From Croceivirga sp. (GTDB lineage: Bacteria; Bacteroidota; Bacteroidia; Flavobacteriales; Flavobacteriaceae), in assembly GCA_028281025.1 (NCBI GenBank), contig JANQKR010000048.1:1-64000 (forward strand): a stretch of DNA of 64,000 bases. Reading direction: 5' to 3'. Made by a program: the position numbers and the translations under genes. Of this stretch, positions 1 to 64,000 are shown in pieces. The notes under the pieces were generated by a model. That model made no database searches. It was not told where the DNA came from and worked only from the letters and a program-made list of their open reading frames with translations. How positions within the stretch are numbered: the first letter of the stretch is position 1; each line of letters starts with the position of its first letter.

Positions 1-1
1 G

Positions 2-460
2 AGTATGCTCCCCAATGGCATCGACCTAACGATCACCCTTCCGGATGGAAGCACTGGTGGTGATGATTACCGGTTGACAGGCGTTACCGCCGCTGACAGT
101 GGTGCCTACCTGTTGACCTCTGCCGAGGGCTGCCAGACTACGATAAACCTGACGGTCGAAGAACCTGCTGGACTATTAGCTTCAAGAAATAGTACTGAAC
201 CCGTTGACATGAATGTTTTCCCTAATCCACTAAGCGAGCAATTAAATATTAGCTTGAACTTGGGTAACCCAACAAGTCAACCTGTTCAAGTTGATATTTA
301 TGACATGTCCGGACGACTGGTCGCAAGGGAGAGAATTACTTATTCAGGATTCGAAGACGAGATAATAACCCTGGATATGACTTCTTTGCCACAAGGTGTC
401 TACACTGTTGTAGTGCAATCTATGGAGGGTAACCTAACGCAACGGATAATTAAGGGGTAG
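2..460 (+). CDS. C-terminal end of a secreted protein with a type IX secretion sorting domain (5' partial)
   Basis: The reading frame is open from the first base of the window, so this is only the end of a longer gene. The first ~50 visible residues resemble the end of an Ig-like fold (motif DSGAYLLTSAEGC, compare DxGxYxC). Residues ~65-151 form a Por/T9SS type A sorting domain: FPNPLSEQLNI, then VQVDIYDMSGRLV, and the terminal LPQGVYTVVVQS...TQRIIKG. Such tails direct folded proteins across the outer membrane through the type IX system and are then usually removed. What the main body does cannot be told from the fragment. An adhesin or surface enzyme is equally possible. It ends ahead of a hairpin at 501-540, so it is probably transcriptionally separate from what follows. 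Confidence 0.85.
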   Translation, partial: SMLPNGIDLTITLPDGSTGGDDYRLTGVTAADSGAYLLTSAEGCQTTINLTVEEPAGLLASRNSTEPVDMNVFPNPLSEQLNISLNLGNPTSQPVQVDIYDMSGRLVARERITYSGFEDEIITLDMTSLPQGVYTVVVQSMEGNLTQRIIKG

Positions 461-500
461 CAAGGGATAAACGAATTGGATTGTTTATTCTAGGCGCAAA

Positions 501-540
501 CAGAACACGATTTTAGATGTAATACTGAAATCGTGTTCTG
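501..540 (+). terminator. Hairpin terminator after the T9SS protein gene
   Basis: A perfect 13-bp inverted repeat (arms 501-513 and 528-540, starting CAGAACACGATTT) with a 14-nt loop lies between two convergent genes. No clear T-run follows, so it is either a weak intrinsic terminator or a bidirectional one. Confidence 0.6.
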
Positions 541-594
541 CTATATTTGGATACGTTATTTAGTGTTTTATATGGGGGGGAGGAATATTGTCTC

Positions 595-2310
595 TTAACG
601 TATTGCGTCATTATCGAGAATCCTTTTCATATGTAATATAGTATATAACCTAAATGCCAATTGGTTATAATCCAAAACAGTGGCGCTATCCACATGATTT
701 CTTAGAAAATCTTTTACATAATAGGGAGTAATTTTTTTGAGAATCCTTTTTATGGAATACTTATTCGGGTTTTCTATGTTTTCCTCATTCTGGCTTTTCA
801 TCTTAGTTTTTACCGTTTTCACAAGTTCTTCTGGAAACAAATCCATCATTTCCTTAGAGTCCAATTGATCTTTCAGAAAACTCACCATGTGTTCATGTTT
901 TAGTATATCTGTAGCTTGGGCAACTGCATCAGTAGTAGCGTAAGGGATATCTGGCCCCATATCAAACATTACTTTTCTGAACAAGGCTTTGGCGGTTCGG
1001 AACTTGCTAGGGAATTTCCTTACTTCTTCAATTATTTTTTTTGAAAGGAAAGGTGATATTTGCTCTACGTAGGATAATTTCAAATCGGCCAACGATGACA
1101 TGATAGTTGGAATTCTATATTCTTGATACAATCTATCCCGCCACTTCTCAAGTGATTCATTATTCTTTTGTTTTAGATTATCAGGTATTTCTTGTGGCGC
1201 GAACATGGGGACGTATTCTCTCAAATTGGAATAATCCTCACATAGGATTATTCCAATTTGGAATTTGACCGCAATTTTATTTGATACCTTCCTATGGCCA
1301 AAAGATTCATCACCTCTTATTGTACCTTGTACTCCCTCTTCAAACAAAAGTTTCCACACATTGAAGCCATCCATGTATCCAGAAACATGGTCAATTCGAC
1401 CCTCACCATTTAGGAAATACCGATGCAATAACCGTTCAATGGGTTCATTGGAAAAATTGGTAAGAAGATATTTGTTTTCAACATTGAATTCATCAGCAAG
1501 TTGTCTGGCAATAAAAGCGTCATTATCCTTATCTTTCAAAGATGCTTCAAGTCCCCATGTGATTGTTTTTAAACCTGAGATATCGCTCGTTTTATGCAAA
1601 AGGCACAATATGGCCCTGCTGTCAAATCCTCCAGACAACGGTAGGCTCCAATTGTTATAATCAAGATTTAATGATTTAAAATTGGATAGGAGAGACTGTT
1701 GCAATTTTTGTTTAAGTTCCATTTCGGTTCCTTTGCCAGAGCTAAAAGGCACCATTTCTTCAGACTTTACTTCTAAAGACCAACTTTTTGTGTTAAGGAT
1801 TACGGAAGAATTGACGGGGACTTGCTTAATTCTTTTGTCCCAAGATAAGTTGGGGCCAAGGGTGCCTGAGGACAAAACCCATGGAACCACACTCTCATTG
1901 AATTCAAAAGTTCCCAGAAAGAGAACAATGGCTCTTTGTGATGTGGAGGCAATGAAATAGTCTTCATCCAAAAAATACCAAATTGTCCTTGATCCAACGC
2001 AATCTGTCACTGCCTCAAAAAAAACCTCATCATATCGAAGCACGGCGTAAGAACCATCCGGAAAGTCTGTGTTTGGTTTTTTCCAATCATCCCCACTAGA
2101 AAAAACGGAGCCCATAAGAACGTGGCGTTCCCCAATATCAATCGTACTAACGGGATTCATAATTCCGTAAGCAACATTTCCATTGACATTTACAATGGGA
2201 GCGTTTGCGTCTATGTTATCCGGGGCAATGGAGTTACAGACTTTGGTAAGTCTAGCTAATGTGTTGTCATTATTTTTATTCCTTGAATAGACGCAAATGC
2301 ATTTTGCCAT
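595..2310 (-). CDS. Asparagine-synthetase-like amidotransferase/adenylating enzyme of the exopolysaccharide locus
   Basis: A 571-residue protein with the architecture of class B asparagine synthetases: an N-terminal Ntn-type glutaminase-like domain (~1-190) and a C-terminal ATP pyrophosphatase domain with the PP-loop LPLSGGFDSRAILCLL (SGGxDS signature). The N terminus reads MAKCICVYS. The cysteine expected at position 2, the glutaminase nucleophile, is replaced by alanine, with cysteines only at 4 and 6, so glutamine hydrolysis is doubtful. Homologues in O-antigen and capsule clusters (WbpS-like) convert sugar carboxylates to amides. Because a UDP-glucuronate epimerase gene lies directly upstream (110 bp gap, same strand), amidation of a uronic acid is a reasonable guess. 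A ligase or cyclase acting on another acid is also possible. Family membership is firm, the substrate is inference. Confidence 0.75.
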   Translation of the reverse strand: MAKCICVYSRNKNNDNTLARLTKVCNSIAPDNIDANAPIVNVNGNVAYGIMNPVSTIDIGERHVLMGSVFSSGDDWKKPNTDFPDGSYAVLRYDEVFFEAVTDCVGSRTIWYFLDEDYFIASTSQRAIVLFLGTFEFNESVVPWVLSSGTLGPNLSWDKRIKQVPVNSSVILNTKSWSLEVKSEEMVPFSSGKGTEMELKQKLQQSLLSNFKSLNLDYNNWSLPLSGGFDSRAILCLLHKTSDISGLKTITWGLEASLKDKDNDAFIARQLADEFNVENKYLLTNFSNEPIERLLHRYFLNGEGRIDHVSGYMDGFNVWKLLFEEGVQGTIRGDESFGHRKVSNKIAVKFQIGIILCEDYSNLREYVPMFAPQEIPDNLKQKNNESLEKWRDRLYQEYRIPTIMSSLADLKLSYVEQISPFLSKKIIEEVRKFPSKFRTAKALFRKVMFDMGPDIPYATTDAVAQATDILKHEHMVSFLKDQLDSKEMMDLFPEELVKTVKTKMKSQNEENIENPNKYSIKRILKKITPYYVKDFLRNHVDSATVLDYNQLAFRLYTILHMKRILDNDAIR

Positions 2311-2420
2311 TATTTTCTGTAATTATTAATTAAGCCATATATACCAGAAACACACCCTTCCGAGTATTTTCCCTTGGATTTCCGAATTCTACAAAACAAT
2401 TCACTTTGGTTAGGACGGAT

Positions 2421-3452
2421 TTATGGAATTTTATAGTAATCCTTATACCACGTGATGAAATTGTCCACCCCTGTCTGTATCGGGGTATTTGGTTCATAGT
2501 CATAATCCCGAATTAAATCTTCAACATTGGCCCACGTCTTTTCCACGTCACCAGGTTGCATGGGCATTAAATCCCTTTTGGCCTTGGTGTTCAAGTTACG
2601 TTCAATAGCCTCAATAAAATCCAATAATTTTACGGAATTGTTATTACCAATGTTATATACTTTATACAGCTCTGCACTGTTTTTGTCATTATTAACAGGC
2701 CTTTGTAAGATGCGGACAACACCTTCGGTAATATCATTAATATAGGTAAAGTCACGTTCCATAAGGCCATTATTGAAAACTTTGATAGCCCTACCGTTGA
2801 TAATTGCGTCGGTAAAAAGAAACATTGCCATATCAGGTCTTCCCCAAGGGCCATACACCGTAAAGAACCGCAAACCAGTTGTTTTAAACTTATATAAGTG
2901 ACTGTAGGTGTGTGCCATTAGTTCGTTACTCTTTTTAGTAGCGGCATAAAGACTAACAGGATGGTCCACATTATCTGTGGTTTTGAAAGGGATGCTCTTG
3001 TTCAATCCATATACACTGGAGCTACTTGCATAAACCAAATGCTTGACCCCATGGTTTCTGCAACCTTCCAAAATATTCAAGAAACCTGTTACATTGCTGT
3101 TCACATACGCAGTGGGATTTTCGAGGCTGTACCTTACTCCAGCCTGTGCTGCTAGGTTACAAACAGTATCAAATTGAGCTTTGGCAAACAATTGATCCAA
3201 TTCCTGTTTATCTTCCAGCCCTATTCTTATGAAATGAAAAGCATCCCCGTATAAGCTGCTCTTTACCAGTTTGTTTTGTACTGAGGCATATTCTTTTTCA
3301 ATGCCCAATTCTTTCAATCGGGAAAATTTTAGGTTAACATCGTAATATGCATTAATGTTGTCAAGTCCAATAACATGATGTCCTAACTCAACCAAACGTT
3401 TAGAAACGTAAAAACCAATAAATCCGGCAGCCCCGGTTACCAATATTTTCAT
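2421..3452 (-). CDS. NAD-dependent epimerase, CapI-type UDP-glucuronate 4-epimerase
   Basis: A 343-residue extended SDR enzyme. The NAD-binding glycine motif GAAGFIG is at 7-13, SSSSVYG at 143-149, and the catalytic pair Y169/K173 lies in YAATK. The stretch DNINAYYDVNLKFSRL near residue 31 and the RFFTVYGPWGRPDMA segment are typical of CapI/UDP-glucuronate 4-epimerases, which interconvert UDP-GlcA and UDP-GalA in the cytoplasm. It probably heads an operon with the asparagine-synthetase-like gene 110 bp downstream. The product would supply a galacturonate-type precursor to the surface polysaccharide, which fits the uronate-lyase-like gene next door. A related UDP-sugar epimerase specificity cannot be excluded. 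Confidence 0.85.
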   Translation of the reverse strand: MKILVTGAAGFIGFYVSKRLVELGHHVIGLDNINAYYDVNLKFSRLKELGIEKEYASVQNKLVKSSLYGDAFHFIRIGLEDKQELDQLFAKAQFDTVCNLAAQAGVRYSLENPTAYVNSNVTGFLNILEGCRNHGVKHLVYASSSSVYGLNKSIPFKTTDNVDHPVSLYAATKKSNELMAHTYSHLYKFKTTGLRFFTVYGPWGRPDMAMFLFTDAIINGRAIKVFNNGLMERDFTYINDITEGVVRILQRPVNNDKNSAELYKVYNIGNNNSVKLLDFIEAIERNLNTKAKRDLMPMQPGDVEKTWANVEDLIRDYDYEPNTPIQTGVDNFITWYKDYYKIP

Positions 3453-3806
3453 TTGTTTTTATTGTTTGCACAAATATCTAAATGATTTTAGAATAATTGA
3501 TAATCTTTTTAAATCCTGGAATTTTTGTTCATCTGGATTTGATGTGGATGCCATTTCTTTGGATTTTTTCTGATTTTGTGCAGTTCATCGATTTTTTTGT
3601 TAAAGAATCGGATGAAATAATCCTTTTCATGGATGAACTACGTAGGTAGGATGTTTTTTATTTAAAAGCTGATGAAACCCATGATTTTCGACAATTCTTG
3701 TCTTTGGTGGCAATAATTCAAAAAAAGTGCGTTTCATCGAATAATTTAGATTTTAATCGATAAAATAGATTTAAGTAATTAATTTTAACATCCAAATTCT
3801 TATCTC
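3453..3806. other. Divergent intergenic region between the epimerase and the lyase-like gene
   Basis: 354 bp of AT-rich DNA lying between two divergent start codons, so it must hold both promoters. I found no exact TAnnTTTG element on either strand, no strong hairpin and no coding remnant. Confidence 0.5.
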
Positions 3807-5429
3807 ATGAAAACCCCACAATCTGCTAATGGATACTTATCTTTATTCATGCTATTATTTGTATTTCTATTTGTTTTTCAGAGTTGTAATAAAGACAGCG
3901 ATCTTTTTGACAACGCCATTGATTCTGAAATTGCCAAAAACACGGAAGAAGCTATGGAAATCCCGGGTGAAGAAGGGAGTAACCCATTATCCGATAACGA
4001 AGTTTCTACTGAGTTGAAGGCTTTTCCTTCTGCCTTTGGAGCTGGCGCTACAGCTTCTGGAGGTCGTGGAGGCCAGGTTTTGTTCGTGGAAAACCTAAAC
4101 GATAATGGTCCTGGTAGCTTGAGAGAAGCTTTGATGACCGAGGGACCACGAATAATAGTATTTCGTGTGTCGGGAATTATAAGGTTACAAAGTAGAATAT
4201 ATGTGAACGGACAGGAATATGGAAACTTTACCCTGGCAGGGCAGACTGCTCCAGCAGGTGGAATCACCATTGCAGGAAGTCGAGTGGTTTTTTCGGATAT
4301 GGATAACATCATCGTTCGGCACATAAGGTTTAAAGGAGGTCAGGACAGTAAGGAATTCCAAAATTCTGGTAATCCCGATAGCTTTACGGGTTCACGACTT
4401 ACCAATGCAATCTGGGACCACTGTACTTTTGCTTTTGGCGGTGATGAGGCGTTTTCCATGGGACTTTATCAAGAAAGTGAAGTGGAAGTAGTGGATAATA
4501 TAACAATTCAAAAGTGCTTGATTGCCGAATCTAAGACCGGATCTATTTTTGGAGGGTCCGAACCCAACGAAAAGGGTTCCGGGGATTGGACTATATGGAG
4601 AAATGCTTGGTATAATATTACCCATAGACATCCGAATCTTGGTGGAGGCGGAAGATTTGATGTAATCAATAACGTTTCATGGGGTTGGAGATGGAGAATA
4701 ATACGAGCCAATGAAGGAGTAGAACTTAATCATATAAACAACTTTCACTATTTTGCCGAGCAAAACAGTTTTGGGTCACTCGATAACTCAGAAAGCAGAA
4801 CTGGACAGGGTAACAAATGGAGGTCGGATCTGCAAGATGTCACAGCCTCCGATTTTAGCCTATATACGTTTGGTAATGTGTATAAGGGTAACCCTTCGTT
4901 TAGCTACACCGATGAGAATGGTTATATTTATGATGGTTCTGAAGAAAGCAATTTTTGGACATGGAGATTGTACGATTCAAATAACGATATTTCTGCAAGA
5001 CAGGGCGATGCCATTTCTTCTAGGTACGAAGTATTGACACAAAAACCAATTTTGGGTATTGCTCCTGAGATTCTAGGTGCGGAAGAAGCCTTTTTTCAAG
5101 TTGCAAATGATGTTGGCTGTAACAAACGTATTGGTAGTGACGGCAGTGTTTACAGTAATTACGACATGTATGACCAAGAATATGTAGGTGCTATGCAAAC
5201 TCAAAACTATATAAACAGACGTTTGGAAATAGAGAGATCGGTTGCCTCTAATTCTACCGAAAGCAATGTTTGGAGAGATGACTATGATACCGATTTGGAT
5301 GGAATGGCGGATGCTTGGGAAGTTGCCAACTATGGTGACCTTTCAACTAGTTCTGGAGATGATACCGACGGGGATGGCTATACTAATCTGGAAGAGTTCT
5401 TAAATCTGGTGGACCTCATAACCAATTAG
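3807..5429 (+). CDS. Secreted pectate-lyase-like parallel beta-helix lipoprotein
   Basis: A 540-residue protein. It begins with a lipoprotein signal (hydrophobic run then FQSC, lipid-bearing Cys27). From ~70 comes a pectate lyase-type right-handed beta-helix: GGRGGQVLFVENLNDNG, GSLREAL, then the repeated turns around NIIVRHIRFKGG and WDHCTFAFGGDEAFSMG, as in polysaccharide lyase family 1-like proteins. The end (~490-535) holds calcium-binding DxDxDG repeats (DTDLDGMADAW, DTDGDGYTNLEE). Family members cleave uronate polymers by beta-elimination at the cell surface or periplasm. Its place inside a polysaccharide synthesis locus, beside a UDP-glucuronate epimerase, suggests it trims or degrades the cell's own polymer rather than plant pectin. 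That is inference. Confidence 0.75.
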   Translation: MKTPQSANGYLSLFMLLFVFLFVFQSCNKDSDLFDNAIDSEIAKNTEEAMEIPGEEGSNPLSDNEVSTELKAFPSAFGAGATASGGRGGQVLFVENLNDNGPGSLREALMTEGPRIIVFRVSGIIRLQSRIYVNGQEYGNFTLAGQTAPAGGITIAGSRVVFSDMDNIIVRHIRFKGGQDSKEFQNSGNPDSFTGSRLTNAIWDHCTFAFGGDEAFSMGLYQESEVEVVDNITIQKCLIAESKTGSIFGGSEPNEKGSGDWTIWRNAWYNITHRHPNLGGGGRFDVINNVSWGWRWRIIRANEGVELNHINNFHYFAEQNSFGSLDNSESRTGQGNKWRSDLQDVTASDFSLYTFGNVYKGNPSFSYTDENGYIYDGSEESNFWTWRLYDSNNDISARQGDAISSRYEVLTQKPILGIAPEILGAEEAFFQVANDVGCNKRIGSDGSVYSNYDMYDQEYVGAMQTQNYINRRLEIERSVASNSTESNVWRDDYDTDLDGMADAWEVANYGDLSTSSGDDTDGDGYTNLEEFLNLVDLITN

Positions 5430-5483
5430 TAGTAATACCATAGAACAATCACACCTATTCTCATTGAGAGGGGTTGAAACAAG

Positions 5484-5515
5484 CGACATCCAAACGGATG
5501 TCGTTTATTTTTTTG
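5484..5515 (+). terminator. Rho-independent terminator of the lyase-like gene
   Basis: CGACATCC (5484-5491), loop AAAC, GGATGTCG (5496-5503), followed by a T-rich run to 5515. The T-run overlaps the last codons of the convergent sugar transferase gene. Confidence 0.85.
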
Positions 5516-6104
5516 TAATTATGACCCAAAATGTTTTAAAAATAATACGCAAATCAAGGAGGATACCCTTTTTGTTTTGATGAATGTACTTTTTGTTTAG
5601 TTTTATTTTTATCGGAAGAATTTCGTTAACGTAAGTCTGTTCAGGATTTTTAGCGGCTTTGAGCATTTCATTTTCATTTCTAAAGTGGATGGAAGCATAA
5701 TCGGTAATCCCCGGTTTTACCGAAAAAATTATTTTATCATCTTGCGAATATAGCTCCGTGTACTTTCGTACTTCGGGCCGCGGTCCTACCAAACTCATAT
5801 CACCAAGAAGGACATTGAACAATTGGGGAAGTTCGTCCAATTTCAATTTCCTGAGGTATACCCCCACTGATGTAACACGGCTATCCCGGTTCCCAACGGT
5901 TAAGAGCCCCTTTTTATCCGAACCCATATACATAGTTCTGAATTTTAAGATTTTGAAATCCTTTTCATGTAGACCAACACGTGTTTGCTTGAAGAAAATA
6001 GGTCCTTTTGATGTTACCTTGATCAGAAAGGCAATTATAAGCAATAATGGGGATAGGATGCATATACCGAGCAGGGCACTACCGAAATCAAAAATTGCTT
6101 TCAT
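5505..6104 (-). CDS. Initiating phosphoglycosyl transferase (bacterial sugar transferase, PglC-like)
   Basis: 199 residues, the length of the minimal monotopic phosphoglycosyl transferases (PglC type) rather than the long WcaJ/WbaP type. One N-terminal hydrophobic re-entrant helix (~5-28) is followed by FKQTRVG, ILKFRTMY and KLDELPQLFNVLLGDMSLVGPRPE, the catalytic signature of the family. It would transfer a sugar-1-phosphate, often a diamino- or acetamido-deoxy sugar, from the nucleotide sugar to undecaprenyl phosphate and so start the repeat unit. The start overlaps the stop of the upstream aminotransferase gene by 4 bp, so the two are translationally coupled. The aminotransferase may make the sugar it transfers. 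Confidence 0.9.
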   Translation of the reverse strand: MKAIFDFGSALLGICILSPLLLIIAFLIKVTSKGPIFFKQTRVGLHEKDFKILKFRTMYMGSDKKGLLTVGNRDSRVTSVGVYLRKLKLDELPQLFNVLLGDMSLVGPRPEVRKYTELYSQDDKIIFSVKPGITDYASIHFRNENEMLKAAKNPEQTYVNEILPIKIKLNKKYIHQNKKGILLDLRIIFKTFWVIITKK

Positions 6105-7309
6105 CCCATTACTTTTTCTACAGCAAGGCTGACATTGTCCATAACATACTGAAGCTGTTGATCGGTCAGTTGTGGATAAATGGGCAGGGAAATCTCATTT
6201 TTAAATTGCTCATATGCCATTGGATAATCCTCGATTGCATACTTCATGCCCTTAAATAAGCTCAACAAAGGAAGGGGCTGAAAATGAACGTTTACAGCAA
6301 CTCCCGTTTGGGATATTTCTTCAATAATTGAGTCCCTTTGACTTTCGGAGGCACCTTTTATTCGAAGTGCATAAAGATGACAGGACGAAACGGTTCCATT
6401 ATCTTGGTATGGAGGTAATATGGCCCATTCCTTGTTTTTGAAAAACGAGTTGTAGGCTTTAAAGATTTGGACCCTTTTAGGCAGGATTTCTTTTGTGTAG
6501 TCCTCTATTTGACCTAAACCTATGGCAGCCAGGACATCTGGCATATTTATCTTTAGCCCAGGATAGATGATGTCATATTTCCATGCTCCGGCTTTGGATT
6601 TGGTAAAGGCATCCTTGGTCTGTCCATTTAATGAGTAACACCTTAGTAAGCCATATAGTTCAGCATTATCAAAGGGTTCGGGAAGGTTGAGGCAGATGGC
6701 TCCTCCTTCTGCCGTTGTCACATTTTTTACCGCATGCAATGAAAAGATGGTAATATCGGTCAGGACACCGACCTCGGTACCTTTATAGGTAGCCCCAATG
6801 GAATGTGCTGCATCCGAAATTACCATAATACGACCCAACTTTGCTTGAATGTCGTTTGAGGGTCTATATAGGGATTGATGTTTTTGTGTTAAACGATTTA
6901 TTTCATCATAATTGCATGGCCACCCCGCAATATCTACGGGCATGATGACTTTGGTGTTTTTGGTAATGGCATTTTCTATGGCCTCGACCGAGATATTAAA
7001 ATCGTCATCAACATCTACAAGAACGGGTTTGGCACCGGCATGTATAACTGCCAGGGCAGTTGCAGAATACGTATATGCTGGTATGATTACTTCATCGTTA
7101 GGCCCCAATCCAAGCCATTTTAGGATAAGTAATGCACCCGAAGTCCAAGAATTTACACATAGGACGCTAGGTGCTCCGGTTAAATCCGAAATATGATTTT
7201 CCAATGACTTTACTTTTGGACCCGTTGTAATCCAACCGGATTCCAAAGATTCGAGCACCTCTTTTTTTACGGATTCATTAATGAACGGTGGTGAAAACGG
7301 TATGGTCAT
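6101..7309 (-). CDS. DegT/DnrJ/EryC1 (PglE-like) PLP aminotransferase for nucleotide-sugar biosynthesis
   Basis: 402 residues with fold-type I aminotransferase landmarks: ESGWITTGPKV near the N terminus, ISDAAHSIGA with D166 that pairs with the PLP pyridine nitrogen, and FSLHAVKNVTTAEGG with K195 as the Schiff-base lysine. The family puts an amino group on 3- or 4-keto nucleotide sugars. A membrane PglF/WbpM-type 4,6-dehydratase encoded at 8827 could supply a 4-keto-6-deoxy sugar, so UDP-4-amino-4,6-dideoxy-GlcNAc is a plausible product. Four-base overlaps with both neighbours (7306-7309 and 6101-6104) show a tight three-gene operon with the GT4 and the phosphoglycosyl transferase. Confidence 0.9.
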   Translation of the reverse strand: MTIPFSPPFINESVKKEVLESLESGWITTGPKVKSLENHISDLTGAPSVLCVNSWTSGALLILKWLGLGPNDEVIIPAYTYSATALAVIHAGAKPVLVDVDDDFNISVEAIENAITKNTKVIMPVDIAGWPCNYDEINRLTQKHQSLYRPSNDIQAKLGRIMVISDAAHSIGATYKGTEVGVLTDITIFSLHAVKNVTTAEGGAICLNLPEPFDNAELYGLLRCYSLNGQTKDAFTKSKAGAWKYDIIYPGLKINMPDVLAAIGLGQIEDYTKEILPKRVQIFKAYNSFFKNKEWAILPPYQDNGTVSSCHLYALRIKGASESQRDSIIEEISQTGVAVNVHFQPLPLLSLFKGMKYAIEDYPMAYEQFKNEISLPIYPQLTDQQLQYVMDNVSLAVEKVMG

Positions 7310-8397
7310 ATTAAATTTCTATAGAGATTGATGTAGTTTTTACTAATTACGGAAAGGCTGTATAGTTCTACATTGCTAAGTGCATTCTTGGAAAGCGTGT
7401 TGCACAAAACCTTATCTTTAAATAACCTTATTATTGCATTTGCCAGGGCTTGGGAGTCCTGAATTGGTACGATCAAAGCTTCCTTCATATGTCTGGCAAT
7501 ATCCCTAACACCGGGAACATCGGTAGTTACCAGTGGCAATCCAACTGCGGAGGCCTCCAATAAGACCCTAGCAAACCCTTCCCTGTAAAATGTTGGCAAT
7601 GCAAAAACATGGGATTTCTTAAGCAAGTCCGTGATATCTTTTCGCTCTCCCAACCACTCCACATACGCACTGTATTGGTCAAGGATGTTTTCATTAAGCC
7701 TAGTCGTGTCTTCCTCTAGGGGACCCACAAGCATAAATCTTATCTTGTAGCCCATTTCGGAACAGATTTTTGCCGCTTCGAGGTAATTCACTATACCTTT
7801 TTCATAAATTAATCTTGACACACATATAACGGTGAATATTTTACCGTTCCTGGGTGCTATGTCCTTAATGTCCCCAAGAGGGATCCCGCTTCCGTATATC
7901 ATGGAATGATTGGAAGCCGTTATCAGTCTATTCTTTAAAAAAATGTCCCGATCCTCAATATTTTGAAAAGTGGTGTGTTGCACCTTATTGCGAACAATAA
8001 AATGAAGTAGGACATACAACATACGGCCAGGCAAACTTTTAAGGTTTTGATTGATGAATACTTTACCAAGGCCGGTGATGGTTCGCACAATGATTACCTT
8101 TTTACCAAATAGGGACAGCGGTACTAAAAAGGCCGGTTTGGTATCAAAAGTTTGAATAATGTCAAAATCATTTTCCCTGACAATTTTCCTGTATTCAAAT
8201 ACCGTTTTTATATCTGAAACAACATTTAAGCTTCGCTTTAAGGAGTATTTAATAAAGTTGATGTCCTCGGGATAGTTGTAATCCTTAGTGCCCAAAATGG
8301 TCACTTTAAAATTATCGTGAAGCAGTTTCTTTGATAAATCAATTCTCTTATGGGCATCTTCTCCACCAACCAAACAAATATGGATGCGTTTACTCAT
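7306..8397 (-). CDS. Glycosyltransferase family 4 protein
   Basis: 363 residues with a GT-B fold signature: N-terminal HICLVGGEDAHK, a middle VICVSRLIYEKGIVNYLEA (donor-site lysine region), and C-terminal REGFARVLLEASAVGLPLV holding the EGF...E motif that binds the nucleotide diphosphate in retaining GT4 enzymes. It is predicted to add a sugar to the lipid-linked repeat unit on the cytoplasmic face of the membrane. It is the first gene of the minus-strand operon with the aminotransferase and the phosphoglycosyl transferase. A TAnnTTTG promoter element is at 8417-8424. Donor and acceptor cannot be predicted. Confidence 0.88.
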   Translation of the reverse strand: MSKRIHICLVGGEDAHKRIDLSKKLLHDNFKVTILGTKDYNYPEDINFIKYSLKRSLNVVSDIKTVFEYRKIVRENDFDIIQTFDTKPAFLVPLSLFGKKVIIVRTITGLGKVFINQNLKSLPGRMLYVLLHFIVRNKVQHTTFQNIEDRDIFLKNRLITASNHSMIYGSGIPLGDIKDIAPRNGKIFTVICVSRLIYEKGIVNYLEAAKICSEMGYKIRFMLVGPLEEDTTRLNENILDQYSAYVEWLGERKDITDLLKKSHVFALPTFYREGFARVLLEASAVGLPLVTTDVPGVRDIARHMKEALIVPIQDSQALANAIIRLFKDKVLCNTLSKNALSNVELYSLSVISKNYINLYRNLI

Positions 8398-8416
8398 GCA
8401 AAATTCATTTACGGGC

Positions 8417-8443
8417 CAAATTTAAATTTTAGCTATTACACAA
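8417..8443 (-). promoter_or_regulatory. Bacteroidota-type promoter of the GT4-aminotransferase-PGT operon
   Basis: On the minus strand TAAATTTG (8424-8417) matches TAnnTTTG, and a TTG (8443-8441) sits 16 nt further upstream, close to the usual 17-23. The start codon lies about 20 bp downstream, giving a short leader. Confidence 0.55.
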
Positions 8444-8736
8444 CTGGGAGTTTTGAGGATTATTGTTAAGGTTTTGGCTGAACTTCACGGAATATCAGTT
8501 GAAACGAACATCATTTGGTGCAGAAATGGTTTGGAACATGGTGGGATTTTATCATAATCCATTCATACTTGTATCAAAAGTTTGACTGGGAATTGCTTAC
8601 TGGCCCATATGGTTTGCGCTCTTGCTCAAAAACAAGGTGCTTTTTGAATACTTGTTGCTGCAAATCACTTCAGCGGATTTAAGAACAATTTGAGCGAATT
8701 ATTTCCCCAAAAATCCCCTTCGCATTGGCAAATAAG

Positions 8737-8744
8737 TATTTTTG
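8737..8744 (+). promoter_or_regulatory. Candidate -7 element of the dehydratase-wza-wzc operon
   Basis: TATTTTTG matches TAnnTTTG exactly, about 80 bp ahead of the start codon at 8827. No TTG lies at the proper distance upstream, so the call rests on the -7 box alone. Confidence 0.4.
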
Positions 8745-8764
8745 GTCTGCGAAACATCAAAAAC

Positions 8765-8780
8765 CTTAGGCTAACCTAAG
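8765..8780. repeat. Palindrome CTTAGG-CTAA-CCTAAG in the exopolysaccharide leader
   Basis: A perfect 6-bp inverted repeat with a 4-nt centre, between the candidate -7 element at 8737 and the start codon at 8827. It could be an operator half-site pair or a small leader hairpin. It is too weak to be a terminator. Confidence 0.4.
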
Positions 8781-8826
8781 ATAACCAAGAGAAGTTCTAA
8801 ATAACTATATCTAAACCCCAACCATC

Positions 8827-10773
8827 ATGATAAAGAATTACATGACCAATACGGTTTTCAGGTATGCTTCCAAATGGCTTGTGCTGGGAATAGATTTGAT
8901 CATTGTGGGCCTATCATTTGCGCTCTCTTACTTTGTACGATTTAACTTAACCCTAAACTTTGATGTTGACAAGTTATTGATACAATTGCCCTTGGTGCTT
9001 GTTTTTGCACTAATGTCTTTCATCTTTACCAAGTCCTACAAGGGAGTAGTAAGGCATACGGGGGTTAGGGATGTATATAACTTGTTCAATGCAATTTGTC
9101 TCCTTAGTATTCTTTTGGTCTTCATGGTAATTTTGAACAAGAAATTCTACTTGATAGATGATTTTACCATTCCTTTATCCATTATCATTATTCACAGTTT
9201 AGTAAGTTTTGTTTTTCTTACCTCTTCCAGATATATTTTTAAAACGCTTTATTACAATCTTGTAAATAGCCTACAAGTCAAGGCTTCCAAAAACATTTTA
9301 ATTTACGGTACGGAAGAATCGGGGATACTAACGCATAATGCCTTGACCAACCATAGTAAAAACAATATAAAGGTCGTTGGCTACATTACAAGTGATAAGC
9401 GGAAGATAGGGAAGAATATAAATGGGGTGACCGTATTTGGGGAAGAAGTTTTGGTGGAGAATTTTATTCTTGAAAAGGATATTGCCGAAATTATTTTTTC
9501 TGAACAGGACATAGATCACAATAGATTACGTCAGTTGGTCGAAAGTCTTGTTGATTTTCCGGTTCTTGCCAAAATTGTTCCACCTGTTGAACATTGGATA
9601 GATGGCGAACTAAAAGTCTCACAGATAAAACAGGTTCAAATAGAGGATTTATTGAACAGGCTACCCATTTCGATAAAGAATTCCAAGATTTCTGACGAGC
9701 TCAAGGATAAGATAGTCCTTGTTACGGGGGGAGCAGGTTCAATAGGGAGTGAAATTGTTAGACAAATCTGTACGTACGAATACAAATCCTTGATAATTAT
9801 TGATCAAGCCGAGTCCGCACTATATGATTTGCAGCAGGAATTGAAACAGAATGGTCATCACAATTTTGTTTCAATAGTGGGGGATATAAGGGATAAAAAT
9901 AGAATTAATCTTATTTTTCAGGAATACAAACCAAATCTTGTATTTCATGCGGCGGCTTATAAACATGTTCCATTAATGGAATACAATTCCTACGAAGCCA
10001 TTAAAATAAATGTGGCTGGGACCAAAACACTGGTAGATTTGGCCCTTGATCATGAAGTGGACAAGTTTGTTTTTGTTTCTACTGACAAGGCAGTTAATCC
10101 AACCAATGTAATGGGGGCAACCAAAAGGATAGCGGAGATGTACATTAGTTGCATGCAACAAAAGAATTCCACCAAGTTTATTACCACTAGATTTGGCAAT
10201 GTTCTTGGATCTAATGGTTCCGTAATACCGTTGTTCAAAAAACAGATAGAAAAAGGAGGGCCACTTACTTTGACCCATAAGGAGGTTACTCGTTATTTTA
10301 TGACCATTCCAGAAGCTTCCCAATTGGTTTTGGAGGCAGGTGCAATGGGTGATGGGGGAGAAATATTTATTTTTGATATGGGTAAATCTATCAAGATTTA
10401 TGATTTGGCCAAGAATATGATAAAGCTTTCAGGGCTTAGATATCCTGAAGATATCAATATTAAGATAACCGGGTTAAGGCCTGGAGAAAAACTATATGAG
10501 GAGCTTTTGGCCAATGGGGAAAATACGCTTCCAACATATCATAAAAAAATAATGATAAGTAAGGTCAGGGAATTGGATTATGCCAAGGTGAGATCTAAAA
10601 TAGATGAGCTTTGTTTGACCAACATGTTCTTTAATGGGGACACCATAAAAATCATGAAAGAAATTGTACCGGAATATATCTCCAAAAATTCCAAATTTTG
10701 TGAATTGGATACTGACCAAAAGGAAATAGTTGCTGAGGATAATAAATTAGAGAAACAGGTTTGGCAATCTTAA
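8827..10773 (+). CDS. Membrane-bound nucleotide-sugar 4,6-dehydratase/epimerase (PglF/WbpM/CapD family)
   Basis: 648 residues. Four hydrophobic helices lie in the first ~150 residues, followed by a CoA-binding-like Rossmann domain (~150-280) and a catalytic SDR domain from ~300 with NAD motif VTGGAGSIGSEI. In the active-site stretch STDKAVNPTNVMGATKR the usual YxxxK tyrosine is methionine, as is normal for PglF/WbpM enzymes. These convert UDP-GlcNAc to UDP-4-keto-6-deoxy-GlcNAc at the inner face of the cytoplasmic membrane. The DegT aminotransferase encoded at 6101 could use that product. It begins the plus-strand operon, with wza 31 bp downstream. An epimerase activity (CapD sense) is the alternative. 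Confidence 0.9.
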   Translation: MIKNYMTNTVFRYASKWLVLGIDLIIVGLSFALSYFVRFNLTLNFDVDKLLIQLPLVLVFALMSFIFTKSYKGVVRHTGVRDVYNLFNAICLLSILLVFMVILNKKFYLIDDFTIPLSIIIIHSLVSFVFLTSSRYIFKTLYYNLVNSLQVKASKNILIYGTEESGILTHNALTNHSKNNIKVVGYITSDKRKIGKNINGVTVFGEEVLVENFILEKDIAEIIFSEQDIDHNRLRQLVESLVDFPVLAKIVPPVEHWIDGELKVSQIKQVQIEDLLNRLPISIKNSKISDELKDKIVLVTGGAGSIGSEIVRQICTYEYKSLIIIDQAESALYDLQQELKQNGHHNFVSIVGDIRDKNRINLIFQEYKPNLVFHAAAYKHVPLMEYNSYEAIKINVAGTKTLVDLALDHEVDKFVFVSTDKAVNPTNVMGATKRIAEMYISCMQQKNSTKFITTRFGNVLGSNGSVIPLFKKQIEKGGPLTLTHKEVTRYFMTIPEASQLVLEAGAMGDGGEIFIFDMGKSIKIYDLAKNMIKLSGLRYPEDINIKITGLRPGEKLYEELLANGENTLPTYHKKIMISKVRELDYAKVRSKIDELCLTNMFFNGDTIKIMKEIVPEYISKNSKFCELDTDQKEIVAEDNKLEKQVWQS

Positions 10774-10804
10774 TTTTTACTACACTTGTAAAAAAAAGCC
10801 CATT

Positions 10805-11578
10805 ATGCATTTATTGAGATTATTCCGCAACTTTGGTTTATTACTTGTTGTAAGCATGTTATTCTTTTCATGTGGTTCCAAAAAAGATGTAGTTTATTTT
10901 CAGGATGCCAAAAAATTTGAAACCTTGGTGGATGACAATATCTCTCTGACAAAATTCAAGGTAGATGATGTTATTAGCATACACGTGTCTACATTGGACT
11001 CGGAAGCGAGTGCGCCTTTCAACCTTTTTCGTGGATTGCCCCAAGGAGGATTTGCGCAAGAACAAGTAGACTATATCGTGGATAAAAAAGGTGAAATAGA
11101 TTTCCCGGTAGTTGGTAAGTTGAAAATAGAAGGATTATCGCCTGAAAAGCTACGACTTTTATTGAGGGACAAACTCAATGAATATCTAAAGAACCCTATC
11201 ATTAATATCAGGTTGAAAAACTTTACGGTCACCGTTCTGGGTGAGGTAAATAGACCTGGAACCTATCAAGTCAATGGAGAGCAGATCACCATTCTGGAAG
11301 CTATTGGCCTAGCGGGTGACCTAACGATTAAGGGCATGCGGGATAATATTTTGGTAATCAGGGATTTTAATGGCGCAAAAGTCTATGAAAGAATAGATTT
11401 GACAAGTAAAGATGCCATGAAATCCCAAGTGTACTATCTTACGCAAAATGACGTTGTTTATATAGAACCGAACCAATCTGCCGTTACCTCGTCAACACTT
11501 GATAATAGGGCATCCATAGCAATTTCCATAATCTCCTTACTTGTTACTTCAACGGTAGTTATCTTGACAAGAAATTAA
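10805..11578 (+). CDS. wza: Polysaccharide export outer-membrane lipoprotein, Wza family
   Basis: 257 residues with a lipoprotein signal (FFSCGSKKD, Cys23). A polysaccharide export (Poly_export) domain follows at ~45-130, and an SLBB domain around residues 135-190 (TVLGEVNRPGTYQVNGEQIT). A hydrophobic helix near the C terminus (ISIISLLVTSTVVILT) is the single transmembrane or outer-membrane segment often seen in Bacteroidota Wza proteins. The protein would form the export channel in the outer membrane for the polymer. It is directly followed by wzc (20 bp), its usual partner in Wzy-dependent export. Confidence 0.9.
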   Translation: MHLLRLFRNFGLLLVVSMLFFSCGSKKDVVYFQDAKKFETLVDDNISLTKFKVDDVISIHVSTLDSEASAPFNLFRGLPQGGFAQEQVDYIVDKKGEIDFPVVGKLKIEGLSPEKLRLLLRDKLNEYLKNPIINIRLKNFTVTVLGEVNRPGTYQVNGEQITILEAIGLAGDLTIKGMRDNILVIRDFNGAKVYERIDLTSKDAMKSQVYYLTQNDVVYIEPNQSAVTSSTLDNRASIAISIISLLVTSTVVILTRN

Positions 11579-11598
11579 TTTAAGTCTTATAAACGAAA

Positions 11599-13992
11599 AT
11601 GGGGGCAAAGTTGAATAATAGTACTCCTAGCAACAAAAATTTAAAAGAGTATATAAAGGTTTACACCAAGCATATACATTGGTTTGCGCTATCTGCGATT
11701 TTTGCTGTTGCCATGGCATTTTTATATATCAGATACGCCACCCCACAATACCAGGCGAAAGCCAAAATACAAATATTGGAGGACAAGGGGTCTTCACCTG
11801 AACTTAGTCTATTTCAAGAGTTGGATATTTTTTCTGGGTCCAAAAACAAGGTGGAAGATGAGATTGACATTATTAAATCCAGGGGAAATTTTATCCAAGT
11901 GGTAAAAAAACTTGGAATCAATGTAAAGATTATCGCTCTTGGTAACATAGCTGACACGGAAATATACGTTAAACCACCTTTTAGGATAAATTTTATTTCA
12001 TCAGATTCAATTATTGATAATTCCACATTCGAGTTTCTTATAAACTTGAACGATAGTGAGACTTCTTTTGATTTTAGTAAGGAAGAGAATAAATCCTTCA
12101 AAACGCTCCCGTTTGGGAAGAATTTCCCATCACCTATTGGTGATATTGTGATTACTCCTACCGAGAGTTTTAAGTCATACAAAAAGCAAAGATTCAAAGT
12201 AATAGTAAAACCTGTTTTCAAAATTGCAGAGTCATATAAGAAAAAGATTTCTTTGAAGATGGCATCTGAATTTTCCAACATCATAAACATTTCCCTTAAT
12301 GATCCCATTCAGGAAAAGGCCGAGCAGATTTTACAGGCGCTCATAGAAACCTACAATCAAAATGCGGTAGATGATAAGAGGGCGATTGCGGATAAAACCT
12401 CGGATTTTATAGAAGAAAGAATCAACGATATCTACTCCAACTTGGCAGCAGTTGATCAGAGCGCCGAGGATTTCAAGACGGTAAGGGGCTTAACGGATAT
12501 TTCTTCGCAAGCGAACATTAACTTAAATGTGAGTGCTGCCAGCCAGCAAGAACTGGAAAATGCAAAAGTACAGTTGAATATTGCAGCCTCTATGAAAGAT
12601 ATTGTTGATAATCAGGGAGATTATGATTTTTTGCCTTCCAACATAGGGTTGTCCGATCAGTCCATAGCCACTACGACTTCCAAATTCAATCAATTGGTTG
12701 CTGAACGAAAACGATTGTTAAAAAGTTCCAATGAGAAAAATCCGGTTATTGTCAATTTAGATCAGCAACTGGCAGGCTTAAAGCAAAGTATGCAATCAAG
12801 CTTGAACAGTATAGAGAATAACCTGAATTTAAAGGTCAATAACCTAAGTGGTCAGGTATCCCAGCTTAACTCAAGAATTTATTCGGCTCCAAAAAATGAA
12901 CGTGCGTTAAGGGATATTACAAGAAGACAGCAAACTACGGAATCCCTTTATCTCTATCTATTGCAAAAAAGAGAGGAATCACAAATTGCATTTGCTTCGG
13001 CGACCCCCAAATCAAAGGTTATAGATTACCCATATGGTAACAATAATCGACCCATATCGCCGAATAAGCCCATCATATTTTTGGCATCTTTTATTTTAGG
13101 TTTGGCAGTTCCTTTCTCAATTGTCTATTTAATGGATTTGATGGATAACAAAATCCATAACAAAGCCAATTTGGAAAAATATACAGGTGATATTCCGGTA
13201 ATTGCGGAGTTGCCAAAAATACGAAAGAAGGAAGATACGCTCATTAAAACAGATGAACGTACGGTATTGGCCGAGTCCTTGAGGATTTTAAGGACAAATC
13301 TAGATTACGTACTTAAATCCAAATCATCCCAACGAGATAGGATGGGAAGTTCAATTTTTGTGACATCCAGTGTTCCTGGTGAGGGAAAAACCTTGGTATC
13401 CTTCAACTTATCAATGATTTATGCCAATGCCAACAAAAAAGTACTTCTAATAGGTGCAGATATAAGAAACCCAAAGATTTATCAGTTCTATAACGCTAAG
13501 AACGTGGATAAATTAGTTAAAAAGAAATTGAACAAAGATAATTTGGGATTAACCGATTTTTTGGTGAACAGGGAATTGGTGCCCAAAGATATTATTTCTT
13601 CAATTCTTGCAAACAACCAAACCATTGATATCATTTTTGCCGGAAAAATACCTCCGAATCCAACCGAGTTGTTAATGAATGAAAGGATGAATGCTTTATT
13701 CCACGAGGTAAAACAAACGTACGATTATATCATTGTCGATACAGCTCCTTTAATGGTGGTTTCCGATACGCTTCTAATCAGTGGAAATGCCGATCAGACA
13801 CTGTACGTCACCAGAGCTGGAATTACGGATGCCAATGTTGTTGAATTCCCAATTCAATTGCAAAAGGAGGGAAAGCTAAAAGGATTGTCCTTTATTGTGA
13901 ACGGGGTCAAGAGCGCTAACCTGGGTTATGGAGGAAAATATGGTTATGGCTATGGAAAATCCACAAAAAAGTGGTATCAACTTTTCGGATAG
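11599..13992 (+). CDS. wzc: Wzc-type chain-length determinant and bacterial tyrosine kinase
   Basis: 797 residues. An N-terminal Wzz domain has a transmembrane helix at ~30-50 and a second at ~490-515 (PIIFLASFILGLAVPFSIVY), enclosing a long periplasmic coiled coil (~265-440). The cytoplasmic BY-kinase domain has Walker A SSVPGEGKTL (~592-602), a Walker A' region (VLLIGADIRNP) and Walker B YIIVDTAPL. The C-terminal tail GYGGKYGYGYGKSTKKWY is the tyrosine cluster that is autophosphorylated. It controls polymer length and export together with Wza. The PHP phosphatase encoded convergently 1 bp away is its expected counter-enzyme. Confidence 0.93.
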   Translation: MGAKLNNSTPSNKNLKEYIKVYTKHIHWFALSAIFAVAMAFLYIRYATPQYQAKAKIQILEDKGSSPELSLFQELDIFSGSKNKVEDEIDIIKSRGNFIQVVKKLGINVKIIALGNIADTEIYVKPPFRINFISSDSIIDNSTFEFLINLNDSETSFDFSKEENKSFKTLPFGKNFPSPIGDIVITPTESFKSYKKQRFKVIVKPVFKIAESYKKKISLKMASEFSNIINISLNDPIQEKAEQILQALIETYNQNAVDDKRAIADKTSDFIEERINDIYSNLAAVDQSAEDFKTVRGLTDISSQANINLNVSAASQQELENAKVQLNIAASMKDIVDNQGDYDFLPSNIGLSDQSIATTTSKFNQLVAERKRLLKSSNEKNPVIVNLDQQLAGLKQSMQSSLNSIENNLNLKVNNLSGQVSQLNSRIYSAPKNERALRDITRRQQTTESLYLYLLQKREESQIAFASATPKSKVIDYPYGNNNRPISPNKPIIFLASFILGLAVPFSIVYLMDLMDNKIHNKANLEKYTGDIPVIAELPKIRKKEDTLIKTDERTVLAESLRILRTNLDYVLKSKSSQRDRMGSSIFVTSSVPGEGKTLVSFNLSMIYANANKKVLLIGADIRNPKIYQFYNAKNVDKLVKKKLNKDNLGLTDFLVNRELVPKDIISSILANNQTIDIIFAGKIPPNPTELLMNERMNALFHEVKQTYDYIIVDTAPLMVVSDTLLISGNADQTLYVTRAGITDANVVEFPIQLQKEGKLKGLSFIVNGVKSANLGYGGKYGYGYGKSTKKWYQLFG

Positions 13993-13993
13993 G

Positions 13994-14737
13994 TCAATGC
14001 TGAAATAGTTCGGCATTCCGATGCTTTAGGACTTGAATTTTGTTAATATGGTCTTTCTTTATTTTTATGGACTTGATACCCTTTAAATGCGATAAATTAT
14101 GGGCATCACTACCTAGAAAGTCATAATTTCCGGTATCCAATAACTTCCAAGAAGTCCGTTTGATTTCGTCCCCATAATAACCTCCCAGCGAAAGTAGGTT
14201 TAACTGAAATTTGACGCCTGCAGACTTGTATTTCAAATAACCGCTAAAGTCCTTGCTAAGATATTGATAGCGCTCGGGGTGTGCTAGAACAGGAAAATAT
14301 CCAGCGTTTTTTATGAGTTCAATGGAAGCCTCAAAATTTATGCTTGGTTGCAGATAGGACATTTCTATCAAGATATGGTCCTTATTTAAGGGGAGCACTT
14401 CGTTGTTGACCAAGATTTTATCAAAGTTGTCATCGATCATGTGTTCCGCGGCATAATTCAGGTTAATACCTGTAAAATCAGTTCCCTTAAGATTTTTTTT
14501 GAGCTTTTTATAAGAGGTTCTTATAGTCTCTGGCGTATTGTCATAGTAATTGCTCATGATGTGTGGTGTACAGATAAAATCCGTTACCCCTATTGCTGCA
14601 AACCCCTTAATCAATTCCATTGATTCCCCCACATTCTTGGCACCATCGTCTATCCCGGGTAGAATATGGTTGTGGATATCAATAAAGCCCGCCAAATGAT
14701 CAACTAAAAACCCTTTCTTGGAGAAAAATGTGAACAT
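13994..14737 (-). CDS. CpsB/CapC-type PHP protein tyrosine phosphatase
   Basis: 247 residues if started at 14737. The N terminus reads MFTFFSKKGFLVDHLAGF followed by DIHNHILPGIDDGAKN, the metal-binding PHP signature. Later metal ligands are visible in VLAHPERY and LGSDAHN. The family dephosphorylates the tyrosine tail of Wzc-like kinases using a manganese cluster. A longer frame to 14788 exists, but a TTG...TAnnTTTG promoter (14755-14788) would then lie inside the coding region, so I prefer the downstream ATG. The stop codon is 1 bp from that of wzc on the other strand. Family members begin just before the FFSKK stretch, which also favours this start. Confidence 0.87.
   Translation of the reverse strand: MFTFFSKKGFLVDHLAGFIDIHNHILPGIDDGAKNVGESMELIKGFAAIGVTDFICTPHIMSNYYDNTPETIRTSYKKLKKNLKGTDFTGINLNYAAEHMIDDNFDKILVNNEVLPLNKDHILIEMSYLQPSINFEASIELIKNAGYFPVLAHPERYQYLSKDFSGYLKYKSAGVKFQLNLLSLGGYYGDEIKRTSWKLLDTGNYDFLGSDAHNLSHLKGIKSIKIKKDHINKIQVLKHRNAELFQH
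13996..14017. terminator. Possible bidirectional hairpin at the wzc/PHP convergence
   Basis: AATGCTGAA (13996-14004) pairs with TTCGGCATT (14009-14017), with one G-U pair and a 4-nt loop. No T-run follows on either strand and it lies in the 3' end of the phosphatase gene, so the role is uncertain. Confidence 0.35.
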
Positions 14738-14754
14738 GCGTAAAATTTGGAGTA

Positions 14755-14788
14755 CAAATATACACTTCCTTTGCGCTCGGGAGTTCAA
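14755..14788 (-). promoter_or_regulatory. Promoter of the PHP phosphatase gene
   Basis: Minus strand TTG (14788-14786), a 23-nt spacer, then TATATTTG (14762-14755), which fits the flavobacterial TTG-N17-23-TAnnTTTG rule. It predicts a leader of roughly 10-15 nt before the start at 14737. Confidence 0.6.
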
Positions 14789-14891
14789 TTGGGGGATGAT
14801 ACCAATAGTGCAAGGTATTTCGGGTAGCTATCGTTCTTTCATGTTGCCATTTCAAAAATAGTAAACCGCTGACCCCAAACAGAATGATAGG

Positions 14892-15042
14892 TCATGCAGG
14901 TCGTGCTGGGCAAAGCAAAAATAGGATAAGTTCTTTTTGAACCCCATCTTCCCGTGCCAAATGCATAGCGGTTTTGTTGGCCATAGCACCTTTCAATATC
15001 AATTCTTTCCCATTGGTCGGCTACCGAAAGGGGTATGGCATT
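14892..15042 (-). pseudogene. Remnant of an ankyrin-repeat gene
   Basis: Minus-strand translation gives two ankyrin-like pieces in different frames: NAIPLSVADQWERIDI, then after a frameshift KELILKGAMANKTAMHLAR and EDGVQKELILFLL, ending in TGA. The A(M/L)HLAREDG core and the ELxxFLL helix match the ankyrin consensus. There is no start codon and at least one frame break, so this is a decayed 3' end. The rest of the gene is not present. It lies in the 501-bp gap between the phosphatase and the VOC gene. Confidence 0.5.
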
Positions 15043-15060
15043 CAGTCATACGTCCATCTG

Positions 15061-15120
15061 TTTTGGACCATTAAACACCTTTTTGGTACCATTAAACACC
15101 TTTTTGGTACCATTAGTACC
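15061..15120. repeat. 21-bp tandem repeat, just under three copies
   Basis: The unit TTTTGGTACCATTAAACACCT occurs at 15081-15101. A 20-base copy precedes it at 15061-15080 (one base missing) and a partial copy follows from 15102. It lies beside the ankyrin remnant, upstream of the VOC gene, and is out of any convincing coding context. Confidence 0.75.
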
Positions 15121-15238
15121 CCAGTTGGGCATTTTACCATCCACCTGGGCAGGGCCTTCAACTATTTTTAATCGTGCTAAGGGGTTTAAGAGCAAATCGA
15201 AATCACAAACCACTCAGGATTTTTAAAAACAAGTCTAA

Positions 15239-15727
15239 ATGAGTCCAATAAAACATGCCGCCCACCTACATCATCAGTCCTTTTTGGTCAAAGATTTGGA
15301 AAGTGAAGCTGCCACGCTGACCAATATCATGGGGATTACCTTCAATGTTTGGAAAATAGCACCGGAAATTTGTCTGGTCAATGGGGATTTTAAACCGTAT
15401 TCATTTAAGGTCGCCATTGCTTCCATTGGCACCAGTAGCCTTGAGCTTATTTCCCCTTTTACCGGGGAAAGCATTTTAGATCAACATTTGGCAAGTAGGG
15501 GGGAAGGCTACCACCATTCGGGAATCTCGTTTTATGACCACAGTGCTTTCGTATCCGCAAAAAGTGATTTGATCGCAAAAGGTTTCAAACCGATTCAGTA
15601 CGGGAAAACGGATGCAGCATTTGAGTTTGGGTATTTTCAGTTGCCTACTGCCGGCATGATTGTAGAACTGCTTTACATGGAAAATATGCCCGAACCGGAT
15701 TCAATCATTGTAAAACGAAACCTATAA
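15239..15727 (+). CDS. VOC (glyoxalase/methylmalonyl-CoA epimerase-like) family protein
   Basis: 162 residues with the paired beta-alpha-beta-beta-beta modules of the vicinal oxygen chelate fold. Putative metal ligands are a His in LHHQSFLV, the His pair in EGYHHSGISF, and the Glu in GMIVELLYM. The arrangement is closest to methylmalonyl-CoA epimerase/lactoylglutathione lyase-like VOC proteins. It is 10 bp from the molybdenum-hydroxylase small subunit gene, so it probably belongs to the same operon and acts on a substrate or product of that enzyme. The reaction is unknown. Confidence 0.75.
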   Translation: MSPIKHAAHLHHQSFLVKDLESEAATLTNIMGITFNVWKIAPEICLVNGDFKPYSFKVAIASIGTSSLELISPFTGESILDQHLASRGEGYHHSGISFYDHSAFVSAKSDLIAKGFKPIQYGKTDAAFEFGYFQLPTAGMIVELLYMENMPEPDSIIVKRNL

Positions 15728-15737
15728 AACGAACCCT

Positions 15738-16214
15738 ATGACCACTATACGACTCAATGTGAATGGAATTGTCCATGAAAAGGAGATGGACCCCCATATG
15801 CCACTGCTCTGGGTATTAAGGGACATCTTGGGATTGACCGGCACAAAATTTGGCTGCGGTATTGCCCAATGCGGGGCCTGTACGGTACTTGTAGATGGGA
15901 AAGCTGTACGGTCATGTAGTATTAGGGTAGAGTCCGCCGTGGACAAAGACATAGAAACCATTGAAGGGGTGGAAGCTACGCCCTTTCGTTCTTTACAACA
16001 AGCTTGGATTGATGAGCAGGTACCACAATGCGGCTATTGCCAAAGTGGTCAACTAATGAATGCCATAGGGTTTTTAAAAAGCAACCCAAATCCAACGGAC
16101 GAAGCGATTCTAAATGCAATGTCCGGTAATATCTGTAGATGTGGGACTTATCCCAGAATTTTAAAGGCGATACAATCGGTAGTGGAACAATCCTCCAAGA
16201 AGAAAGGCATATGA
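15738..16214 (+). CDS. [2Fe-2S] small subunit of a molybdenum hydroxylase (isoquinoline 1-oxidoreductase alpha type)
   Basis: 158 residues carrying two iron-sulfur clusters. The plant-ferredoxin-type ligands are C40, C45, C48 and C60 (FGCGIAQCGACTVLVDG), and the helical-domain ligands are C98, C101, C133 and C135 (CGYCQSG, NICRCGTYPRI). The length and the absence of a signal peptide match IorA/CoxS/XdhC-like small subunits, which pass electrons from the molybdenum centre to an external acceptor. It is translationally coupled to the large subunit (ATGA overlap at 16211-16214), probably exported in complex with it. The true substrate is not evident. Confidence 0.92.
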   Translation: MTTIRLNVNGIVHEKEMDPHMPLLWVLRDILGLTGTKFGCGIAQCGACTVLVDGKAVRSCSIRVESAVDKDIETIEGVEATPFRSLQQAWIDEQVPQCGYCQSGQLMNAIGFLKSNPNPTDEAILNAMSGNICRCGTYPRILKAIQSVVEQSSKKKGI

Positions 16215-18421
16215 AGACAATGAACTCCAGAAGGGATTTTTTAAAAAGAACAGGTTTGGCAAGTGGTGGATTGGTCATAGGACTGAATTTCCTGCAAAGT
16301 TGTGTCAATGAGGTGGCGAATATCCCTGCCAATGCCGAACCCCTGGTCGATTTGGAAAATGGTTTTGAGGCACAAGGAGCACTTTCCGTAACGGACTTTT
16401 TACAAATACGGCCGGATGGCAGCGTTTTTTTGAGCCTTACAAAATATGAAATGGGTCAAGGGGTGAGTACGGGATTGTCCTCTATTCTTGCGGAAGAGCT
16501 TGAGGCCGATTGGGAAAAAATCAATATAAAATACATCAAATCCTCGGTAAGTGAGTCCGATATTACCGGAGGGAGTACAAGCACACTGCTGCATTGGGAC
16601 CTACTTCGAAAAGCAGGAGCCTTCGCAAAATACCTGCTAATAGCGGCAGCAGCCAAGGAATGGTCGGTCTACAAAGATCAATGTTATGCCGAAAATGGGT
16701 ATATCCATCAACATGGAAGTACAGTAAAATTGGGATATGGTGAACTTGTGGGGAGCATTGTGGTCCCCGGGAACTATCGAACCCTTTTCGACGAAGTTCC
16801 GCTTAAATACCAATCCAAGTTCAAGTTGATCGGCAAAAGCCTGAAAAGCAAAATAATTCCTGATATCGTCACAGGAAAACATCCCTTTAGTATTGATGTA
16901 CGATTGCCCAATATGAAGTATGCAGCCGTACTTAGATGCCCCGTATTCAAAGGAAAGCTAATCGGTTTTGATGCCTCCGATGCACTAAAAGTACCGGGTG
17001 TTGAAAAAGTAGTGGAGATTGAAGGGGTTATTCTGGATGCGGCTACCCATATTAGGGACGGGGTTGCGGTAATCGCCAATTCCACCTGGGCCGCATTTCA
17101 AGGAAAATTAGCGGTAAAGGCCGAGTGGGATTTGGGCGAAAATGCGAAAATGGAGCACCAAAAATTTGTTGCCGATTGTCTGGAGCAATTGGATAGTGAC
17201 AAAGGCACCGAGATTTTGCGAATAGGTAAGAAAACCAACACTTCCGAAATGGATCAAATCATTTCATATACCTATGAGTTCCCCTATCAGCACCATGTCT
17301 GTATGGAACCCTTAAATGCCACATCACATTTTAAAGGGGATTCCTGTGAAATGTGGGTGGGTACGCAATCGGCGGACAAAATCATCTTCAACATTGAAAA
17401 ACACTTGGGAATCCCAAAAGAAAATATAAAGATCAACTGTCATCCCAGTGGAGGAGGTTTTGGTTTGCGGTATTCCTCAGAATATGCGGTGGAATCCATG
17501 GTGGTATCCAAGGCGGCAGGCGGTGATTTGGTCAAAATGTGTTATAGTCGGGAAGATGATATCAAGTTCGATTATTTAAACCCATTTGAACTCAACAAAC
17601 ACACGGTTGGTATTAAGGATGGTAGGCCACTATTTTGGGATTTTAAGAATGTAATGGCCAATTGGGGGGGACTACTGGGTTGGATGTATTATGATATTCC
17701 CAACTGTTCTGGAACACAAATAACAGTGGATGGATTCACCCAGGTTGGCGCATGGCGCTCGGTGATGGCCAATGCAGAAGGCTTTTCCACGGAATGCTTT
17801 ATGGATGAAGTGGCCCATGAATTGAATAGGGATCCTTTGGAATTTCGGCTCAGCCTACTTCCTCGGAACAAAATGGTGGATTTCAAGCACAGTCATAAAT
17901 GCAACATCAATAGGTTGCGTGGTGCGCTGGAATTGGTGGCGAAAAAAGCGAAATGGGGAAAATCGATGCCCGAAGATAGTGCTCAGGGCATAGCGGTCTA
18001 TCCATATATGCACGGTAATGGCTATGGAGCGGTCGTAGCTGAGGTTTCCATTGCCAACAATGCAATAAAAGTGACCAAGATTACTGCTTCCATCGACTGT
18101 GGCCTGGTCATAAACCCGGACCAGGTAAGGCAGCAAATGGAAGGGGGCGTTATATGGGCACTATCCGCCATATTTTATGGAGGCACGGAATATGAGGATG
18201 GCGTTGTACAGCGCAGCAACTTTCATGATAATCCGGTCCTTCGAATCAACGAAATCCCCGAAATTGAAGTGCATATTTGTGAAAACGATGAAACCCAACC
18301 GTGGGGCGTGGGGGAAATAGCCGGGCCACCCACCTATGCCGCGGTATGCAATGCCATTTTTGCAGCTACCGGAAAACGGATAAGGAAACTGCCCATCAAA
18401 AAGAGCGTAAAGGCCTTATGA
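16211..18421 (+). CDS. Molybdopterin-binding large subunit (isoquinoline 1-oxidoreductase beta type), Tat-exported
   Basis: 736 residues from the ATG that overlaps the small-subunit stop. The start shows a twin-arginine signal, NSRRDFLKRTGLASGGLVIG, ending in LQSC, a possible lipobox. A 736-residue mature chain carrying two aldehyde oxidase/xanthine dehydrogenase-type molybdopterin regions follows, with CHPSGGGFGLRYSSEYAVE as the cofactor glycine-rich loop, and later GVGEIAGPPTYAAV near the end with the candidate catalytic glutamate. IorB-type enzymes hydroxylate N-heteroaromatics or oxidise aldehydes. A Tat plus lipobox leader would place it on the periplasmic face of the membrane. No maturation chaperone (XdhC/CoxF-like) is encoded nearby. 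Confidence 0.9.
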   Translation: MKTMNSRRDFLKRTGLASGGLVIGLNFLQSCVNEVANIPANAEPLVDLENGFEAQGALSVTDFLQIRPDGSVFLSLTKYEMGQGVSTGLSSILAEELEADWEKINIKYIKSSVSESDITGGSTSTLLHWDLLRKAGAFAKYLLIAAAAKEWSVYKDQCYAENGYIHQHGSTVKLGYGELVGSIVVPGNYRTLFDEVPLKYQSKFKLIGKSLKSKIIPDIVTGKHPFSIDVRLPNMKYAAVLRCPVFKGKLIGFDASDALKVPGVEKVVEIEGVILDAATHIRDGVAVIANSTWAAFQGKLAVKAEWDLGENAKMEHQKFVADCLEQLDSDKGTEILRIGKKTNTSEMDQIISYTYEFPYQHHVCMEPLNATSHFKGDSCEMWVGTQSADKIIFNIEKHLGIPKENIKINCHPSGGGFGLRYSSEYAVESMVVSKAAGGDLVKMCYSREDDIKFDYLNPFELNKHTVGIKDGRPLFWDFKNVMANWGGLLGWMYYDIPNCSGTQITVDGFTQVGAWRSVMANAEGFSTECFMDEVAHELNRDPLEFRLSLLPRNKMVDFKHSHKCNINRLRGALELVAKKAKWGKSMPEDSAQGIAVYPYMHGNGYGAVVAEVSIANNAIKVTKITASIDCGLVINPDQVRQQMEGGVIWALSAIFYGGTEYEDGVVQRSNFHDNPVLRINEIPEIEVHICENDETQPWGVGEIAGPPTYAAVCNAIFAATGKRIRKLPIKKSVKAL

Positions 18422-18516
18422 ACCTTCTGTTAACATTTAGTGGTTTTTAATAAGACTTTGTCTAAATTTAACCAAATAGCCTAGGTATCAGGGAAAAAGC
18501 ACGGAATGAAAAATTA

Positions 18517-18978
18517 ATGATAAAACCGATGTATATGACCACAAAAATCAAACTCTTTTCAATAATCTTGGTTTTTACCGCTTTGGCAAGCTGTAAAACG
18601 GGCCAACTGAAACACGCATCGGCTCCGGAAATGGGCGGGTTTAAAGTAGCCATATTGTATCCAAATGAGGAAAACGTAACCTTTGACATGAACTACTACC
18701 AGGAAAAGCACATGCCCATGGTAGCTGGGTTTTTAGGGGAAAATTTAAGATTTTATGAGATAGACAAGGGCATAGCGGGCAGGACGCCTAATGATAAAGC
18801 GCCCTTTGTGGCCATTGGGTATTTTTACGTCAAGAATATTGCGGAATATAATGAAGCCATAGCAAAAAATAGGGAGGCAATCATTAGTGACTTCAAAAAT
18901 TACACGAATGCGAGGCCCACGCTATCAATCAGTGAAATTGTGCAGGTACAACCGAATCCTATAAAGGGAAAATACTGA
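18517..18978 (+). CDS. EthD-domain lipoprotein
   Basis: 153 residues. An N-terminal hydrophobic segment ends in LASC (Cys26), a lipobox. The remainder is an EthD-type dimeric alpha-beta barrel: FKVAILYPNEENVTFDMNYY, then EKHMPMVAGFLG, then YFYVKNIAEYNEAIAKN. EthD proteins are small companions of oxidative degradation pathways and most are cytoplasmic, so a lipid anchor is unusual. The start is uncertain, since ATGs at 18529 and 18535 are also possible and the last gives a normal signal length. It lies 95 bp after the molybdenum hydroxylase and is closed by a strong terminator, so it may be the last gene of that operon. Confidence 0.7.
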   Translation: MIKPMYMTTKIKLFSIILVFTALASCKTGQLKHASAPEMGGFKVAILYPNEENVTFDMNYYQEKHMPMVAGFLGENLRFYEIDKGIAGRTPNDKAPFVAIGYFYVKNIAEYNEAIAKNREAIISDFKNYTNARPTLSISEIVQVQPNPIKGKY

Positions 18979-19028
18979 AATTCAGCTCCGAACACGGTCC
19001 GGGAAGGAGCGGAAGTTAAAAACAGCGC

Positions 19029-19063
19029 AGGTCCGACTTTACATAAAAGTCGGACCTTTCTTT
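19029..19063 (+). terminator. Rho-independent terminator after the EthD gene
   Basis: Twelve-bp stem AGGTCCGACTTT (19029-19040) / AAAGTCGGACCT (19046-19057) with a 5-nt loop, followed by TTCTTT. A copy of the short direct repeat TTGTATCGAAA lies further on at 19217 and again at 19251, of unknown meaning. Confidence 0.88.
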
Positions 19064-19272
19064 ATCGTGGGACATCAGTAAATTGAAATTCGATTTTGTA
19101 AAAGGATGAATTTTGGGGTAACCGGTGGGGTATTTTAACATGAGTTTTTCGATATTGTTTTTTAGCAGCCAAAATCCGTCAAATTGAGTGGTTTTTCGTA
19201 ATGAAATGAAGAAAAATTGTATCGAAATTAGGATTTTGCAAGTAATTTTCTTGTATCGAAACTCACGCTATT

Positions 19273-20088
19273 TCAGATTTTTCTGTATCTAAAATCACAA
19301 ATATCCGCGCCCGTGGCAATGGTCCCGGTCCTGATCATTTCCAAACCTGCCAAGCCGGTCGTAATCTTGTCAACTTCACAGAGAATGGGACTGTATTGAG
19401 AGGCTCCATGTTTTAGAAACAGCTTGCAAATTCCACATTCAGAGATGTTTATACCGTATCCCAAACCAAAGGTTTCCTTTTCATCCGTTACAATATGGGC
19501 CCTGAAACCGTCTTCATGCCCTTTGGTTTGAACTCTCTTGTTCAGTTTCCCAACTAGAAGTCTTCCTGGAACTGTTCCAATTATTTTTACGGGTAATTTC
19601 TTCACATAGGCCTGTATCCTGTTTTTGGGCCTAATATAGTCTTCTGCAATTCCAATGGCTATCGATTTGATCTGTGGATAAGATTCCCCTTTTTTTTCAA
19701 GCACTTGTATCAAACCCAAAAAAAATGCGCAGAAGCCCAAACGCTTGTCCATTGGATTTTTTGAAGTGGCCGCGAAGGAAACATCTTTTGAGATTTCCTC
19801 AAATTTCTTTTCAGTTTGACTATAAAGGGATCTGTAGTGTTTTGGATAGTAGTGTTTTAGAATTTTATAAAAGGATTTCCTGTATCCAAGAAAGGGGGCT
19901 TTTTTTAGGAAAACCTTCTTTACGAACCCAAAAAGGACAAGGCCTATTAGCGGGACAAAAAGGATATACCAATTGCTCCAAATACCCGATTCATAGAGAT
20001 ATCCTGCCACCCCAATAATAATCGACCATTTGAGAACAATGTACCCTATGCCTATCCAAATTAAGGATTTATACTTCATTTTTGCCAT
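19273..20088 (-). CDS. Membrane protein resembling L-2-amino-thiazoline-4-carboxylate (ATC) hydrolases
   Basis: 271 residues. Two hydrophobic helices occupy ~8-30 and ~40-57. A soluble region (~65-271) ends in CGICKLFLKHG, LCEVDKI and TGTIATGADICDFRYRKI. That closing CDFR(Y/F)R pattern preceded by a paired-cysteine segment is what I recall of the ATC hydrolase-like family, whose founding member opens a thiazoline ring. In most genomes this family has no known substrate, so only the family is proposed, not the reaction. It lies 83 bp after the jelly-roll protein gene on the same strand and may share its transcript. Confidence 0.5.
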   Translation of the reverse strand: MAKMKYKSLIWIGIGYIVLKWSIIIGVAGYLYESGIWSNWYILFVPLIGLVLFGFVKKVFLKKAPFLGYRKSFYKILKHYYPKHYRSLYSQTEKKFEEISKDVSFAATSKNPMDKRLGFCAFFLGLIQVLEKKGESYPQIKSIAIGIAEDYIRPKNRIQAYVKKLPVKIIGTVPGRLLVGKLNKRVQTKGHEDGFRAHIVTDEKETFGLGYGINISECGICKLFLKHGASQYSPILCEVDKITTGLAGLEMIRTGTIATGADICDFRYRKI

Positions 20089-20171
20089 CTGAATGAACGA
20101 ATATACACTACTTCTGTCATTTGGTTTGTGGACCTAAAAGCTATGCAGTAACGTATCCTCCTTTTTCCATC

Positions 20172-21257
20172 TCAATCCAATTTTCCCATAAATCCCCACC
20201 CATTGGCCTTGTCAATGACCAAACAATGCAATGTATTCTTACCTTCTTTGAGGTTAAGATGCAGCACGTTGGTGTCGATATCCAAATGGCCCGTATGCTG
20301 TGGTCCTTTCGCTCGGAAAGCATTGTTTCCCGAGAAGATGGGTTTCTTGTTCAAATAGACCGTCACCCTATCACTAAAATCGAATGAAAAACGCCGTATG
20401 GTGTCTTTGTCAACTTCAATATTTTTGGAAACGATGGCAGCATATTCCCTATTGTTTTCAAACCTACCGGCGGATTTTCTTCTGATGTACTTGGAAATGG
20501 GGAGTAATCCCGAATTTTCGGTATGCACTTCCTTACACGGCAGCTTGAGTGCCCTTTCCAATGAGAAATCTTCTTTTTGGAATGGAAATCCTTCGGATAA
20601 GGACCACTTCCTTACAATACTGGGATTAGTGCTTTTGTTCCGAGGCATTGGTTTGCCCCCATAATTACTGTGCGATTTTGAAAACTTGAAATTTGAAAAC
20701 CGATTGGCGTATAATGAAAATATCCCTATTTCGCCGTCCTTGTTCGATGTCCGCAAATGGTCAATGGAGAAGGCTTCCCCATCATTCAAAAATACCTTCG
20801 CGCTAGGACCCAAAACCACCAACTTGAGCTTGTTCCACCCTTTTTTCTTGAACACTACTCTGGCTTGATATTCCCTATACAGTTGCCAATTGGTCTCTTT
20901 ATGGAAAATAGGGGTGTACTGCATGGCATCCACTTGCTTTGATTTGTGACAGCGGATCAGGACTTCCTCCATGGTATCTTGCTGTTTTCTAAAGATGATA
21001 CCGGCAAAGCTTCTATTGTCATTGGCATATATCTCCAATTCTATGGTGCCGTTTACAAAGTTTTCGTTTTTTAGGATGGCCTCACCGTTGAGTACCATGG
21101 TTTCCCGTCCATCGAAAGTTTCAAAAACTGTCGTATCCCTTTCAAATAGCTCCCAATTTTGGATATGCATGGGAACAGCCCCTTTGGTGGACTGGCCGAA
21201 GGAAGAAATACTGACCAATAGTGCCATCAAACCGTTTCCAATCATCAATGATTTCAT
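20172..21257 (-). CDS. Secreted concanavalin-like (DUF1080-type) domain protein of unknown function
   Basis: 361 residues with a Sec signal peptide (residues 1-~22, ending SSFGQS). Residues ~40-200 look like a laminin G/DUF1080 jelly roll: NWELFERDTTVFETFDGRET, NGTIELEIYANDNRSFAGI, RVVFKKKGWNKLKLVV, FLNDGEAFSIDHL, DGEIGIFS. The last ~120 residues are a second beta-rich domain (FDFSDRVTVYLNKKPIF, KNTLHCLVIDKANGW), as in galactose-binding-like modules of glycosidases. No catalytic residues can be named. It may bind a carbohydrate. The neighbours give no functional hint. Confidence 0.55.
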   Translation of the reverse strand: MKSLMIGNGLMALLVSISSFGQSTKGAVPMHIQNWELFERDTTVFETFDGRETMVLNGEAILKNENFVNGTIELEIYANDNRSFAGIIFRKQQDTMEEVLIRCHKSKQVDAMQYTPIFHKETNWQLYREYQARVVFKKKGWNKLKLVVLGPSAKVFLNDGEAFSIDHLRTSNKDGEIGIFSLYANRFSNFKFSKSHSNYGGKPMPRNKSTNPSIVRKWSLSEGFPFQKEDFSLERALKLPCKEVHTENSGLLPISKYIRRKSAGRFENNREYAAIVSKNIEVDKDTIRRFSFDFSDRVTVYLNKKPIFSGNNAFRAKGPQHTGHLDIDTNVLHLNLKEGKNTLHCLVIDKANGWGFMGKLD

Positions 21258-21727
21258 TTTACCAATTTGTTTTCTGTTTGATGTGGTAACCCCAATTCAT
21301 TTGATGGGATCTTTTACGTAGTTTAGGACTTGGGAAATTCTAAGTTGCTCCAAACCGTGGAAATACCACCCAATACTACTTCAGATGATGTATTTCCATT
21401 CGCATTAAATGCCAAAAGCAGGGATTAAAGATACGGAGGATCGGTATTTACATACGAATAGGTTTGGCATTTCTTGAATCTGGAGAAAACACTTAGGGAG
21501 GATGGTGCGGTAAGGGTTGAGGAGCTCCCTATTGCCCCCAGGAATGGAAGTATGCGTGGCCTTTATTTAACTAAACTGCTGGATATCTGCTCATTAATGG
21601 AGGTGTTTGGGGACTTCATGTCCATTTTAAAACCATGTTAATAAAGCCTTTTCCGGTTAAACTTTGAAAACACCGAAACGTAATTTCAAACAAAAGTTGT
21701 CCTACTGCTTGGGGCAGTGTTCATGGA
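21258..21727. other. Intergenic region upstream of the TonB/DUF4249 module
   Basis: 470 bp between divergent genes. TAGGTTTG at 21459-21466 fits the -7 consensus but is ~260 bp from the next gene. One uninterrupted plus-strand frame of ~58 codons (about 21460-21643) has coding-like composition but no start codon or recognisable relative. Nothing else is evident. Confidence 0.4.
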
Positions 21728-22540
21728 TTGTTATTGCATATTATCTTTAAAATCGATCTGACTACTAGAAACTTGCTCTTGAATTTTTTTTATTCTTCAA
21801 ACTTACTTCGGAAATACGGTCCATTGGGGGTAGCACTATTGTTGTTCAATGGCATCTACACCCAAACGGATAGGAATACGGAGCCTTTTTACAATTGGTT
21901 CGACACCAAGATTGGCATTGAGAATTCCGGATTGTACAAAGGAACCGTTTATACCGATAATTTCACGGTTATTAATGAAAAGCACCAGTTTTTTAATTCC
22001 CCGGAATTGGAATTGGGAAGCGTAACATTTGATGGACAAACCTATTATGATCAAAGGATAAAGTATGATTTGTTCAACGATGCCCTATTGATTACTCCCA
22101 AGGACCAGACCAATGCCCTGCTTATCATCCCGGAACGTACAAGAACGGAGGGTTTCTCAATAGACGGGCACCCATTTATTAAAGTGGATAAAAATGTTGA
22201 AGGATTTTCAGGGGCGTTGGGATTCTGTGAGATCGTTTTTAAAAAAGGGACGTCCATGCTTCTTAAGAAGTATAGGAAGGCGAAGGTGGACAAACGGGAA
22301 ACCAGAACAGTATACCAGGAGTTCGAACAAAAGGTCAATTTTTTTGTATGGCATGGCAATACGTTTTATCCGGTGGATTCCAGAAGGGAATGGATGTTGG
22401 CTTTCCCTAACCACAAGGAGACCATTAAAAACTACCACAAGGCATATGGCGCATTAAGAAGAAAGGATATTGATGCCTTTACAGCCATGGCTTTCGATCA
22501 CTTGTTTCCGTTAGAGGAGGACCAAAACACCACTTTTTGA
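21728..22540 (+). CDS. Uncharacterised periplasmic protein preceding a TonB receptor
   Basis: Up to 270 residues with no recognised family. A hydrophobic segment (~30-46, GPLGVALLLFNGIYTQ) looks like a Sec signal. The rest is beta-rich (KIGIENSGLYKGTVYTDNF, ELELGSVTFDGQTYY, NFFVWHGNTFYPV) and ends with an acidic helix. There is no in-frame ATG upstream of the signal; the frame is open back to 21668. Translation must therefore begin at a rare codon such as TTG (21728 or one of the later TTGs), or the sequence has a small error. It ends 2 bp before the TonB receptor start, so the two are coupled. Genes in this position are probably accessory to the receptor. Confidence 0.6.
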   Translation: MLLHIIFKIDLTTRNLLLNFFYSSNLLRKYGPLGVALLLFNGIYTQTDRNTEPFYNWFDTKIGIENSGLYKGTVYTDNFTVINEKHQFFNSPELELGSVTFDGQTYYDQRIKYDLFNDALLITPKDQTNALLIIPERTRTEGFSIDGHPFIKVDKNVEGFSGALGFCEIVFKKGTSMLLKKYRKAKVDKRETRTVYQEFEQKVNFFVWHGNTFYPVDSRREWMLAFPNHKETIKNYHKAYGALRRKDIDAFTAMAFDHLFPLEEDQNTTF

Positions 22541-22542
22541 CC

Positions 22543-25311
22543 ATGGGAAATCGCATAGTAGTGTATTTGATGTTGATATGGGGTCTTTACACCAGCGCCC
22601 AACAAAACACGGACCCGATTTCGATAACTTTTAATGATGTGACACGGGTAGGCGTTTTGGAGCAATTGGAAGACCTCACGGAATATGAGTTCTTTTATAT
22701 TCCGGAATGGTTCAACGATGAGCTCATTACGGGCGATTACCAGGAAGTGTCCATAGAATTCCTATTGGGGGCCATTTTTGAAGGCGGGAACATCAATTAT
22801 TTTTTGATTGGGGATCAAAAGATTGTGCTTACCCAAAACAACAGTATTTATGACCAATTGCCCCAAGGTTTTTTTGGAAGGAAAGAAAAAACGGCAGTTA
22901 CGGGGACCGCAGTGGAAAAAGAAACATCCCCGGTTTTTTACGACGATTTCATCTCCAACGAAAGAAAAAGGGTAGAGACCCATAGGATTGGAAAGGAGAA
23001 TACGGATAACATTCGGGAAAACTATACATTATCCGGTTTTGTCAAAAGAAAGGAAACGGGTGAACCCATCTCCAATTTGGCCGTAGTGGTAAAGAACCAA
23101 AATCGGGGTACCGTAACCGATAATGAGGGTTTCTACGAAATTGATTTGGTTGCCGGTGTCAATATGCTTCAAATCAAAGCCCTTGGAATTGAAAATGTTG
23201 AGAAGCGCATTATCATGTACAACGATGGTACGCTCAATATGGAACTCAGAGAAAGTCTGCAACGACTGGATGAAGTAACGGTGACGGCAGAAGCCAATAA
23301 AAATGTAACGGATACCAGTACGGGCACCGAAGAAATCGATGTTGAAGCGTCAAAGAACATACCTCTGGTCCTAGGGGAAAGGGATGTACTGAAAGTTGCC
23401 ACTTCCCTACCAGGAATTTCTACCGCGGGCGAGGGTGCGATCGGTTTTAACGTAAGGGGAGGCAACGCCGATCAGAACCTTATACTTTTTGACCAGGCGG
23501 TCATATACAATCCACAACACTTTTTCGGCATTTTTTCCGCATTGAATCCATTCGCCATAGGTGAGCTAAATATCAATAAGGGCAATATCCCCGCAGAATT
23601 TGGGGGAAGGCTTTCTTCGGTATTCGACATCAAAACAAAAAATGGAAATACCGAAGAATTTGCCGGAGAGGCCTCAATTGGTCCGGTAACCGGTAATCTG
23701 TTATTGGAAGTTCCCGTGGTAAAGGAAAAGTCCTCACTTTTAGTAGGAGGTAGGGGAGCTTACGCCAATTGGATTTTGAGATCATTGGATGACGAGTCAT
23801 TGAACGATAGTGAAGCTTCCTTCTACGATGTCATGGCCAGCTACAGACATCAATTTAATGAGAAAAATAGCCTTAAGGCCACGGCGTATTACAGTAGGGA
23901 TGATTTCAGTATCTCTTCCGACTCCCTGTACATTTATTCCAACAGGCTCTTCTCTTTGGCATGGAATCGCCAATTCAGTGAGAAAACCACTGGGAGCCTT
24001 ACCTTGACCAACAGTGAATACGGGTTCAACATTGAGTTTGACAGCGATTCCGATGATGATTTTGACTTAGGATATGCCATCATGGAAACCGGGGCAAAAC
24101 TAAACATGAACTACCTGTACAATCAAAAATTTAGAGTCAACTACGGACTGGAAAGTAAATTATACAATGTATCACCGGGGAGTATCGAACCTTTGGGTGG
24201 TGGTTCCATTGTAGAACCCTTGGATATTGATGAGGAAAGGGCTCTGGAATCTGCTGTGTTCCTATCAGGGAACTATGATATTACGGATAAGCTTTCCATA
24301 GATGCCGGTATACGATATTCCTTTTATGCAGCATTGGGAGAAGCCTCCCAGCGGGTATTTGCCGAAGGGAACCCGAGAAATGAAGGGACCGTGATAGATA
24401 CATTGAACTTTGATAGGAATGAAGTTATAGAAACCTATGGTGGTCCGGAGTTTCGTTTTGGGGCAAGATATTTACTGACACCGGATTTTTCGGTAAAGGC
24501 CAGTTACAACAATATGATCCAATATATCCATAGGTTAACCAATAATACGACCGTTTCACCCATAGATACCTGGAAGCTTTCGGATCTGAACATAAGCCCG
24601 CAACGTGGAAGGCAATTTTCCCTGGGGTTCTATAAAAATTTTGATCGGAACACCTATGAGTTGAGCCTTGAAGGGTATTATAAAAGGAGTAATGACATTT
24701 TGGATTTCAAAACCGGAGCGCAACTTCTCCTAAACGAGAATATTGCAACCGAAGTTGTACAGGGAAAAGGGAAGTCCTACGGAGTTGAATTCCTGGTACG
24801 TAAAAACAGTGGAAAATTAAATGGATGGTTAGGGTACACCTATTCCCGTTCATTCATCCAATTTGACAGCCCTTTTTCTGAGGAACGGATCAATGATGGT
24901 GAGTTTTTCCCCTCTAATTTTGACCGACCGCACGACCTTAGTTTGGTAGCGAACTACAAGCTTACAAAAAGGTTTAGCCTTTCCACAAATTTTGTCTACC
25001 AAACCGGAAGGCCCGTAACCGTCCCGGTGGGTAATTTCAACTTTAATGACGCCGAATTCTCCTTGTTCAGCGACCGCAATAGCTTTAGGATCCCTGACTT
25101 TTACAGGCTTGATATTGGTCTTAATATCGAAGGAAACCATAAGATCAAAAAATTTGCCCATAGTTTTTGGACCATTTCTGTGTATAATGTCCTGGGAAGA
25201 AACAACCCCTTCTCGGTCTTTTTTGTAACGGACGATGGTCAGGTCCAGGCCGTTAAAAGCTCTATTTTCACCATACCCGTACCGGCAATAACCTATAATT
25301 TCAGATTTTGA
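22543..25311 (+). CDS. TonB-dependent outer-membrane receptor with STN domain
   Basis: 922 residues from ATG 22543 (signal MGNRIVVYLMLIWGLYTSAQ). Residues ~25-95 are a secretin/TonB short N-terminal (STN) domain (ITFNDVTRVGVLEQLEDLTE). A carboxypeptidase-like regulatory domain follows (~165-235, LSGFVKRKETGEPISN, TVTDNEGFYEI), then the plug (NVRGGNADQNLILFDQAVI) and a C-terminal beta barrel ending in a Phe (ITYNFRF). Receptors of this build import nutrients across the outer membrane, and the STN domain usually contacts an anti-sigma factor, but no sigma/anti-sigma pair is seen here. The two DUF4249 genes follow 3 bp downstream. No SusD partner is present, so the cargo is unlikely to be an ordinary glycan. 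Confidence 0.9.
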   Translation: MGNRIVVYLMLIWGLYTSAQQNTDPISITFNDVTRVGVLEQLEDLTEYEFFYIPEWFNDELITGDYQEVSIEFLLGAIFEGGNINYFLIGDQKIVLTQNNSIYDQLPQGFFGRKEKTAVTGTAVEKETSPVFYDDFISNERKRVETHRIGKENTDNIRENYTLSGFVKRKETGEPISNLAVVVKNQNRGTVTDNEGFYEIDLVAGVNMLQIKALGIENVEKRIIMYNDGTLNMELRESLQRLDEVTVTAEANKNVTDTSTGTEEIDVEASKNIPLVLGERDVLKVATSLPGISTAGEGAIGFNVRGGNADQNLILFDQAVIYNPQHFFGIFSALNPFAIGELNINKGNIPAEFGGRLSSVFDIKTKNGNTEEFAGEASIGPVTGNLLLEVPVVKEKSSLLVGGRGAYANWILRSLDDESLNDSEASFYDVMASYRHQFNEKNSLKATAYYSRDDFSISSDSLYIYSNRLFSLAWNRQFSEKTTGSLTLTNSEYGFNIEFDSDSDDDFDLGYAIMETGAKLNMNYLYNQKFRVNYGLESKLYNVSPGSIEPLGGGSIVEPLDIDEERALESAVFLSGNYDITDKLSIDAGIRYSFYAALGEASQRVFAEGNPRNEGTVIDTLNFDRNEVIETYGGPEFRFGARYLLTPDFSVKASYNNMIQYIHRLTNNTTVSPIDTWKLSDLNISPQRGRQFSLGFYKNFDRNTYELSLEGYYKRSNDILDFKTGAQLLLNENIATEVVQGKGKSYGVEFLVRKNSGKLNGWLGYTYSRSFIQFDSPFSEERINDGEFFPSNFDRPHDLSLVANYKLTKRFSLSTNFVYQTGRPVTVPVGNFNFNDAEFSLFSDRNSFRIPDFYRLDIGLNIEGNHKIKKFAHSFWTISVYNVLGRNNPFSVFFVTDDGQVQAVKSSIFTIPVPAITYNFRF

Positions 25312-25314
25312 GGG

Positions 25315-26499
25315 ATGGAGGCATTGGTAGGATATATGGACAATAGTTTAACGATTGCAAGTATTCTCTTGTTGACCTACAGTTGCACGGAGCCTTTTGA
25401 ATTTGAGGCAGAAGGATTTGAAAATGTTTTGATAATTGATGCAAGTATAACGGATGAGGTAAAGACACAAGAGGTGTTTTTGTCCCGTTCGTTCGTCTCG
25501 GATGAAACCGCTGCTCAAGAAAGTGGTGCCCTAGTAAGTATTAGGGATGATATGGGGGCCGAATATCAGTTCCAGGAAGCAGAACCGGGGCTGTATAGGT
25601 CCACTGTTGATTTCGGAGCCGTAGAAGGGCGGGATTATAGCTTACAGGTGCGGACGAATGATGGGGATTCGTATTCTTCCAGTACGGTGACACTTCCCCC
25701 CAAAGCGGAGATGGCGGAGCTTGAAGTCGTAAGAACCACCAATGAGAGCGGTATCGATGGTGTGGCGATATTGGCCAATGGCATGGGGCCGGGAGGAGAG
25801 GTCGGGTACTATAGATATGAGTATGAAGAGACCTACAGAATAGTTTCGCCTTTTATAACATTTGCGGAGTTGGTAGTCGTTTCCGAAGATCCACCCCTCC
25901 TTGAACTCAGTCCAATAGATAGGGAACAACGTATTTGCTACAATACAGAGGTGTCAAATGTGATTGCGATAACCGATACGGAAGGTTTCTCGGAAAATAG
26001 GGTAAGTGATTTTCAGGTGAGGTTTATTCCACAAGACGACGAAATAATTGCGAGCAGGTACAGTATTTTGGTCAAACAGTATACGCAATCTCGGGAAGCG
26101 CATGCCTTTTATGAAACCTTACAGGAATTTTCGGGCATTGAAAACCTGTTTACCCAAACCCAGCCTGGCTTTATCAATGGTAATATAAACCCGGACAATG
26201 ATTCTGGGAAAAGGGTACTGGGCTTTTTTGAGGTGACCTCGGTCACTTCGGAAAGGGTGTTCTTCAGTTTTGAGGATATTTTTCCCAATGAGGTTCCCTT
26301 CTCTCCCTTTTGTGAAATAAGGACCATAGATTCCACGGATCCCTCCCTGTTCAATCTCATAACATCCGACAGGTGGAGATTTGTATCGATACTTCCCACT
26401 ACATCGGATGTCATACTGATCTATGAAATTGCACCTGCCCGTTGTGTGGATTGCAGCTTGTTCAATACAACCGTTGAACCTGATTTTTGGGAAGATTAA
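25315..26499 (+). CDS. DUF4249 lipoprotein, first of a tandem pair
   Basis: 394 residues with lipobox LTYSC (Cys24) followed by TEPFEFEAEGFENVLIIDAS, the start of the DUF4249 domain. The domain holds Ig-like beta repeats (VSIRDDMGAEYQFQEAEPGL, RDYSLQVRTNDGDSY) and ends RCVDCSLFNTTVEPDFWED. DUF4249 proteins accompany TonB receptors in Bacteroidota and are thought to sit on the outer membrane as accessory lipoproteins. No function is established. The start is 3 bp after the receptor stop. The next gene is a clear duplicate: long identical blocks such as FSENRVSDFQVRFI and ETLQEFSGIE occur in both. Confidence 0.85.
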   Translation: MEALVGYMDNSLTIASILLLTYSCTEPFEFEAEGFENVLIIDASITDEVKTQEVFLSRSFVSDETAAQESGALVSIRDDMGAEYQFQEAEPGLYRSTVDFGAVEGRDYSLQVRTNDGDSYSSSTVTLPPKAEMAELEVVRTTNESGIDGVAILANGMGPGGEVGYYRYEYEETYRIVSPFITFAELVVVSEDPPLLELSPIDREQRICYNTEVSNVIAITDTEGFSENRVSDFQVRFIPQDDEIIASRYSILVKQYTQSREAHAFYETLQEFSGIENLFTQTQPGFINGNINPDNDSGKRVLGFFEVTSVTSERVFFSFEDIFPNEVPFSPFCEIRTIDSTDPSLFNLITSDRWRFVSILPTTSDVILIYEIAPARCVDCSLFNTTVEPDFWED

Positions 26500-26507
26500 T
26501 TTTTACG

Positions 26508-27785
26508 ATGTTGAGAAATCCCATAACCATATCATTTGTTTTTCCAGTGTCCAGGGGGAGACGGTACCATAAGGATTTCAACCGTAAAGTCGATAAGTTG
26601 CCTCTTGAAAGGTATTGTAAAAGTGGTCTGACCATCTTGGGTATGCTCTTGGTCATTCCCAGCTGTACGGAACCCTTTGAATTTAACGCGGAAGAATTTG
26701 AAAACGTTTTAATAATTGAAGCAGGTATAACGGACGAGATGAAGGCACAGGAGGTGTTTTTGTCCCGTTCGTTTGTCGCGGACGAAGAAGTGGTTCAGGA
26801 GCGTGGTGCCATGGTAAGCATAATGGATGACGTGGGGGTCACATATCAGTTTCAAGAAGCAGAACCAGGTCTGTACAGGTCCACTGTTGATTTTGGAGCT
26901 GTGGAGGGGCGTGAATATAGGTTACAGGTTAGTACGGCCGATGGTGCTTCCTATTCCTCCACTATGGTGACACTTCCTTCCAAAGCGGAAATTGAAGAGC
27001 TCCGGGCGGTGAGGACCACCAATGGAAGGGGTACAGATGGTGTGGCCATATTGGTCAACAGTACTAGTCAGGATGATGGTGCTGGATTTTACAGATATGA
27101 ATATGAAGAGACCTATAGGATACAATCCGCTTTGGTGGGATTTGAGCGATTAGAGGTGGTCTCAGAAGACCCACCAACGCTTGAAGTGGTTTGGAATGAT
27201 AGAAATGAGCGTTTTTGTTACAATGGACAGACTTCCAATACAATTTCCATAACGGACACGGAAGGTTTTTCGGAAAACAGGGTAAGCGATTTTCAAGTGC
27301 GGTTTATTGATAGAGGGGACAGGATAGTCGCGAACAGGTACAGCATTTTGGTGAAACAGTTCAAGCAATCAAGGGAAGCGCATGTTTTTTATGAAACATT
27401 ACAGGAATTTTCGGGCATTGAGAGTTTGTTCACGCAGACCCAACCCGGTTTTATCAATGGAAATATAAGCTCCGACAATGATCCAGAAGACAGGGTATTG
27501 GGTTTTTTTGAGGCAACAGCAGTGACCTCCAAAAGGATATTCTTCGATTTTAATGACATCTTTACGGAAGAAGATCCGGGTACTCTTATTTCTGAATGTG
27601 AAGAAACACTTAGGATAAGTCGTTTTGATCCTGGACTGTTTGGGCTGATAACATCGGGCAATTGGCGATTTTTGTCCACCGATCCCTTGGATGAGAGCCA
27701 GAACACCTACTTATTGGTAAAAACACGATGTGTGGATTGTACGGTATTTGGCACAAATGTTAGACCGGATTTCTGGGAAGATTAG
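26508..27785 (+). CDS. DUF4249 lipoprotein, second of a tandem pair
   Basis: 425 residues from ATG 26508. The lipobox is VIPSC and the domain begins TEPFEFNAEEFENVLIIEAG, almost the same as its neighbour. It ends RCVDCTVFGTNVRPDFWED. The stretch before the lipobox (~45 residues, rich in Arg/Lys) is too long for a normal signal peptide, so the true start may be a non-ATG codon closer to LGMLLVIPSC, for example a TTG near 26599. The two paralogues differ most in the middle and C-terminal parts, which suggests different binding specificity or partner choice after duplication. Function unknown. Confidence 0.82.
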   Translation: MLRNPITISFVFPVSRGRRYHKDFNRKVDKLPLERYCKSGLTILGMLLVIPSCTEPFEFNAEEFENVLIIEAGITDEMKAQEVFLSRSFVADEEVVQERGAMVSIMDDVGVTYQFQEAEPGLYRSTVDFGAVEGREYRLQVSTADGASYSSTMVTLPSKAEIEELRAVRTTNGRGTDGVAILVNSTSQDDGAGFYRYEYEETYRIQSALVGFERLEVVSEDPPTLEVVWNDRNERFCYNGQTSNTISITDTEGFSENRVSDFQVRFIDRGDRIVANRYSILVKQFKQSREAHVFYETLQEFSGIESLFTQTQPGFINGNISSDNDPEDRVLGFFEATAVTSKRIFFDFNDIFTEEDPGTLISECEETLRISRFDPGLFGLITSGNWRFLSTDPLDESQNTYLLVKTRCVDCTVFGTNVRPDFWED

Positions 27786-27787
27786 TT

Positions 27788-29572
27788 ATGGATATGTTGA
27801 AAAATAGAATAATTATAGGGGTTGCTTTTCTGTTTTGCTGTAGTAACTACGGACAATATGAAGCACATAGTGATGATACCTCAATGTATTCCCAAATAGG
27901 GAAAGAGGGTGTTTTTATCCATTATAATGCTTCCTTACTTTTTGTAGGGGAGTATTTGTACTACAGTGTGTATTGCCAAAACAAGAAAACTGGTAAAGCC
28001 AGTGATATCAGTAAAATAGCCTATGTGGAACTGATAGGGGAGGAGGGTACGGTGATATTTAGACAGAAGATAGGTTTGGAGAATGGAAGTGGTCAAGGGG
28101 ATTTCTTTATCCCTGTATCCGTGCCCTCTGGCAACTACAAGCTTATTGGATACACCCAATGGATGATGAATTGGGGTGAAGCATCCTTTTTTCAGGGCGA
28201 TCTTAGCATTCTCAATCCGTATACCAATGTGCAAAAGCCATTTCTTGCCGATCAGGATGCCAGTGGAGCAACCGAAAACACCCCATCAATACACTTGGAA
28301 GGGGGATGGAAAAGTAAATCCGAACCAAGTAACAATGGCAAAATAGAATTGGACCTGGTTAGGGAGACCTTGTCAAAAAGGGAAAAAGTCACGATGGTTT
28401 TGCGAAGTACGGACGATGAAGCCTCCTTTGGCCGTTTTTCAATTTCCGTAAGGAGATATGATAGTCTTTATCATCTTGAAAGGGAAAACTCCATACGCTT
28501 TAAAGAAGAACTTGATCGGGACTCCCAGGAAGTGTTGTCCCCAAAAAATATCCTACCGGAAATGAGGGGAGATCTGTTTTTCGGAACCATCAGTACGGAC
28601 AAACCACTTTTATCACTGGCCGATCAGAAGGTTTTGTTTTCGATGGCCGGAGAGGAATACGATCTAAAAGTGTTGACCACCAATGAAAAAGGTGATTTTA
28701 GCTTCTCCTTGAACAATCAATACACAAGTGATACCGCTGTATTTCAGGTTTTGGGACATGAACGGGAAAACTATGCGATAACGCTAAAAGAGAAACTGTC
28801 CCCAGACTACGGCCATTTCACGTTCAAAAAGTTCGCTTTGCACCCAGAAATGGAAAAAGTGATTTTGGAAAGGAGTATTCATAATCAAGTGGAAAATGCC
28901 TATTTCAGTGCAAAGCCGGATACGGTCAAAACAGCTGAAAAAGGTATTCCCTTTTATGGAACAAATGCCACGGTATACCACTTGGACGACTATACAAGAT
29001 TTCCAACATTCAAGGAAACCATAGTGGAAATCGTGAGTAATATTTGGGTCACCAAGGACAAATCCGGGAAGCCTACCTTAAGGATGGGGGCCAAAAATTC
29101 CAGCTCCTATGACATTGGATACCCACCCCTTGTCATTGTTGATGGGCATGTGCTCCAGGATTTTGAAAAGTTAATTGAATACGATGCCAGAAACATAAAG
29201 ACCCTAAGTATAACAAAAGACCTCTACATGATTGGAGGGCGAATATTTCAGGGTATCCTCGATGTGGAAACCTTTGAAAACGATGATCGAATGGTACATG
29301 CCCCATATGTACAGGAGGTAACCCTGTTAAAACCTTTGCCCAATAAAAACTATTTTAAACAGGTGTATACATCAGAAAATAGGCCGGGTTTAAAAAAGAT
29401 ACCGGATTATAGGCATCAGTTGCTATGGCTTCCAAAAATTGAACTGGAGACCGCGACGGAAACGGTTGAACTTTTTACCTCTGATGTACCCGGTACTTAT
29501 GAAGTAACATTGGAAGGATTTACCTTTTTAGGGGAGCCGGTTTCCATCAAAAAGCAGTTTAGGGTAAAATAA
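27788..29572 (+). CDS. Large secreted MG2-like beta-sandwich protein of the TonB/DUF4249 module
   Basis: 594 residues with a signal peptide (IIIGVAFLFCCSNYGQ) but no clear lipobox. The first ~150 residues (VFIHYNASLLFVGEYLYYSV, SVPSGNYKLIGYTQWMMNWG) resemble the MG2-type macroglobulin domains at the start of many Bacteroidota proteins encoded with TonB receptors. Further beta-sandwich segments follow, and a plug-like stretch (~445-490, SYDIGYPPLVIVDGHVLQDF). It is the last gene of the module, 2 bp after the second DUF4249 gene, and is closed by a hairpin. A structural or extracellular presentation role is possible. No enzyme motif is seen. Confidence 0.6.
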   Translation: MDMLKNRIIIGVAFLFCCSNYGQYEAHSDDTSMYSQIGKEGVFIHYNASLLFVGEYLYYSVYCQNKKTGKASDISKIAYVELIGEEGTVIFRQKIGLENGSGQGDFFIPVSVPSGNYKLIGYTQWMMNWGEASFFQGDLSILNPYTNVQKPFLADQDASGATENTPSIHLEGGWKSKSEPSNNGKIELDLVRETLSKREKVTMVLRSTDDEASFGRFSISVRRYDSLYHLERENSIRFKEELDRDSQEVLSPKNILPEMRGDLFFGTISTDKPLLSLADQKVLFSMAGEEYDLKVLTTNEKGDFSFSLNNQYTSDTAVFQVLGHERENYAITLKEKLSPDYGHFTFKKFALHPEMEKVILERSIHNQVENAYFSAKPDTVKTAEKGIPFYGTNATVYHLDDYTRFPTFKETIVEIVSNIWVTKDKSGKPTLRMGAKNSSSYDIGYPPLVIVDGHVLQDFEKLIEYDARNIKTLSITKDLYMIGGRIFQGILDVETFENDDRMVHAPYVQEVTLLKPLPNKNYFKQVYTSENRPGLKKIPDYRHQLLWLPKIELETATETVELFTSDVPGTYEVTLEGFTFLGEPVSIKKQFRVK

Positions 29573-29620
29573 GCCGAAGCCCAAAAAGTGATCAAACTGG
29601 ATTTGAAGTGGTCTTTTTTC

Positions 29621-29649
29621 CGTTCCATTTCCAAAATGGGAATGGAACG
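29621..29649. terminator. Hairpin between the convergent MG2-like and SusD genes
   Basis: CGTTCCATTTCC (29621-29632) pairs with GGGAATGGAACG (29638-29649) with one G-U pair and a 5-nt loop. No T-run follows, so it is a likely but imperfect bidirectional terminator. Confidence 0.5.
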
Positions 29650-29770
29650 TAATGAAATATTAGTTGGCGGGTTGATATTTTTCTTTTTTTGGAAAAGTTG
29701 CATGCCGGTAGGTTCAGTACCAACATGCAACTAAAGCTAACCCTAATCCATTGAACTCAAGAGGAGCTCA

Positions 29771-31321
29771 TTATCTAAATCCATTATTGGTCGGGTCCGA
29801 TTCAAGAAGATTTGGGTTTATGATGATCTGTTCCTGTGGTATTGGATACTTCACGTTTCTCGGCAGTATATTCGTTGCAGCATTATTGAATGGTAGGTAT
29901 TCGGTGTTTTGAACCGTCTCCACTAAAATTCCCCAGCGGATCAAGTCAAGCTTTCGATGACCTTCGGCGGCCAATTCGAACTTACGTTCGTCACGAATGG
30001 CCATTCGCAATTCGTTTTGGCTCATCCCGCTATACGGTTGATCGGGTTCAAAAGCCCTTTCCCGCACGGCATTGATATAAGAATAAGCTCCGCCCGGACC
30101 ATTTAACTCATTTTCCGCTTCAGCGGCCATCAAATACACATCGGCGAGGCGAAAAACTACTGCATTGTCATGGTGGTTTTCACGTCTTGACTCCAACTGG
30201 TCCAGGTTCCAATTCTTTTTGAAGTATGGAAAATTCAAATCAAAGCCCAAATGCTGTTGGGTAATGGTAACATCATACCTTAAATCCCCATCTTGCCAGT
30301 TGGCCTGGTCTGCAAAGCCCTGCACGGGAATGGCCAATCCGAATCCAGTCATGTCCTGGTCCAATTCTGCCATTGCCGCCTGGAGCAACTCGAACCTTCT
30401 AGGTGTACCAGGGCCACCAGGTCTGTTACCACGTCGTGTGGGTTCATCCCGAATACGAGGGTTGAAGAAATCGGTAAACCGCGAACTCCTGTCATCCGCC
30501 TTGTAGTCTATTAAAAATAGTTGTTCATCATTGTAGGCATTGTCCGGGTCCAACTGATCAAAAACATCCGCAAAATTATCAAGTAGCCTATGTGGGGAAT
30601 TGTTGATTACAAAATCGCATTCTTCTTTGACCTGCGACCATTCTTCGTCCAGGAGGTGAAATTTCGCCTTCAGGGTAGCGGCGGCATATCTGGTTGCCCT
30701 ACTCACATTTTCCGGATAACTTTCAGGAAGTAAGGTAATGGCCCTTTCAAGATCCGCTTTCATATCGGCTATTATCAATTCCTCATCAAAACGCCCCAGT
30801 TCACCGGCTTCTATGGGATTCATCAACTCTCTAATGTAGGGCACATCACCCCAAATATTGGTCAAATGATAATAGGCCAGGGCCCTAAGAAAAAGAAGTT
30901 CGCCCACCGCCAAATTTCGGGTATCTTCAGTCAGGTTTTCATTGCCCTCGATCCTGGTCAGGAATTCTACCGTGGCGTTCACCACTTCATAGCAGTCCTC
31001 CCAGACGTTATTGAGGTCACTTACTCCTTCACCGTAAGAGTAACTGGATTGATCACTGGTTGCTCCCGCGTTCCTACTGGACTCCAGAATATCGGATCCA
31101 TAATGATAAAAATCATTTATACCGGGCCAATTGTAGATACCCTGTCTTCCTAAGATGGAATAGGCACCGTTCACGGCCAATTGTGCTTCATCCGCTGTGT
31201 TGAAAAAATTGGCAGGGGATACCTCGTCCCTTAGGTCTTCTTCAAGAAAATCGTCGCAGCCATGAAAGACCGTCATGCCGATCACTACCAAAAAAATGAG
31301 CTTATATCTATAATTTTTCAT
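29771..31321 (-). CDS. SusD/RagB family glycan-binding outer-membrane lipoprotein
   Basis: 516 residues from the ATG at 31321: MKNYRYKLIFLVVIGMTVFHGCDDFLEED has a lipobox (FHGC, Cys22) followed by the typical acidic DDFLEE start. Visible SusD hallmarks are the tetratricopeptide region (ADEAQLAVNGAYSILG, LFLRALAYYHLTNIWGDVPY) and the C-terminal APEELIWRKFELAAE-type helix (RDERKFELAAEGHRKLDLIRW) with YPIPQEQIIINPNL at the end. It binds oligosaccharide at the mouth of the SusC channel. The start lies 10 nt after the susC stop. A frame to 31351 overlaps susC and was not used. Confidence 0.93.
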   Translation of the reverse strand: MKNYRYKLIFLVVIGMTVFHGCDDFLEEDLRDEVSPANFFNTADEAQLAVNGAYSILGRQGIYNWPGINDFYHYGSDILESSRNAGATSDQSSYSYGEGVSDLNNVWEDCYEVVNATVEFLTRIEGNENLTEDTRNLAVGELLFLRALAYYHLTNIWGDVPYIRELMNPIEAGELGRFDEELIIADMKADLERAITLLPESYPENVSRATRYAAATLKAKFHLLDEEWSQVKEECDFVINNSPHRLLDNFADVFDQLDPDNAYNDEQLFLIDYKADDRSSRFTDFFNPRIRDEPTRRGNRPGGPGTPRRFELLQAAMAELDQDMTGFGLAIPVQGFADQANWQDGDLRYDVTITQQHLGFDLNFPYFKKNWNLDQLESRRENHHDNAVVFRLADVYLMAAEAENELNGPGGAYSYINAVRERAFEPDQPYSGMSQNELRMAIRDERKFELAAEGHRKLDLIRWGILVETVQNTEYLPFNNAATNILPRNVKYPIPQEQIIINPNLLESDPTNNGFR

Positions 31322-31331
31322 GATTAGTTTT

Positions 31332-34300
31332 TTAAAATTCCAAAATAACACCTAAAGTAAATGACCTTGCATAAGGATAAACCCCTCCAGCAAAACCTTG
31401 CGAGACCGAGTTGGTTCCACTATTATTGGTAAAGTTGCTCACCTCTGGATCTCCCAATCTAAAATCGGAGAGCAACCAGAGATTGGTGCCCGTTAGGTAG
31501 AGGTTCAATCGATTAAAGGTGTTTTTTATTATTGAGTCCTCCATGGGGACATCATAACTTAATGTGGCCTGTCTTAACCTTAGGAACGAACCATCTTCGA
31601 TATTAACGCTACTGTTGGGGTTGAACAGGCTTGTGGACGCACCGGCACGTGGAATGTCCGATGTTTCATTGACATCTTCCCGCCATCTATTCAGCACAAT
31701 GGGATCTAGATTTTGGTCTCCTCGACCAAAAAATGCAGTTTGGGACCTTATGTTAAAAATCTCATTGCCGTACTGACCGTGGAAGAATAGGTCAATGGAT
31801 AGATTTTTGTACGTGAACGTATTTCTGATACCTCCGAAAAAATCGGGCTCGGGCGTACCAAGAATTTGTACGTCCTCATTGTTCCATACGGGATTATCAT
31901 CCAAATTCTGGAATCGGGGCCCACCTATAAAGGAAAGTCCTTCCCGACCATCATCAATAATTTCCTGGGCAGTTTTATAGGTGCCCAAATAATTAAGCCC
32001 GACAAATACCGGCAAACGTTCACCCACAATCAGCCGGGCAGAGCTACCTCCCTGGTTCCCTGTGCTTTGAATGCCGATAAAGTCCCTTCCATCCAACTCA
32101 AGCACTTCGCTTTTATTGGTGGATATCGCTATTTCCGATTCCCATCTAAAATTGGGCGTATTAATATTTATCGTGTTCAATGCAATTTCAAATCCTTGAT
32201 TCCTGACCGATCCTATATTCTGTAATTGGGTACCTCCCCCTGCTTGGGCGGCAATGGCCGTTCCAAGCAGTAGATCCTCCGTCTTCTTATTGTAATAATC
32301 AACCTCAAGGCTTAAGCGATTCTTAAAAAGGCCCAGTTCCAGGCCAATGTCCAATTGTTTTGTGGTTTCCCATTTAAGCCCATCACTGGGTATTCTAGCA
32401 GGTAGGACCCCATTGGTCAATTGGTTGTTGAACACGGTATTGACCACATTGTAAATGGGCAATGAATTGTACGTACTCACCCCTTGCTCACCAACAATAC
32501 CATAACTGCCCCTAATTTTTAACCTGTTGATGGTTTCGGAATCCCTCAGAAAGTTTTCCTGGTCTATGTTCCATGCCACACCTACCGACGGGAAAAAAGC
32601 ATATTTTTCGCCCTCCTCAAAAACCGATGAACCATCATACCTGCCAACCAGGGTCAATAGGTACCTACTGTCAAAACTATAGTTTACACGGCCAAGAAAC
32701 GAGGTAAGGGTTCTTTGGTTATATCCCGAATTTACCCCATTTTGCAAAGGGTCGCCCAGTGAGAGTTCGTTGAACGAAAGCGCATCCAGAGGAATTTGGG
32801 TTGCTGACGAAAAAGCACTTTCGGAAGTGTTTTTTTGCCAGGTAAAACCGCCCAAAAACTTTAAGGCATGTTTTCCCAGGTTTACATCATAATTAAAGGT
32901 GTTTTCATTCAACAGGCTTTGTTGAAAGTTGGTTTCAACACTTGCAAAGCCTCCATTACCGGCTATGACACGCTCAGGCAATAGACCAGGTCGAAAATCA
33001 TTTTCTTTCGTGTACGTAAGCTCGGCGCCGAAAGTGGTTCTTAATTTAAAGTTTTTGAACAGTTCGTACTCACCATAGACGTTGGCCAACATATTGGTGA
33101 CTAAGTTATGGTCCACACGCAATTCTATATCCGCAATAGGGTTTCGCTGTGTTGAAGAGCTGATCGGATTGGTTCCCGTAAAATTTCCATCTTCGTCATA
33201 AACGGCCCTGATCGGTAATACTGAGGTAACGATCCCTGAATAGGATACTTTGTTGTTTTCCCGCTTGAAATGTGAACCGTTAAAACGAAGTCCAAAATTG
33301 AATCGTTCACTGGGCCGTATATCAATATTGGTCCTTAAGGTATATCTTTCAATACCTGATGCCCTAACAACGCCTTTTTGATCAAAATGATTGAGCGCAA
33401 CATAATAGTTACTGTTTTCAGAGCTACCTGCAATGGATAGGTCCGTATTGGTCACAAAGCCTGTTTGCGAAATTATATCAAGCCAATCGGTATCCGGGAT
33501 GTCGCTTCCGTCAAATTGCAAGGGCAAATCTGGATCAATGGCACCAAAGCCATCGTCACCGGGAACAAACTGCCCGGACTCATTGATATAGTCGACATAG
33601 CCTTGGCCACCCAAAATTTCAATTTGGTTGGCGGTTTCCTGAATACTGGTGTAATGGTTCAAGGTGATTATGGGCTTGGCCTGCGAAATGCCTTTGCCAT
33701 TTTTGGTGGTCACCAGTATAACACCGGCGGCACCCCTGGTACCGTAAATGGACAGGGCCGTGGCATCTTTTAATATTTCTACCGATTCAATGTCATTGAC
33801 ATTAAGGTTGTTAAGGTTGAAATCGGTACCGGTGATAAAACCATCTACCACGTAAAGGGGCGCATTGTTGCCATTAATGGAACTGTTACCACGAATTCTG
33901 ATAGTGGAGCCGGCCCCTGGTGTACCATTATTGGAAGTGACGGATACCCCGGTGGCCCTACCCTGAAGGGCTTGGTCCAGCCTTACGACAGGTTGTTTTT
34001 CAAATGCATCGGATTTTACCTGTGCCACTGAAGACACCAAATCCTTCTTTGTTATTGTGCCGTAACCAATGACCACCACCTCGTCCAATTGTTCGGTATC
34101 TTCCCTAAGTACTACTTCAATGGTGGTTTGTCCGTTCAATGGGATTTCCTGGGCAACAAAACCAATATAAGAAATGGAAAGTACTGCATTCCGATTGGAG
34201 ACGTTGATCACAAAATTTCCATCAAAATCCGATTGCACCCCATTGGTCACTCCTTTTTCTATAATGTTTGCTCCCGGTAAAGGCATTCCGTCTTCGGTCA

Positions 34301-34430
34301 AAATTGTACCTTGGACCCTAACATTATCTTGAGCCTGTACGATGCTGCCGGAACTTAACAAAAAAAGAAAAAGGCAAAAGCATGGCCATGCGCGTTTTTT
34401 ATGAAAAACGCTGATTTTTAGTTGATTCAT
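31332..34430 (-). CDS. SusC/RagA family TonB-linked outer-membrane transporter
   Basis: 1032 residues with a signal peptide (cleavage near VQAQDN). A carboxypeptidase-regulatory domain follows (VQGTILTEDGMPLPGANIIE, QSDFDGNFVINV), then the TonB box region DEVVVIGYGTITKKDLVSS. Next come the plug motif RGNSSINGNNAPLYVVDGFI and a ~700-residue barrel ending YARSFTLGVILEF. SusC pairs with SusD to import oligosaccharides through the outer membrane using TonB energy. Here it is the first gene of the susCD unit on the minus strand, and a -7 element lies at 34471-34478. Its substrate is inferred from the enzymes of the divergent operon. Confidence 0.95.
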   Translation of the reverse strand: MNQLKISVFHKKRAWPCFCLFLFLLSSGSIVQAQDNVRVQGTILTEDGMPLPGANIIEKGVTNGVQSDFDGNFVINVSNRNAVLSISYIGFVAQEIPLNGQTTIEVVLREDTEQLDEVVVIGYGTITKKDLVSSVAQVKSDAFEKQPVVRLDQALQGRATGVSVTSNNGTPGAGSTIRIRGNSSINGNNAPLYVVDGFITGTDFNLNNLNVNDIESVEILKDATALSIYGTRGAAGVILVTTKNGKGISQAKPIITLNHYTSIQETANQIEILGGQGYVDYINESGQFVPGDDGFGAIDPDLPLQFDGSDIPDTDWLDIISQTGFVTNTDLSIAGSSENSNYYVALNHFDQKGVVRASGIERYTLRTNIDIRPSERFNFGLRFNGSHFKRENNKVSYSGIVTSVLPIRAVYDEDGNFTGTNPISSSTQRNPIADIELRVDHNLVTNMLANVYGEYELFKNFKLRTTFGAELTYTKENDFRPGLLPERVIAGNGGFASVETNFQQSLLNENTFNYDVNLGKHALKFLGGFTWQKNTSESAFSSATQIPLDALSFNELSLGDPLQNGVNSGYNQRTLTSFLGRVNYSFDSRYLLTLVGRYDGSSVFEEGEKYAFFPSVGVAWNIDQENFLRDSETINRLKIRGSYGIVGEQGVSTYNSLPIYNVVNTVFNNQLTNGVLPARIPSDGLKWETTKQLDIGLELGLFKNRLSLEVDYYNKKTEDLLLGTAIAAQAGGGTQLQNIGSVRNQGFEIALNTININTPNFRWESEIAISTNKSEVLELDGRDFIGIQSTGNQGGSSARLIVGERLPVFVGLNYLGTYKTAQEIIDDGREGLSFIGGPRFQNLDDNPVWNNEDVQILGTPEPDFFGGIRNTFTYKNLSIDLFFHGQYGNEIFNIRSQTAFFGRGDQNLDPIVLNRWREDVNETSDIPRAGASTSLFNPNSSVNIEDGSFLRLRQATLSYDVPMEDSIIKNTFNRLNLYLTGTNLWLLSDFRLGDPEVSNFTNNSGTNSVSQGFAGGVYPYARSFTLGVILEF

Positions 34431-34470
34431 AGCTTTCAGTTTAGTTAGTTATCAGTTATTTATACTGAAA

Positions 34471-34478
34471 CAAAACTA
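34471..34478 (-). promoter_or_regulatory. Candidate -7 element of the susCD unit
   Basis: Minus-strand TAGTTTTG matches TAnnTTTG about 40 bp ahead of the susC start. No TTG is at the right distance upstream, which is common where an activator such as the adjacent hybrid sensor is needed. Confidence 0.45.
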
Positions 34479-34543
34479 AAGCCATCTTCAACTTAGCTAT
34501 GGGGCATATCGTTTATTCTATGGGTCAAATAGCCCACCTCAAT

Positions 34544-37500
34544 TCAATTTTTTGCAACTTTTTGTTTATAGGACGATGGTAGGCATTGGAACTGTTTTTG
34601 GAAACAGGTCTTAAAATATTTGTAATCATTGAAGCCCACATCATACGCAATTTCACTTAAATTCATGTCGGTGGTCAAAATCAATAAAGCCGCCCTTTTT
34701 AAACGTATCGATCTAATAAACGCGGTTAGGGATAGGTCTGTCAATGATTTCATTTTCCGGTAAAGGGTAGACTGGCTCATATGTAGTTCTTCCACTAAAT
34801 TGTCTATTCCAAAGTTTGGGTTGTGCAGATTGTTCTCCACAACGAGCATCGCTTTTTGAATAAAGGCGTTTTCCGGTTCATTGACCTCATCTACTTCAGA
34901 ATCTGACGGTTCAAACCAAATTTTGTTCGTTAAGTATTCTTTTAGCCTGGAACGATTTTGCAGTAATCCGGTAATTCTGGCCTTTACCACATTGGGGTTA
35001 AACGGTTTGGTAATATAATCGTCCGCTCCGGTTTTCAAACCTTCTATCTCAAAAACGGTTGATGTTCTTGCGGTCAATAAAATAATGGGGATGTGCGAAG
35101 TATTTTTATGGGACTTTAGACCTTTGCAAAGTGTAATACCATCCGTTTCCGGCATCATTACATCACTTATGATCAGATCGGGCATTTTTTCCATTGCCAT
35201 ATCATAGCCTTCTTTGCCGCCCTCGGCCCTCAATACCTTATACTGTTCAGAAAGCACATCCTCTAAATAATCCAGGATTTCAGTATTGTCATCAATTATA
35301 AGTATGGTAACTTTTTGGGATGTCACATCGAGGGGGGCAATTTGTTTTTTGGTTTTCCGTGGATAGGCCGCTATGTTATCCGTTCTTATAAACGCATCAT
35401 TGATATTGTCTTTGTAGAATGTGGGATCCGTCCCTATTTTAATGGTAAACTCAGACCCTTCATTTTTTTTGCTCTTTACCGTGATGGAACCATTGTGCAG
35501 TTCAATAATTTTCTTGGTAAAGGCAAGTCCAATACCACTTCCGATCATTTGGCTGGAGCTTGCACTTTTGATCTGAAAGTACATGTCAAAAATCTTGTCC
35601 AGGTTTTTCGAGCTTATTCCAATGCCCGTGTCCTGTATGATCAACACACACTTTTTAGCTTCAGATTTTAGTCTCAAAGTTATCCGATCTCTTGGTCCGC
35701 TATATTTTAAGGCATTTGACAATAGGTTGCAAAGTGCAATTTCCATCTTGTTCCTATCAAAAGGGAAGCACAGTTCTTCCACCTCCGGTTCAAAATGGTA
35801 TGAAATCCCTTTCTCTTTGGCCAAGTCCTTAAAATAGAGAAACACTTCGTTGGAGAACCTGACGAAATTACCTTCGGACGCGTTTAATTGTAAATGCCCT
35901 TTTTCTGCTTTTCTAAAATCCAATAATTGATTTATCAAATTCGATAACCTATTGGTGTTTCGCTCTACGATATTGATTTTATTCTTTACATTATCGTTCA
36001 GAACTTCAATGCTTTGAAGTTCCTGTAGTGGCCCCTGCATTAACGTTAGTGGTGTTCTAAATTCATGGGATATGTTGGTGAAAAAGTTGAGTTTGGTTTC
36101 ATTTATTTCGTACTCTTTTTCCTTTTCCATCTTTAGGATCTCCACATTCCTTTTTAGTACAAGCTGTTTCTGCTTAAATTTTAGGAACGTATAAATGGCA
36201 AGGCCCGTTAGCAATACATAAATGAAAAATGCCCATGTGCTCAGCCAAGGTGACTGTGCAACTCGTATCTCCATTGTTTTACTGGGCCCCCAGTTTTGAT
36301 TGTCCCTTGTGCCCGCCACCTGTAATTGGTAATGTCCTGCAGGTAGACTGGCAAAGTTTATTTCGTTTTTATCGAGCAGATCAATCCAATTTTCATGTAT
36401 TTCCTTTAATCGATATCTGTACTTGACGTTCAGGTTTCCCAAAAAATCATTGGTATTGAAACCGATGGACAGGAAATCATGATCTGAATCCAATTGAATC
36501 TCTTTTGCGTAGCTGAAGTTTCTGTCTATAATGGCATTCTCCCCCTTATATTCTATTTTTTCGTTGTTTACCCTTAAGCTCGAAAAAACGATTTCCGGGA
36601 TTTCATTCGGTATTTCAATATTGTAGGGGTCAAAATAGGTTATGTTGTTAATGCCTCCGAAATAGAGCTGTCGGTTTTGAAAGTTATAAGCGCTCCTATC
36701 ATTAAAAGCTATGGTGTTTTCACCATCCCGTTCCCCGAACGTTAAAAAAGATTGATTTCCTGGGTTGTATTTGACGATATCGGTAGCGGTGGACATCCAA
36801 ATGTTTTCCTCCCTATCCAAAAGTACTGAGCTGATGTAATCATCTTTGAGTCCATCTTTTGTGGTCAACCGCTGTTGTATGCTTAGTTTTTTTGTGGCCG
36901 CGTCATAACTAAGTTGTATCAGGCCACCTGGGGTTCCCAACCAAATGGTATTGTCCTGGATTTGTATATCATTGATGATGACACTCGGCAGTTCTTCTTT
37001 TAACAACTTTGAATGGTGTATAAATTCATCTTTGGTCGCATCGTATAGATGAAGGCCATGGTATGTCCCAACCCAAATAAGTCCCCTACTATCTTCCACA
37101 ATTCCAGTGATCCTGTCGCTCATTAGCCCAAAATTGTTTTTGGCATTGTTGCGGTAGGATTTATATTTACTTGCATCTGTCATCCCTTTAAGGGGCACTT
37201 TGTAGATGCCCGTTTGTTGTGTACCAATAAAAAGGTTTTCCCTAAAGTCTATGTGAAATGCGGTAACCCGGTTTAAAAAGGTGTTGGAGTATCGTATTTT
37301 ACCATTGATAAGGTCTAGAACCTGAAAGTTTTTTCCCGTACCTACGAACAGTTGGTTCTTATACCGATAAAAACAATTGACCTTATCATTGTCAAAACCT
37401 TTGACTTTTCGTTGATCGTGGATTGACCCACCCTTAAAAACACCGCTTTTGCTAGTGCCGATGAAAAGGTTGGTCGAATCTTTATAAATAGCCGTAATGT

Positions 37501-38566
37501 TTTGATGGCTATCCAATTCTGAACCCCTTAGGTCCAGGCTGGCATTTTTGAACCCTTTATTGGGTGTGAGCTTCACTACACCGGCGTTTGCGGTGCCCAC
37601 CCAAACCTGTTTTTTGGCATCGTGGTGCACGTTTAGGACAATCGCATAATTTTCTTTGATCTGTTGCGTGTTCTTTGGGCTAATTTTAATTTTGTTAAAA
37701 GTGCTAAGATCCTTGTTGCTTTTGTAGAGCCCCTTGCCCCATGTGCCTATCCATAGGTTATTGTCATGGTCCAAAGACAACCTTCTAGAGAAAAAGCTCC
37801 CAACGTTCGTTTCAATACCATCAATGGTTTCCGTTTGGTAATCAAAGTAGAACAATTGGGAATTTTGGCCCCTACAGGACACCCATATCCTGTTCCTGAA
37901 CTCATCATAAACAACATCAAAAAGGGGTGCATTGAGCTTGTAGCTGTCAACCGACTTTTTGTAAATATTGTAGCGTATCAGTTCTTTGTCCGCTGCAAAC
38001 CATAGATCGCCGTTCAGCCCTTTACCGATCCCATAAATTGCTGAATTGTATTCTAAATGTGCGATGCGTGTCTTTTTTATGGGGTCTATTCCATAGATTC
38101 CTTTATCCCACGTACCTATCCAAATAGAATTATCATCGGCCTGTGCAATGCTGTTTATCCTAATATCACCGGTTGCCTCCTGGTCTTTGGATCGAAAAAG
38201 ATGGTTATAATTAAGTACCTCGTTGTTTTCCGGTTTAAAACTGGTCAAACCAGCACTTTTGGTTCCAATCCATATGACATTGTTATTGCCCTTGAACAGT
38301 ATTTCAATGTTCTCGTTCTTTAATTGGTCATAACCCAATGATGGCTTTATATATGAAAAGGTGTATCCATTGAATTTTGTAATACCGTTTTCTGTGGCAA
38401 ACCATTTATTGTTCAATTCATCGCTGACTATCGAGGTGACATAATTATTGGACAGCCCTTCTTCCGTAGAAATGAACTCTTGTATGTAATCATTGGTCCG
38501 GGATTGGGAAAAAACATTGACCATGGAGAGCATAAAAAGCATAAATGGCAAACGAAGGTCTTTCAT
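34544..38566 (-). CDS. Hybrid two-component system sensor/transcription activator (HTCS)
   Basis: 1340 residues in one chain. A signal peptide (~1-21) leads into seven-bladed propeller Reg_prop repeats (~30-690, many (W/L)WIGT(W/K)xxG motifs), a Y_Y_Y Ig domain (~700-780) and a transmembrane helix (~790-812). The cytoplasmic part has HisKA (NISHEFRTPL, phospho-accepting H834), HATPase (NLLSNALKY, DTGIGIS), a receiver domain (LIIDDNTEI, D1135 in SDVMMPETDG) and an AraC HTH (SEIAYDVGFNDYKYFKTCF). HTCS proteins sense oligosaccharide in the periplasm and activate neighbouring utilisation loci. It lies between susCD (same strand) and the divergent enzyme operon, so it is the obvious regulator of both. 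Confidence 0.95.
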   Translation of the reverse strand: MKDLRLPFMLFMLSMVNVFSQSRTNDYIQEFISTEEGLSNNYVTSIVSDELNNKWFATENGITKFNGYTFSYIKPSLGYDQLKNENIEILFKGNNNVIWIGTKSAGLTSFKPENNEVLNYNHLFRSKDQEATGDIRINSIAQADDNSIWIGTWDKGIYGIDPIKKTRIAHLEYNSAIYGIGKGLNGDLWFAADKELIRYNIYKKSVDSYKLNAPLFDVVYDEFRNRIWVSCRGQNSQLFYFDYQTETIDGIETNVGSFFSRRLSLDHDNNLWIGTWGKGLYKSNKDLSTFNKIKISPKNTQQIKENYAIVLNVHHDAKKQVWVGTANAGVVKLTPNKGFKNASLDLRGSELDSHQNITAIYKDSTNLFIGTSKSGVFKGGSIHDQRKVKGFDNDKVNCFYRYKNQLFVGTGKNFQVLDLINGKIRYSNTFLNRVTAFHIDFRENLFIGTQQTGIYKVPLKGMTDASKYKSYRNNAKNNFGLMSDRITGIVEDSRGLIWVGTYHGLHLYDATKDEFIHHSKLLKEELPSVIINDIQIQDNTIWLGTPGGLIQLSYDAATKKLSIQQRLTTKDGLKDDYISSVLLDREENIWMSTATDIVKYNPGNQSFLTFGERDGENTIAFNDRSAYNFQNRQLYFGGINNITYFDPYNIEIPNEIPEIVFSSLRVNNEKIEYKGENAIIDRNFSYAKEIQLDSDHDFLSIGFNTNDFLGNLNVKYRYRLKEIHENWIDLLDKNEINFASLPAGHYQLQVAGTRDNQNWGPSKTMEIRVAQSPWLSTWAFFIYVLLTGLAIYTFLKFKQKQLVLKRNVEILKMEKEKEYEINETKLNFFTNISHEFRTPLTLMQGPLQELQSIEVLNDNVKNKINIVERNTNRLSNLINQLLDFRKAEKGHLQLNASEGNFVRFSNEVFLYFKDLAKEKGISYHFEPEVEELCFPFDRNKMEIALCNLLSNALKYSGPRDRITLRLKSEAKKCVLIIQDTGIGISSKNLDKIFDMYFQIKSASSSQMIGSGIGLAFTKKIIELHNGSITVKSKKNEGSEFTIKIGTDPTFYKDNINDAFIRTDNIAAYPRKTKKQIAPLDVTSQKVTILIIDDNTEILDYLEDVLSEQYKVLRAEGGKEGYDMAMEKMPDLIISDVMMPETDGITLCKGLKSHKNTSHIPIILLTARTSTVFEIEGLKTGADDYITKPFNPNVVKARITGLLQNRSRLKEYLTNKIWFEPSDSEVDEVNEPENAFIQKAMLVVENNLHNPNFGIDNLVEELHMSQSTLYRKMKSLTDLSLTAFIRSIRLKRAALLILTTDMNLSEIAYDVGFNDYKYFKTCFQKQFQCLPSSYKQKVAKN

Positions 38567-38705
38567 TTTTGTATTGATCGTTTATACCATGAACTTAATG
38601 TATTTACTTTAAACAATGGCGTTTTGAACTATTACTACCCTATAATTGATTCATATACCCCATTTTTTATACACTGATATTATGGAGCTTTGTAATCCAA
38701 TATGA

Positions 38706-41891
<3,186 letters not shown>

Positions 41892-41894
41892 GCC

Positions 41895-43337
41895 ATGAAA
41901 ATTTTTAGATTATTCCATCTGTTTACGTTACTGATTTTGTTTTTTTCCTCATGTAGGGAAAAAGAGCAAAACAACCGTTCGGAAAACGAATCAAAAAAAC
42001 CAAATATCATCTACATCATGGCGGATGATTTGGGTTACGGAGACCTGGGAATATATGGCCAAAACAAGATAAAAACCCCCCGATTAGATCAAATGGCCCA
42101 AGAGGGCATGATGTTTACCCAGCATTATGCGGGTTCAACGGTGTGCATGCCTTCCAGAGCTTCTTTAATGACGGGATACCACACTGGGCATTCAACGGTG
42201 AGGGGCAACCCCAGGTGGACGTTTACCGGTAGTGCGGTCGATCTATCGTTGCAAGATGTTACCGTTGCCGAAGAATTGAAAAGGGCCGGTTATACGACCG
42301 GACTTATCGGAAAATGGGGGTTGGCCGAGAAGGACCTGACCAGCATGCCCAACAATCAAGGGTTCGATTATTTCTATGGATATCGAAAACATAAAACGGC
42401 ACACTATTATTATCCGGATACCCTATACCGCAACAATAAGGCCATTGCAACAGGTAATAAGGTGCATGAGAAGGAAGGAACCTACTCCCACGATTCCTTT
42501 ACCGAAGACGCCCTCAACTACATAAAAAAGAATAAAGACACGACCTTCTTTCTGTACTTGGCATTCACTATTCCGCATTATGAATTGGAAGTGCCCGAAG
42601 ATTCCAAGGTGCCCTACAAAAAATTGAATTGGGAAGAACGCACCCTACCCTCAAGAAAAGGGGGGTATCAGCATGATGAAGATGGCAACGCCACCTACGC
42701 AGGAATGGTTTCCAGGATGGATATGCATGTGGGCCAATTATTGGATACGTTGAAGGAATTGGGCATCGATAAAAATACCTTGGTCATTTTTACAAGTGAC
42801 AATGGCCATGAATATGACCGTGGATTTTTCAATAGCAATGGGGATTTTCAAGGGCGAAAACGGGATTTATACGATGGTGGTATTCGAATCCCATTTATTG
42901 CCCGATGGCCAGGTACCGTACCCGCCAATAGCACTACCCAACACATTTCCGCTTTTTGGGATTTTCTTCCCACGGCCTGCGAAATAGCGGGGGTTGAACC
43001 TATGGAAAAAGACCTCGATGGCATATCGTATTTGCCAACCCTTTTGGGGAACGATGAAGATCAAAGGAAACACGATTACCTCTATTGGGAGTTCAATGAA
43101 GGAAGAGGACCCGTTCAGGGCATTAGAAAAGACCAATGGAAAGCGGTAAAGTATCTTGGGAAACCGGTAGAGCTTTACCATATCGTGGAAGACCCGGGAG
43201 AGGAAAAAGACCTTGCCGAATCCATGCCCGAATTGGCCGGAGAAATGGGTGAAATCATAAAAAAGGCAAGAACCCCCGATCCCAATTTTTTGTTGGATTA
43301 CCATCCACGCGTCAAAAAAAGAATGGAAAATAAATGA
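41895..43337 (+). CDS. Formylglycine-dependent S1 sulfatase lipoprotein (1 of 5)
   Basis: 480 residues, lipobox FFSSCREKEQ. The sulfatase signature is STVCMPSRASLMTG; C84 is the residue that must be converted to formylglycine. The metal site is supported by NIIYIMADDLGYGDLG (two Asp) and FTSDNGHEY. The substrate-helix lysine follows in GLIGKWGLAEKD, where tryptophan-glycine replaces the common WHLG. The start is 3 bp from the GH2 stop and the end overlaps the next gene by 4 bp. As an outer- or inner-membrane lipoprotein it acts in the periplasm or on the cell surface. The sulfate position it removes cannot be told from sequence here. Confidence 0.93.
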   Translation: MKIFRLFHLFTLLILFFSSCREKEQNNRSENESKKPNIIYIMADDLGYGDLGIYGQNKIKTPRLDQMAQEGMMFTQHYAGSTVCMPSRASLMTGYHTGHSTVRGNPRWTFTGSAVDLSLQDVTVAEELKRAGYTTGLIGKWGLAEKDLTSMPNNQGFDYFYGYRKHKTAHYYYPDTLYRNNKAIATGNKVHEKEGTYSHDSFTEDALNYIKKNKDTTFFLYLAFTIPHYELEVPEDSKVPYKKLNWEERTLPSRKGGYQHDEDGNATYAGMVSRMDMHVGQLLDTLKELGIDKNTLVIFTSDNGHEYDRGFFNSNGDFQGRKRDLYDGGIRIPFIARWPGTVPANSTTQHISAFWDFLPTACEIAGVEPMEKDLDGISYLPTLLGNDEDQRKHDYLYWEFNEGRGPVQGIRKDQWKAVKYLGKPVELYHIVEDPGEEKDLAESMPELAGEMGEIIKKARTPDPNFLLDYHPRVKKRMENK

Positions 43338-44782
43338 GAAAAATTACAACTACACTCACCCTCATCCTACTTTTTAGCTGTGCCGAAAAGAAAAAGGGAG
43401 TTGAATCCATCCAACAGTATAACATCCTTTGGATTGTCGCTGACGATCTTGGTACCGATTTGGGTTGTTATGGGAAAGACATCATCCATACGCCAAATCT
43501 TGATCAATTGGCCTCAGAATCCATTCGCTATACAAATTTGAATACGGTAACCGCCGTCTGCTCGCCAAGCCGTTCCTCATTGATCACCGGTATGTACCCG
43601 GTCACCCTTGGCGTACACCAGCATAGGACACAGTTTAAGAAAGTGCTTCCGGAAGGTGTACAACCCATAACGGAGTACTTCAAGGAGGCAGGATATTTTG
43701 TGACCAACGGAAGGGGAAATCCTGAGGATAAGGGCGGTAAAACCGATTACAATTTTAAATACAAAGCTTCTGAAATGTACCAAGCCGGGCATTGGAGCAA
43801 GCGAGAGGAAGGACAACGGTTCTTTTCACAGATACAGATTTTCTTTCCACATAGACCGTTCCATAAAGATTCACTGAACCCTATAGATCCGGACAAAGTG
43901 GAGCTACCCCCTTACTATCCCAACCATGAATTGTTGCGAAAAGATTGGGCCCTATATCTGGAAACCGTTCAATTGGTAGATCAAAAAGTTGGGGAAATCA
44001 TGGATCACTTAAAAGAAGAGGGCATCTTGGAAAACACGGTCGTATTCTTTTTTGGGGACCAGGGCAGACCACATGTTAGGGCAAAGCAATTTTTGTACAA
44101 TGCCGGTACGAATACGCCATTAATGGTCAGATGGCCAGATGGAAGAGGTGCGGGTACGGTCGATGATCGATTGGTCAGCAATGTAGATATCCCAGTAGCC
44201 GCCATGAATTTAGCAAAGGTGCCCATTCCCGACCATATTCAAGGTAAGGACTTTCTCAATGCTGTTGAAAGGAAATATATATTCACAATGCGCGACCGAC
44301 GGGACGAAACGGTAGATCGCATACGATCCGTTAGAAACAAGAAATTTAAATACATCAAGAATTATTATCCAGATAGGCCGTATATGCAGCCAAATGTGTA
44401 CAAGGACAATCGTTATCCGGCCCGACCCCTGTTGCGCCTGTTGCACGAACAGGGCAAGTTGAACGAAACACAGTCCCTTTTTGTTTCTGAAAGTAGACCA
44501 GCGGAAGAACTTTACGATTTGGAAAACGATCCGCATGAAGTCAACAATTTGGCCAACAATCCCGATTATACCGCTACTTTGGAAACCATGCGAACCGTAT
44601 TGGAAGAATGGGTGGCCGAAAATGATAAAGGAATCTATCCGGAAGATCAAAAAGAGCTAGATCACGCCCATGGATTGATGATGGGTCGAAGGGCGAAAAT
44701 GTTGAAGGAAAGAAATTTGGATGATGACGTTACCCACCAAGAAATGGTTGATTACTGGATGAAACGTTATGAATTGGAGTAA
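43334..44782 (+). CDS. Divergent S1 sulfatase lipoprotein, sulfamidase-like subgroup (2 of 5)
   Basis: 482 residues with lipobox LLFSCAEKKKG. The signature is TAVCSPSRSSLITG (C76). Two usual S1 landmarks are altered. The GKWHLG helix is absent (YFVTNGRGNPEDKGG instead). The C-terminal metal pair, normally Asp-Asn in SDNG, reads GDQGRPHVRAKQ, that is D242-Q243. Sequences with GD(H/N)GxPHxRxKQ resemble the N-sulfoglucosamine sulfohydrolase side of the S1 family, so a different geometry or substrate class (N- or ring-internal sulfate) is possible. It may also be less active. Coupled by a 4-bp overlap to its upstream neighbour and directly abutting the next sulfatase gene. Confidence 0.88.
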   Translation: MRKITTTLTLILLFSCAEKKKGVESIQQYNILWIVADDLGTDLGCYGKDIIHTPNLDQLASESIRYTNLNTVTAVCSPSRSSLITGMYPVTLGVHQHRTQFKKVLPEGVQPITEYFKEAGYFVTNGRGNPEDKGGKTDYNFKYKASEMYQAGHWSKREEGQRFFSQIQIFFPHRPFHKDSLNPIDPDKVELPPYYPNHELLRKDWALYLETVQLVDQKVGEIMDHLKEEGILENTVVFFFGDQGRPHVRAKQFLYNAGTNTPLMVRWPDGRGAGTVDDRLVSNVDIPVAAMNLAKVPIPDHIQGKDFLNAVERKYIFTMRDRRDETVDRIRSVRNKKFKYIKNYYPDRPYMQPNVYKDNRYPARPLLRLLHEQGKLNETQSLFVSESRPAEELYDLENDPHEVNNLANNPDYTATLETMRTVLEEWVAENDKGIYPEDQKELDHAHGLMMGRRAKMLKERNLDDDVTHQEMVDYWMKRYELE

Positions 44783-46243
44783 ATGAAACGAATTTCAGGT
44801 CTAAATAGCGCCAAAATAGCGACCCTTATTTTAGTAGTGATGCTGTCCGGTTGTAAAAGCAAACCGGAAAAAGAAATGGCGGTCAACACAAAAACCCCTC
44901 CAAACATTGTGCTTATCAATGTTGATGATATGGGCTGGATGGACACGGAGCCTTACGGTACTACCTTTTATCAAACCCCAAATATTTCAAGATTGTCGAA
45001 CATGGGTATGACCTTTTCCAGAGGGTATGCGGGGGCCGCAAATTGCGCTCCCAGTCGTGCTTGTCTCCTGAGTGGTATGAACACCCCCAGGCATGGTATC
45101 TACACTGTGGGCAATTCCGATCGGGGCAACAAAAAAACCCGAAAATTGATTCCTATTCCAAATACCACTGTATTGCATGACTCCGTGGTATCCTTGGCGG
45201 AAATGCTTGCTGATGTGGGCTATACCTCGGGTAGTTTTGGCAAATGGCATTTGGGGCGTGATTCGCGAAGTCAGGGATTTGATGTCAATTTTGGAGGTGA
45301 AGAGCGTGGCAATCCCGGTAAGAATGGTTATTTCGCCCCCTACAACCTTTCCGATCCAAAACTCAAAAATGCGCCGGAAGGTGAAAATTTGACCGATAGA
45401 TTGACCACTGAGGCCATCGGTTTTATGAAATCCGCGGAGAACAAGCCCTTTTTTGCTTATGTTACCTATTACGCCGTACACACACCGCTTGCGACAACCC
45501 CTGAACTGCAAGCCAAATATGAAAAACTGGGCAATGGGTTGCAGAACAATGCAACATTCGCCGGTATGGTGGAGACGGTTGATAACAATGTGGGTCGAAT
45601 AATCGATTTCCTTGAGCGTGAATCCCTATTGGAAAACACCTTGGTTATTTTTACCTCCGATAATGGTGGCATTCGGGACATCAGCAGCCAGTACCCATTA
45701 CGTGCCGGTAAGGGGTCTTACTATGAAGGTGGTATCCGTGTGCCTTTCATATTTGTATGGAAGGGTCAAATAGCTTCAGGTTCGGCCACAAGCCATATAA
45801 TATCAAATCTTGATATTTATCCCACATTGAAGGAAATTTCGGGAAGTGCCCTGGGCAATGAATTTTCAGACGGTCAGTCAATACTTCCCCTGCTCAAAGG
45901 GGACCGAATTTTGGAAAAGGATTTGTATTTCCATTTTCCAATTTACTTGCAGGCCTACAATCGGAAAACCGATGACGGACGCGACCCCTTATTTCGTACC
46001 AGGCCAGGTTCCGCACTCATATCGGGCGACTGGAAACTGCACCATTATTACGAGGACAACACCCTGGAGTTGTATAATTTAAAGAAAGATATTGGCGAGC
46101 GTACCAATTTGGCGGAATCCAATCCGGAAAAAGCAAAGGAGCTCCATGGTAGGTTGCAAAATTGGATAAACCGAAACGAAGCCCCTATCCCAACCGAACC
46201 AAATCCTGATTACGTCGAAGGATTCAATCCCAATAAAAAATGA
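44783..46243 (+). CDS. Formylglycine-dependent S1 sulfatase lipoprotein (3 of 5)
   Basis: 486 residues, lipobox MLSGCKSKPEK. The signature AANCAPSRACLLSG gives C88 as the formylglycine site. The Asp pair is in NIVLINVDDMGWMD, the lysine in SGSFGKWHLGRD, and the second metal pair in FTSDNGGIRDIS, so all core S1 residues are in place. It abuts the previous stop with no gap and overlaps the next gene by 4 bp. Sequence similarity to the other four enzymes is confined to these motifs, which suggests each belongs to a different S1 subfamily and removes a different sulfate. Confidence 0.93.
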   Translation: MKRISGLNSAKIATLILVVMLSGCKSKPEKEMAVNTKTPPNIVLINVDDMGWMDTEPYGTTFYQTPNISRLSNMGMTFSRGYAGAANCAPSRACLLSGMNTPRHGIYTVGNSDRGNKKTRKLIPIPNTTVLHDSVVSLAEMLADVGYTSGSFGKWHLGRDSRSQGFDVNFGGEERGNPGKNGYFAPYNLSDPKLKNAPEGENLTDRLTTEAIGFMKSAENKPFFAYVTYYAVHTPLATTPELQAKYEKLGNGLQNNATFAGMVETVDNNVGRIIDFLERESLLENTLVIFTSDNGGIRDISSQYPLRAGKGSYYEGGIRVPFIFVWKGQIASGSATSHIISNLDIYPTLKEISGSALGNEFSDGQSILPLLKGDRILEKDLYFHFPIYLQAYNRKTDDGRDPLFRTRPGSALISGDWKLHHYYEDNTLELYNLKKDIGERTNLAESNPEKAKELHGRLQNWINRNEAPIPTEPNPDYVEGFNPNKK

Positions 46244-47670
46244 AAAAAGTACTTCGCTCAGTAGCTATACTCCTTTTGTTGGTGGCCTGCAATTCAATAA
46301 CCAAACAAGCTTCAAAAGAACAGAAGCCCAATATAATCGTCATTCTATTGGATGATGCCGGCTATGTTGATTTTGGATTTATGGGCAGTAAGGATTTGGA
46401 AACCCCAAACATTGATGCCCTGGCAAAATCGGGAACCGTTTTTACAGATGCCCACGTTTCGGCAACGGTATGCGCCCCTTCAAGGGCCGGTCTCATGACC
46501 GGAATCTACCAACAACGTTTTGGATTTGAGGCAAACGGTACCGGTGATGCACACTCCGGAGATTTAGGTCTTGCGGATGATGTTACTACAATGGCGGAGG
46601 TTTTAAAAGAAGGGGGCTATACTACTATCGCACTGGGCAAGTGGCATTTGGGCGGAACCCCTACCGATCATCCCAACCAAAGGGGATTTGACGAATTCTA
46701 CGGTTTTTTAACGGGAAGCAGGTCCTATTTTCCGCTTGAAAATCCAAATGAATATCGAATGCTACAGCATAATGGCAAGCGGATCGCATTTGAAGGCTAT
46801 ATGACGGATGTTTTGGGTGATGCTTCCGTAAGATATGTCAAAGAAAACAAAGACAGTCCCTTTTTCATGTATCTGGCCTACAATGCAGTACATACCCCCA
46901 TGCATGCCAAAGAAGAACATTTGAAAAAATATGAAGGCCATCCAAGGAAGGAATTGGCTGCAATGACCTGGTCGCTTGATGAAAATATTGGCAAGCTTCA
47001 ACAAGAACTCCAATCGCTCGGTATTGCTGAGAACACTTTAATCTTCTTTTTAAGTGATAATGGAGGCGCACATAACAACCAATCCAGCAGTGGACCACTA
47101 AAAGGCTGGAAAGGGAGCAAATTTGAAGGTGGGCATCGGATTCCTTTTGTGGTGAGTTGGCCCAAAAAAATTGAAGGGGGAGGGATGTTTGAAGGACTCA
47201 CTTCATCACTGGATATTTTTGCTACCGCTGTTGCTGCAGCAACTATTGCACCGGAAGAACTACTCCAATTGGATGGGGTTGATCTGATGCCTTTTTTGAT
47301 CGGTGAAAAAACGGGCAATCCACACAAACAACTTTTTTGGAGAAAACTGGAAGAAACGGCCGCTCGAAGTGGAGATCATAAACTCATTAGGTTGGACGAT
47401 TTTGGCCATGTCCTGTATGACTTGAACAAGGATTTGGGGGAAACACGGGATCTTTCCAAAGAAAGACCTCAGGAACTCAACGCAATACTGCAAAAGTTGG
47501 AATCTTGGGAGCATACCCTTTTAGAACCATTATGGGTTGAGGGTAGGGATTGGATGGATGTTACCTACCATGTTCACAAACAGTTGATGACCAACGATAC
47601 CATTCACTATAAAAGCCCCAGTGGAATGAAGGGGTATTTGGAAAAACAAAAAAATGATGGGAATAACTAA
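46240..47670 (+). CDS. Formylglycine-dependent S1 sulfatase lipoprotein (4 of 5)
   Basis: 476 residues, lipobox LLLVACNSITK. The formylglycine site is C78 in SATVCAPSRAGLMTG. The Asp pair lies in NIIVILLDDAGYVDFG, the lysine in ALGKWHLGGTPTDHPNQRG, and the second metal pair in FLSDNGGAHNNQ. The run GSRSYFPLENPNEYR followed by an LDENIG core is common in arylsulfatase A/N-acetylgalactosamine-6-sulfatase-like S1 members. Overlaps the upstream gene by 4 bp and the downstream one by 17 bp, a sign of strong translational coupling. Position of the cleaved sulfate is unknown. Confidence 0.93.
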   Translation: MKKVLRSVAILLLLVACNSITKQASKEQKPNIIVILLDDAGYVDFGFMGSKDLETPNIDALAKSGTVFTDAHVSATVCAPSRAGLMTGIYQQRFGFEANGTGDAHSGDLGLADDVTTMAEVLKEGGYTTIALGKWHLGGTPTDHPNQRGFDEFYGFLTGSRSYFPLENPNEYRMLQHNGKRIAFEGYMTDVLGDASVRYVKENKDSPFFMYLAYNAVHTPMHAKEEHLKKYEGHPRKELAAMTWSLDENIGKLQQELQSLGIAENTLIFFLSDNGGAHNNQSSSGPLKGWKGSKFEGGHRIPFVVSWPKKIEGGGMFEGLTSSLDIFATAVAAATIAPEELLQLDGVDLMPFLIGEKTGNPHKQLFWRKLEETAARSGDHKLIRLDDFGHVLYDLNKDLGETRDLSKERPQELNAILQKLESWEHTLLEPLWVEGRDWMDVTYHVHKQLMTNDTIHYKSPSGMKGYLEKQKNDGNN

Positions 47671-49225
47671 AAACCTTCTTATAACTATTGGCATTACCGC
47701 CATTGTATTAGGCTGTGGACAGCAGGAAAAATCATCTGAATCAACTGAGGGATTGGGCAACGACTCCAAACCTAATGTTATTATATTTTATATTGATGAC
47801 TTGGGCTATGGCGATGTAGGAGCTTATGGTTCACAAGCAGTGTCAACACCCAATATTGATAAAATGGCTGCCAATGGACTTCGATTGACCGATGCACACA
47901 GCGGTTCGGCAACCTGTACGCCTTCTCGATATTCATTGCTTACGGGCACCTATGCATTTAGGAACGATGTATCGATCTTACCTGGTGATGCCCCGCTACT
48001 CATTGATCCGGAAATGCCCACACTGCCAAAAATGCTTCAGGAAGCGGGATATAAAACCGCAGTTGTTGGCAAATGGCACTTAGGGCTTGGCAGTGGCGAT
48101 ATAGATTGGAACAAAGAGGTTGCTCCAGGTCCCCGTGAAGTAGGTTTTGATTACAGTTTTTTGATTCCCGCAACGGGAGATAGGGTGCCCACGGTATATT
48201 TGGAGGACCAAAAAGTGGTCAATGCCGATCCCAATGATCCCATTGCGGTGAACTATGGAAAAGACTTGGGCGGCTACCCCAACGGAATCGACCGACCGGA
48301 CTTAAGATGGCAACAGGCGGATAAACAACACAGTGGTACTATTATTAATGGCATCAGCCGCATAGGATACATGAGTGGGGGAGAAAAGGCACTTTGGGTA
48401 GATGAGGACTTTCCCGAATTGTTGGTGAACAAGTGCAAAACGTTTATTTCGTCTGCCAAGAACGAACCCTTCTTTTTGTTCTTTTCCTACCATGATATCC
48501 ATGTGCCCAGAATGCCCAACGAACAGTTTAAGGGCTCTAGTAAAATGGGGCTTCGAGGGGATGTTATTGCCCAAATGGACTGGAGCACGGGTCAAATCAT
48601 GGACTTTTTAAAAGCTCATGGACTGGAGGAAAACACCTTGGTCATTTTTACCAGTGATAATGGCCCTGTTTTGAATGATGGGTACGAGGATGGATCCATG
48701 GACAAATTAGGTGATCATAAACCTGGTGGCCCGTTTTCGGGCGGAAAATACAGTGCCCTTGAGGCAGGAACCAGAGTGCCAACTATAGTGCATTGGCCCG
48801 GCAAAGTCAAAGAAGGTGTTTCCGGAGCACTCGTCTCCCAGACCGATTTCTACGCTTCCATTGCAAGTTTGGTCAACCATAAATTGAAAGACCAAGAAGC
48901 CATGGATAGTGAAAACGTAATGCCGGCCCTTTTGGGAACAAGTTTGGAGGGTAGGGAATTTCTGTTGGAAGAGTCTTTTACCCTGGGCTTGCGCCATAAG
49001 AACTGGAAATACATTCAGCCTACAAAAAAGGGAAGCCCCGGTTTTATTACGCACATCAAAAACATAAGAGCCGGGGGATCGGCAGAAGAGCAATTGTTCA
49101 ATCTGTCCAGGGATACCTCCGAACATAAGAACATTGCCCAAGATCATCCCAAAGTTGTGGCGGAAATGAAGGAAAAGCTTGACCTGATCATTGGTGACGA
49201 AAAATCAAATAACACCAAAAAGTAA
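47654..49225 (+). CDS. Formylglycine-dependent S1 sulfatase lipoprotein (5 of 5)
   Basis: 523 residues, the longest of the set, lipobox IVLGCGQQEKS. The signature is SATCTPSRYSLLTG (C88). The Asp pair is in VIIFYIDDLGYGDVG, the lysine in VVGKWHLGLGSGD, and the second pair in FTSDNGPVLNDGYED, followed by the HKPGGPFSGGKYSALEAGTR segment that marks a large bacterial arylsulfatase subgroup. A second ATG 3 bp in (47657) is an equal start. It is the last of the five sulfatase genes; a 117-bp gap then precedes the galactose genes, so an internal promoter or weak end could lie there, although no clear one is seen. Confidence 0.92.
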   Translation: MMGITKNLLITIGITAIVLGCGQQEKSSESTEGLGNDSKPNVIIFYIDDLGYGDVGAYGSQAVSTPNIDKMAANGLRLTDAHSGSATCTPSRYSLLTGTYAFRNDVSILPGDAPLLIDPEMPTLPKMLQEAGYKTAVVGKWHLGLGSGDIDWNKEVAPGPREVGFDYSFLIPATGDRVPTVYLEDQKVVNADPNDPIAVNYGKDLGGYPNGIDRPDLRWQQADKQHSGTIINGISRIGYMSGGEKALWVDEDFPELLVNKCKTFISSAKNEPFFLFFSYHDIHVPRMPNEQFKGSSKMGLRGDVIAQMDWSTGQIMDFLKAHGLEENTLVIFTSDNGPVLNDGYEDGSMDKLGDHKPGGPFSGGKYSALEAGTRVPTIVHWPGKVKEGVSGALVSQTDFYASIASLVNHKLKDQEAMDSENVMPALLGTSLEGREFLLEESFTLGLRHKNWKYIQPTKKGSPGFITHIKNIRAGGSAEEQLFNLSRDTSEHKNIAQDHPKVVAEMKEKLDLIIGDEKSNNTKK

Positions 49226-49342
49226 ATTGTGCATTGGCATTGTTTAGGCATCTGTTATCCTTGTTCCTTGCCAGTTAAAATTACCAATGGGAAAGCTAAA
49301 ACATGAAACCAGATTGTCTTTTTTAAAATTTGAATTTAATCC

Positions 49343-50440
49343 ATGAGTGCCGATTTAAAAACCATAAATTTTAATACTGTGGTGAATGACAAGAAGGTTG
49401 CTCTTTTTACCATTAGGAATTCCCATGGGCTCGAGGCCAAGTTTTCAAATTACGGACAGCATTTGATCGCACTTTGGGTACCGGACAAAGAAGGAAATAG
49501 GGAAGATGTGGTTTTGGGTTGCCCCTCAATAGATGATTACATGGATGAAAAAGCCCAATATTTGGGGGCTTTTATTGGTCGCTACGCAAATCGTATTTCA
49601 GAGGCTACATTTTTTATCGACAATACCATGTACCGACTTCAAAAGAATAATGGTAAAAACCATTTGCATGGAGGATACTTTGGTTTTAATAAAAAGGTAT
49701 GGGAGGCGGAACAAATTGATGATTCCAAAATACAATTCAATGGTATTTCAATGGATGGGGACCAAGGTTACCCCGGTAATCTTGAAACAAGGGTTGAATA
49801 TATGCTGACCGAGGACAATGCCCTTCAAATCGACTATTGGGCCCGTACGGACAAACCTACCCATGTCAACTTTACCAACCATTCATTTTTTAATTTAACG
49901 GGCAATACCAAGAACAATATACTTTCCCATGAATTGATCATTAATGCGGATTTTTACCATCCGGTAAACCAAAACCTTATCCCCAAAGGACTGGCCCAAA
50001 AAGTAAAAGGGACCCCCTTTGATTTTGGAACGGGTAAAAGGATTGGAAAGGATATTTTGAGTGAACACGACCAGATTGCGCTGTGCAAGGGTTATGATCA
50101 TAACTTTGTGTTGAGGAAAGAACCAAAAGACAAACATGGACTTCGTTTTGCAGCTAAGGTAACTGAACCAGAAAGTGGACGCGTACTTGATGTCTTTACG
50201 ACCGAACCAGGGCTTCAATTGTTTACCGGCAATTATTTTGATGGCAGCCTGCAGGGGAAATACGGAAAGGGATACAATCCGTATATTGGATTTTGTTTGG
50301 AAACACAGCATTTTCCGGACAGTCCCAACCGTCCGGATTTTCCCAAAACCCTGTTGCATCCAGACGGGGAATACCGTTCAACAACAATGTATCGGTTTTC
50401 AACAACCGCTGTTTCAGATAAGGACAAATCAAAGCATTAA
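49343..50440 (+). CDS. galM: Aldose 1-epimerase (galactose mutarotase)
   Basis: 365 residues, no signal peptide, so cytoplasmic. It has the mutarotase hallmarks: NHLHGG with H109, FTNHSFFNL with catalytic acid H180, DHNFVLR, and VFTTEPGLQLFTGNY with catalytic base E288. It converts beta-galactose from the galactosidase into the alpha anomer required by galactokinase. It stands first in the galactose block galM-galK-galT, with an 18-bp gap to galK. Placement in a sulfatase/GH2 operon supports galactose as the end product of the locus. Confidence 0.93.
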   Translation: MSADLKTINFNTVVNDKKVALFTIRNSHGLEAKFSNYGQHLIALWVPDKEGNREDVVLGCPSIDDYMDEKAQYLGAFIGRYANRISEATFFIDNTMYRLQKNNGKNHLHGGYFGFNKKVWEAEQIDDSKIQFNGISMDGDQGYPGNLETRVEYMLTEDNALQIDYWARTDKPTHVNFTNHSFFNLTGNTKNNILSHELIINADFYHPVNQNLIPKGLAQKVKGTPFDFGTGKRIGKDILSEHDQIALCKGYDHNFVLRKEPKDKHGLRFAAKVTEPESGRVLDVFTTEPGLQLFTGNYFDGSLQGKYGKGYNPYIGFCLETQHFPDSPNRPDFPKTLLHPDGEYRSTTMYRFSTTAVSDKDKSKH

Positions 50441-50457
50441 AAAAGACAATATCGAGA

Positions 50458-51603
50458 ATGAATGAAATAACCATAGCTTCTCCTGGCAGAATAAACTTGA
50501 TTGGAGAACATACCGATTACAATGATGGATATGTCTTGCCGGCCGCAATTGACAAATGCATCTACATGACCCTAAAAACCAATGGTACAAAAAGCAGATG
50601 TACCATAAGGAGTAAGGGTTTCGACAATATTTTGGTTGCCGATCTTTTTGATCTGAAACCTGGGACCGAAGGTTGGCATAATTATGTGCTGGGGGTTTTA
50701 AGTGAACTTCAGTTGCTAACTCAAAGTGTAAAGGGTTTTGACTGCGAGATGGAAACCAACGTTCCGGTTGGTTCCGGGGTGAGTTCATCCGCAGCCCTGG
50801 AATGCGGCCTGGCTTTTGGCTTGAATAAATTGTTTGAACTAGGTATTGATGACTGGGAGATAATCAAATTGGGGCAGCGTGCAGAGCACAATTTTGTGGG
50901 CACCCAATGTGGCATTATGGATCAATTTGCATCGGTGATGGGCAAAAAGGACCACGTTATGCTTTTGGACTGCCAATCACTGGATTACCATTACATTCCA
51001 GCCAAAATAAGCCCGTATGTGATTTTGATGCTCAACACCAATGTTACGCATAATCTTTCGACCAGTGGGTATAATACCAGACGGGAAGAAAGCGCATCGG
51101 GACTCAAAATCATTACCGAACACTTTGGAGTTAAAAATTCCTTTAGGAATATCACACTGGAAATGATCAATGAATGCAAGGAAGCACTGGGAAGTATTGG
51201 ATACAAAAGGTGTAGTTACGTCATTGAAGAAAACCAAAGGGTCTTGGAGGCTGCAGATGCGTTGAGGAACAACGATATGGCACATCTTGGGGAATTACTG
51301 TACCAATCCCACCAAGGACAGCGCGAAAAATACGAGGTAAGCTGTCCAGAGCTGGACTTTCTGGTTGAGTTGTCAAAATCGGAGAAGGAAATTTTAGGGG
51401 CCAGAATGATGGGCGGAGGTTTTGGCGGTTGCACCTTGAACCTTATCCATGAAAATAGCGTTGATGATTTTATCATCAGTGCTTCCAAAGCATACAAAAA
51501 ACGGTTCGGGATAGAACTTTCCCATTTTGTGACCGTACCCAGTCAGGGAACATCAATAATCAGGCAAACCAATGAAACTGGATCTAAACGAACATCCCCA
51601 TAG
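50458..51603 (+). CDS. galK: Galactokinase
   Basis: 381 residues of the GHMP kinase family. The galactokinase-specific N-terminal signature is PGRINLIGEHTDYNDGYVLP, the ATP-binding loop is PVGSGVSSSAAL (103-114), the catalytic base is D155 in GIMDQFASVMG, and the closing motif is RMMGGGFGGCTLNL. It phosphorylates alpha-galactose at C1 in the cytoplasm. Its end overlaps galT by 32 bp in another frame, so the two are translated together. Confidence 0.95.
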   Translation: MNEITIASPGRINLIGEHTDYNDGYVLPAAIDKCIYMTLKTNGTKSRCTIRSKGFDNILVADLFDLKPGTEGWHNYVLGVLSELQLLTQSVKGFDCEMETNVPVGSGVSSSAALECGLAFGLNKLFELGIDDWEIIKLGQRAEHNFVGTQCGIMDQFASVMGKKDHVMLLDCQSLDYHYIPAKISPYVILMLNTNVTHNLSTSGYNTRREESASGLKIITEHFGVKNSFRNITLEMINECKEALGSIGYKRCSYVIEENQRVLEAADALRNNDMAHLGELLYQSHQGQREKYEVSCPELDFLVELSKSEKEILGARMMGGGFGGCTLNLIHENSVDDFIISASKAYKKRFGIELSHFVTVPSQGTSIIRQTNETGSKRTSP

Positions 51604-52615
51604 GAGATACAACATATTGACAGGCGAGTGGGTCTTGGTCTCACCACATAGGACCAAGCGGCCATGGCAGGGAAAACAGGAAAAAACGACACCGAATGTT
51701 CGTCCCAAATACGATGAAAAATGTTACCTATGTCCAGGCAACGTGAGAGCTAATGGCAGTGCTAATCCAAAGTATACATCAGTTTACAGTTTTACCAACG
51801 ATTTCTCGGCATTGTTACATGACACCCCTACAACCGTAATCGAGGACGGACTTTTAAAAGCACAGGGTGAATGCGGGATTTGCAAGGTAATCTGTTTTTC
51901 GCCCGACCATTCGTTGACGCTTCCGTTGATGGAAATTTCAGCCATTGAAGAAGTTATTGGTATTTGGCAAAAAGAATATTTGGAATTGGGTTCGAAAAAG
52001 GAAATCAACCATGTCCAGATTTTTGAGAACAAGGGAGCCTTGATGGGATGCAGCAATCCACATCCACATGGACAGATTTGGGCGCAGCATTCCATTCCAC
52101 AGGAAGTTCAAAAAAAGACTACCCAGCAGATGAACCATTGGAATGCGTATGGAAGGAGTTTGCTTGGGGATTATCTCAATCAAGAAATGGGGAAAAAGGA
52201 ACGCATCATTTTTGAAGACGAACATTTTTTGGCCCTTGTTCCTTACTGGGCGGTTTGGCCCTACGAAGTTATGATTGCCCCCAAAAAGGCCTTTCAGCAC
52301 ATAGGACAACTCAACAAGGAAGGAAAGAAGGCTTTTGCGAGGGCCATAAAAACGGTGACCACGAAGTTTGATAACCTTTTTGAAACTTCCTTCCCTTATT
52401 CCATGGGAATTCACCAAGCCCCCACGGAAGGCAAGGATTATCCGGAATGGCATTTTCACATGTCTTTTTACCCTCCCTTGCTCCGTTCAGAAACGGTGAA
52501 AAAATTTATGGTGGGGTATGAGATGTTCGCAAATCCACAGCGCGATATTACTGCTGAAATGGCGGCAGCTACACTTAAAGGGCTTTCAAGTCAACATTAC
52601 ACCCAAAAAGCATAA
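51572..52615 (+). CDS. galT: Galactose-1-phosphate uridylyltransferase
   Basis: 347 residues. The start shows the family opening RRYNILTGEWVLVSPHRTKRPWQG, zinc ligands C51 and C54 in CYLCPG, and the active-site triad region NPHPHGQIW with nucleophile H166. WHFHMSFYPPLLRS near the C terminus is the second histidine-rich signature. It exchanges UMP between UDP-glucose and galactose-1-phosphate in the Leloir pathway. The start is inside galK (32-bp overlap), and the LacI regulator gene begins 6 bp after the stop. Confidence 0.95.
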   Translation: MKLDLNEHPHRRYNILTGEWVLVSPHRTKRPWQGKQEKTTPNVRPKYDEKCYLCPGNVRANGSANPKYTSVYSFTNDFSALLHDTPTTVIEDGLLKAQGECGICKVICFSPDHSLTLPLMEISAIEEVIGIWQKEYLELGSKKEINHVQIFENKGALMGCSNPHPHGQIWAQHSIPQEVQKKTTQQMNHWNAYGRSLLGDYLNQEMGKKERIIFEDEHFLALVPYWAVWPYEVMIAPKKAFQHIGQLNKEGKKAFARAIKTVTTKFDNLFETSFPYSMGIHQAPTEGKDYPEWHFHMSFYPPLLRSETVKKFMVGYEMFANPQRDITAEMAAATLKGLSSQHYTQKA

Positions 52616-52621
52616 GGTAAG

Positions 52622-53650
52622 ATGGCTACAATGACAACCATTAAAGATATGGCAGAAGTATTGCAGGTTTCAACATCGACCATTTCCAGAGCCCTGAGTG
52701 ATAGCCCCGAAATAAGTTCAAAGACCAAGGAAAGGGTTCGGGAAATGGCAAAAACCCTTGGGTATGTTCCCAATCACTATGCAAGAAGCCTAAAATCAAA
52801 GACAACTAAGACCATAGGCGTCGTTGTGCCCAATGTTATCGATGATTTTTTTGCCAAGGTATTGCACGGTATTGAAAAAGAGGCTTCAAAGTATGGCTTT
52901 ACCGTACTCATTACATTTTCAAACGATTCCAAAAAAAGTGAGTATAAAAATCTCCTTACCCTGATCAACCACAGTGTTGATGGCATTTTGATCTCATTTT
53001 CCAAAGAGATCCAAAAATTGGGGGATTATGGGAATATGTTGAAAATAATGGGCTATGGCATACCCATTGTCATGTTTGACCGTATTCATAAGGGACTTCC
53101 CTTTGATTCGGTCACCATCGATGACTTTGCAGGGTCTTATCGTGCAACAAAACACTTATATAATTCGGGGTGCCAAAGAATCGCCTTTTTATCACCGATA
53201 TCCAACACCAGTGTAGGGCGCTCCAGAAAAGAGGGCTACCTTTCGGCACTCAAACGTAAGGAAAACAACAGCCTCCCTTCCTTTTGCATTGAATTTGGAA
53301 GCTATAAAAAGTTCAAGGAACTGTTTTCAAATGTACTTAAAGCGCATAGGCTCGATGGTATTTTGGCAGCAGATGAACTGTCGGCCATTTATTCGCTGAA
53401 CACACTGCAACAGATGGGCTACGAGGTGCCAAGGGAGGTATCCGTAATTGGCTTTACCAATGGTCCAATGGCGCAGTCGGCAAACCCGACTTTAAGTGTG
53501 GTATCCCAACATGCGGAGAGGGTAGGTGCAAAATCCTTTCAAGTGCTGAAAAATCGGTTGACCAATAGTAGGGCAAAAACCAAAAACATAGTCATAGCTT
53601 CAGAATTATTGTTAAGAAATTCGACCAGGGCAATGTATTTAGAGGAATAA
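52622..53650 (+). CDS. LacI-family transcriptional regulator
   Basis: 342 residues. The N-terminal HTH and hinge (TIKDMAEVLQVSTSTISRAL, ~6-26, then PNHYARSLKSK) is followed by a periplasmic-binding-protein-like sensor domain (TIGVVVPNVIDDFFAKVLHG, ILAADELSAI, VIGFTNGP). It sits between galT and the formylglycine enzyme gene, within the run it probably controls, and may sense galactose or a phosphorylated intermediate. No palindromic operator of the classical type was located with certainty upstream of the run. It gives the locus a second control point beside the HTCS. Confidence 0.92.
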   Translation: MATMTTIKDMAEVLQVSTSTISRALSDSPEISSKTKERVREMAKTLGYVPNHYARSLKSKTTKTIGVVVPNVIDDFFAKVLHGIEKEASKYGFTVLITFSNDSKKSEYKNLLTLINHSVDGILISFSKEIQKLGDYGNMLKIMGYGIPIVMFDRIHKGLPFDSVTIDDFAGSYRATKHLYNSGCQRIAFLSPISNTSVGRSRKEGYLSALKRKENNSLPSFCIEFGSYKKFKELFSNVLKAHRLDGILAADELSAIYSLNTLQQMGYEVPREVSVIGFTNGPMAQSANPTLSVVSQHAERVGAKSFQVLKNRLTNSRAKTKNIVIASELLLRNSTRAMYLEE

Positions 53651-53682
53651 GCATCCAAATGGGTGAATCAAAGAAAAATAAA

Positions 53683-54792
53683 ATGTCAAAAACAAACCAT
53701 TTCCACGTGCTTTCACTTTTGATTGTTATCGTTTTGGGCTGTAACAAAAAACCAAAACAGACCGATCTTCAAAATGATGGCGATCAGAATCCTACGGTGG
53801 ATTTAATTGTAGCACTTCCTAAAAACATACAGGCGCCCAAGGGTATGGTCTGGATTCCGGGAGGAGAATTTTATCAAGGTGCGGTTCCTTCGGATACTAT
53901 GGCCATGAACCACGAAAAACCAAGACATAAAGTTGCTGTGGACGGTTTTTTTATGGATATACACGAGGTGACCAACAAGCAGTTTTCCGAATTTGTAAGA
54001 GCGACGGGCTACGTCACGGTTGCAGAACGCGAATTGGAATGGGCGGAAATGAAGAAACAACTTCCGCCAGGTACCAAAAAACCGCATGATTCCATTTTAC
54101 AACCGGGTTCACTCGTCTTTAAAAAAACAATGTCGAGTGTGCCCAATCTTTACGATTATTCACAATGGTGGCAATGGAAAATTGGTGCCAACTGGAAGCA
54201 TCCCAACGGACCAGGGAGTTCCATCAAGGGTAAGGAAAACCATCCTGTTGTTCAGATTGCCTACGAAGATGCCTTGGCCTATTGTAAATGGGTCGGGCGA
54301 AGGCTCCCCACTGAAGCTGAGTGGGAGTATGCCGCGCGGGGTGGTAGGGACAAATCCATCTTTTTTTGGGGAAATGATGTTGGACAACTCAATGCTCATG
54401 CCAACACCTGGGAGGGGGAATTTCCTGTAAAAAATACCGAGGAAGATGGTTTTGAACTAAGGGCCCCGGTAATGAGCTATCCATCCAATGATTTTGGATT
54501 ATATGACATGGCAGGAAATGTCTGGGAGTGGACAAACGATTGGTACAACATCGATTATTATAAAGGATTGGCAGAAAATGGGCAGACGGTCAACCCCAAA
54601 GGTGCCAATACCGCATATAATCCAAGCAATCCATTTCTGCAGGAAAAAATTATTAAGGGGGGATCTTTTTTATGTAGTGTTAGCTATTGTGCCAGCTATC
54701 GCATAAGTGCGAGAATGGCCACTAGCACGGATTCAGGTGCGGAACACTTGGGCTTCCGGACAGTAGTAGGATTGGAAAATCACAAAAAATAA
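53683..54792 (+). CDS. Lipoprotein formylglycine-generating enzyme (SUMF1/FGE family)
   Basis: 369 residues from ATG 53683, chosen over 53659 because the signal MSKTNHFHVLSLLIVIVLGC then has normal length and an A-rich leader (lipobox Cys20). The FGE-sulfatase domain starts at GMVWIPGGEFYQG and includes FMDIHEVTNKQFSEFV, RLPTEAEWEYAARGG and GNVWEWTNDW. In KGGSFLCSVSYCASYRISAR the two active cysteines of true FGEs are both present (C331, C336 by this numbering), and the ending EHLGFRTVV is typical. Many SUMF1-domain proteins lack these cysteines, so a genuine copper- and oxygen-dependent sulfatase-activating enzyme is likely. The lipid anchor puts it on the periplasmic side, with the five CxPSR sulfatases of the same operon as clients. 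Confidence 0.87.
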   Translation: MSKTNHFHVLSLLIVIVLGCNKKPKQTDLQNDGDQNPTVDLIVALPKNIQAPKGMVWIPGGEFYQGAVPSDTMAMNHEKPRHKVAVDGFFMDIHEVTNKQFSEFVRATGYVTVAERELEWAEMKKQLPPGTKKPHDSILQPGSLVFKKTMSSVPNLYDYSQWWQWKIGANWKHPNGPGSSIKGKENHPVVQIAYEDALAYCKWVGRRLPTEAEWEYAARGGRDKSIFFWGNDVGQLNAHANTWEGEFPVKNTEEDGFELRAPVMSYPSNDFGLYDMAGNVWEWTNDWYNIDYYKGLAENGQTVNPKGANTAYNPSNPFLQEKIIKGGSFLCSVSYCASYRISARMATSTDSGAEHLGFRTVVGLENHKK

Positions 54793-54797
54793 TTACC

Positions 54798-55820
54798 ATG
54801 ATATTAGTTACAGGAGGTCTTGGCTATATTGGATCACACACGGTTGTGGAGCTTTTGGAAGAAGGGTTCGAGGTTTTGGTGGTCGATGACCTCTCCAACT
54901 CCTCTTTGGACGTACTTAAGGGCATTGAACGTGCCTGTGGCAAACGTCCTCTTTTTGAATGCCTGAGCCTGAGCAACAGGATATCCGTAAAATCCCTTTT
55001 CCATAAATATCTGGATATCCAGGGCATTATCCATTTTGCGGCCTCCAAAGCCGTAGGCGAGAGTGTCTCAAAACCATTGGCATACTACGACAATAATCTT
55101 ACTTCCCTATTGTTTTTTCTCCAGGAAATGGAAGTCCGTAATCTTTCCATTCCCCTAATTTTCAGTTCCTCCTGTACTGTCTATGGTGAACCGGATACGT
55201 TGCCGATTACCGAACAGGCACCCATAAAAAAAGCAACATCCCCCTATGGGAACACGAAACAAATAGGAGAGGAAATCATATGGGATACCGTAAAAAGTAA
55301 CGAGAAATTGTCAGCGATAATATTGAGGTATTTCAACCCCATAGGAGCACACGACTCTTTGGAAATAGGGGAACTTCCCATCGGTATTCCCCAGAACCTT
55401 GTCCCATTCATTACGCAGACGGCTGTTGGACTACGGGATAAACTAATCGTATTTGGGGATGATTATCCCACTCGGGATGGCACGTGCATTAGGGATTATA
55501 TACATGTGGTTGACTTGGCCAAGGCACATCTGATAGCGCTCCAAAGGCTTATGGCACACAAAAACGAAGATCGATATGAAGTATTTAACCTGGGAACCGG
55601 CAAGGGAAATTCGGTTTTGGAGGTCATAAAGTGTTTTGAACGGGTATCTGGCATGAAATTGAATTATGAGTTAGGTGCGAGAAGGGAAGGGGATGTGGTA
55701 GCGGCTTATGCAGATGTCTCAAAAGCAAATGAACTCCTTAAATGGAACGCAATCCTAAGTCTTGATGACGCTATGGCATCTGCCTGGGAATGGGAACAAA
55801 AAATAAGAACCAACAACTAA
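54798..55820 (+). CDS. galE: UDP-glucose 4-epimerase
   Basis: 340 residues. NAD motif TGGLGYIGSH (5-14), SSSCTVYG (123-130), catalytic Y150 and K154 in YGNTK, and the family tract YFNPIGAH and GTCIRDYIHVVDLAKAH. It interconverts UDP-galactose and UDP-glucose, closing the Leloir cycle that galK and galT open. It is 5 bp from the formylglycine enzyme gene. The symporter gene follows after 14 bp. With this gene the locus has every enzyme needed to send galactose to UDP-glucose. Confidence 0.95.
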   Translation: MILVTGGLGYIGSHTVVELLEEGFEVLVVDDLSNSSLDVLKGIERACGKRPLFECLSLSNRISVKSLFHKYLDIQGIIHFAASKAVGESVSKPLAYYDNNLTSLLFFLQEMEVRNLSIPLIFSSSCTVYGEPDTLPITEQAPIKKATSPYGNTKQIGEEIIWDTVKSNEKLSAIILRYFNPIGAHDSLEIGELPIGIPQNLVPFITQTAVGLRDKLIVFGDDYPTRDGTCIRDYIHVVDLAKAHLIALQRLMAHKNEDRYEVFNLGTGKGNSVLEVIKCFERVSGMKLNYELGARREGDVVAAYADVSKANELLKWNAILSLDDAMASAWEWEQKIRTNN

Positions 55821-55834
55821 AAAGTAATCGTAGT

Positions 55835-57496
55835 ATGGAGAGTTATTTTGACTTATGGGACTATATAGTTTTTATAGTATATGCCCTATTGATCCTGGTT
55901 ATTGGACTTTGGGTTTCCCGGAATAAGGAGGGGCGCCAAAAGACAGCTGAAGACTATTTTTTGGCCAGTAAATCATTGCCATGGTGGGCAATAGGAGCTT
56001 CTTTAATTGCCGCCAACATTTCTGCAGAACAGTTTATTGGTATGTCGGGGTCCGGTTTTGCCCTTGGTATAGGAATTGCCTCCTATGAATGGATGGGAGC
56101 CCTGACATTGATTATTGTAGGAAAGTATTTTCTTCCCATTTTCATAGATAAAGGTATTTATACCATTCCTGAATTTGTTGAAAAACGATTTTCAACCAAT
56201 TTAAAGTCAATTTTGGCCATATTCTGGATTTGCCTGTATGTTTTTGTCAATTTGACTTCCGTTTTATATTTGGGTGGTCTAGCCCTTGAAACCATTTTGG
56301 GTGTGGATATGGTCTACGCCATTATAGGGTTGGCACTATTTGCTGCAGCGTATTCACTTTATGGTGGACTTTCGGCGGTAGCCTGGACCGACATTGTTCA
56401 AGTTGTCTTTCTTGTCCTTGGTGGATTGGTCACCACATATTTGGCTTTAAACAGCGCATCGGGTGGAGAAGGTGCAATGGCCGGCCTAAAAAAAATCTTT
56501 GAGGTTGCTCCAAATCACTTTGATTTAATTTTGGATAAGGGTCATCCTGAATACATTAACCTTCCAGGTATCGGGGTATTGGTTGGCGGGCTGTGGGTTG
56601 CCAATCTTTATTATTGGGGCTTCAACCAATATATAATTCAACGAACATTGGCTGCCAAATCACTTAAAGAATCACAGAAGGGAATTTTATTTGCGGCAGC
56701 ACTGAAGCTCATTATACCCTTAATTGTTGTTATTCCTGGGATTGCCGCCTATGTAATTGTCAATGACCCTCAAATTCTTTCATCCCTTGGTGATTTAGGT
56801 ACCACCAATATCCCTTCTTCAGGGGCATCCGATAAAGCCTATCCCTGGTTAATGCAGTTCTTACCAACTGGTTTAAAAGGGGTAGCCGTGGCCGCCTTGT
56901 CAGCGGCAATTGTTTCTTCCCTGGCCTCAATGCTGAATTCAACCTCAACCATTTTCACAATGGATGTCTATAGACAATATTTCAACACAAACGCAAGCAG
57001 TAAGGAAACCGTCAATGTTGGAAGGTTGTCCGCAGCAATTGCTTTGATAATTGCCATGGTCATTGCACCGCTTTTGGATGGACTTGACCAGGCTTTTCAA
57101 TTCATTCAGGAATACACAGGTATTGTGAGTCCTGGTATTTTAGCGGTTTTTTTATTAGGTCTTTTCTGGAAAAAAACAACGAACAAAGGGGCTATCATTG
57201 GGGCATTGATTTCCATACCGATTGCCATGTTTTTTAAAGTAGGGCCAAAAGGTTGGGCCCAGGATAGTGCTTTGGAGTATTTGTTTCCCACGCTACCATG
57301 GATGGATCAAATGGGGCTGACCTGTTTGGCCACTATGCTTGTGATTGCTTTGGTCAGTTATTGGCAGAACAAAGGGAAAGATGATGGGAAGGGTATACGA
57401 TTTTCAAAAAACACTTTTAAGACCAGTCCCTTGTTTAACATTATATCCTTTACCATACTGTTGGTTTTAGCATTGTTGTACGCTTTGCTCTGGTAA
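55835..57496 (+). CDS. Sodium/sugar symporter of the SSS family (SGLT-like)
   Basis: 553 residues from ATG 55835 (MESYFDLWDYIVFIVYALL), with about 14 transmembrane helices. SSS features include EDYFLASKSLPWWAIGASLIA, SAEQFIGMSGSGFALG in helix 2, and YSLYGGLSAVAWTDIVQ. It would carry galactose or a small galactoside across the inner membrane with sodium, the step between periplasmic hydrolysis and GalM/GalK. A frame starting at 55790 overlaps galE and adds a hydrophilic tail, so the later ATG is preferred. It is the last gene of the run. Confidence 0.93.
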   Translation: MESYFDLWDYIVFIVYALLILVIGLWVSRNKEGRQKTAEDYFLASKSLPWWAIGASLIAANISAEQFIGMSGSGFALGIGIASYEWMGALTLIIVGKYFLPIFIDKGIYTIPEFVEKRFSTNLKSILAIFWICLYVFVNLTSVLYLGGLALETILGVDMVYAIIGLALFAAAYSLYGGLSAVAWTDIVQVVFLVLGGLVTTYLALNSASGGEGAMAGLKKIFEVAPNHFDLILDKGHPEYINLPGIGVLVGGLWVANLYYWGFNQYIIQRTLAAKSLKESQKGILFAAALKLIIPLIVVIPGIAAYVIVNDPQILSSLGDLGTTNIPSSGASDKAYPWLMQFLPTGLKGVAVAALSAAIVSSLASMLNSTSTIFTMDVYRQYFNTNASSKETVNVGRLSAAIALIIAMVIAPLLDGLDQAFQFIQEYTGIVSPGILAVFLLGLFWKKTTNKGAIIGALISIPIAMFFKVGPKGWAQDSALEYLFPTLPWMDQMGLTCLATMLVIALVSYWQNKGKDDGKGIRFSKNTFKTSPLFNIISFTILLVLALLYALLW

Positions 57497-57832
57497 AAAA
57501 CGTTAAAAATGACAATGGTTTTTCAAAATACTAGGAGCGCGTCTTGAGTTCGTGAGGTTTAGGAAAACAAGATTTTGTGCCCGGATGAAGGTTTTTTTGC
57601 GTTGCCTAGCATAGTAAATAAGCAAGAAATTCGCTTAAAATCTACCCTGATCGGGGCTAAAAAGAAAAATGGTTTATCATGGCTATGGCCCATAGCAAAC
57701 GGAATAAGGTAATCTGAGAAGAGATGGCAAAGTAACTTAAAGTTTTGGATTTGTTCAGGTTGGGCTAAGGTTCCTGCGGACTATTAGAAGCAACCAAATG
57801 GGCATTGATCCATCTTTTTTAAAAATGAAATC
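57497..57832. other. Intergenic region after the galactose run
   Basis: 336 bp with no convincing frame, promoter box or terminator hairpin. The block around 57550-57660 has scattered stop-poor stretches that look more like a decayed or repeated sequence than a gene, but I recognise no family. Confidence 0.35.
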
Positions 57833-58246
57833 ATGCTGAAAAAACTAATGATGGGGGCAATCATTTTGGCAGGAATGGTCTCCTGTGATAACGACGATAG
57901 TCTGATCCAAAATTTAAACGGAAACTACTCGGGAACATTTACAGTGGAATACCCCGATGGAACAATACATACCAACTCCGTAACAGTTCTTTTTTCCGAA
58001 CCCAATACGTATAGTAGCAGCGGAGATGGGAATAATAATGATTTTTATCCGGCAGGCGGAAATGGAACGTATCAAATGAAGAATTCCAAAATTATTTTTT
58101 CCGATACCAATATTTGGCTGGCCCATTTTGACTGGAACCTTATTTTAAATGGGGAATACGATTATTCCATCAATGATGAACGATTGACTATTTCCGCCAG
58201 TAAAAACAATGTCGGATTTTATACCTATGAGCTAAGGAAAGAATAG
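57833..58246 (+). CDS. Small lipocalin-like lipoprotein of unknown function
   Basis: 137 residues with lipobox MVSCDND (Cys18) and a beta-rich body: NLNGNYSGTFTVEYPDGT, TNSVTVLFSEPNTYSSSG, NGTYQMKNSKIIFSDTN, ERLTISASKNNVGFYTYEL. The alternation of strands and the opening N-G-x-Y/W motif resemble small lipocalin-like domains common in Bacteroidota lipoproteins, but there is no specific family I can name. It lies alone between the symporter and the convergent rsgA gene. Confidence 0.6.
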   Translation: MLKKLMMGAIILAGMVSCDNDDSLIQNLNGNYSGTFTVEYPDGTIHTNSVTVLFSEPNTYSSSGDGNNNDFYPAGGNGTYQMKNSKIIFSDTNIWLAHFDWNLILNGEYDYSINDERLTISASKNNVGFYTYELRKE

Positions 58247-58422
58247 GTTATATGGGGCGGTCCATGTCGAAATTGATGGTAATCGAAAGCGTGCGTATGG
58301 TCTTGCATTATGATTGTATTCGTTTGTAGTGTAAGATAATACCCGGATATCCTATGCTTCACGGGACTACCAAAAAGTGATGCCAGAACCTATAGCGAAT
58401 GAGTACTTTTGCATTGCTGTAT

Positions 58423-59487
58423 TCAGTATTTCTTCAGTTTTCTATCTTTTTTGTAATTCTTTATCATCTTGCCAAAATCCTTTTCCTTTTTTCGCCTTTC
58501 CGCCATAGTGGATTCAAAGTGGTCTTTTTCCCGCTCCATTTTCAAATAGTTTTCGTAAGAGGATCTATCGATTTCTCCCTTCTCAACGGCTGCGATTATG
58601 GCGCAACCGATTTCCGTTGTATGTGTGCAGTCCTTGAACCTACAATTTTTGGACAGTGCTGTTATGGTTTCAAACGTAACGTCCAATCCATGGGCAGAGT
58701 CTGCGATTCCAACTTCCCGCATCCCTGGATTGTCAATGAAAATGCCTTTTTCGGTAACCAATAGTTCCCGATGGGTGGTAATATGTCTTCCCCGGTCAAT
58801 ACTTCTACTGATTTCCCCCGTAGTCATTACTTCCTCGCCAACCAGGATATTGATGAGCGAGGATTTTCCCACTCCGGATGAACCCAATAAACAAAAAGTT
58901 TTACCCTTCTGGAAGTAAGTTTTCAGGACTGCAATTCCTTCTTGCGATACAATGCTCATTGGAATGATGGGCACTTGATTTATCCTTTCCTGTGTGATGC
59001 CGATCAACCTTTCCAAACTTTTTCGGGAAATCAAATCTATTTTATTGAGAAGGACGATTGCTTTTATTCCAGCGGAATTGCAAAGGGTCAAATACCGTTC
59101 AATGCGGTTAATGCTAAAATCCCTATCCACTGCTTGTAGAATAAGGGCATGATCAATATTTGTTGCGATTACCTGGCGTTCACCAAGCTTTCCGACGGCT
59201 TGTCTGGCCAGGGTCGATAATCTGGGGAAAACGCTATGGATGATGACAAAGTCGGAATCTTGGTCTATAAGCGCAACCCAATCCCCTACAGCGGGAAAAT
59301 CTTCGCGGCTATTGGCCGAAAACCTTAAATTTCCCGTGATAACGGACTCAAATTCGCCTTTTCCGTTCTTCACAATATATCTTTCCCTATGTTCGGCTAT
59401 TACCCGCCCGATCCCAAAGTCCCCAAGGTTGTTTTTTATCCTTAGTGTCTCTAAATGTTTAGTATAACCCAAATCCTCTATTGTCAT
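58423..59487 (-). CDS. rsgA: Ribosome small-subunit-dependent GTPase A
   Basis: 354 residues from ATG 59487. An N-terminal OB domain is followed by a circularly permuted GTPase: the G4 motif LLNKIDL comes first, then G1 GSSGVGKSSL and G3 DNPGMRE. The C-terminal zinc knuckle is CRFKDCTHTTEIGC. RsgA checks maturation of the 30S subunit. A frame to 59553 exists but adds unrelated residues inside the preceding gene, and MTIEDLGY is the typical start. It overlaps the MBL-fold gene by 29 bp in a different frame, so the two are probably co-expressed. The C-terminal lysine-rich tail (KKEKDFGKMIKNYKKDRKLKKY is longer than shown here) is usual for the Bacteroidota form. Confidence 0.93.
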   Translation of the reverse strand: MTIEDLGYTKHLETLRIKNNLGDFGIGRVIAEHRERYIVKNGKGEFESVITGNLRFSANSREDFPAVGDWVALIDQDSDFVIIHSVFPRLSTLARQAVGKLGERQVIATNIDHALILQAVDRDFSINRIERYLTLCNSAGIKAIVLLNKIDLISRKSLERLIGITQERINQVPIIPMSIVSQEGIAVLKTYFQKGKTFCLLGSSGVGKSSLINILVGEEVMTTGEISRSIDRGRHITTHRELLVTEKGIFIDNPGMREVGIADSAHGLDVTFETITALSKNCRFKDCTHTTEIGCAIIAAVEKGEIDRSSYENYLKMEREKDHFESTMAERRKKEKDFGKMIKNYKKDRKLKKY

Positions 59488-60301
59488 TTTTCCCAAGTTG
59501 ATTTTCAACATCCAATTTGACCACTTTGATCTTCCTGTTGACCAAAGTTTCAAACCGTTTCAATTCATTTCGATTTTTGATTTCATAGTGCATCGGAATA
59601 ACAATTCCAGGCCTAATTTCATTAATGATTTTAGCTGCCTCTTCTCCGTTCATTGTCAGGTTATCACCTCCTATCGGTACTAAAGCAACATCAACATCAC
59701 TTATTTCCCTTGTTTCCGGAATATAATCGGTATCACCCGCATGGTATACTTTTGTTCCATTTTTCAATGTAAGGACATAACCCACATTTTCTTTTGCCTT
59801 AGGGTGTGCCTTGATCCATAAAAGAACGGATTTCGTGTTGTATGCCCAGGTCGTCCGAATATGGATGCCTTCAAGGGTTAACTGCTCGTTTGGTCTTACC
59901 GCATATATTTTATCGGTGATGTTTTTTAACTTTTTTGATACCCCTTTTGGGCAAACAATGATCGTTTCGCGTTTAAGAAGTTTTTTGATGTCCTTGATGG
60001 AAAAATGGTCCGGATGTCCATGGGTCAAAAAAATGAAATCGCCCGGTTCCGCATTCCCTATTTCCACAGGGTCGATGTAGATAATGGTATCATCCGTTTT
60101 CAATTGAAAACTTGAAGGGAAGAAGTGGGCTTTGTTCACTTTAATGGTGCCCCAGGTCGTTAAGGTGGTATTTTCCCCAACAACGACTTGTTGCGGTGTC
60201 GGATTCCTCTTTTCGCTCGTTGTTACTTTTACCATGGTACAGCCTAGGTTAATCGATAAGGCCAAATGGATTATGGGAAAATACAATCTGTCCGGCTTCA
60301 T
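59459..60301 (-). CDS. Metallo-beta-lactamase-fold lipoprotein (UPF0173/UlaG-like)
   Basis: 280 residues with an N-terminal hydrophobic segment ending LGCTMVKV, a possible lipobox (Cys21). The MBL zinc motif is FIFLTHGHPDHF, and further ligands are in VYHAGDTDYIPE and VIPMHYE. The motif GHPDH and the small compact domain fit the UPF0173/UlaG (L-ascorbate-6-phosphate lactonase) group, whose members act on varied esters and lactones. A periplasmic location is unusual for that group. First gene of a two-gene operon with rsgA, with a TAnnTTTG element at 60320. Substrate unknown. Confidence 0.8.
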   Translation of the reverse strand: MKPDRLYFPIIHLALSINLGCTMVKVTTSEKRNPTPQQVVVGENTTLTTWGTIKVNKAHFFPSSFQLKTDDTIIYIDPVEIGNAEPGDFIFLTHGHPDHFSIKDIKKLLKRETIIVCPKGVSKKLKNITDKIYAVRPNEQLTLEGIHIRTTWAYNTKSVLLWIKAHPKAKENVGYVLTLKNGTKVYHAGDTDYIPETREISDVDVALVPIGGDNLTMNGEEAAKIINEIRPGIVIPMHYEIKNRNELKRFETLVNRKIKVVKLDVENQLGKNDNRGFGLY

Positions 60302-60319
60302 TCGAGTCTATCTTTTTTA

Positions 60320-60327
60320 CAAAATTA
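60320..60327 (-). promoter_or_regulatory. Candidate -7 element of the MBL-fold/rsgA operon
   Basis: Minus-strand TAATTTTG matches TAnnTTTG, 19 bp ahead of the start codon at 60301, implying a leader of about a dozen bases. No matching TTG lies at the usual distance. Confidence 0.5.
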
Positions 60328-60370
60328 TGAGGGCCGGACATCGGATTTTAGACGTTTCCGTCCATTTTGG

Positions 60371-60913
60371 TCAATGTTTCGATTGCCTGAAAAGAAGGAC
60401 CATTTGCCGAATATTGGCAAAGTATGACTTTAGCCAGGGCTTGTTGAGGGTCTCATCGGTTATTTGAAGATAAAAATTCTCTAAACTAAGGTGAAAGACC
60501 ATTTGCGCCAAATAACCATTCTCGGTCAGGGAAATGATGTTTTTCCAAACGGGAAGCAGCCCCTGGACCGAAAATTGGCCAATGCGATCGAGGTATTTTT
60601 TGAAACTTTGGTTGTCCCTATGGATCCTCAATTGACGATGGAACAACAAGTCTGTCTTGTGCTCAAGGAGAATCGCTATCAATTCGTTTTCATGCCTTGC
60701 CTCCGACTCTTTTTTTGAAATGGTCTTTGCCCGGCCCAGATGAAATTCCAAAAGCCTTTCCATAAAAACTTCGAGATCGGCAAACAAATGGTAAAACGAG
60801 GACTTGTTTTTTCCGACTTCTTTGGATAATCGCTCCACCTTAAGGCCGTTCGGACCCTCTTTGGCAAAACATCGATACCCCGTTTCCAGCCAATTTTTTT
60901 CTACTGCTCTCAT
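60371..60913 (-). CDS. TetR-family transcriptional regulator
   Basis: 180 residues. The N-terminal TetR HTH is visible as GYRCFAKEGPNGLKVERLSK, then EVGKNKSSFYHLFADLEVFM (~10-50). The ligand-binding domain is short and alpha-helical. TetR proteins often repress a nearby gene. Here the MBL-fold/rsgA pair lies downstream on the same strand and the LuxR-type genes lie divergently upstream, across 485 bp. Which of these it controls is not shown by the sequence. Confidence 0.85.
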   Translation of the reverse strand: MRAVEKNWLETGYRCFAKEGPNGLKVERLSKEVGKNKSSFYHLFADLEVFMERLLEFHLGRAKTISKKESEARHENELIAILLEHKTDLLFHRQLRIHRDNQSFKKYLDRIGQFSVQGLLPVWKNIISLTENGYLAQMVFHLSLENFYLQITDETLNKPWLKSYFANIRQMVLLFRQSKH

Positions 60914-61398
60914 GGTTTTATCATTGCAAATTCCGGTAATGGAGTTGGTATGATCAGTTTTGATAAATTACAGCTTTATTTTCGTTTTGGGAATTAAATT
61001 GGGGCCAAGTGTATCGTTCATTTTTACTTTTGCCCTCTTGGATTTGGGGTATAAACAACTTTTACACGATAATTCTCCCATGATGCTGTTTGCAGGGCTT
61101 TAATGCTGTTGGAAAACGGTAAGGTTTCCAACTTTCCCAAAGGCCGGGATATCCCATTACTACCCTGGTATTGTTCCAAAAATGGGTATTGAGGCGTAAA
61201 CCCTTGTTATACTGGGAGTACCGAAAATCTTGCTCTTAAAGTCGATGTATTGTTGGGAATAAAACTTCTTACATTGCATCAGAAAAACAAAGGGTTGATT
61301 TTCAAAGACGTACAACCATATGAATACTAAGAACCTTTATTTAATACTAACGAATTTCTTTATATTCACTCAAAGGAATTGTAACGACCCATCAGTTT
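60914..61398. other. Divergent intergenic region between the TetR and LuxR genes
   Basis: 485 bp containing both divergent starts. No exact TAnnTTTG box was found. A minus-strand frame open at 61024-61206 (about 60 codons) has protein-like composition but no start or known relative, and is probably chance or decay. Confidence 0.4.
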
Positions 61399-62175
61399 AT
61401 GGAAAACAAAAAAGTTAGACAGCTCAATAAGGTCTTTGATGGAAAGCAGAGGTTTCTGGCAAACAACACAATTGAAGTAGATAAATACAAATTAAATGGC
61501 CTTTTAGAAAACTTATACTCCCCTGGTCCTTCGTTTCAATATATATTCGATTTTCCGAGTAGAAGTTTCACCTTTGTGAGCGATGGAATAAGAACCTTGT
61601 TTGGTGAAGATCCCTCTTCTTTCAGTGTGGAAAGTTATGCCAATAGGGTTCACCCAGACGATTTTCAGCACTTTGTTCGTTGCGAGGAAATTGCTGGATA
61701 TTTCTTATTTGACCATATCGATAAAAAGGAAATTCCGTACTATAAGCTTAGCTATCAGTTGAGGTTCAGGGATGCGAGCAATAACTATAGACTCCATCTA
61801 AGACAGGCCATTTCACTTAGTTTGGATGAAAATTATAATCTTTCCACAGTATTTGCCAATCAATCCGATATAGGCCATATCACAAGTCAAAACAATTACA
61901 AAATTTCCTTTATCCATGTTCAAGGTGGAAAAAGCTACTTTGGAATTGGTGATGTTAACGACTTAAAATTGGTTCAACCCAAATTGGAAATTTCAAATCG
62001 AGAAGTTGAAATACTAAAACTTATTTCTGAGGGCTTCAGTTCAAAGGAAATTGCTGATTATCTACATATATCTACGGGTACCGTACGTACCCACAGAAAA
62101 AACATACTTAACAAAACCGAGTTTAAAAACCTAACCCAGGCTGCGATTTACTATGTGAGGGAAGGGTTGATCTAA
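61399..62175 (+). CDS. PAS-like domain LuxR-family transcriptional regulator (first paralogue)
   Basis: 258 residues. The central region (~50-150) is PAS-like (FDFPSRSFTFVSDGIRTLFG, RVHPDDFQHFVRCE, YKLSYQLRFRDASNNY), a common fold for small-molecule or redox sensing in Bacteroidota. The C-terminal LuxR HTH (~195-255) shows ISNREVEILKLISEGFSSKE and HISTGTVRTHRKNIL. It has no receiver domain and no phosphorylation site. It is followed within 27 bp by an alpha/beta hydrolase gene, and a second and third PAS-like/LuxR gene come after that. The signal is unknown. Confidence 0.85.
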   Translation: MENKKVRQLNKVFDGKQRFLANNTIEVDKYKLNGLLENLYSPGPSFQYIFDFPSRSFTFVSDGIRTLFGEDPSSFSVESYANRVHPDDFQHFVRCEEIAGYFLFDHIDKKEIPYYKLSYQLRFRDASNNYRLHLRQAISLSLDENYNLSTVFANQSDIGHITSQNNYKISFIHVQGGKSYFGIGDVNDLKLVQPKLEISNREVEILKLISEGFSSKEIADYLHISTGTVRTHRKNILNKTEFKNLTQAAIYYVREGLI

Positions 62176-62202
62176 TGCGCAGACCACCTCAGGGATACTT
62201 AA

Positions 62203-62976
62203 ATGAAAACACTACATTTAGAATCGAAGAAAGGGGATAAGAACAGCACATTGGTATTTGTGCACGGCAACAGCCAAAATCTTCATTTTTGGGATAACCA
62301 GTTAAATAGTCCTTTTTTTAATGGGTTCCATTGTATTGCTCTTGATTTGCCGGGACATGGTAATTCACCAAAACTGGAAAACTATCAAATTCCGAATTTG
62401 ATGACTGTCCTTTCAAACACCATAAATCAATTTGGGCAAATCGTACTCATAGGGCATTCATTGGGTGGCCATATCATATTGCAATCGCTATCAAAAATTA
62501 AGAATTGTATTGGGCTGGTATTGATAGGTACTCCACCGTTGAAGAAACCTTTGAATATGAACGAAGCATTTTCCCCAGATGAAAGAATGGCCTTGTTATT
62601 CAAACAACAACTATCGAAAAAAGAGCGAGAAGCACTACTAGAATTCGTTGGTTGTAATCCTAACAGCTCCCTTGCCCAAGATGCATTGGAAATGACTGAC
62701 GCTAAATTCAGAAGTGATATTTCCAATTCCGTTGCGGCAGGGGAACTGGTCGATGAATTGGATGTACTTAAAAGTATCGATTTTCCAGTGGCGCTTGTTG
62801 TAGGTGAAAATGACCTGTTGACCAATAAAGACTATGTAAATACTATTGGATTTCCATCCCTTTGGAAAGAACAGGTGCAATACATTCCCGGAACCGGACA
62901 TACCCCGCAATTGAAAAAACCTGAGGTGTTTAACAAATTGTTGTCTGATTTTATAAATGGTATCGGATTAAAATAA
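62203..62976 (+). CDS. Alpha/beta hydrolase
   Basis: 257 residues, no signal peptide. Oxyanion-hole motif VFVHGNSQNLHFW, nucleophile elbow GHSLGG with S86, acidic residue in VVGENDLLTN, and histidine in GTGHTPQLKKPE complete the catalytic triad. Typical substrates are esters, lactones or haloalkanes. Lying between two PAS-like/LuxR regulators (27 bp after the first, 7 bp before the second), it may make or break the small molecule that they sense. That link is inference, because the family is broad. Confidence 0.85.
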   Translation: MKTLHLESKKGDKNSTLVFVHGNSQNLHFWDNQLNSPFFNGFHCIALDLPGHGNSPKLENYQIPNLMTVLSNTINQFGQIVLIGHSLGGHIILQSLSKIKNCIGLVLIGTPPLKKPLNMNEAFSPDERMALLFKQQLSKKEREALLEFVGCNPNSSLAQDALEMTDAKFRSDISNSVAAGELVDELDVLKSIDFPVALVVGENDLLTNKDYVNTIGFPSLWKEQVQYIPGTGHTPQLKKPEVFNKLLSDFINGIGLK

Positions 62977-62983
62977 ACCTTAA

Positions 62984-63757
62984 ATGCGGAGAGCTTTGAA
63001 ACCAGATACCAAACCAAAAATAACTCAGGAGAACCTGATGAAATTCGCTGACAATATCTCGGATTACCTTAAAAACAAAAATGTTGACGAGGCAACTTGG
63101 AAAAACTTAAATGAATTCCCATTGCTATCCAAACAGGCACTATATGTAATGGATTGGAAGAAAAAAACCATTACTTACCAGAGAAATATTGACAAACTAT
63201 TAGGGTACAACAATTATGAATTTGATTTTGAAACAGCCCTGGGTATGATTCATCCAGAAGATATTGCAGTGGTGTCACGTGTGGTCAAAGGAACCGTTCA
63301 TCATTATGTACATTCCAAAACGGTGGAACCTGATTCTTATTTGACCTTAACCTATCGTTTTCTTAAAAAAGACGGATCTATTATAAAATTATTACGGCAG
63401 ACCGGAGCTTTTGAGGTATCAAATAAGGGAGAACTTATTAGTAACTGGTCTTTGATTACAGCTATCGATTTTGTTTCAAACAATAATCAAGTAGAATGGA
63501 ATCTTAACACCAATGAAGTGGATTTTTTAAAGTTTAAGGACAACGTTTATAGAGAATTTAGGGACTTTTTTTCTCCAAGGGAATTGCTGATTGTACATGG
63601 CATCAAAAAAGGGTTAAAGAGTATGGAAATAGCCCAAGAACTATCTATAAGTAAGCATACGGTTGACACGCATCGAAAAAATATTCTTCGAAAATGTGGT
63701 TGCACCAATAAGGAACAGCTTTTGCGTTTTTGCGCGGTAAATGGCATTTGTTCATAA
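62984..63757 (+). CDS. PAS-like domain LuxR-family transcriptional regulator (second paralogue)
   Basis: 257 residues with the same layout as the gene at 61399: a PAS-like domain (~50-150, ALYVMDWKKKTITYQRNIDK, GMIHPEDIAVVS, LTLTYRFLKKDGSIIKLL) and a LuxR HTH (FFSPRELLIVHGIKKGLKS, LSISKHTVDTHRKNIL). It is 7 bp after the hydrolase gene and 3 bp before the next paralogue, so the three or four genes form one operon. The shared segment RNIDKLLG is very similar in the following partial gene, which points to recent duplication. Confidence 0.85.
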   Translation: MRRALKPDTKPKITQENLMKFADNISDYLKNKNVDEATWKNLNEFPLLSKQALYVMDWKKKTITYQRNIDKLLGYNNYEFDFETALGMIHPEDIAVVSRVVKGTVHHYVHSKTVEPDSYLTLTYRFLKKDGSIIKLLRQTGAFEVSNKGELISNWSLITAIDFVSNNNQVEWNLNTNEVDFLKFKDNVYREFRDFFSPRELLIVHGIKKGLKSMEIAQELSISKHTVDTHRKNILRKCGCTNKEQLLRFCAVNGICS

Positions 63758-63760
63758 AAG

Positions 63761-64000
63761 ATGAAGAAAAACACAACAAAGGCTATTTCAAATGAAAACC
63801 CCGAACCAGAGGTGTTTCCGGTTGATTTAATGCTTTTTGCCCAGGAAACCGCCACATTTCTGGCGGATAAGGTCCCACAAAGAAAAACATTTGATGATTT
63901 GCAAAATTTTCCTTTAATCCCTGGGAAACAGGCCATATATGTTATGGATTGGCAGAAAAACGAAGTAACCTTCCAAAGGAACATTGACAAACTATTGGGC
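63761..64000 (+). CDS. PAS-like domain LuxR-type regulator, third paralogue (3' truncated by window edge)
   Basis: The frame is open from ATG 63761 to the last base, 80 codons, 3 bp after the previous stop codon. Residues ~45-80 (FPLIPGKQAIYVMDWQKNEV, then FQRNIDKLLG) repeat the PAS-like start of the gene at 62984 nearly word for word. The LuxR HTH would lie beyond the window, so the assignment of the HTH is inferred from its relatives. The first ~45 residues are polar and differ from those of the neighbour. Confidence 0.7.
   Translation, partial: MKKNTTKAISNENPEPEVFPVDLMLFAQETATFLADKVPQRKTFDDLQNFPLIPGKQAIYVMDWQKNEVTFQRNIDKLLG

Follow-up and report, generated by a model that had tools for sequence, protein, structure and literature searches.

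A Croceivirga locus joining predicted galactose sulfatases to a complete Leloir pathway, a probable finishing line for sulfated β-linked galacto-oligosaccharides

Positions 29771-57496 of the Croceivirga sp. sequence analysed here (contig JANQKR010000048.1; the window is the whole 64,000-nucleotide stretch) probably constitute a PUL that serves as a finishing line for sulfated β-linked galacto-oligosaccharides, most likely without 3,6-anhydrogalactose, and a Codium-type or arabinogalactan-type β-galactan would fit best as the parent glycan. This reading is suggested by the family matches, the nearest solved sulfatases, the tree placement of the S1_8-like and S1_15-like enzymes, the lipoboxes and the cysteine pair of the formylglycine-generating enzyme (FGE), and is favoured further by the lack of anSME matches, purifying selection, an independent cluster in another genome (G014) and a paralogous cassette on contig C43 of the source genome. 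It is also consistent with the description of the Codium yezoense galactan as β-1,3-linked, its sulfate being chiefly 4S with a little 6S (PMC3093253) and with the reported activity of a B. plebeius S1_8 sulfatase on Codium AGP (PMC8406133). Profile searches confirmed all 16 ORFs, each matching the family given to it in the preliminary description, the LacZ-type GH2 and five CxPSR sulfatases included:

29771..31351, minus strand: SusD-like glycan-binding lipoprotein (Pfam SusD_RagB 117 bits; lipobox FHGC; 94% in G002)
31332..34430, minus strand: SusC/RagA TonB-dependent transporter (TIGR04056 821 bits; 58% identity to SusC of the C33 locus)
34544..38566, minus strand: HTCS, hybrid two-component system regulator (Reg_prop, Y_Y_Y, HisKA, HATPase_c, Response_reg, HTH_18)
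38718..41891, plus strand: LacZ-type GH2 β-galactosidase (NF052611 1083 bits, Bga2A cut-off 999; 6sd0 836 bits)
41895..43337, plus strand: sulfatase nearest to 7an1 (S1_20, 3S-Gal; 345 bits; lipobox)
43334..44782, plus strand: sulfatase nearest to S1_8A (free galactose-2-sulfate; 9bb9 365 bits; lipobox)
44783..46243, plus strand: sulfatase nearest to S1_16 (4S-Gal family; 9fo1 319 bits; lipobox)
46240..47670, plus strand: sulfatase nearest to an S1_19 exo-4S κ-carrageenan sulfatase (6prm 375 bits; lipobox)
47654..49225, plus strand: sulfatase nearest to S1_15 (6S-Gal; 9bas S1_15A 627 bits, 9bau S1_15B 593 bits; lipobox)
49343..50440, plus strand: GalM aldose 1-epimerase (PF01263 280 bits; NF008277 355 bits, cut-off 240)
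50458..51603, plus strand: GalK galactokinase (TIGR00131 312 bits, cut-off 227)
51572..52615, plus strand: GalT galactose-1-phosphate uridylyltransferase (NF008724 514 bits, cut-off 448)
52622..53650, plus strand: LacI-family regulator (PF00356 and Peripla_BP_3)
53659..54792, plus strand: FGE (1y1e 241 bits; lipobox VLGC)
54798..55820, plus strand: GalE UDP-glucose 4-epimerase (TIGR01179 391 bits, cut-off 262)
55790..57496, plus strand: SSS sodium/solute symporter, probably for galactose (TIGR00813 388 bits, cut-off 184)

As regards PUL criteria, susC and susD homologues are adjacent (TIGR04056, SusD_RagB), and a sensor-regulator and carbohydrate-active enzymes are linked to them (HTCS, GH2 and five sulfatases); the HTCS has its propeller, HisKA, HATPase, response-regulator and AraC HTH parts all present. 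The three genes for SusD, SusC and HTCS occupy the minus strand and the other 13, GH2 through SSS, the plus strand. That these last 13 genes share a strand had been described correctly, but 'mostly overlapping' was loose: overlaps occur at five of the 12 junctions, 11 of the 12 show either an overlap or a gap of at most 17 bp, and the sole wider junction (117 bp) separates the last sulfatase from galM (49225-49343). The gap lies exactly where a sulfated-glycan PUL ending at 49225 would meet a galactose operon starting at 49343 if two units were neighbours by chance, and a Croceitalea locus (L052) has galK-galT-lacI-FGE with no sulfatase match within 10 kb on either side. Such a chance juxtaposition is nevertheless distinctly unlikely in view of the common strand, the order preserved in G002, the functional tie that the FGE would provide between the halves, and the combination of sulfatases and GH2 with Leloir genes that recurs in G014 and, within the source genome, at C33.

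All five sulfatases carry a CxPSR motif (CMPSR, CSPSR, CAPSR, CAPSR and CTPSR in gene order), the metal-site motifs DDxG and (S/G)D(N/Q)G, and a lipobox. Judged by nearest solved structure, with labels taken from PDB chains rather than from SulfAtlas, they would represent S1_20, S1_8, S1_16, S1_19 and S1_15 in gene order, families directed at galactose O3 (S1_20), O2 (S1_8), O4 (S1_16 and S1_19) and O6 (S1_15) (PMC12549532, PMC10154612, PMC6923384, PMC11760155). These predicted positions support the earlier proposal that the ligand is sulfated, contains galactose and bears sulfate at several positions. The S1_20-like sulfatase aligns its galactose-recognizing His with that of 7an1, which we take to be the S1_20 3S-Gal sulfatase BT1636, the residue presumably being its number 177, and the two share a clade in the sulfatase tree (SH-aLRT 91). 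In BT1636, a His is reported to recognize the axial O4 of galactose (PMC10154612). The tree was built from rows of 400-680 residues, with two C33 sulfatases (locus L038) outside it, and contained neither an S1_19 nor an S1_16 reference. In it, the S1_8-like sulfatase groups with S1_8A, leaving S1_8B and S1_8C outside (SH-aLRT 95; branching inside the clade is uncertain), and its score against S1_8A compares with 286 bits for S1_8B and 185 for S1_8C; its second aligned stretch with S1_8A is ungapped through YPxxPY...YP, so far as sequence bears on the active-site loop that in S1_8A closes on a monosaccharide. The S1_15-like sulfatase forms a clade with S1_15A and S1_15B (SH-aLRT 94), which the tree does not separate as its closer relative; it has Phe, in an ungapped stretch, where S1_15A has the lid Trp471, a difference that may count against the proposed finishing role. 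The same may be said of the S1_16-like sulfatase: in AMOR_S1_16A a Trp at the 0 subsite (W79), 21 residues past the catalytic Cys, makes the enzyme exo-acting on Gal4S (PMC11760155), and with AMOR_S1_16A and BT3057 as the exo Gal4S references, the corresponding residue 109, placed by spacing and not by alignment, is Val, with no Trp anywhere in residues 81-125. For the S1_19-like sulfatase, six of the seven top matches are named as carrageenan or S1_19 sulfatases, the seventh just 'Sulfatase'.

The nearest relatives also allow a carrageenan-type reading, with alternating α- and β-linkages, in which the sulfatases and GH2 would finish λ- or κ-carrageenan oligosaccharides made elsewhere. The best matches of four sulfatases are carrageenan-named or come from a carrageenan PUL (S1_8A and S1_15A, λ; 9fo1 S1_16 and 6prm S1_19, κ), the λ-carrageenan origin of the O2 and O6 matches weighing somewhat against the favoured reading, and GalT and GalK of Aquimarina PUL-c are numbered beside a GH150 (PMC10163077). 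We regard this reading as unlikely: neither the locus nor the scanned ORFs on its flanks gave a recognizable α-galactosidase, anhydrogalactosidase or carrageenase, and S1_20 and S1_16 do not figure in the published five-sulfatase λ cascade as described (PMC12549532). Instead of a galactan, the ligand might be a sulfated glycan of host type or from a glycoprotein, ending in sulfated galactose, B. thetaiotaomicron members of S1_20, S1_15 and S1_16 being reported to desulfate mucin-type galactose (PMC10154612); with no hexosaminidase, fucosidase or sialidase recognized in the locus, where the sugar-handling genes are for galactose only, this appears very unlikely.

The GH2 has a signal peptide without a lipobox and the motifs WSLGNE and a second one of ten residues. 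This exo-type enzyme is the only glycoside hydrolase recognized in the locus; a surface endo-acting hydrolase or lyase is customary in a PUL though not obligatory, and Pfam recognized none (no endo-galactanase) in the 16 ORFs of the locus or in 14 scanned ORFs around it, the sole glycan-related match in the flanks being a 3-keto-disaccharide hydrolase domain (20172-21257), 8.5 kb from the locus. GH16 was considered as the missing endo-enzyme: the source genome has three matches, on contigs C32, C37 and C29, and none on C1 or C33. The locus had been called self-contained, which is only partly right at best, because no endo-enzyme was recognized there or in the scanned flanks and because FGE relatives are widespread in the genus, so that the FGE is probably general.

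The Leloir set galM, galK, galT and galE is complete, each gene passing at least one curated cut-off (NF008277, TIGR00131, NF008724 and TIGR01179, respectively). GalM, which lacks a lipobox or obvious signal peptide, falls below the cut-off of TIGR02636 (350 bits against 398), and GalK matches four narrower galactokinase models below their cut-offs. The description of the pathway as the locus's own is right for these four genes, although it is not unique to it, because the genome holds a second sulfatase locus with galM-galK-galT-SSS (a second galT above the cut-off and a second strong galK are both on contig C33) and because published loci already join galK or galK-galT to sulfatases (PMC6262041, PMC10163077). 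The regulator attains the cut-off of no NCBIfam LacI model; its position matches the Croceitalea gene order. Seven stretches, the gaps before galM, GH2 and susC included, contained no even palindrome with at least six matched pairs and no more than one mismatch, which may tell against the proposed LacI control. A loose AAxCGxTT operator pattern was uninformative, with 34 sites scattered across the window.

Only one of the ten other genomes of the genus, G002, has this locus, a narrow sharing that argues somewhat against the favoured reading; it keeps all 16 genes in order at 94-99% identity. All 16 appear to be under purifying selection (dN/dS 0.05-0.13 for the window against G002; for the S1_8 gene the comparison covered about 425 codons). 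That Leloir genes inside a galactan locus are unusual was borne out: at 58 of 63 other galT places in the family (five of the 63 stretches shortened by contig ends) no ORF for a sulfatase lies within some 9.5 kb, and none of the nine other genomes with both a close S1_8 and galT has them within 20 kb on one contig. At 15 of the 63 places galT has close by an SSS symporter of 72-78% identity; a galK scan of genome contigs gave 13 loci, too few for a separate count. One of the five places with a sulfatase nearby is the independent G014 cluster of GH2, S1_8, S1_16, S1_19, S1_15, galE, galK and galT, whose adjoining SusC is 27% identical. The C43 cassette comprises GH2, S1_19, S1_16, S1_8 and S1_15. 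Outside the genus, the closest S1_20 (57%, in G012) lies in a region without any matched Leloir gene, a point against the favoured reading.

The FGE appears to be of the oxygen-dependent type: its SUMF1-like catalytic Cys pair in the C-terminal core (GGSFLCSVSYC) aligns with that of 1y1e, and the pair is present in all 17 FGE sequences longer than 250 residues from the loci examined, the window's included. No anSME match was found in the source genome and none above the cut-off in the 11 genus genomes (two weak sub-threshold matches, in G001 and G009). Exact placement in the FGE tree is uncertain. An FGE private to the locus was thought unlikely because relatives occur in all 11 genus genomes, close in nine (E of 1e-149 or better) and weaker in two. 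An FGE adjoins galK-galT in the window, in Croceitalea, in G010 and at a third locus of G002. An intact FGE lies within 10 kb of galT at four of ten places in the genus (the window and its counterpart in G002, the third locus of that genome, and G010); G008 has a fragment near galT, and G007 an FGE about 11 kb away. The chance of at least three such cases in nine places is roughly 6e-5, assuming two FGE per 4.5 Mb (eight places if the C33 pair is counted once). An FGE match at only two of the 63 family places (L075, L083) counts against a general rule. A broader and rather unlikely reading builds on the tie between FGE and galactose genes: the block might be a general galactose-sulfate finishing module, with maturation by an exported lipoprotein FGE genetically tied to galactose catabolism, and, since the sulfatases would jointly clear O2, O3, O4 and O6 whatever the parent glycan, it would serve several galactan loci.

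Under the favoured reading of a finishing line for β-linked oligosaccharides, endo-cleavage would be supplied from outside the locus, the sibling C33 locus with its two GH43 being a candidate partner. SusCD would import sulfated galacto-oligosaccharides, sensed by the HTCS; the five lipoprotein sulfatases, mainly exo-acting, would desulfate galactose at O2, O3, O4 and O6, some also acting on free sulfated monosaccharide, and the exported GH2 would then release terminal β-galactose. The SSS symporter would take up galactose, which GalM, GalK, GalT and GalE would convert to glucose-1-phosphate, presumably under LacI control, and the exported FGE would mature sulfatases, probably for the whole cell. 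Gene content, family membership, motifs and conservation are observed here, whereas the substrate, the sequence of steps, where the proteins reside and how the genes are controlled are inferred. If the reading is right, a compact gene set deals with the main obstacle in a sulfated galactan, its sulfate at several positions, and yields plain galactose that passes straight into central metabolism. It might also furnish a kit of sulfatases that prefer different positions on galactose, of use in sequencing glycans and exploiting algal biomass, and a testable case of sulfatase maturation outside the cytoplasm, in some aerobic Bacteroidota, being inherited together with galactose use.

The closest comparison is the C33 locus (∼65-97 kb), which shares HTCS, SusCD (58% and 56%) and GH2, followed by galM, galK, galT and SSS (80%), and which has sulfatases whose best matches in the window are the S1_20, S1_16 and S1_8 enzymes. 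It differs in its two GH43, an additional GH2 and two extra sulfatases, and none of its ORFs matches FGE, lacI or galE. The λ-CarPUL of Pseudoalteromonas distincta U2A resembles the Croceivirga locus in that a GH2 β-galactosidase and exo-sulfatases of S1_8 (2S) and S1_15 (6S), the monosaccharide-specific S1_8A and S1_15A among them, together work down to free galactose; it has GH150 and GH110 for an alternating α/β polymer, neither found among the 16 ORFs here, each assigned to another family (PMC12549532). Compared with that locus as described, Croceivirga adds sulfatases of S1_20, S1_16 and S1_19, an FGE, an SSS symporter and all of the Leloir genes.

PUL 9 of Pseudoalteromonas carrageenovora 9T is similar in combining one S1_8 and two S1_15 sulfatases with a galactokinase, an SSS transporter and a TonB-dependent receptor; the excerpted account names galactokinase alone there, with the complete Leloir set on chromosome I, and does not name a GH2 (PMC6262041). 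PUL-c of Aquimarina sp. ERC-38 is likewise a flavobacterial, sulfatase-rich galactan locus, with GalT Aq1451 and galactokinase Aq1452 numbered beside GH150 Aq1450, a placement that rests on gene numbers because the source says 'PUL-c or other loci'; it differs in its carrageenan-type GH150 and GH82 and in having GalM and GalE elsewhere (PMC10163077). In PUL13 of B. plebeius, for sulfated arabinogalactan, an S1_8 sulfatase is pivotal for use of a sulfated β-galactan of Codium, whereas that system is based on GH145 and GH43_24 and the excerpted account mentions no Leloir gene (PMC8406133). The parts of the Croceivirga locus are of known kinds; their complete assembly is uncommon.

All 16 genes named in the preliminary description were found, each in the family stated there, within a source genome of 5.1 Mb in 49 contigs (the window being bases 1-64000 of contig C1). 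The plus strand carries 13 of these genes, which had been described as mostly overlapping; they are tightly packed, with 11 of 12 junctions at 17 bp or less, but overlap in only five of the 12. The last sulfatase and galM are 117 bp apart. Of ten further genomes of the genus that were searched, only G002 possesses all 16 genes, in conserved order and with 94-99% protein identity. Comparison of the window with G002 gave dN/dS values of 0.05-0.13 in every one of the 16 genes (about 425 codons compared for the S1_8 gene). Beyond these two genomes, the S1_15 sulfatase was matched within the genus at E up to 1e-100 only in G008, at 60% identity and in another location. The locus is real and maintained, yet rare within the genus. 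Just ahead of it (22537-29572) lie a TonB receptor, a tandem DUF4249 pair and a 594-aa protein without a Pfam match, and a flanking ORF at 20172-21257, 8.5 kb off the locus, contains a 3-keto-disaccharide hydrolase domain (PF06439; 35 bits).

The best matches of the five sulfatases, sought among all PDB chains, were as follows.

Sulfatases of the locus and their nearest PDB chains
41895-43337, plus strand, sulfatase, nearest 7an1 (345 bits)
43334-44782, plus strand, sulfatase, nearest S1_8A 9bb9 (365 bits)
44783-46243, plus strand, sulfatase, nearest S1_16 9fo1 (319 bits)
46240-47670, plus strand, sulfatase, nearest 6prm (375 bits)
47654-49225, plus strand, sulfatase, nearest S1_15A 9bas (627 bits)

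We take PDB entry 7an1 to be BT1636, of family S1_20. The structure 6prm is named S1_19B in a passage of PMC10163077, and passages elsewhere give the galactose positions by family as 3S for S1_20, 2S for S1_8, 4S for S1_16 and S1_19, and 6S for S1_15 (PMC12549532, PMC10154612, PMC6923384, PMC11760155). Read this way, the five enzymes together would cover galactopyranose O2, O3, O4 (twice) and O6. In a tree of 98 rows, the predicted O2 enzyme forms one clade with S1_8A, with S1_8B and S1_8C outside (SH-aLRT 95, inner branching not resolved), the predicted O6 enzyme groups with S1_15A and S1_15B (SH-aLRT 94) and the predicted O3 enzyme with 7an1 (SH-aLRT 91), in alignment with which its galactose-recognising His is matched. 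The S1_19 and S1_16 labels come from the PDB matches, since the tree included no reference for either family. Judged by spacing, the S1_16-like enzyme has no exo-defining Trp (residues 81-125 contain none), the residue which, in a passage of PMC11760155, makes AMOR_S1_16A exo on terminal Gal4S. In the alignment of the predicted O6 enzyme, the S1_15A lid Trp471 is replaced by Phe. Both the missing Trp and this replacement speak against so simple a picture.

The locus encodes a single glycoside hydrolase, a β-galactosidase (GH2), and no α-galactosidase, anhydrogalactosidase or endo-hydrolase was recognised in the 16 locus and 14 flanking ORFs. Within the ORFs scanned, this gene content would point towards an all-β sulfated galactan as substrate, and away from agar or carrageenan. 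Galactan from Codium yezoense is described in part of PMC3093253 as β-1,3-linked with sulfate mainly at 4S and some at 6S, and Codium AGP appears in a passage of PMC8406133 as the target of a gut S1_8 sulfatase. As a counterweight to the all-β reading, four of the five best sulfatase matches originate from carrageenan work.

A lipobox is present on all five sulfatases, the formylglycine-generating enzyme (FGE) and SusD; the GH2 has none, and its N-terminus resembles a signal peptide. The FGE core aligns with 1y1e (presumably human FGE) with both catalytic cysteines matched, and all 17 sequences longer than 250 aa from the loci collected retain this pair. Sulfatase maturation probably depends on FGEs, because the anaerobic maturase TIGR03942 has zero matches in the source genome and passes its cut-off in none of 11 genus genomes (weak matches in two). 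The source genome has three FGEs at E up to 1e-40. Since close relatives of the locus FGE (E 1e-149 or better) occur in nine of 11 genus genomes, the source included, it is probably a general enzyme housed in a galactose locus.

The source genome has two galT genes above the family cut-off, and the galactokinase signature is matched four times in it, twice strongly; the second strong galK and galT pair lies on contig C33, inside another sulfatase locus. This sibling comprises HTCS, SusCD (58% and 56% identical to those of the window), GH2, galM, galK, galT, SSS, three sulfatases with best window matches S1_20, S1_16 and S1_8, and two further sulfatases, and adds two GH43 enzymes. It also encodes large proteins of 877 and 1677 aa (L039:7780-10413 and L038:3957-8990) in which fn3 was the only recognised domain, apart from a T9SS tail on the longer; these are possible candidates for unrecognised galactan-active enzymes. 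The sulfatase cassette recurs on C43 (GH2, S1_19, fragment, S1_16, S1_8, S1_15; L044) and C42 (GH2, S1_19 fragment, S1_20, S1_15, galM-like; L043), which are paralogous cassettes at assembly breaks. Both short contigs start within a GH2 gene at the identical reading position, and most of their sulfatases share 37-50% identity with the window's. Another sulfatase-rich region holds a sulfatase-like fragment with an internal TGA (G000:C2:38575-38787).

Galactan loci had been said usually to depend on a Leloir pathway encoded elsewhere. Across 149 family genomes, galT was matched at E up to 1e-100 in 62, at 65 places, and of the 63 outside the source genome that were fetched (five shortened by contig ends), five (L071, L106, L107, L114, L121) have a sulfatase ORF at a distance of about 9.5 kb or less. 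Close S1_8 relatives occur in 20 genomes, a count that would miss distant members such as that of G014; besides the source genome, nine of them also have galT and ten lack it at the E threshold, and in none of the nine do the two genes lie within 20 kb of each other on a single contig. Beyond the genus, the nearest S1_20 (G012, 57%) lies in a 40-kb stretch that gave no Leloir match. The claim is therefore borne out, with recurrent exceptions. In one, from another genus (G014; L114 and the upstream stretch), SusCD, GH2, S1_8, S1_16, S1_19, S1_15, galE, galK and galT cluster together; its SusC is only distantly related to that of the window, its S1_8 is S1_8C-like in the 98-row tree, and GH2 and S1_19 lie on the strand opposite to the remaining genes. 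Among named genomes, a search with the window galK gave 13 loci, in Croceitalea (the best, 77%), Muricauda/Allomuricauda, Maribacter and several Bacteroidota further removed, by which the source genome would probably belong to Flavobacteriaceae close to Croceitalea; in Maribacter algarum (L059) an S1_19-like gene abuts galK-galT.

The Croceitalea locus (L052) has galK-galT-lacI-FGE in the window order at 66-77% identity. With no sulfatase match within 10 kb, it hints at an older gal-FGE block that the sulfatase cassette later joined. A third galT locus of G002 (L149:11122-19999 and L150:3-4713) contains GH2, galM, FGE, lacI, galE, galT, galK, an unmatched ORF and SSS; about 9 kb separate its galM from an S1_20-like sulfatase. 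In two more genomes of the genus, G010 (L155:9968-14992) and G008 (L157:8795-11441), an FGE or FGE fragment adjoins galK-galT.

Overall, the preliminary observation is confirmed, whereas its interpretation is only partly supported: the parts are known and their completeness together is uncommon. The exact arrangement was not found described in titles and abstract openings of the open-licence PMC literature; published precedents for built-in galactose genes beside sulfatases do exist. PUL 9 of P. carrageenovora, as given in part of PMC6262041, includes an S1_8, two S1_15, a galactokinase and an SSS transporter, and the same text places a separate complete Leloir set on chromosome I. In Aquimarina ERC-38, a passage of PMC10163077 numbers GalT and GalK directly after a GH150, in or near the carrageenan PUL.
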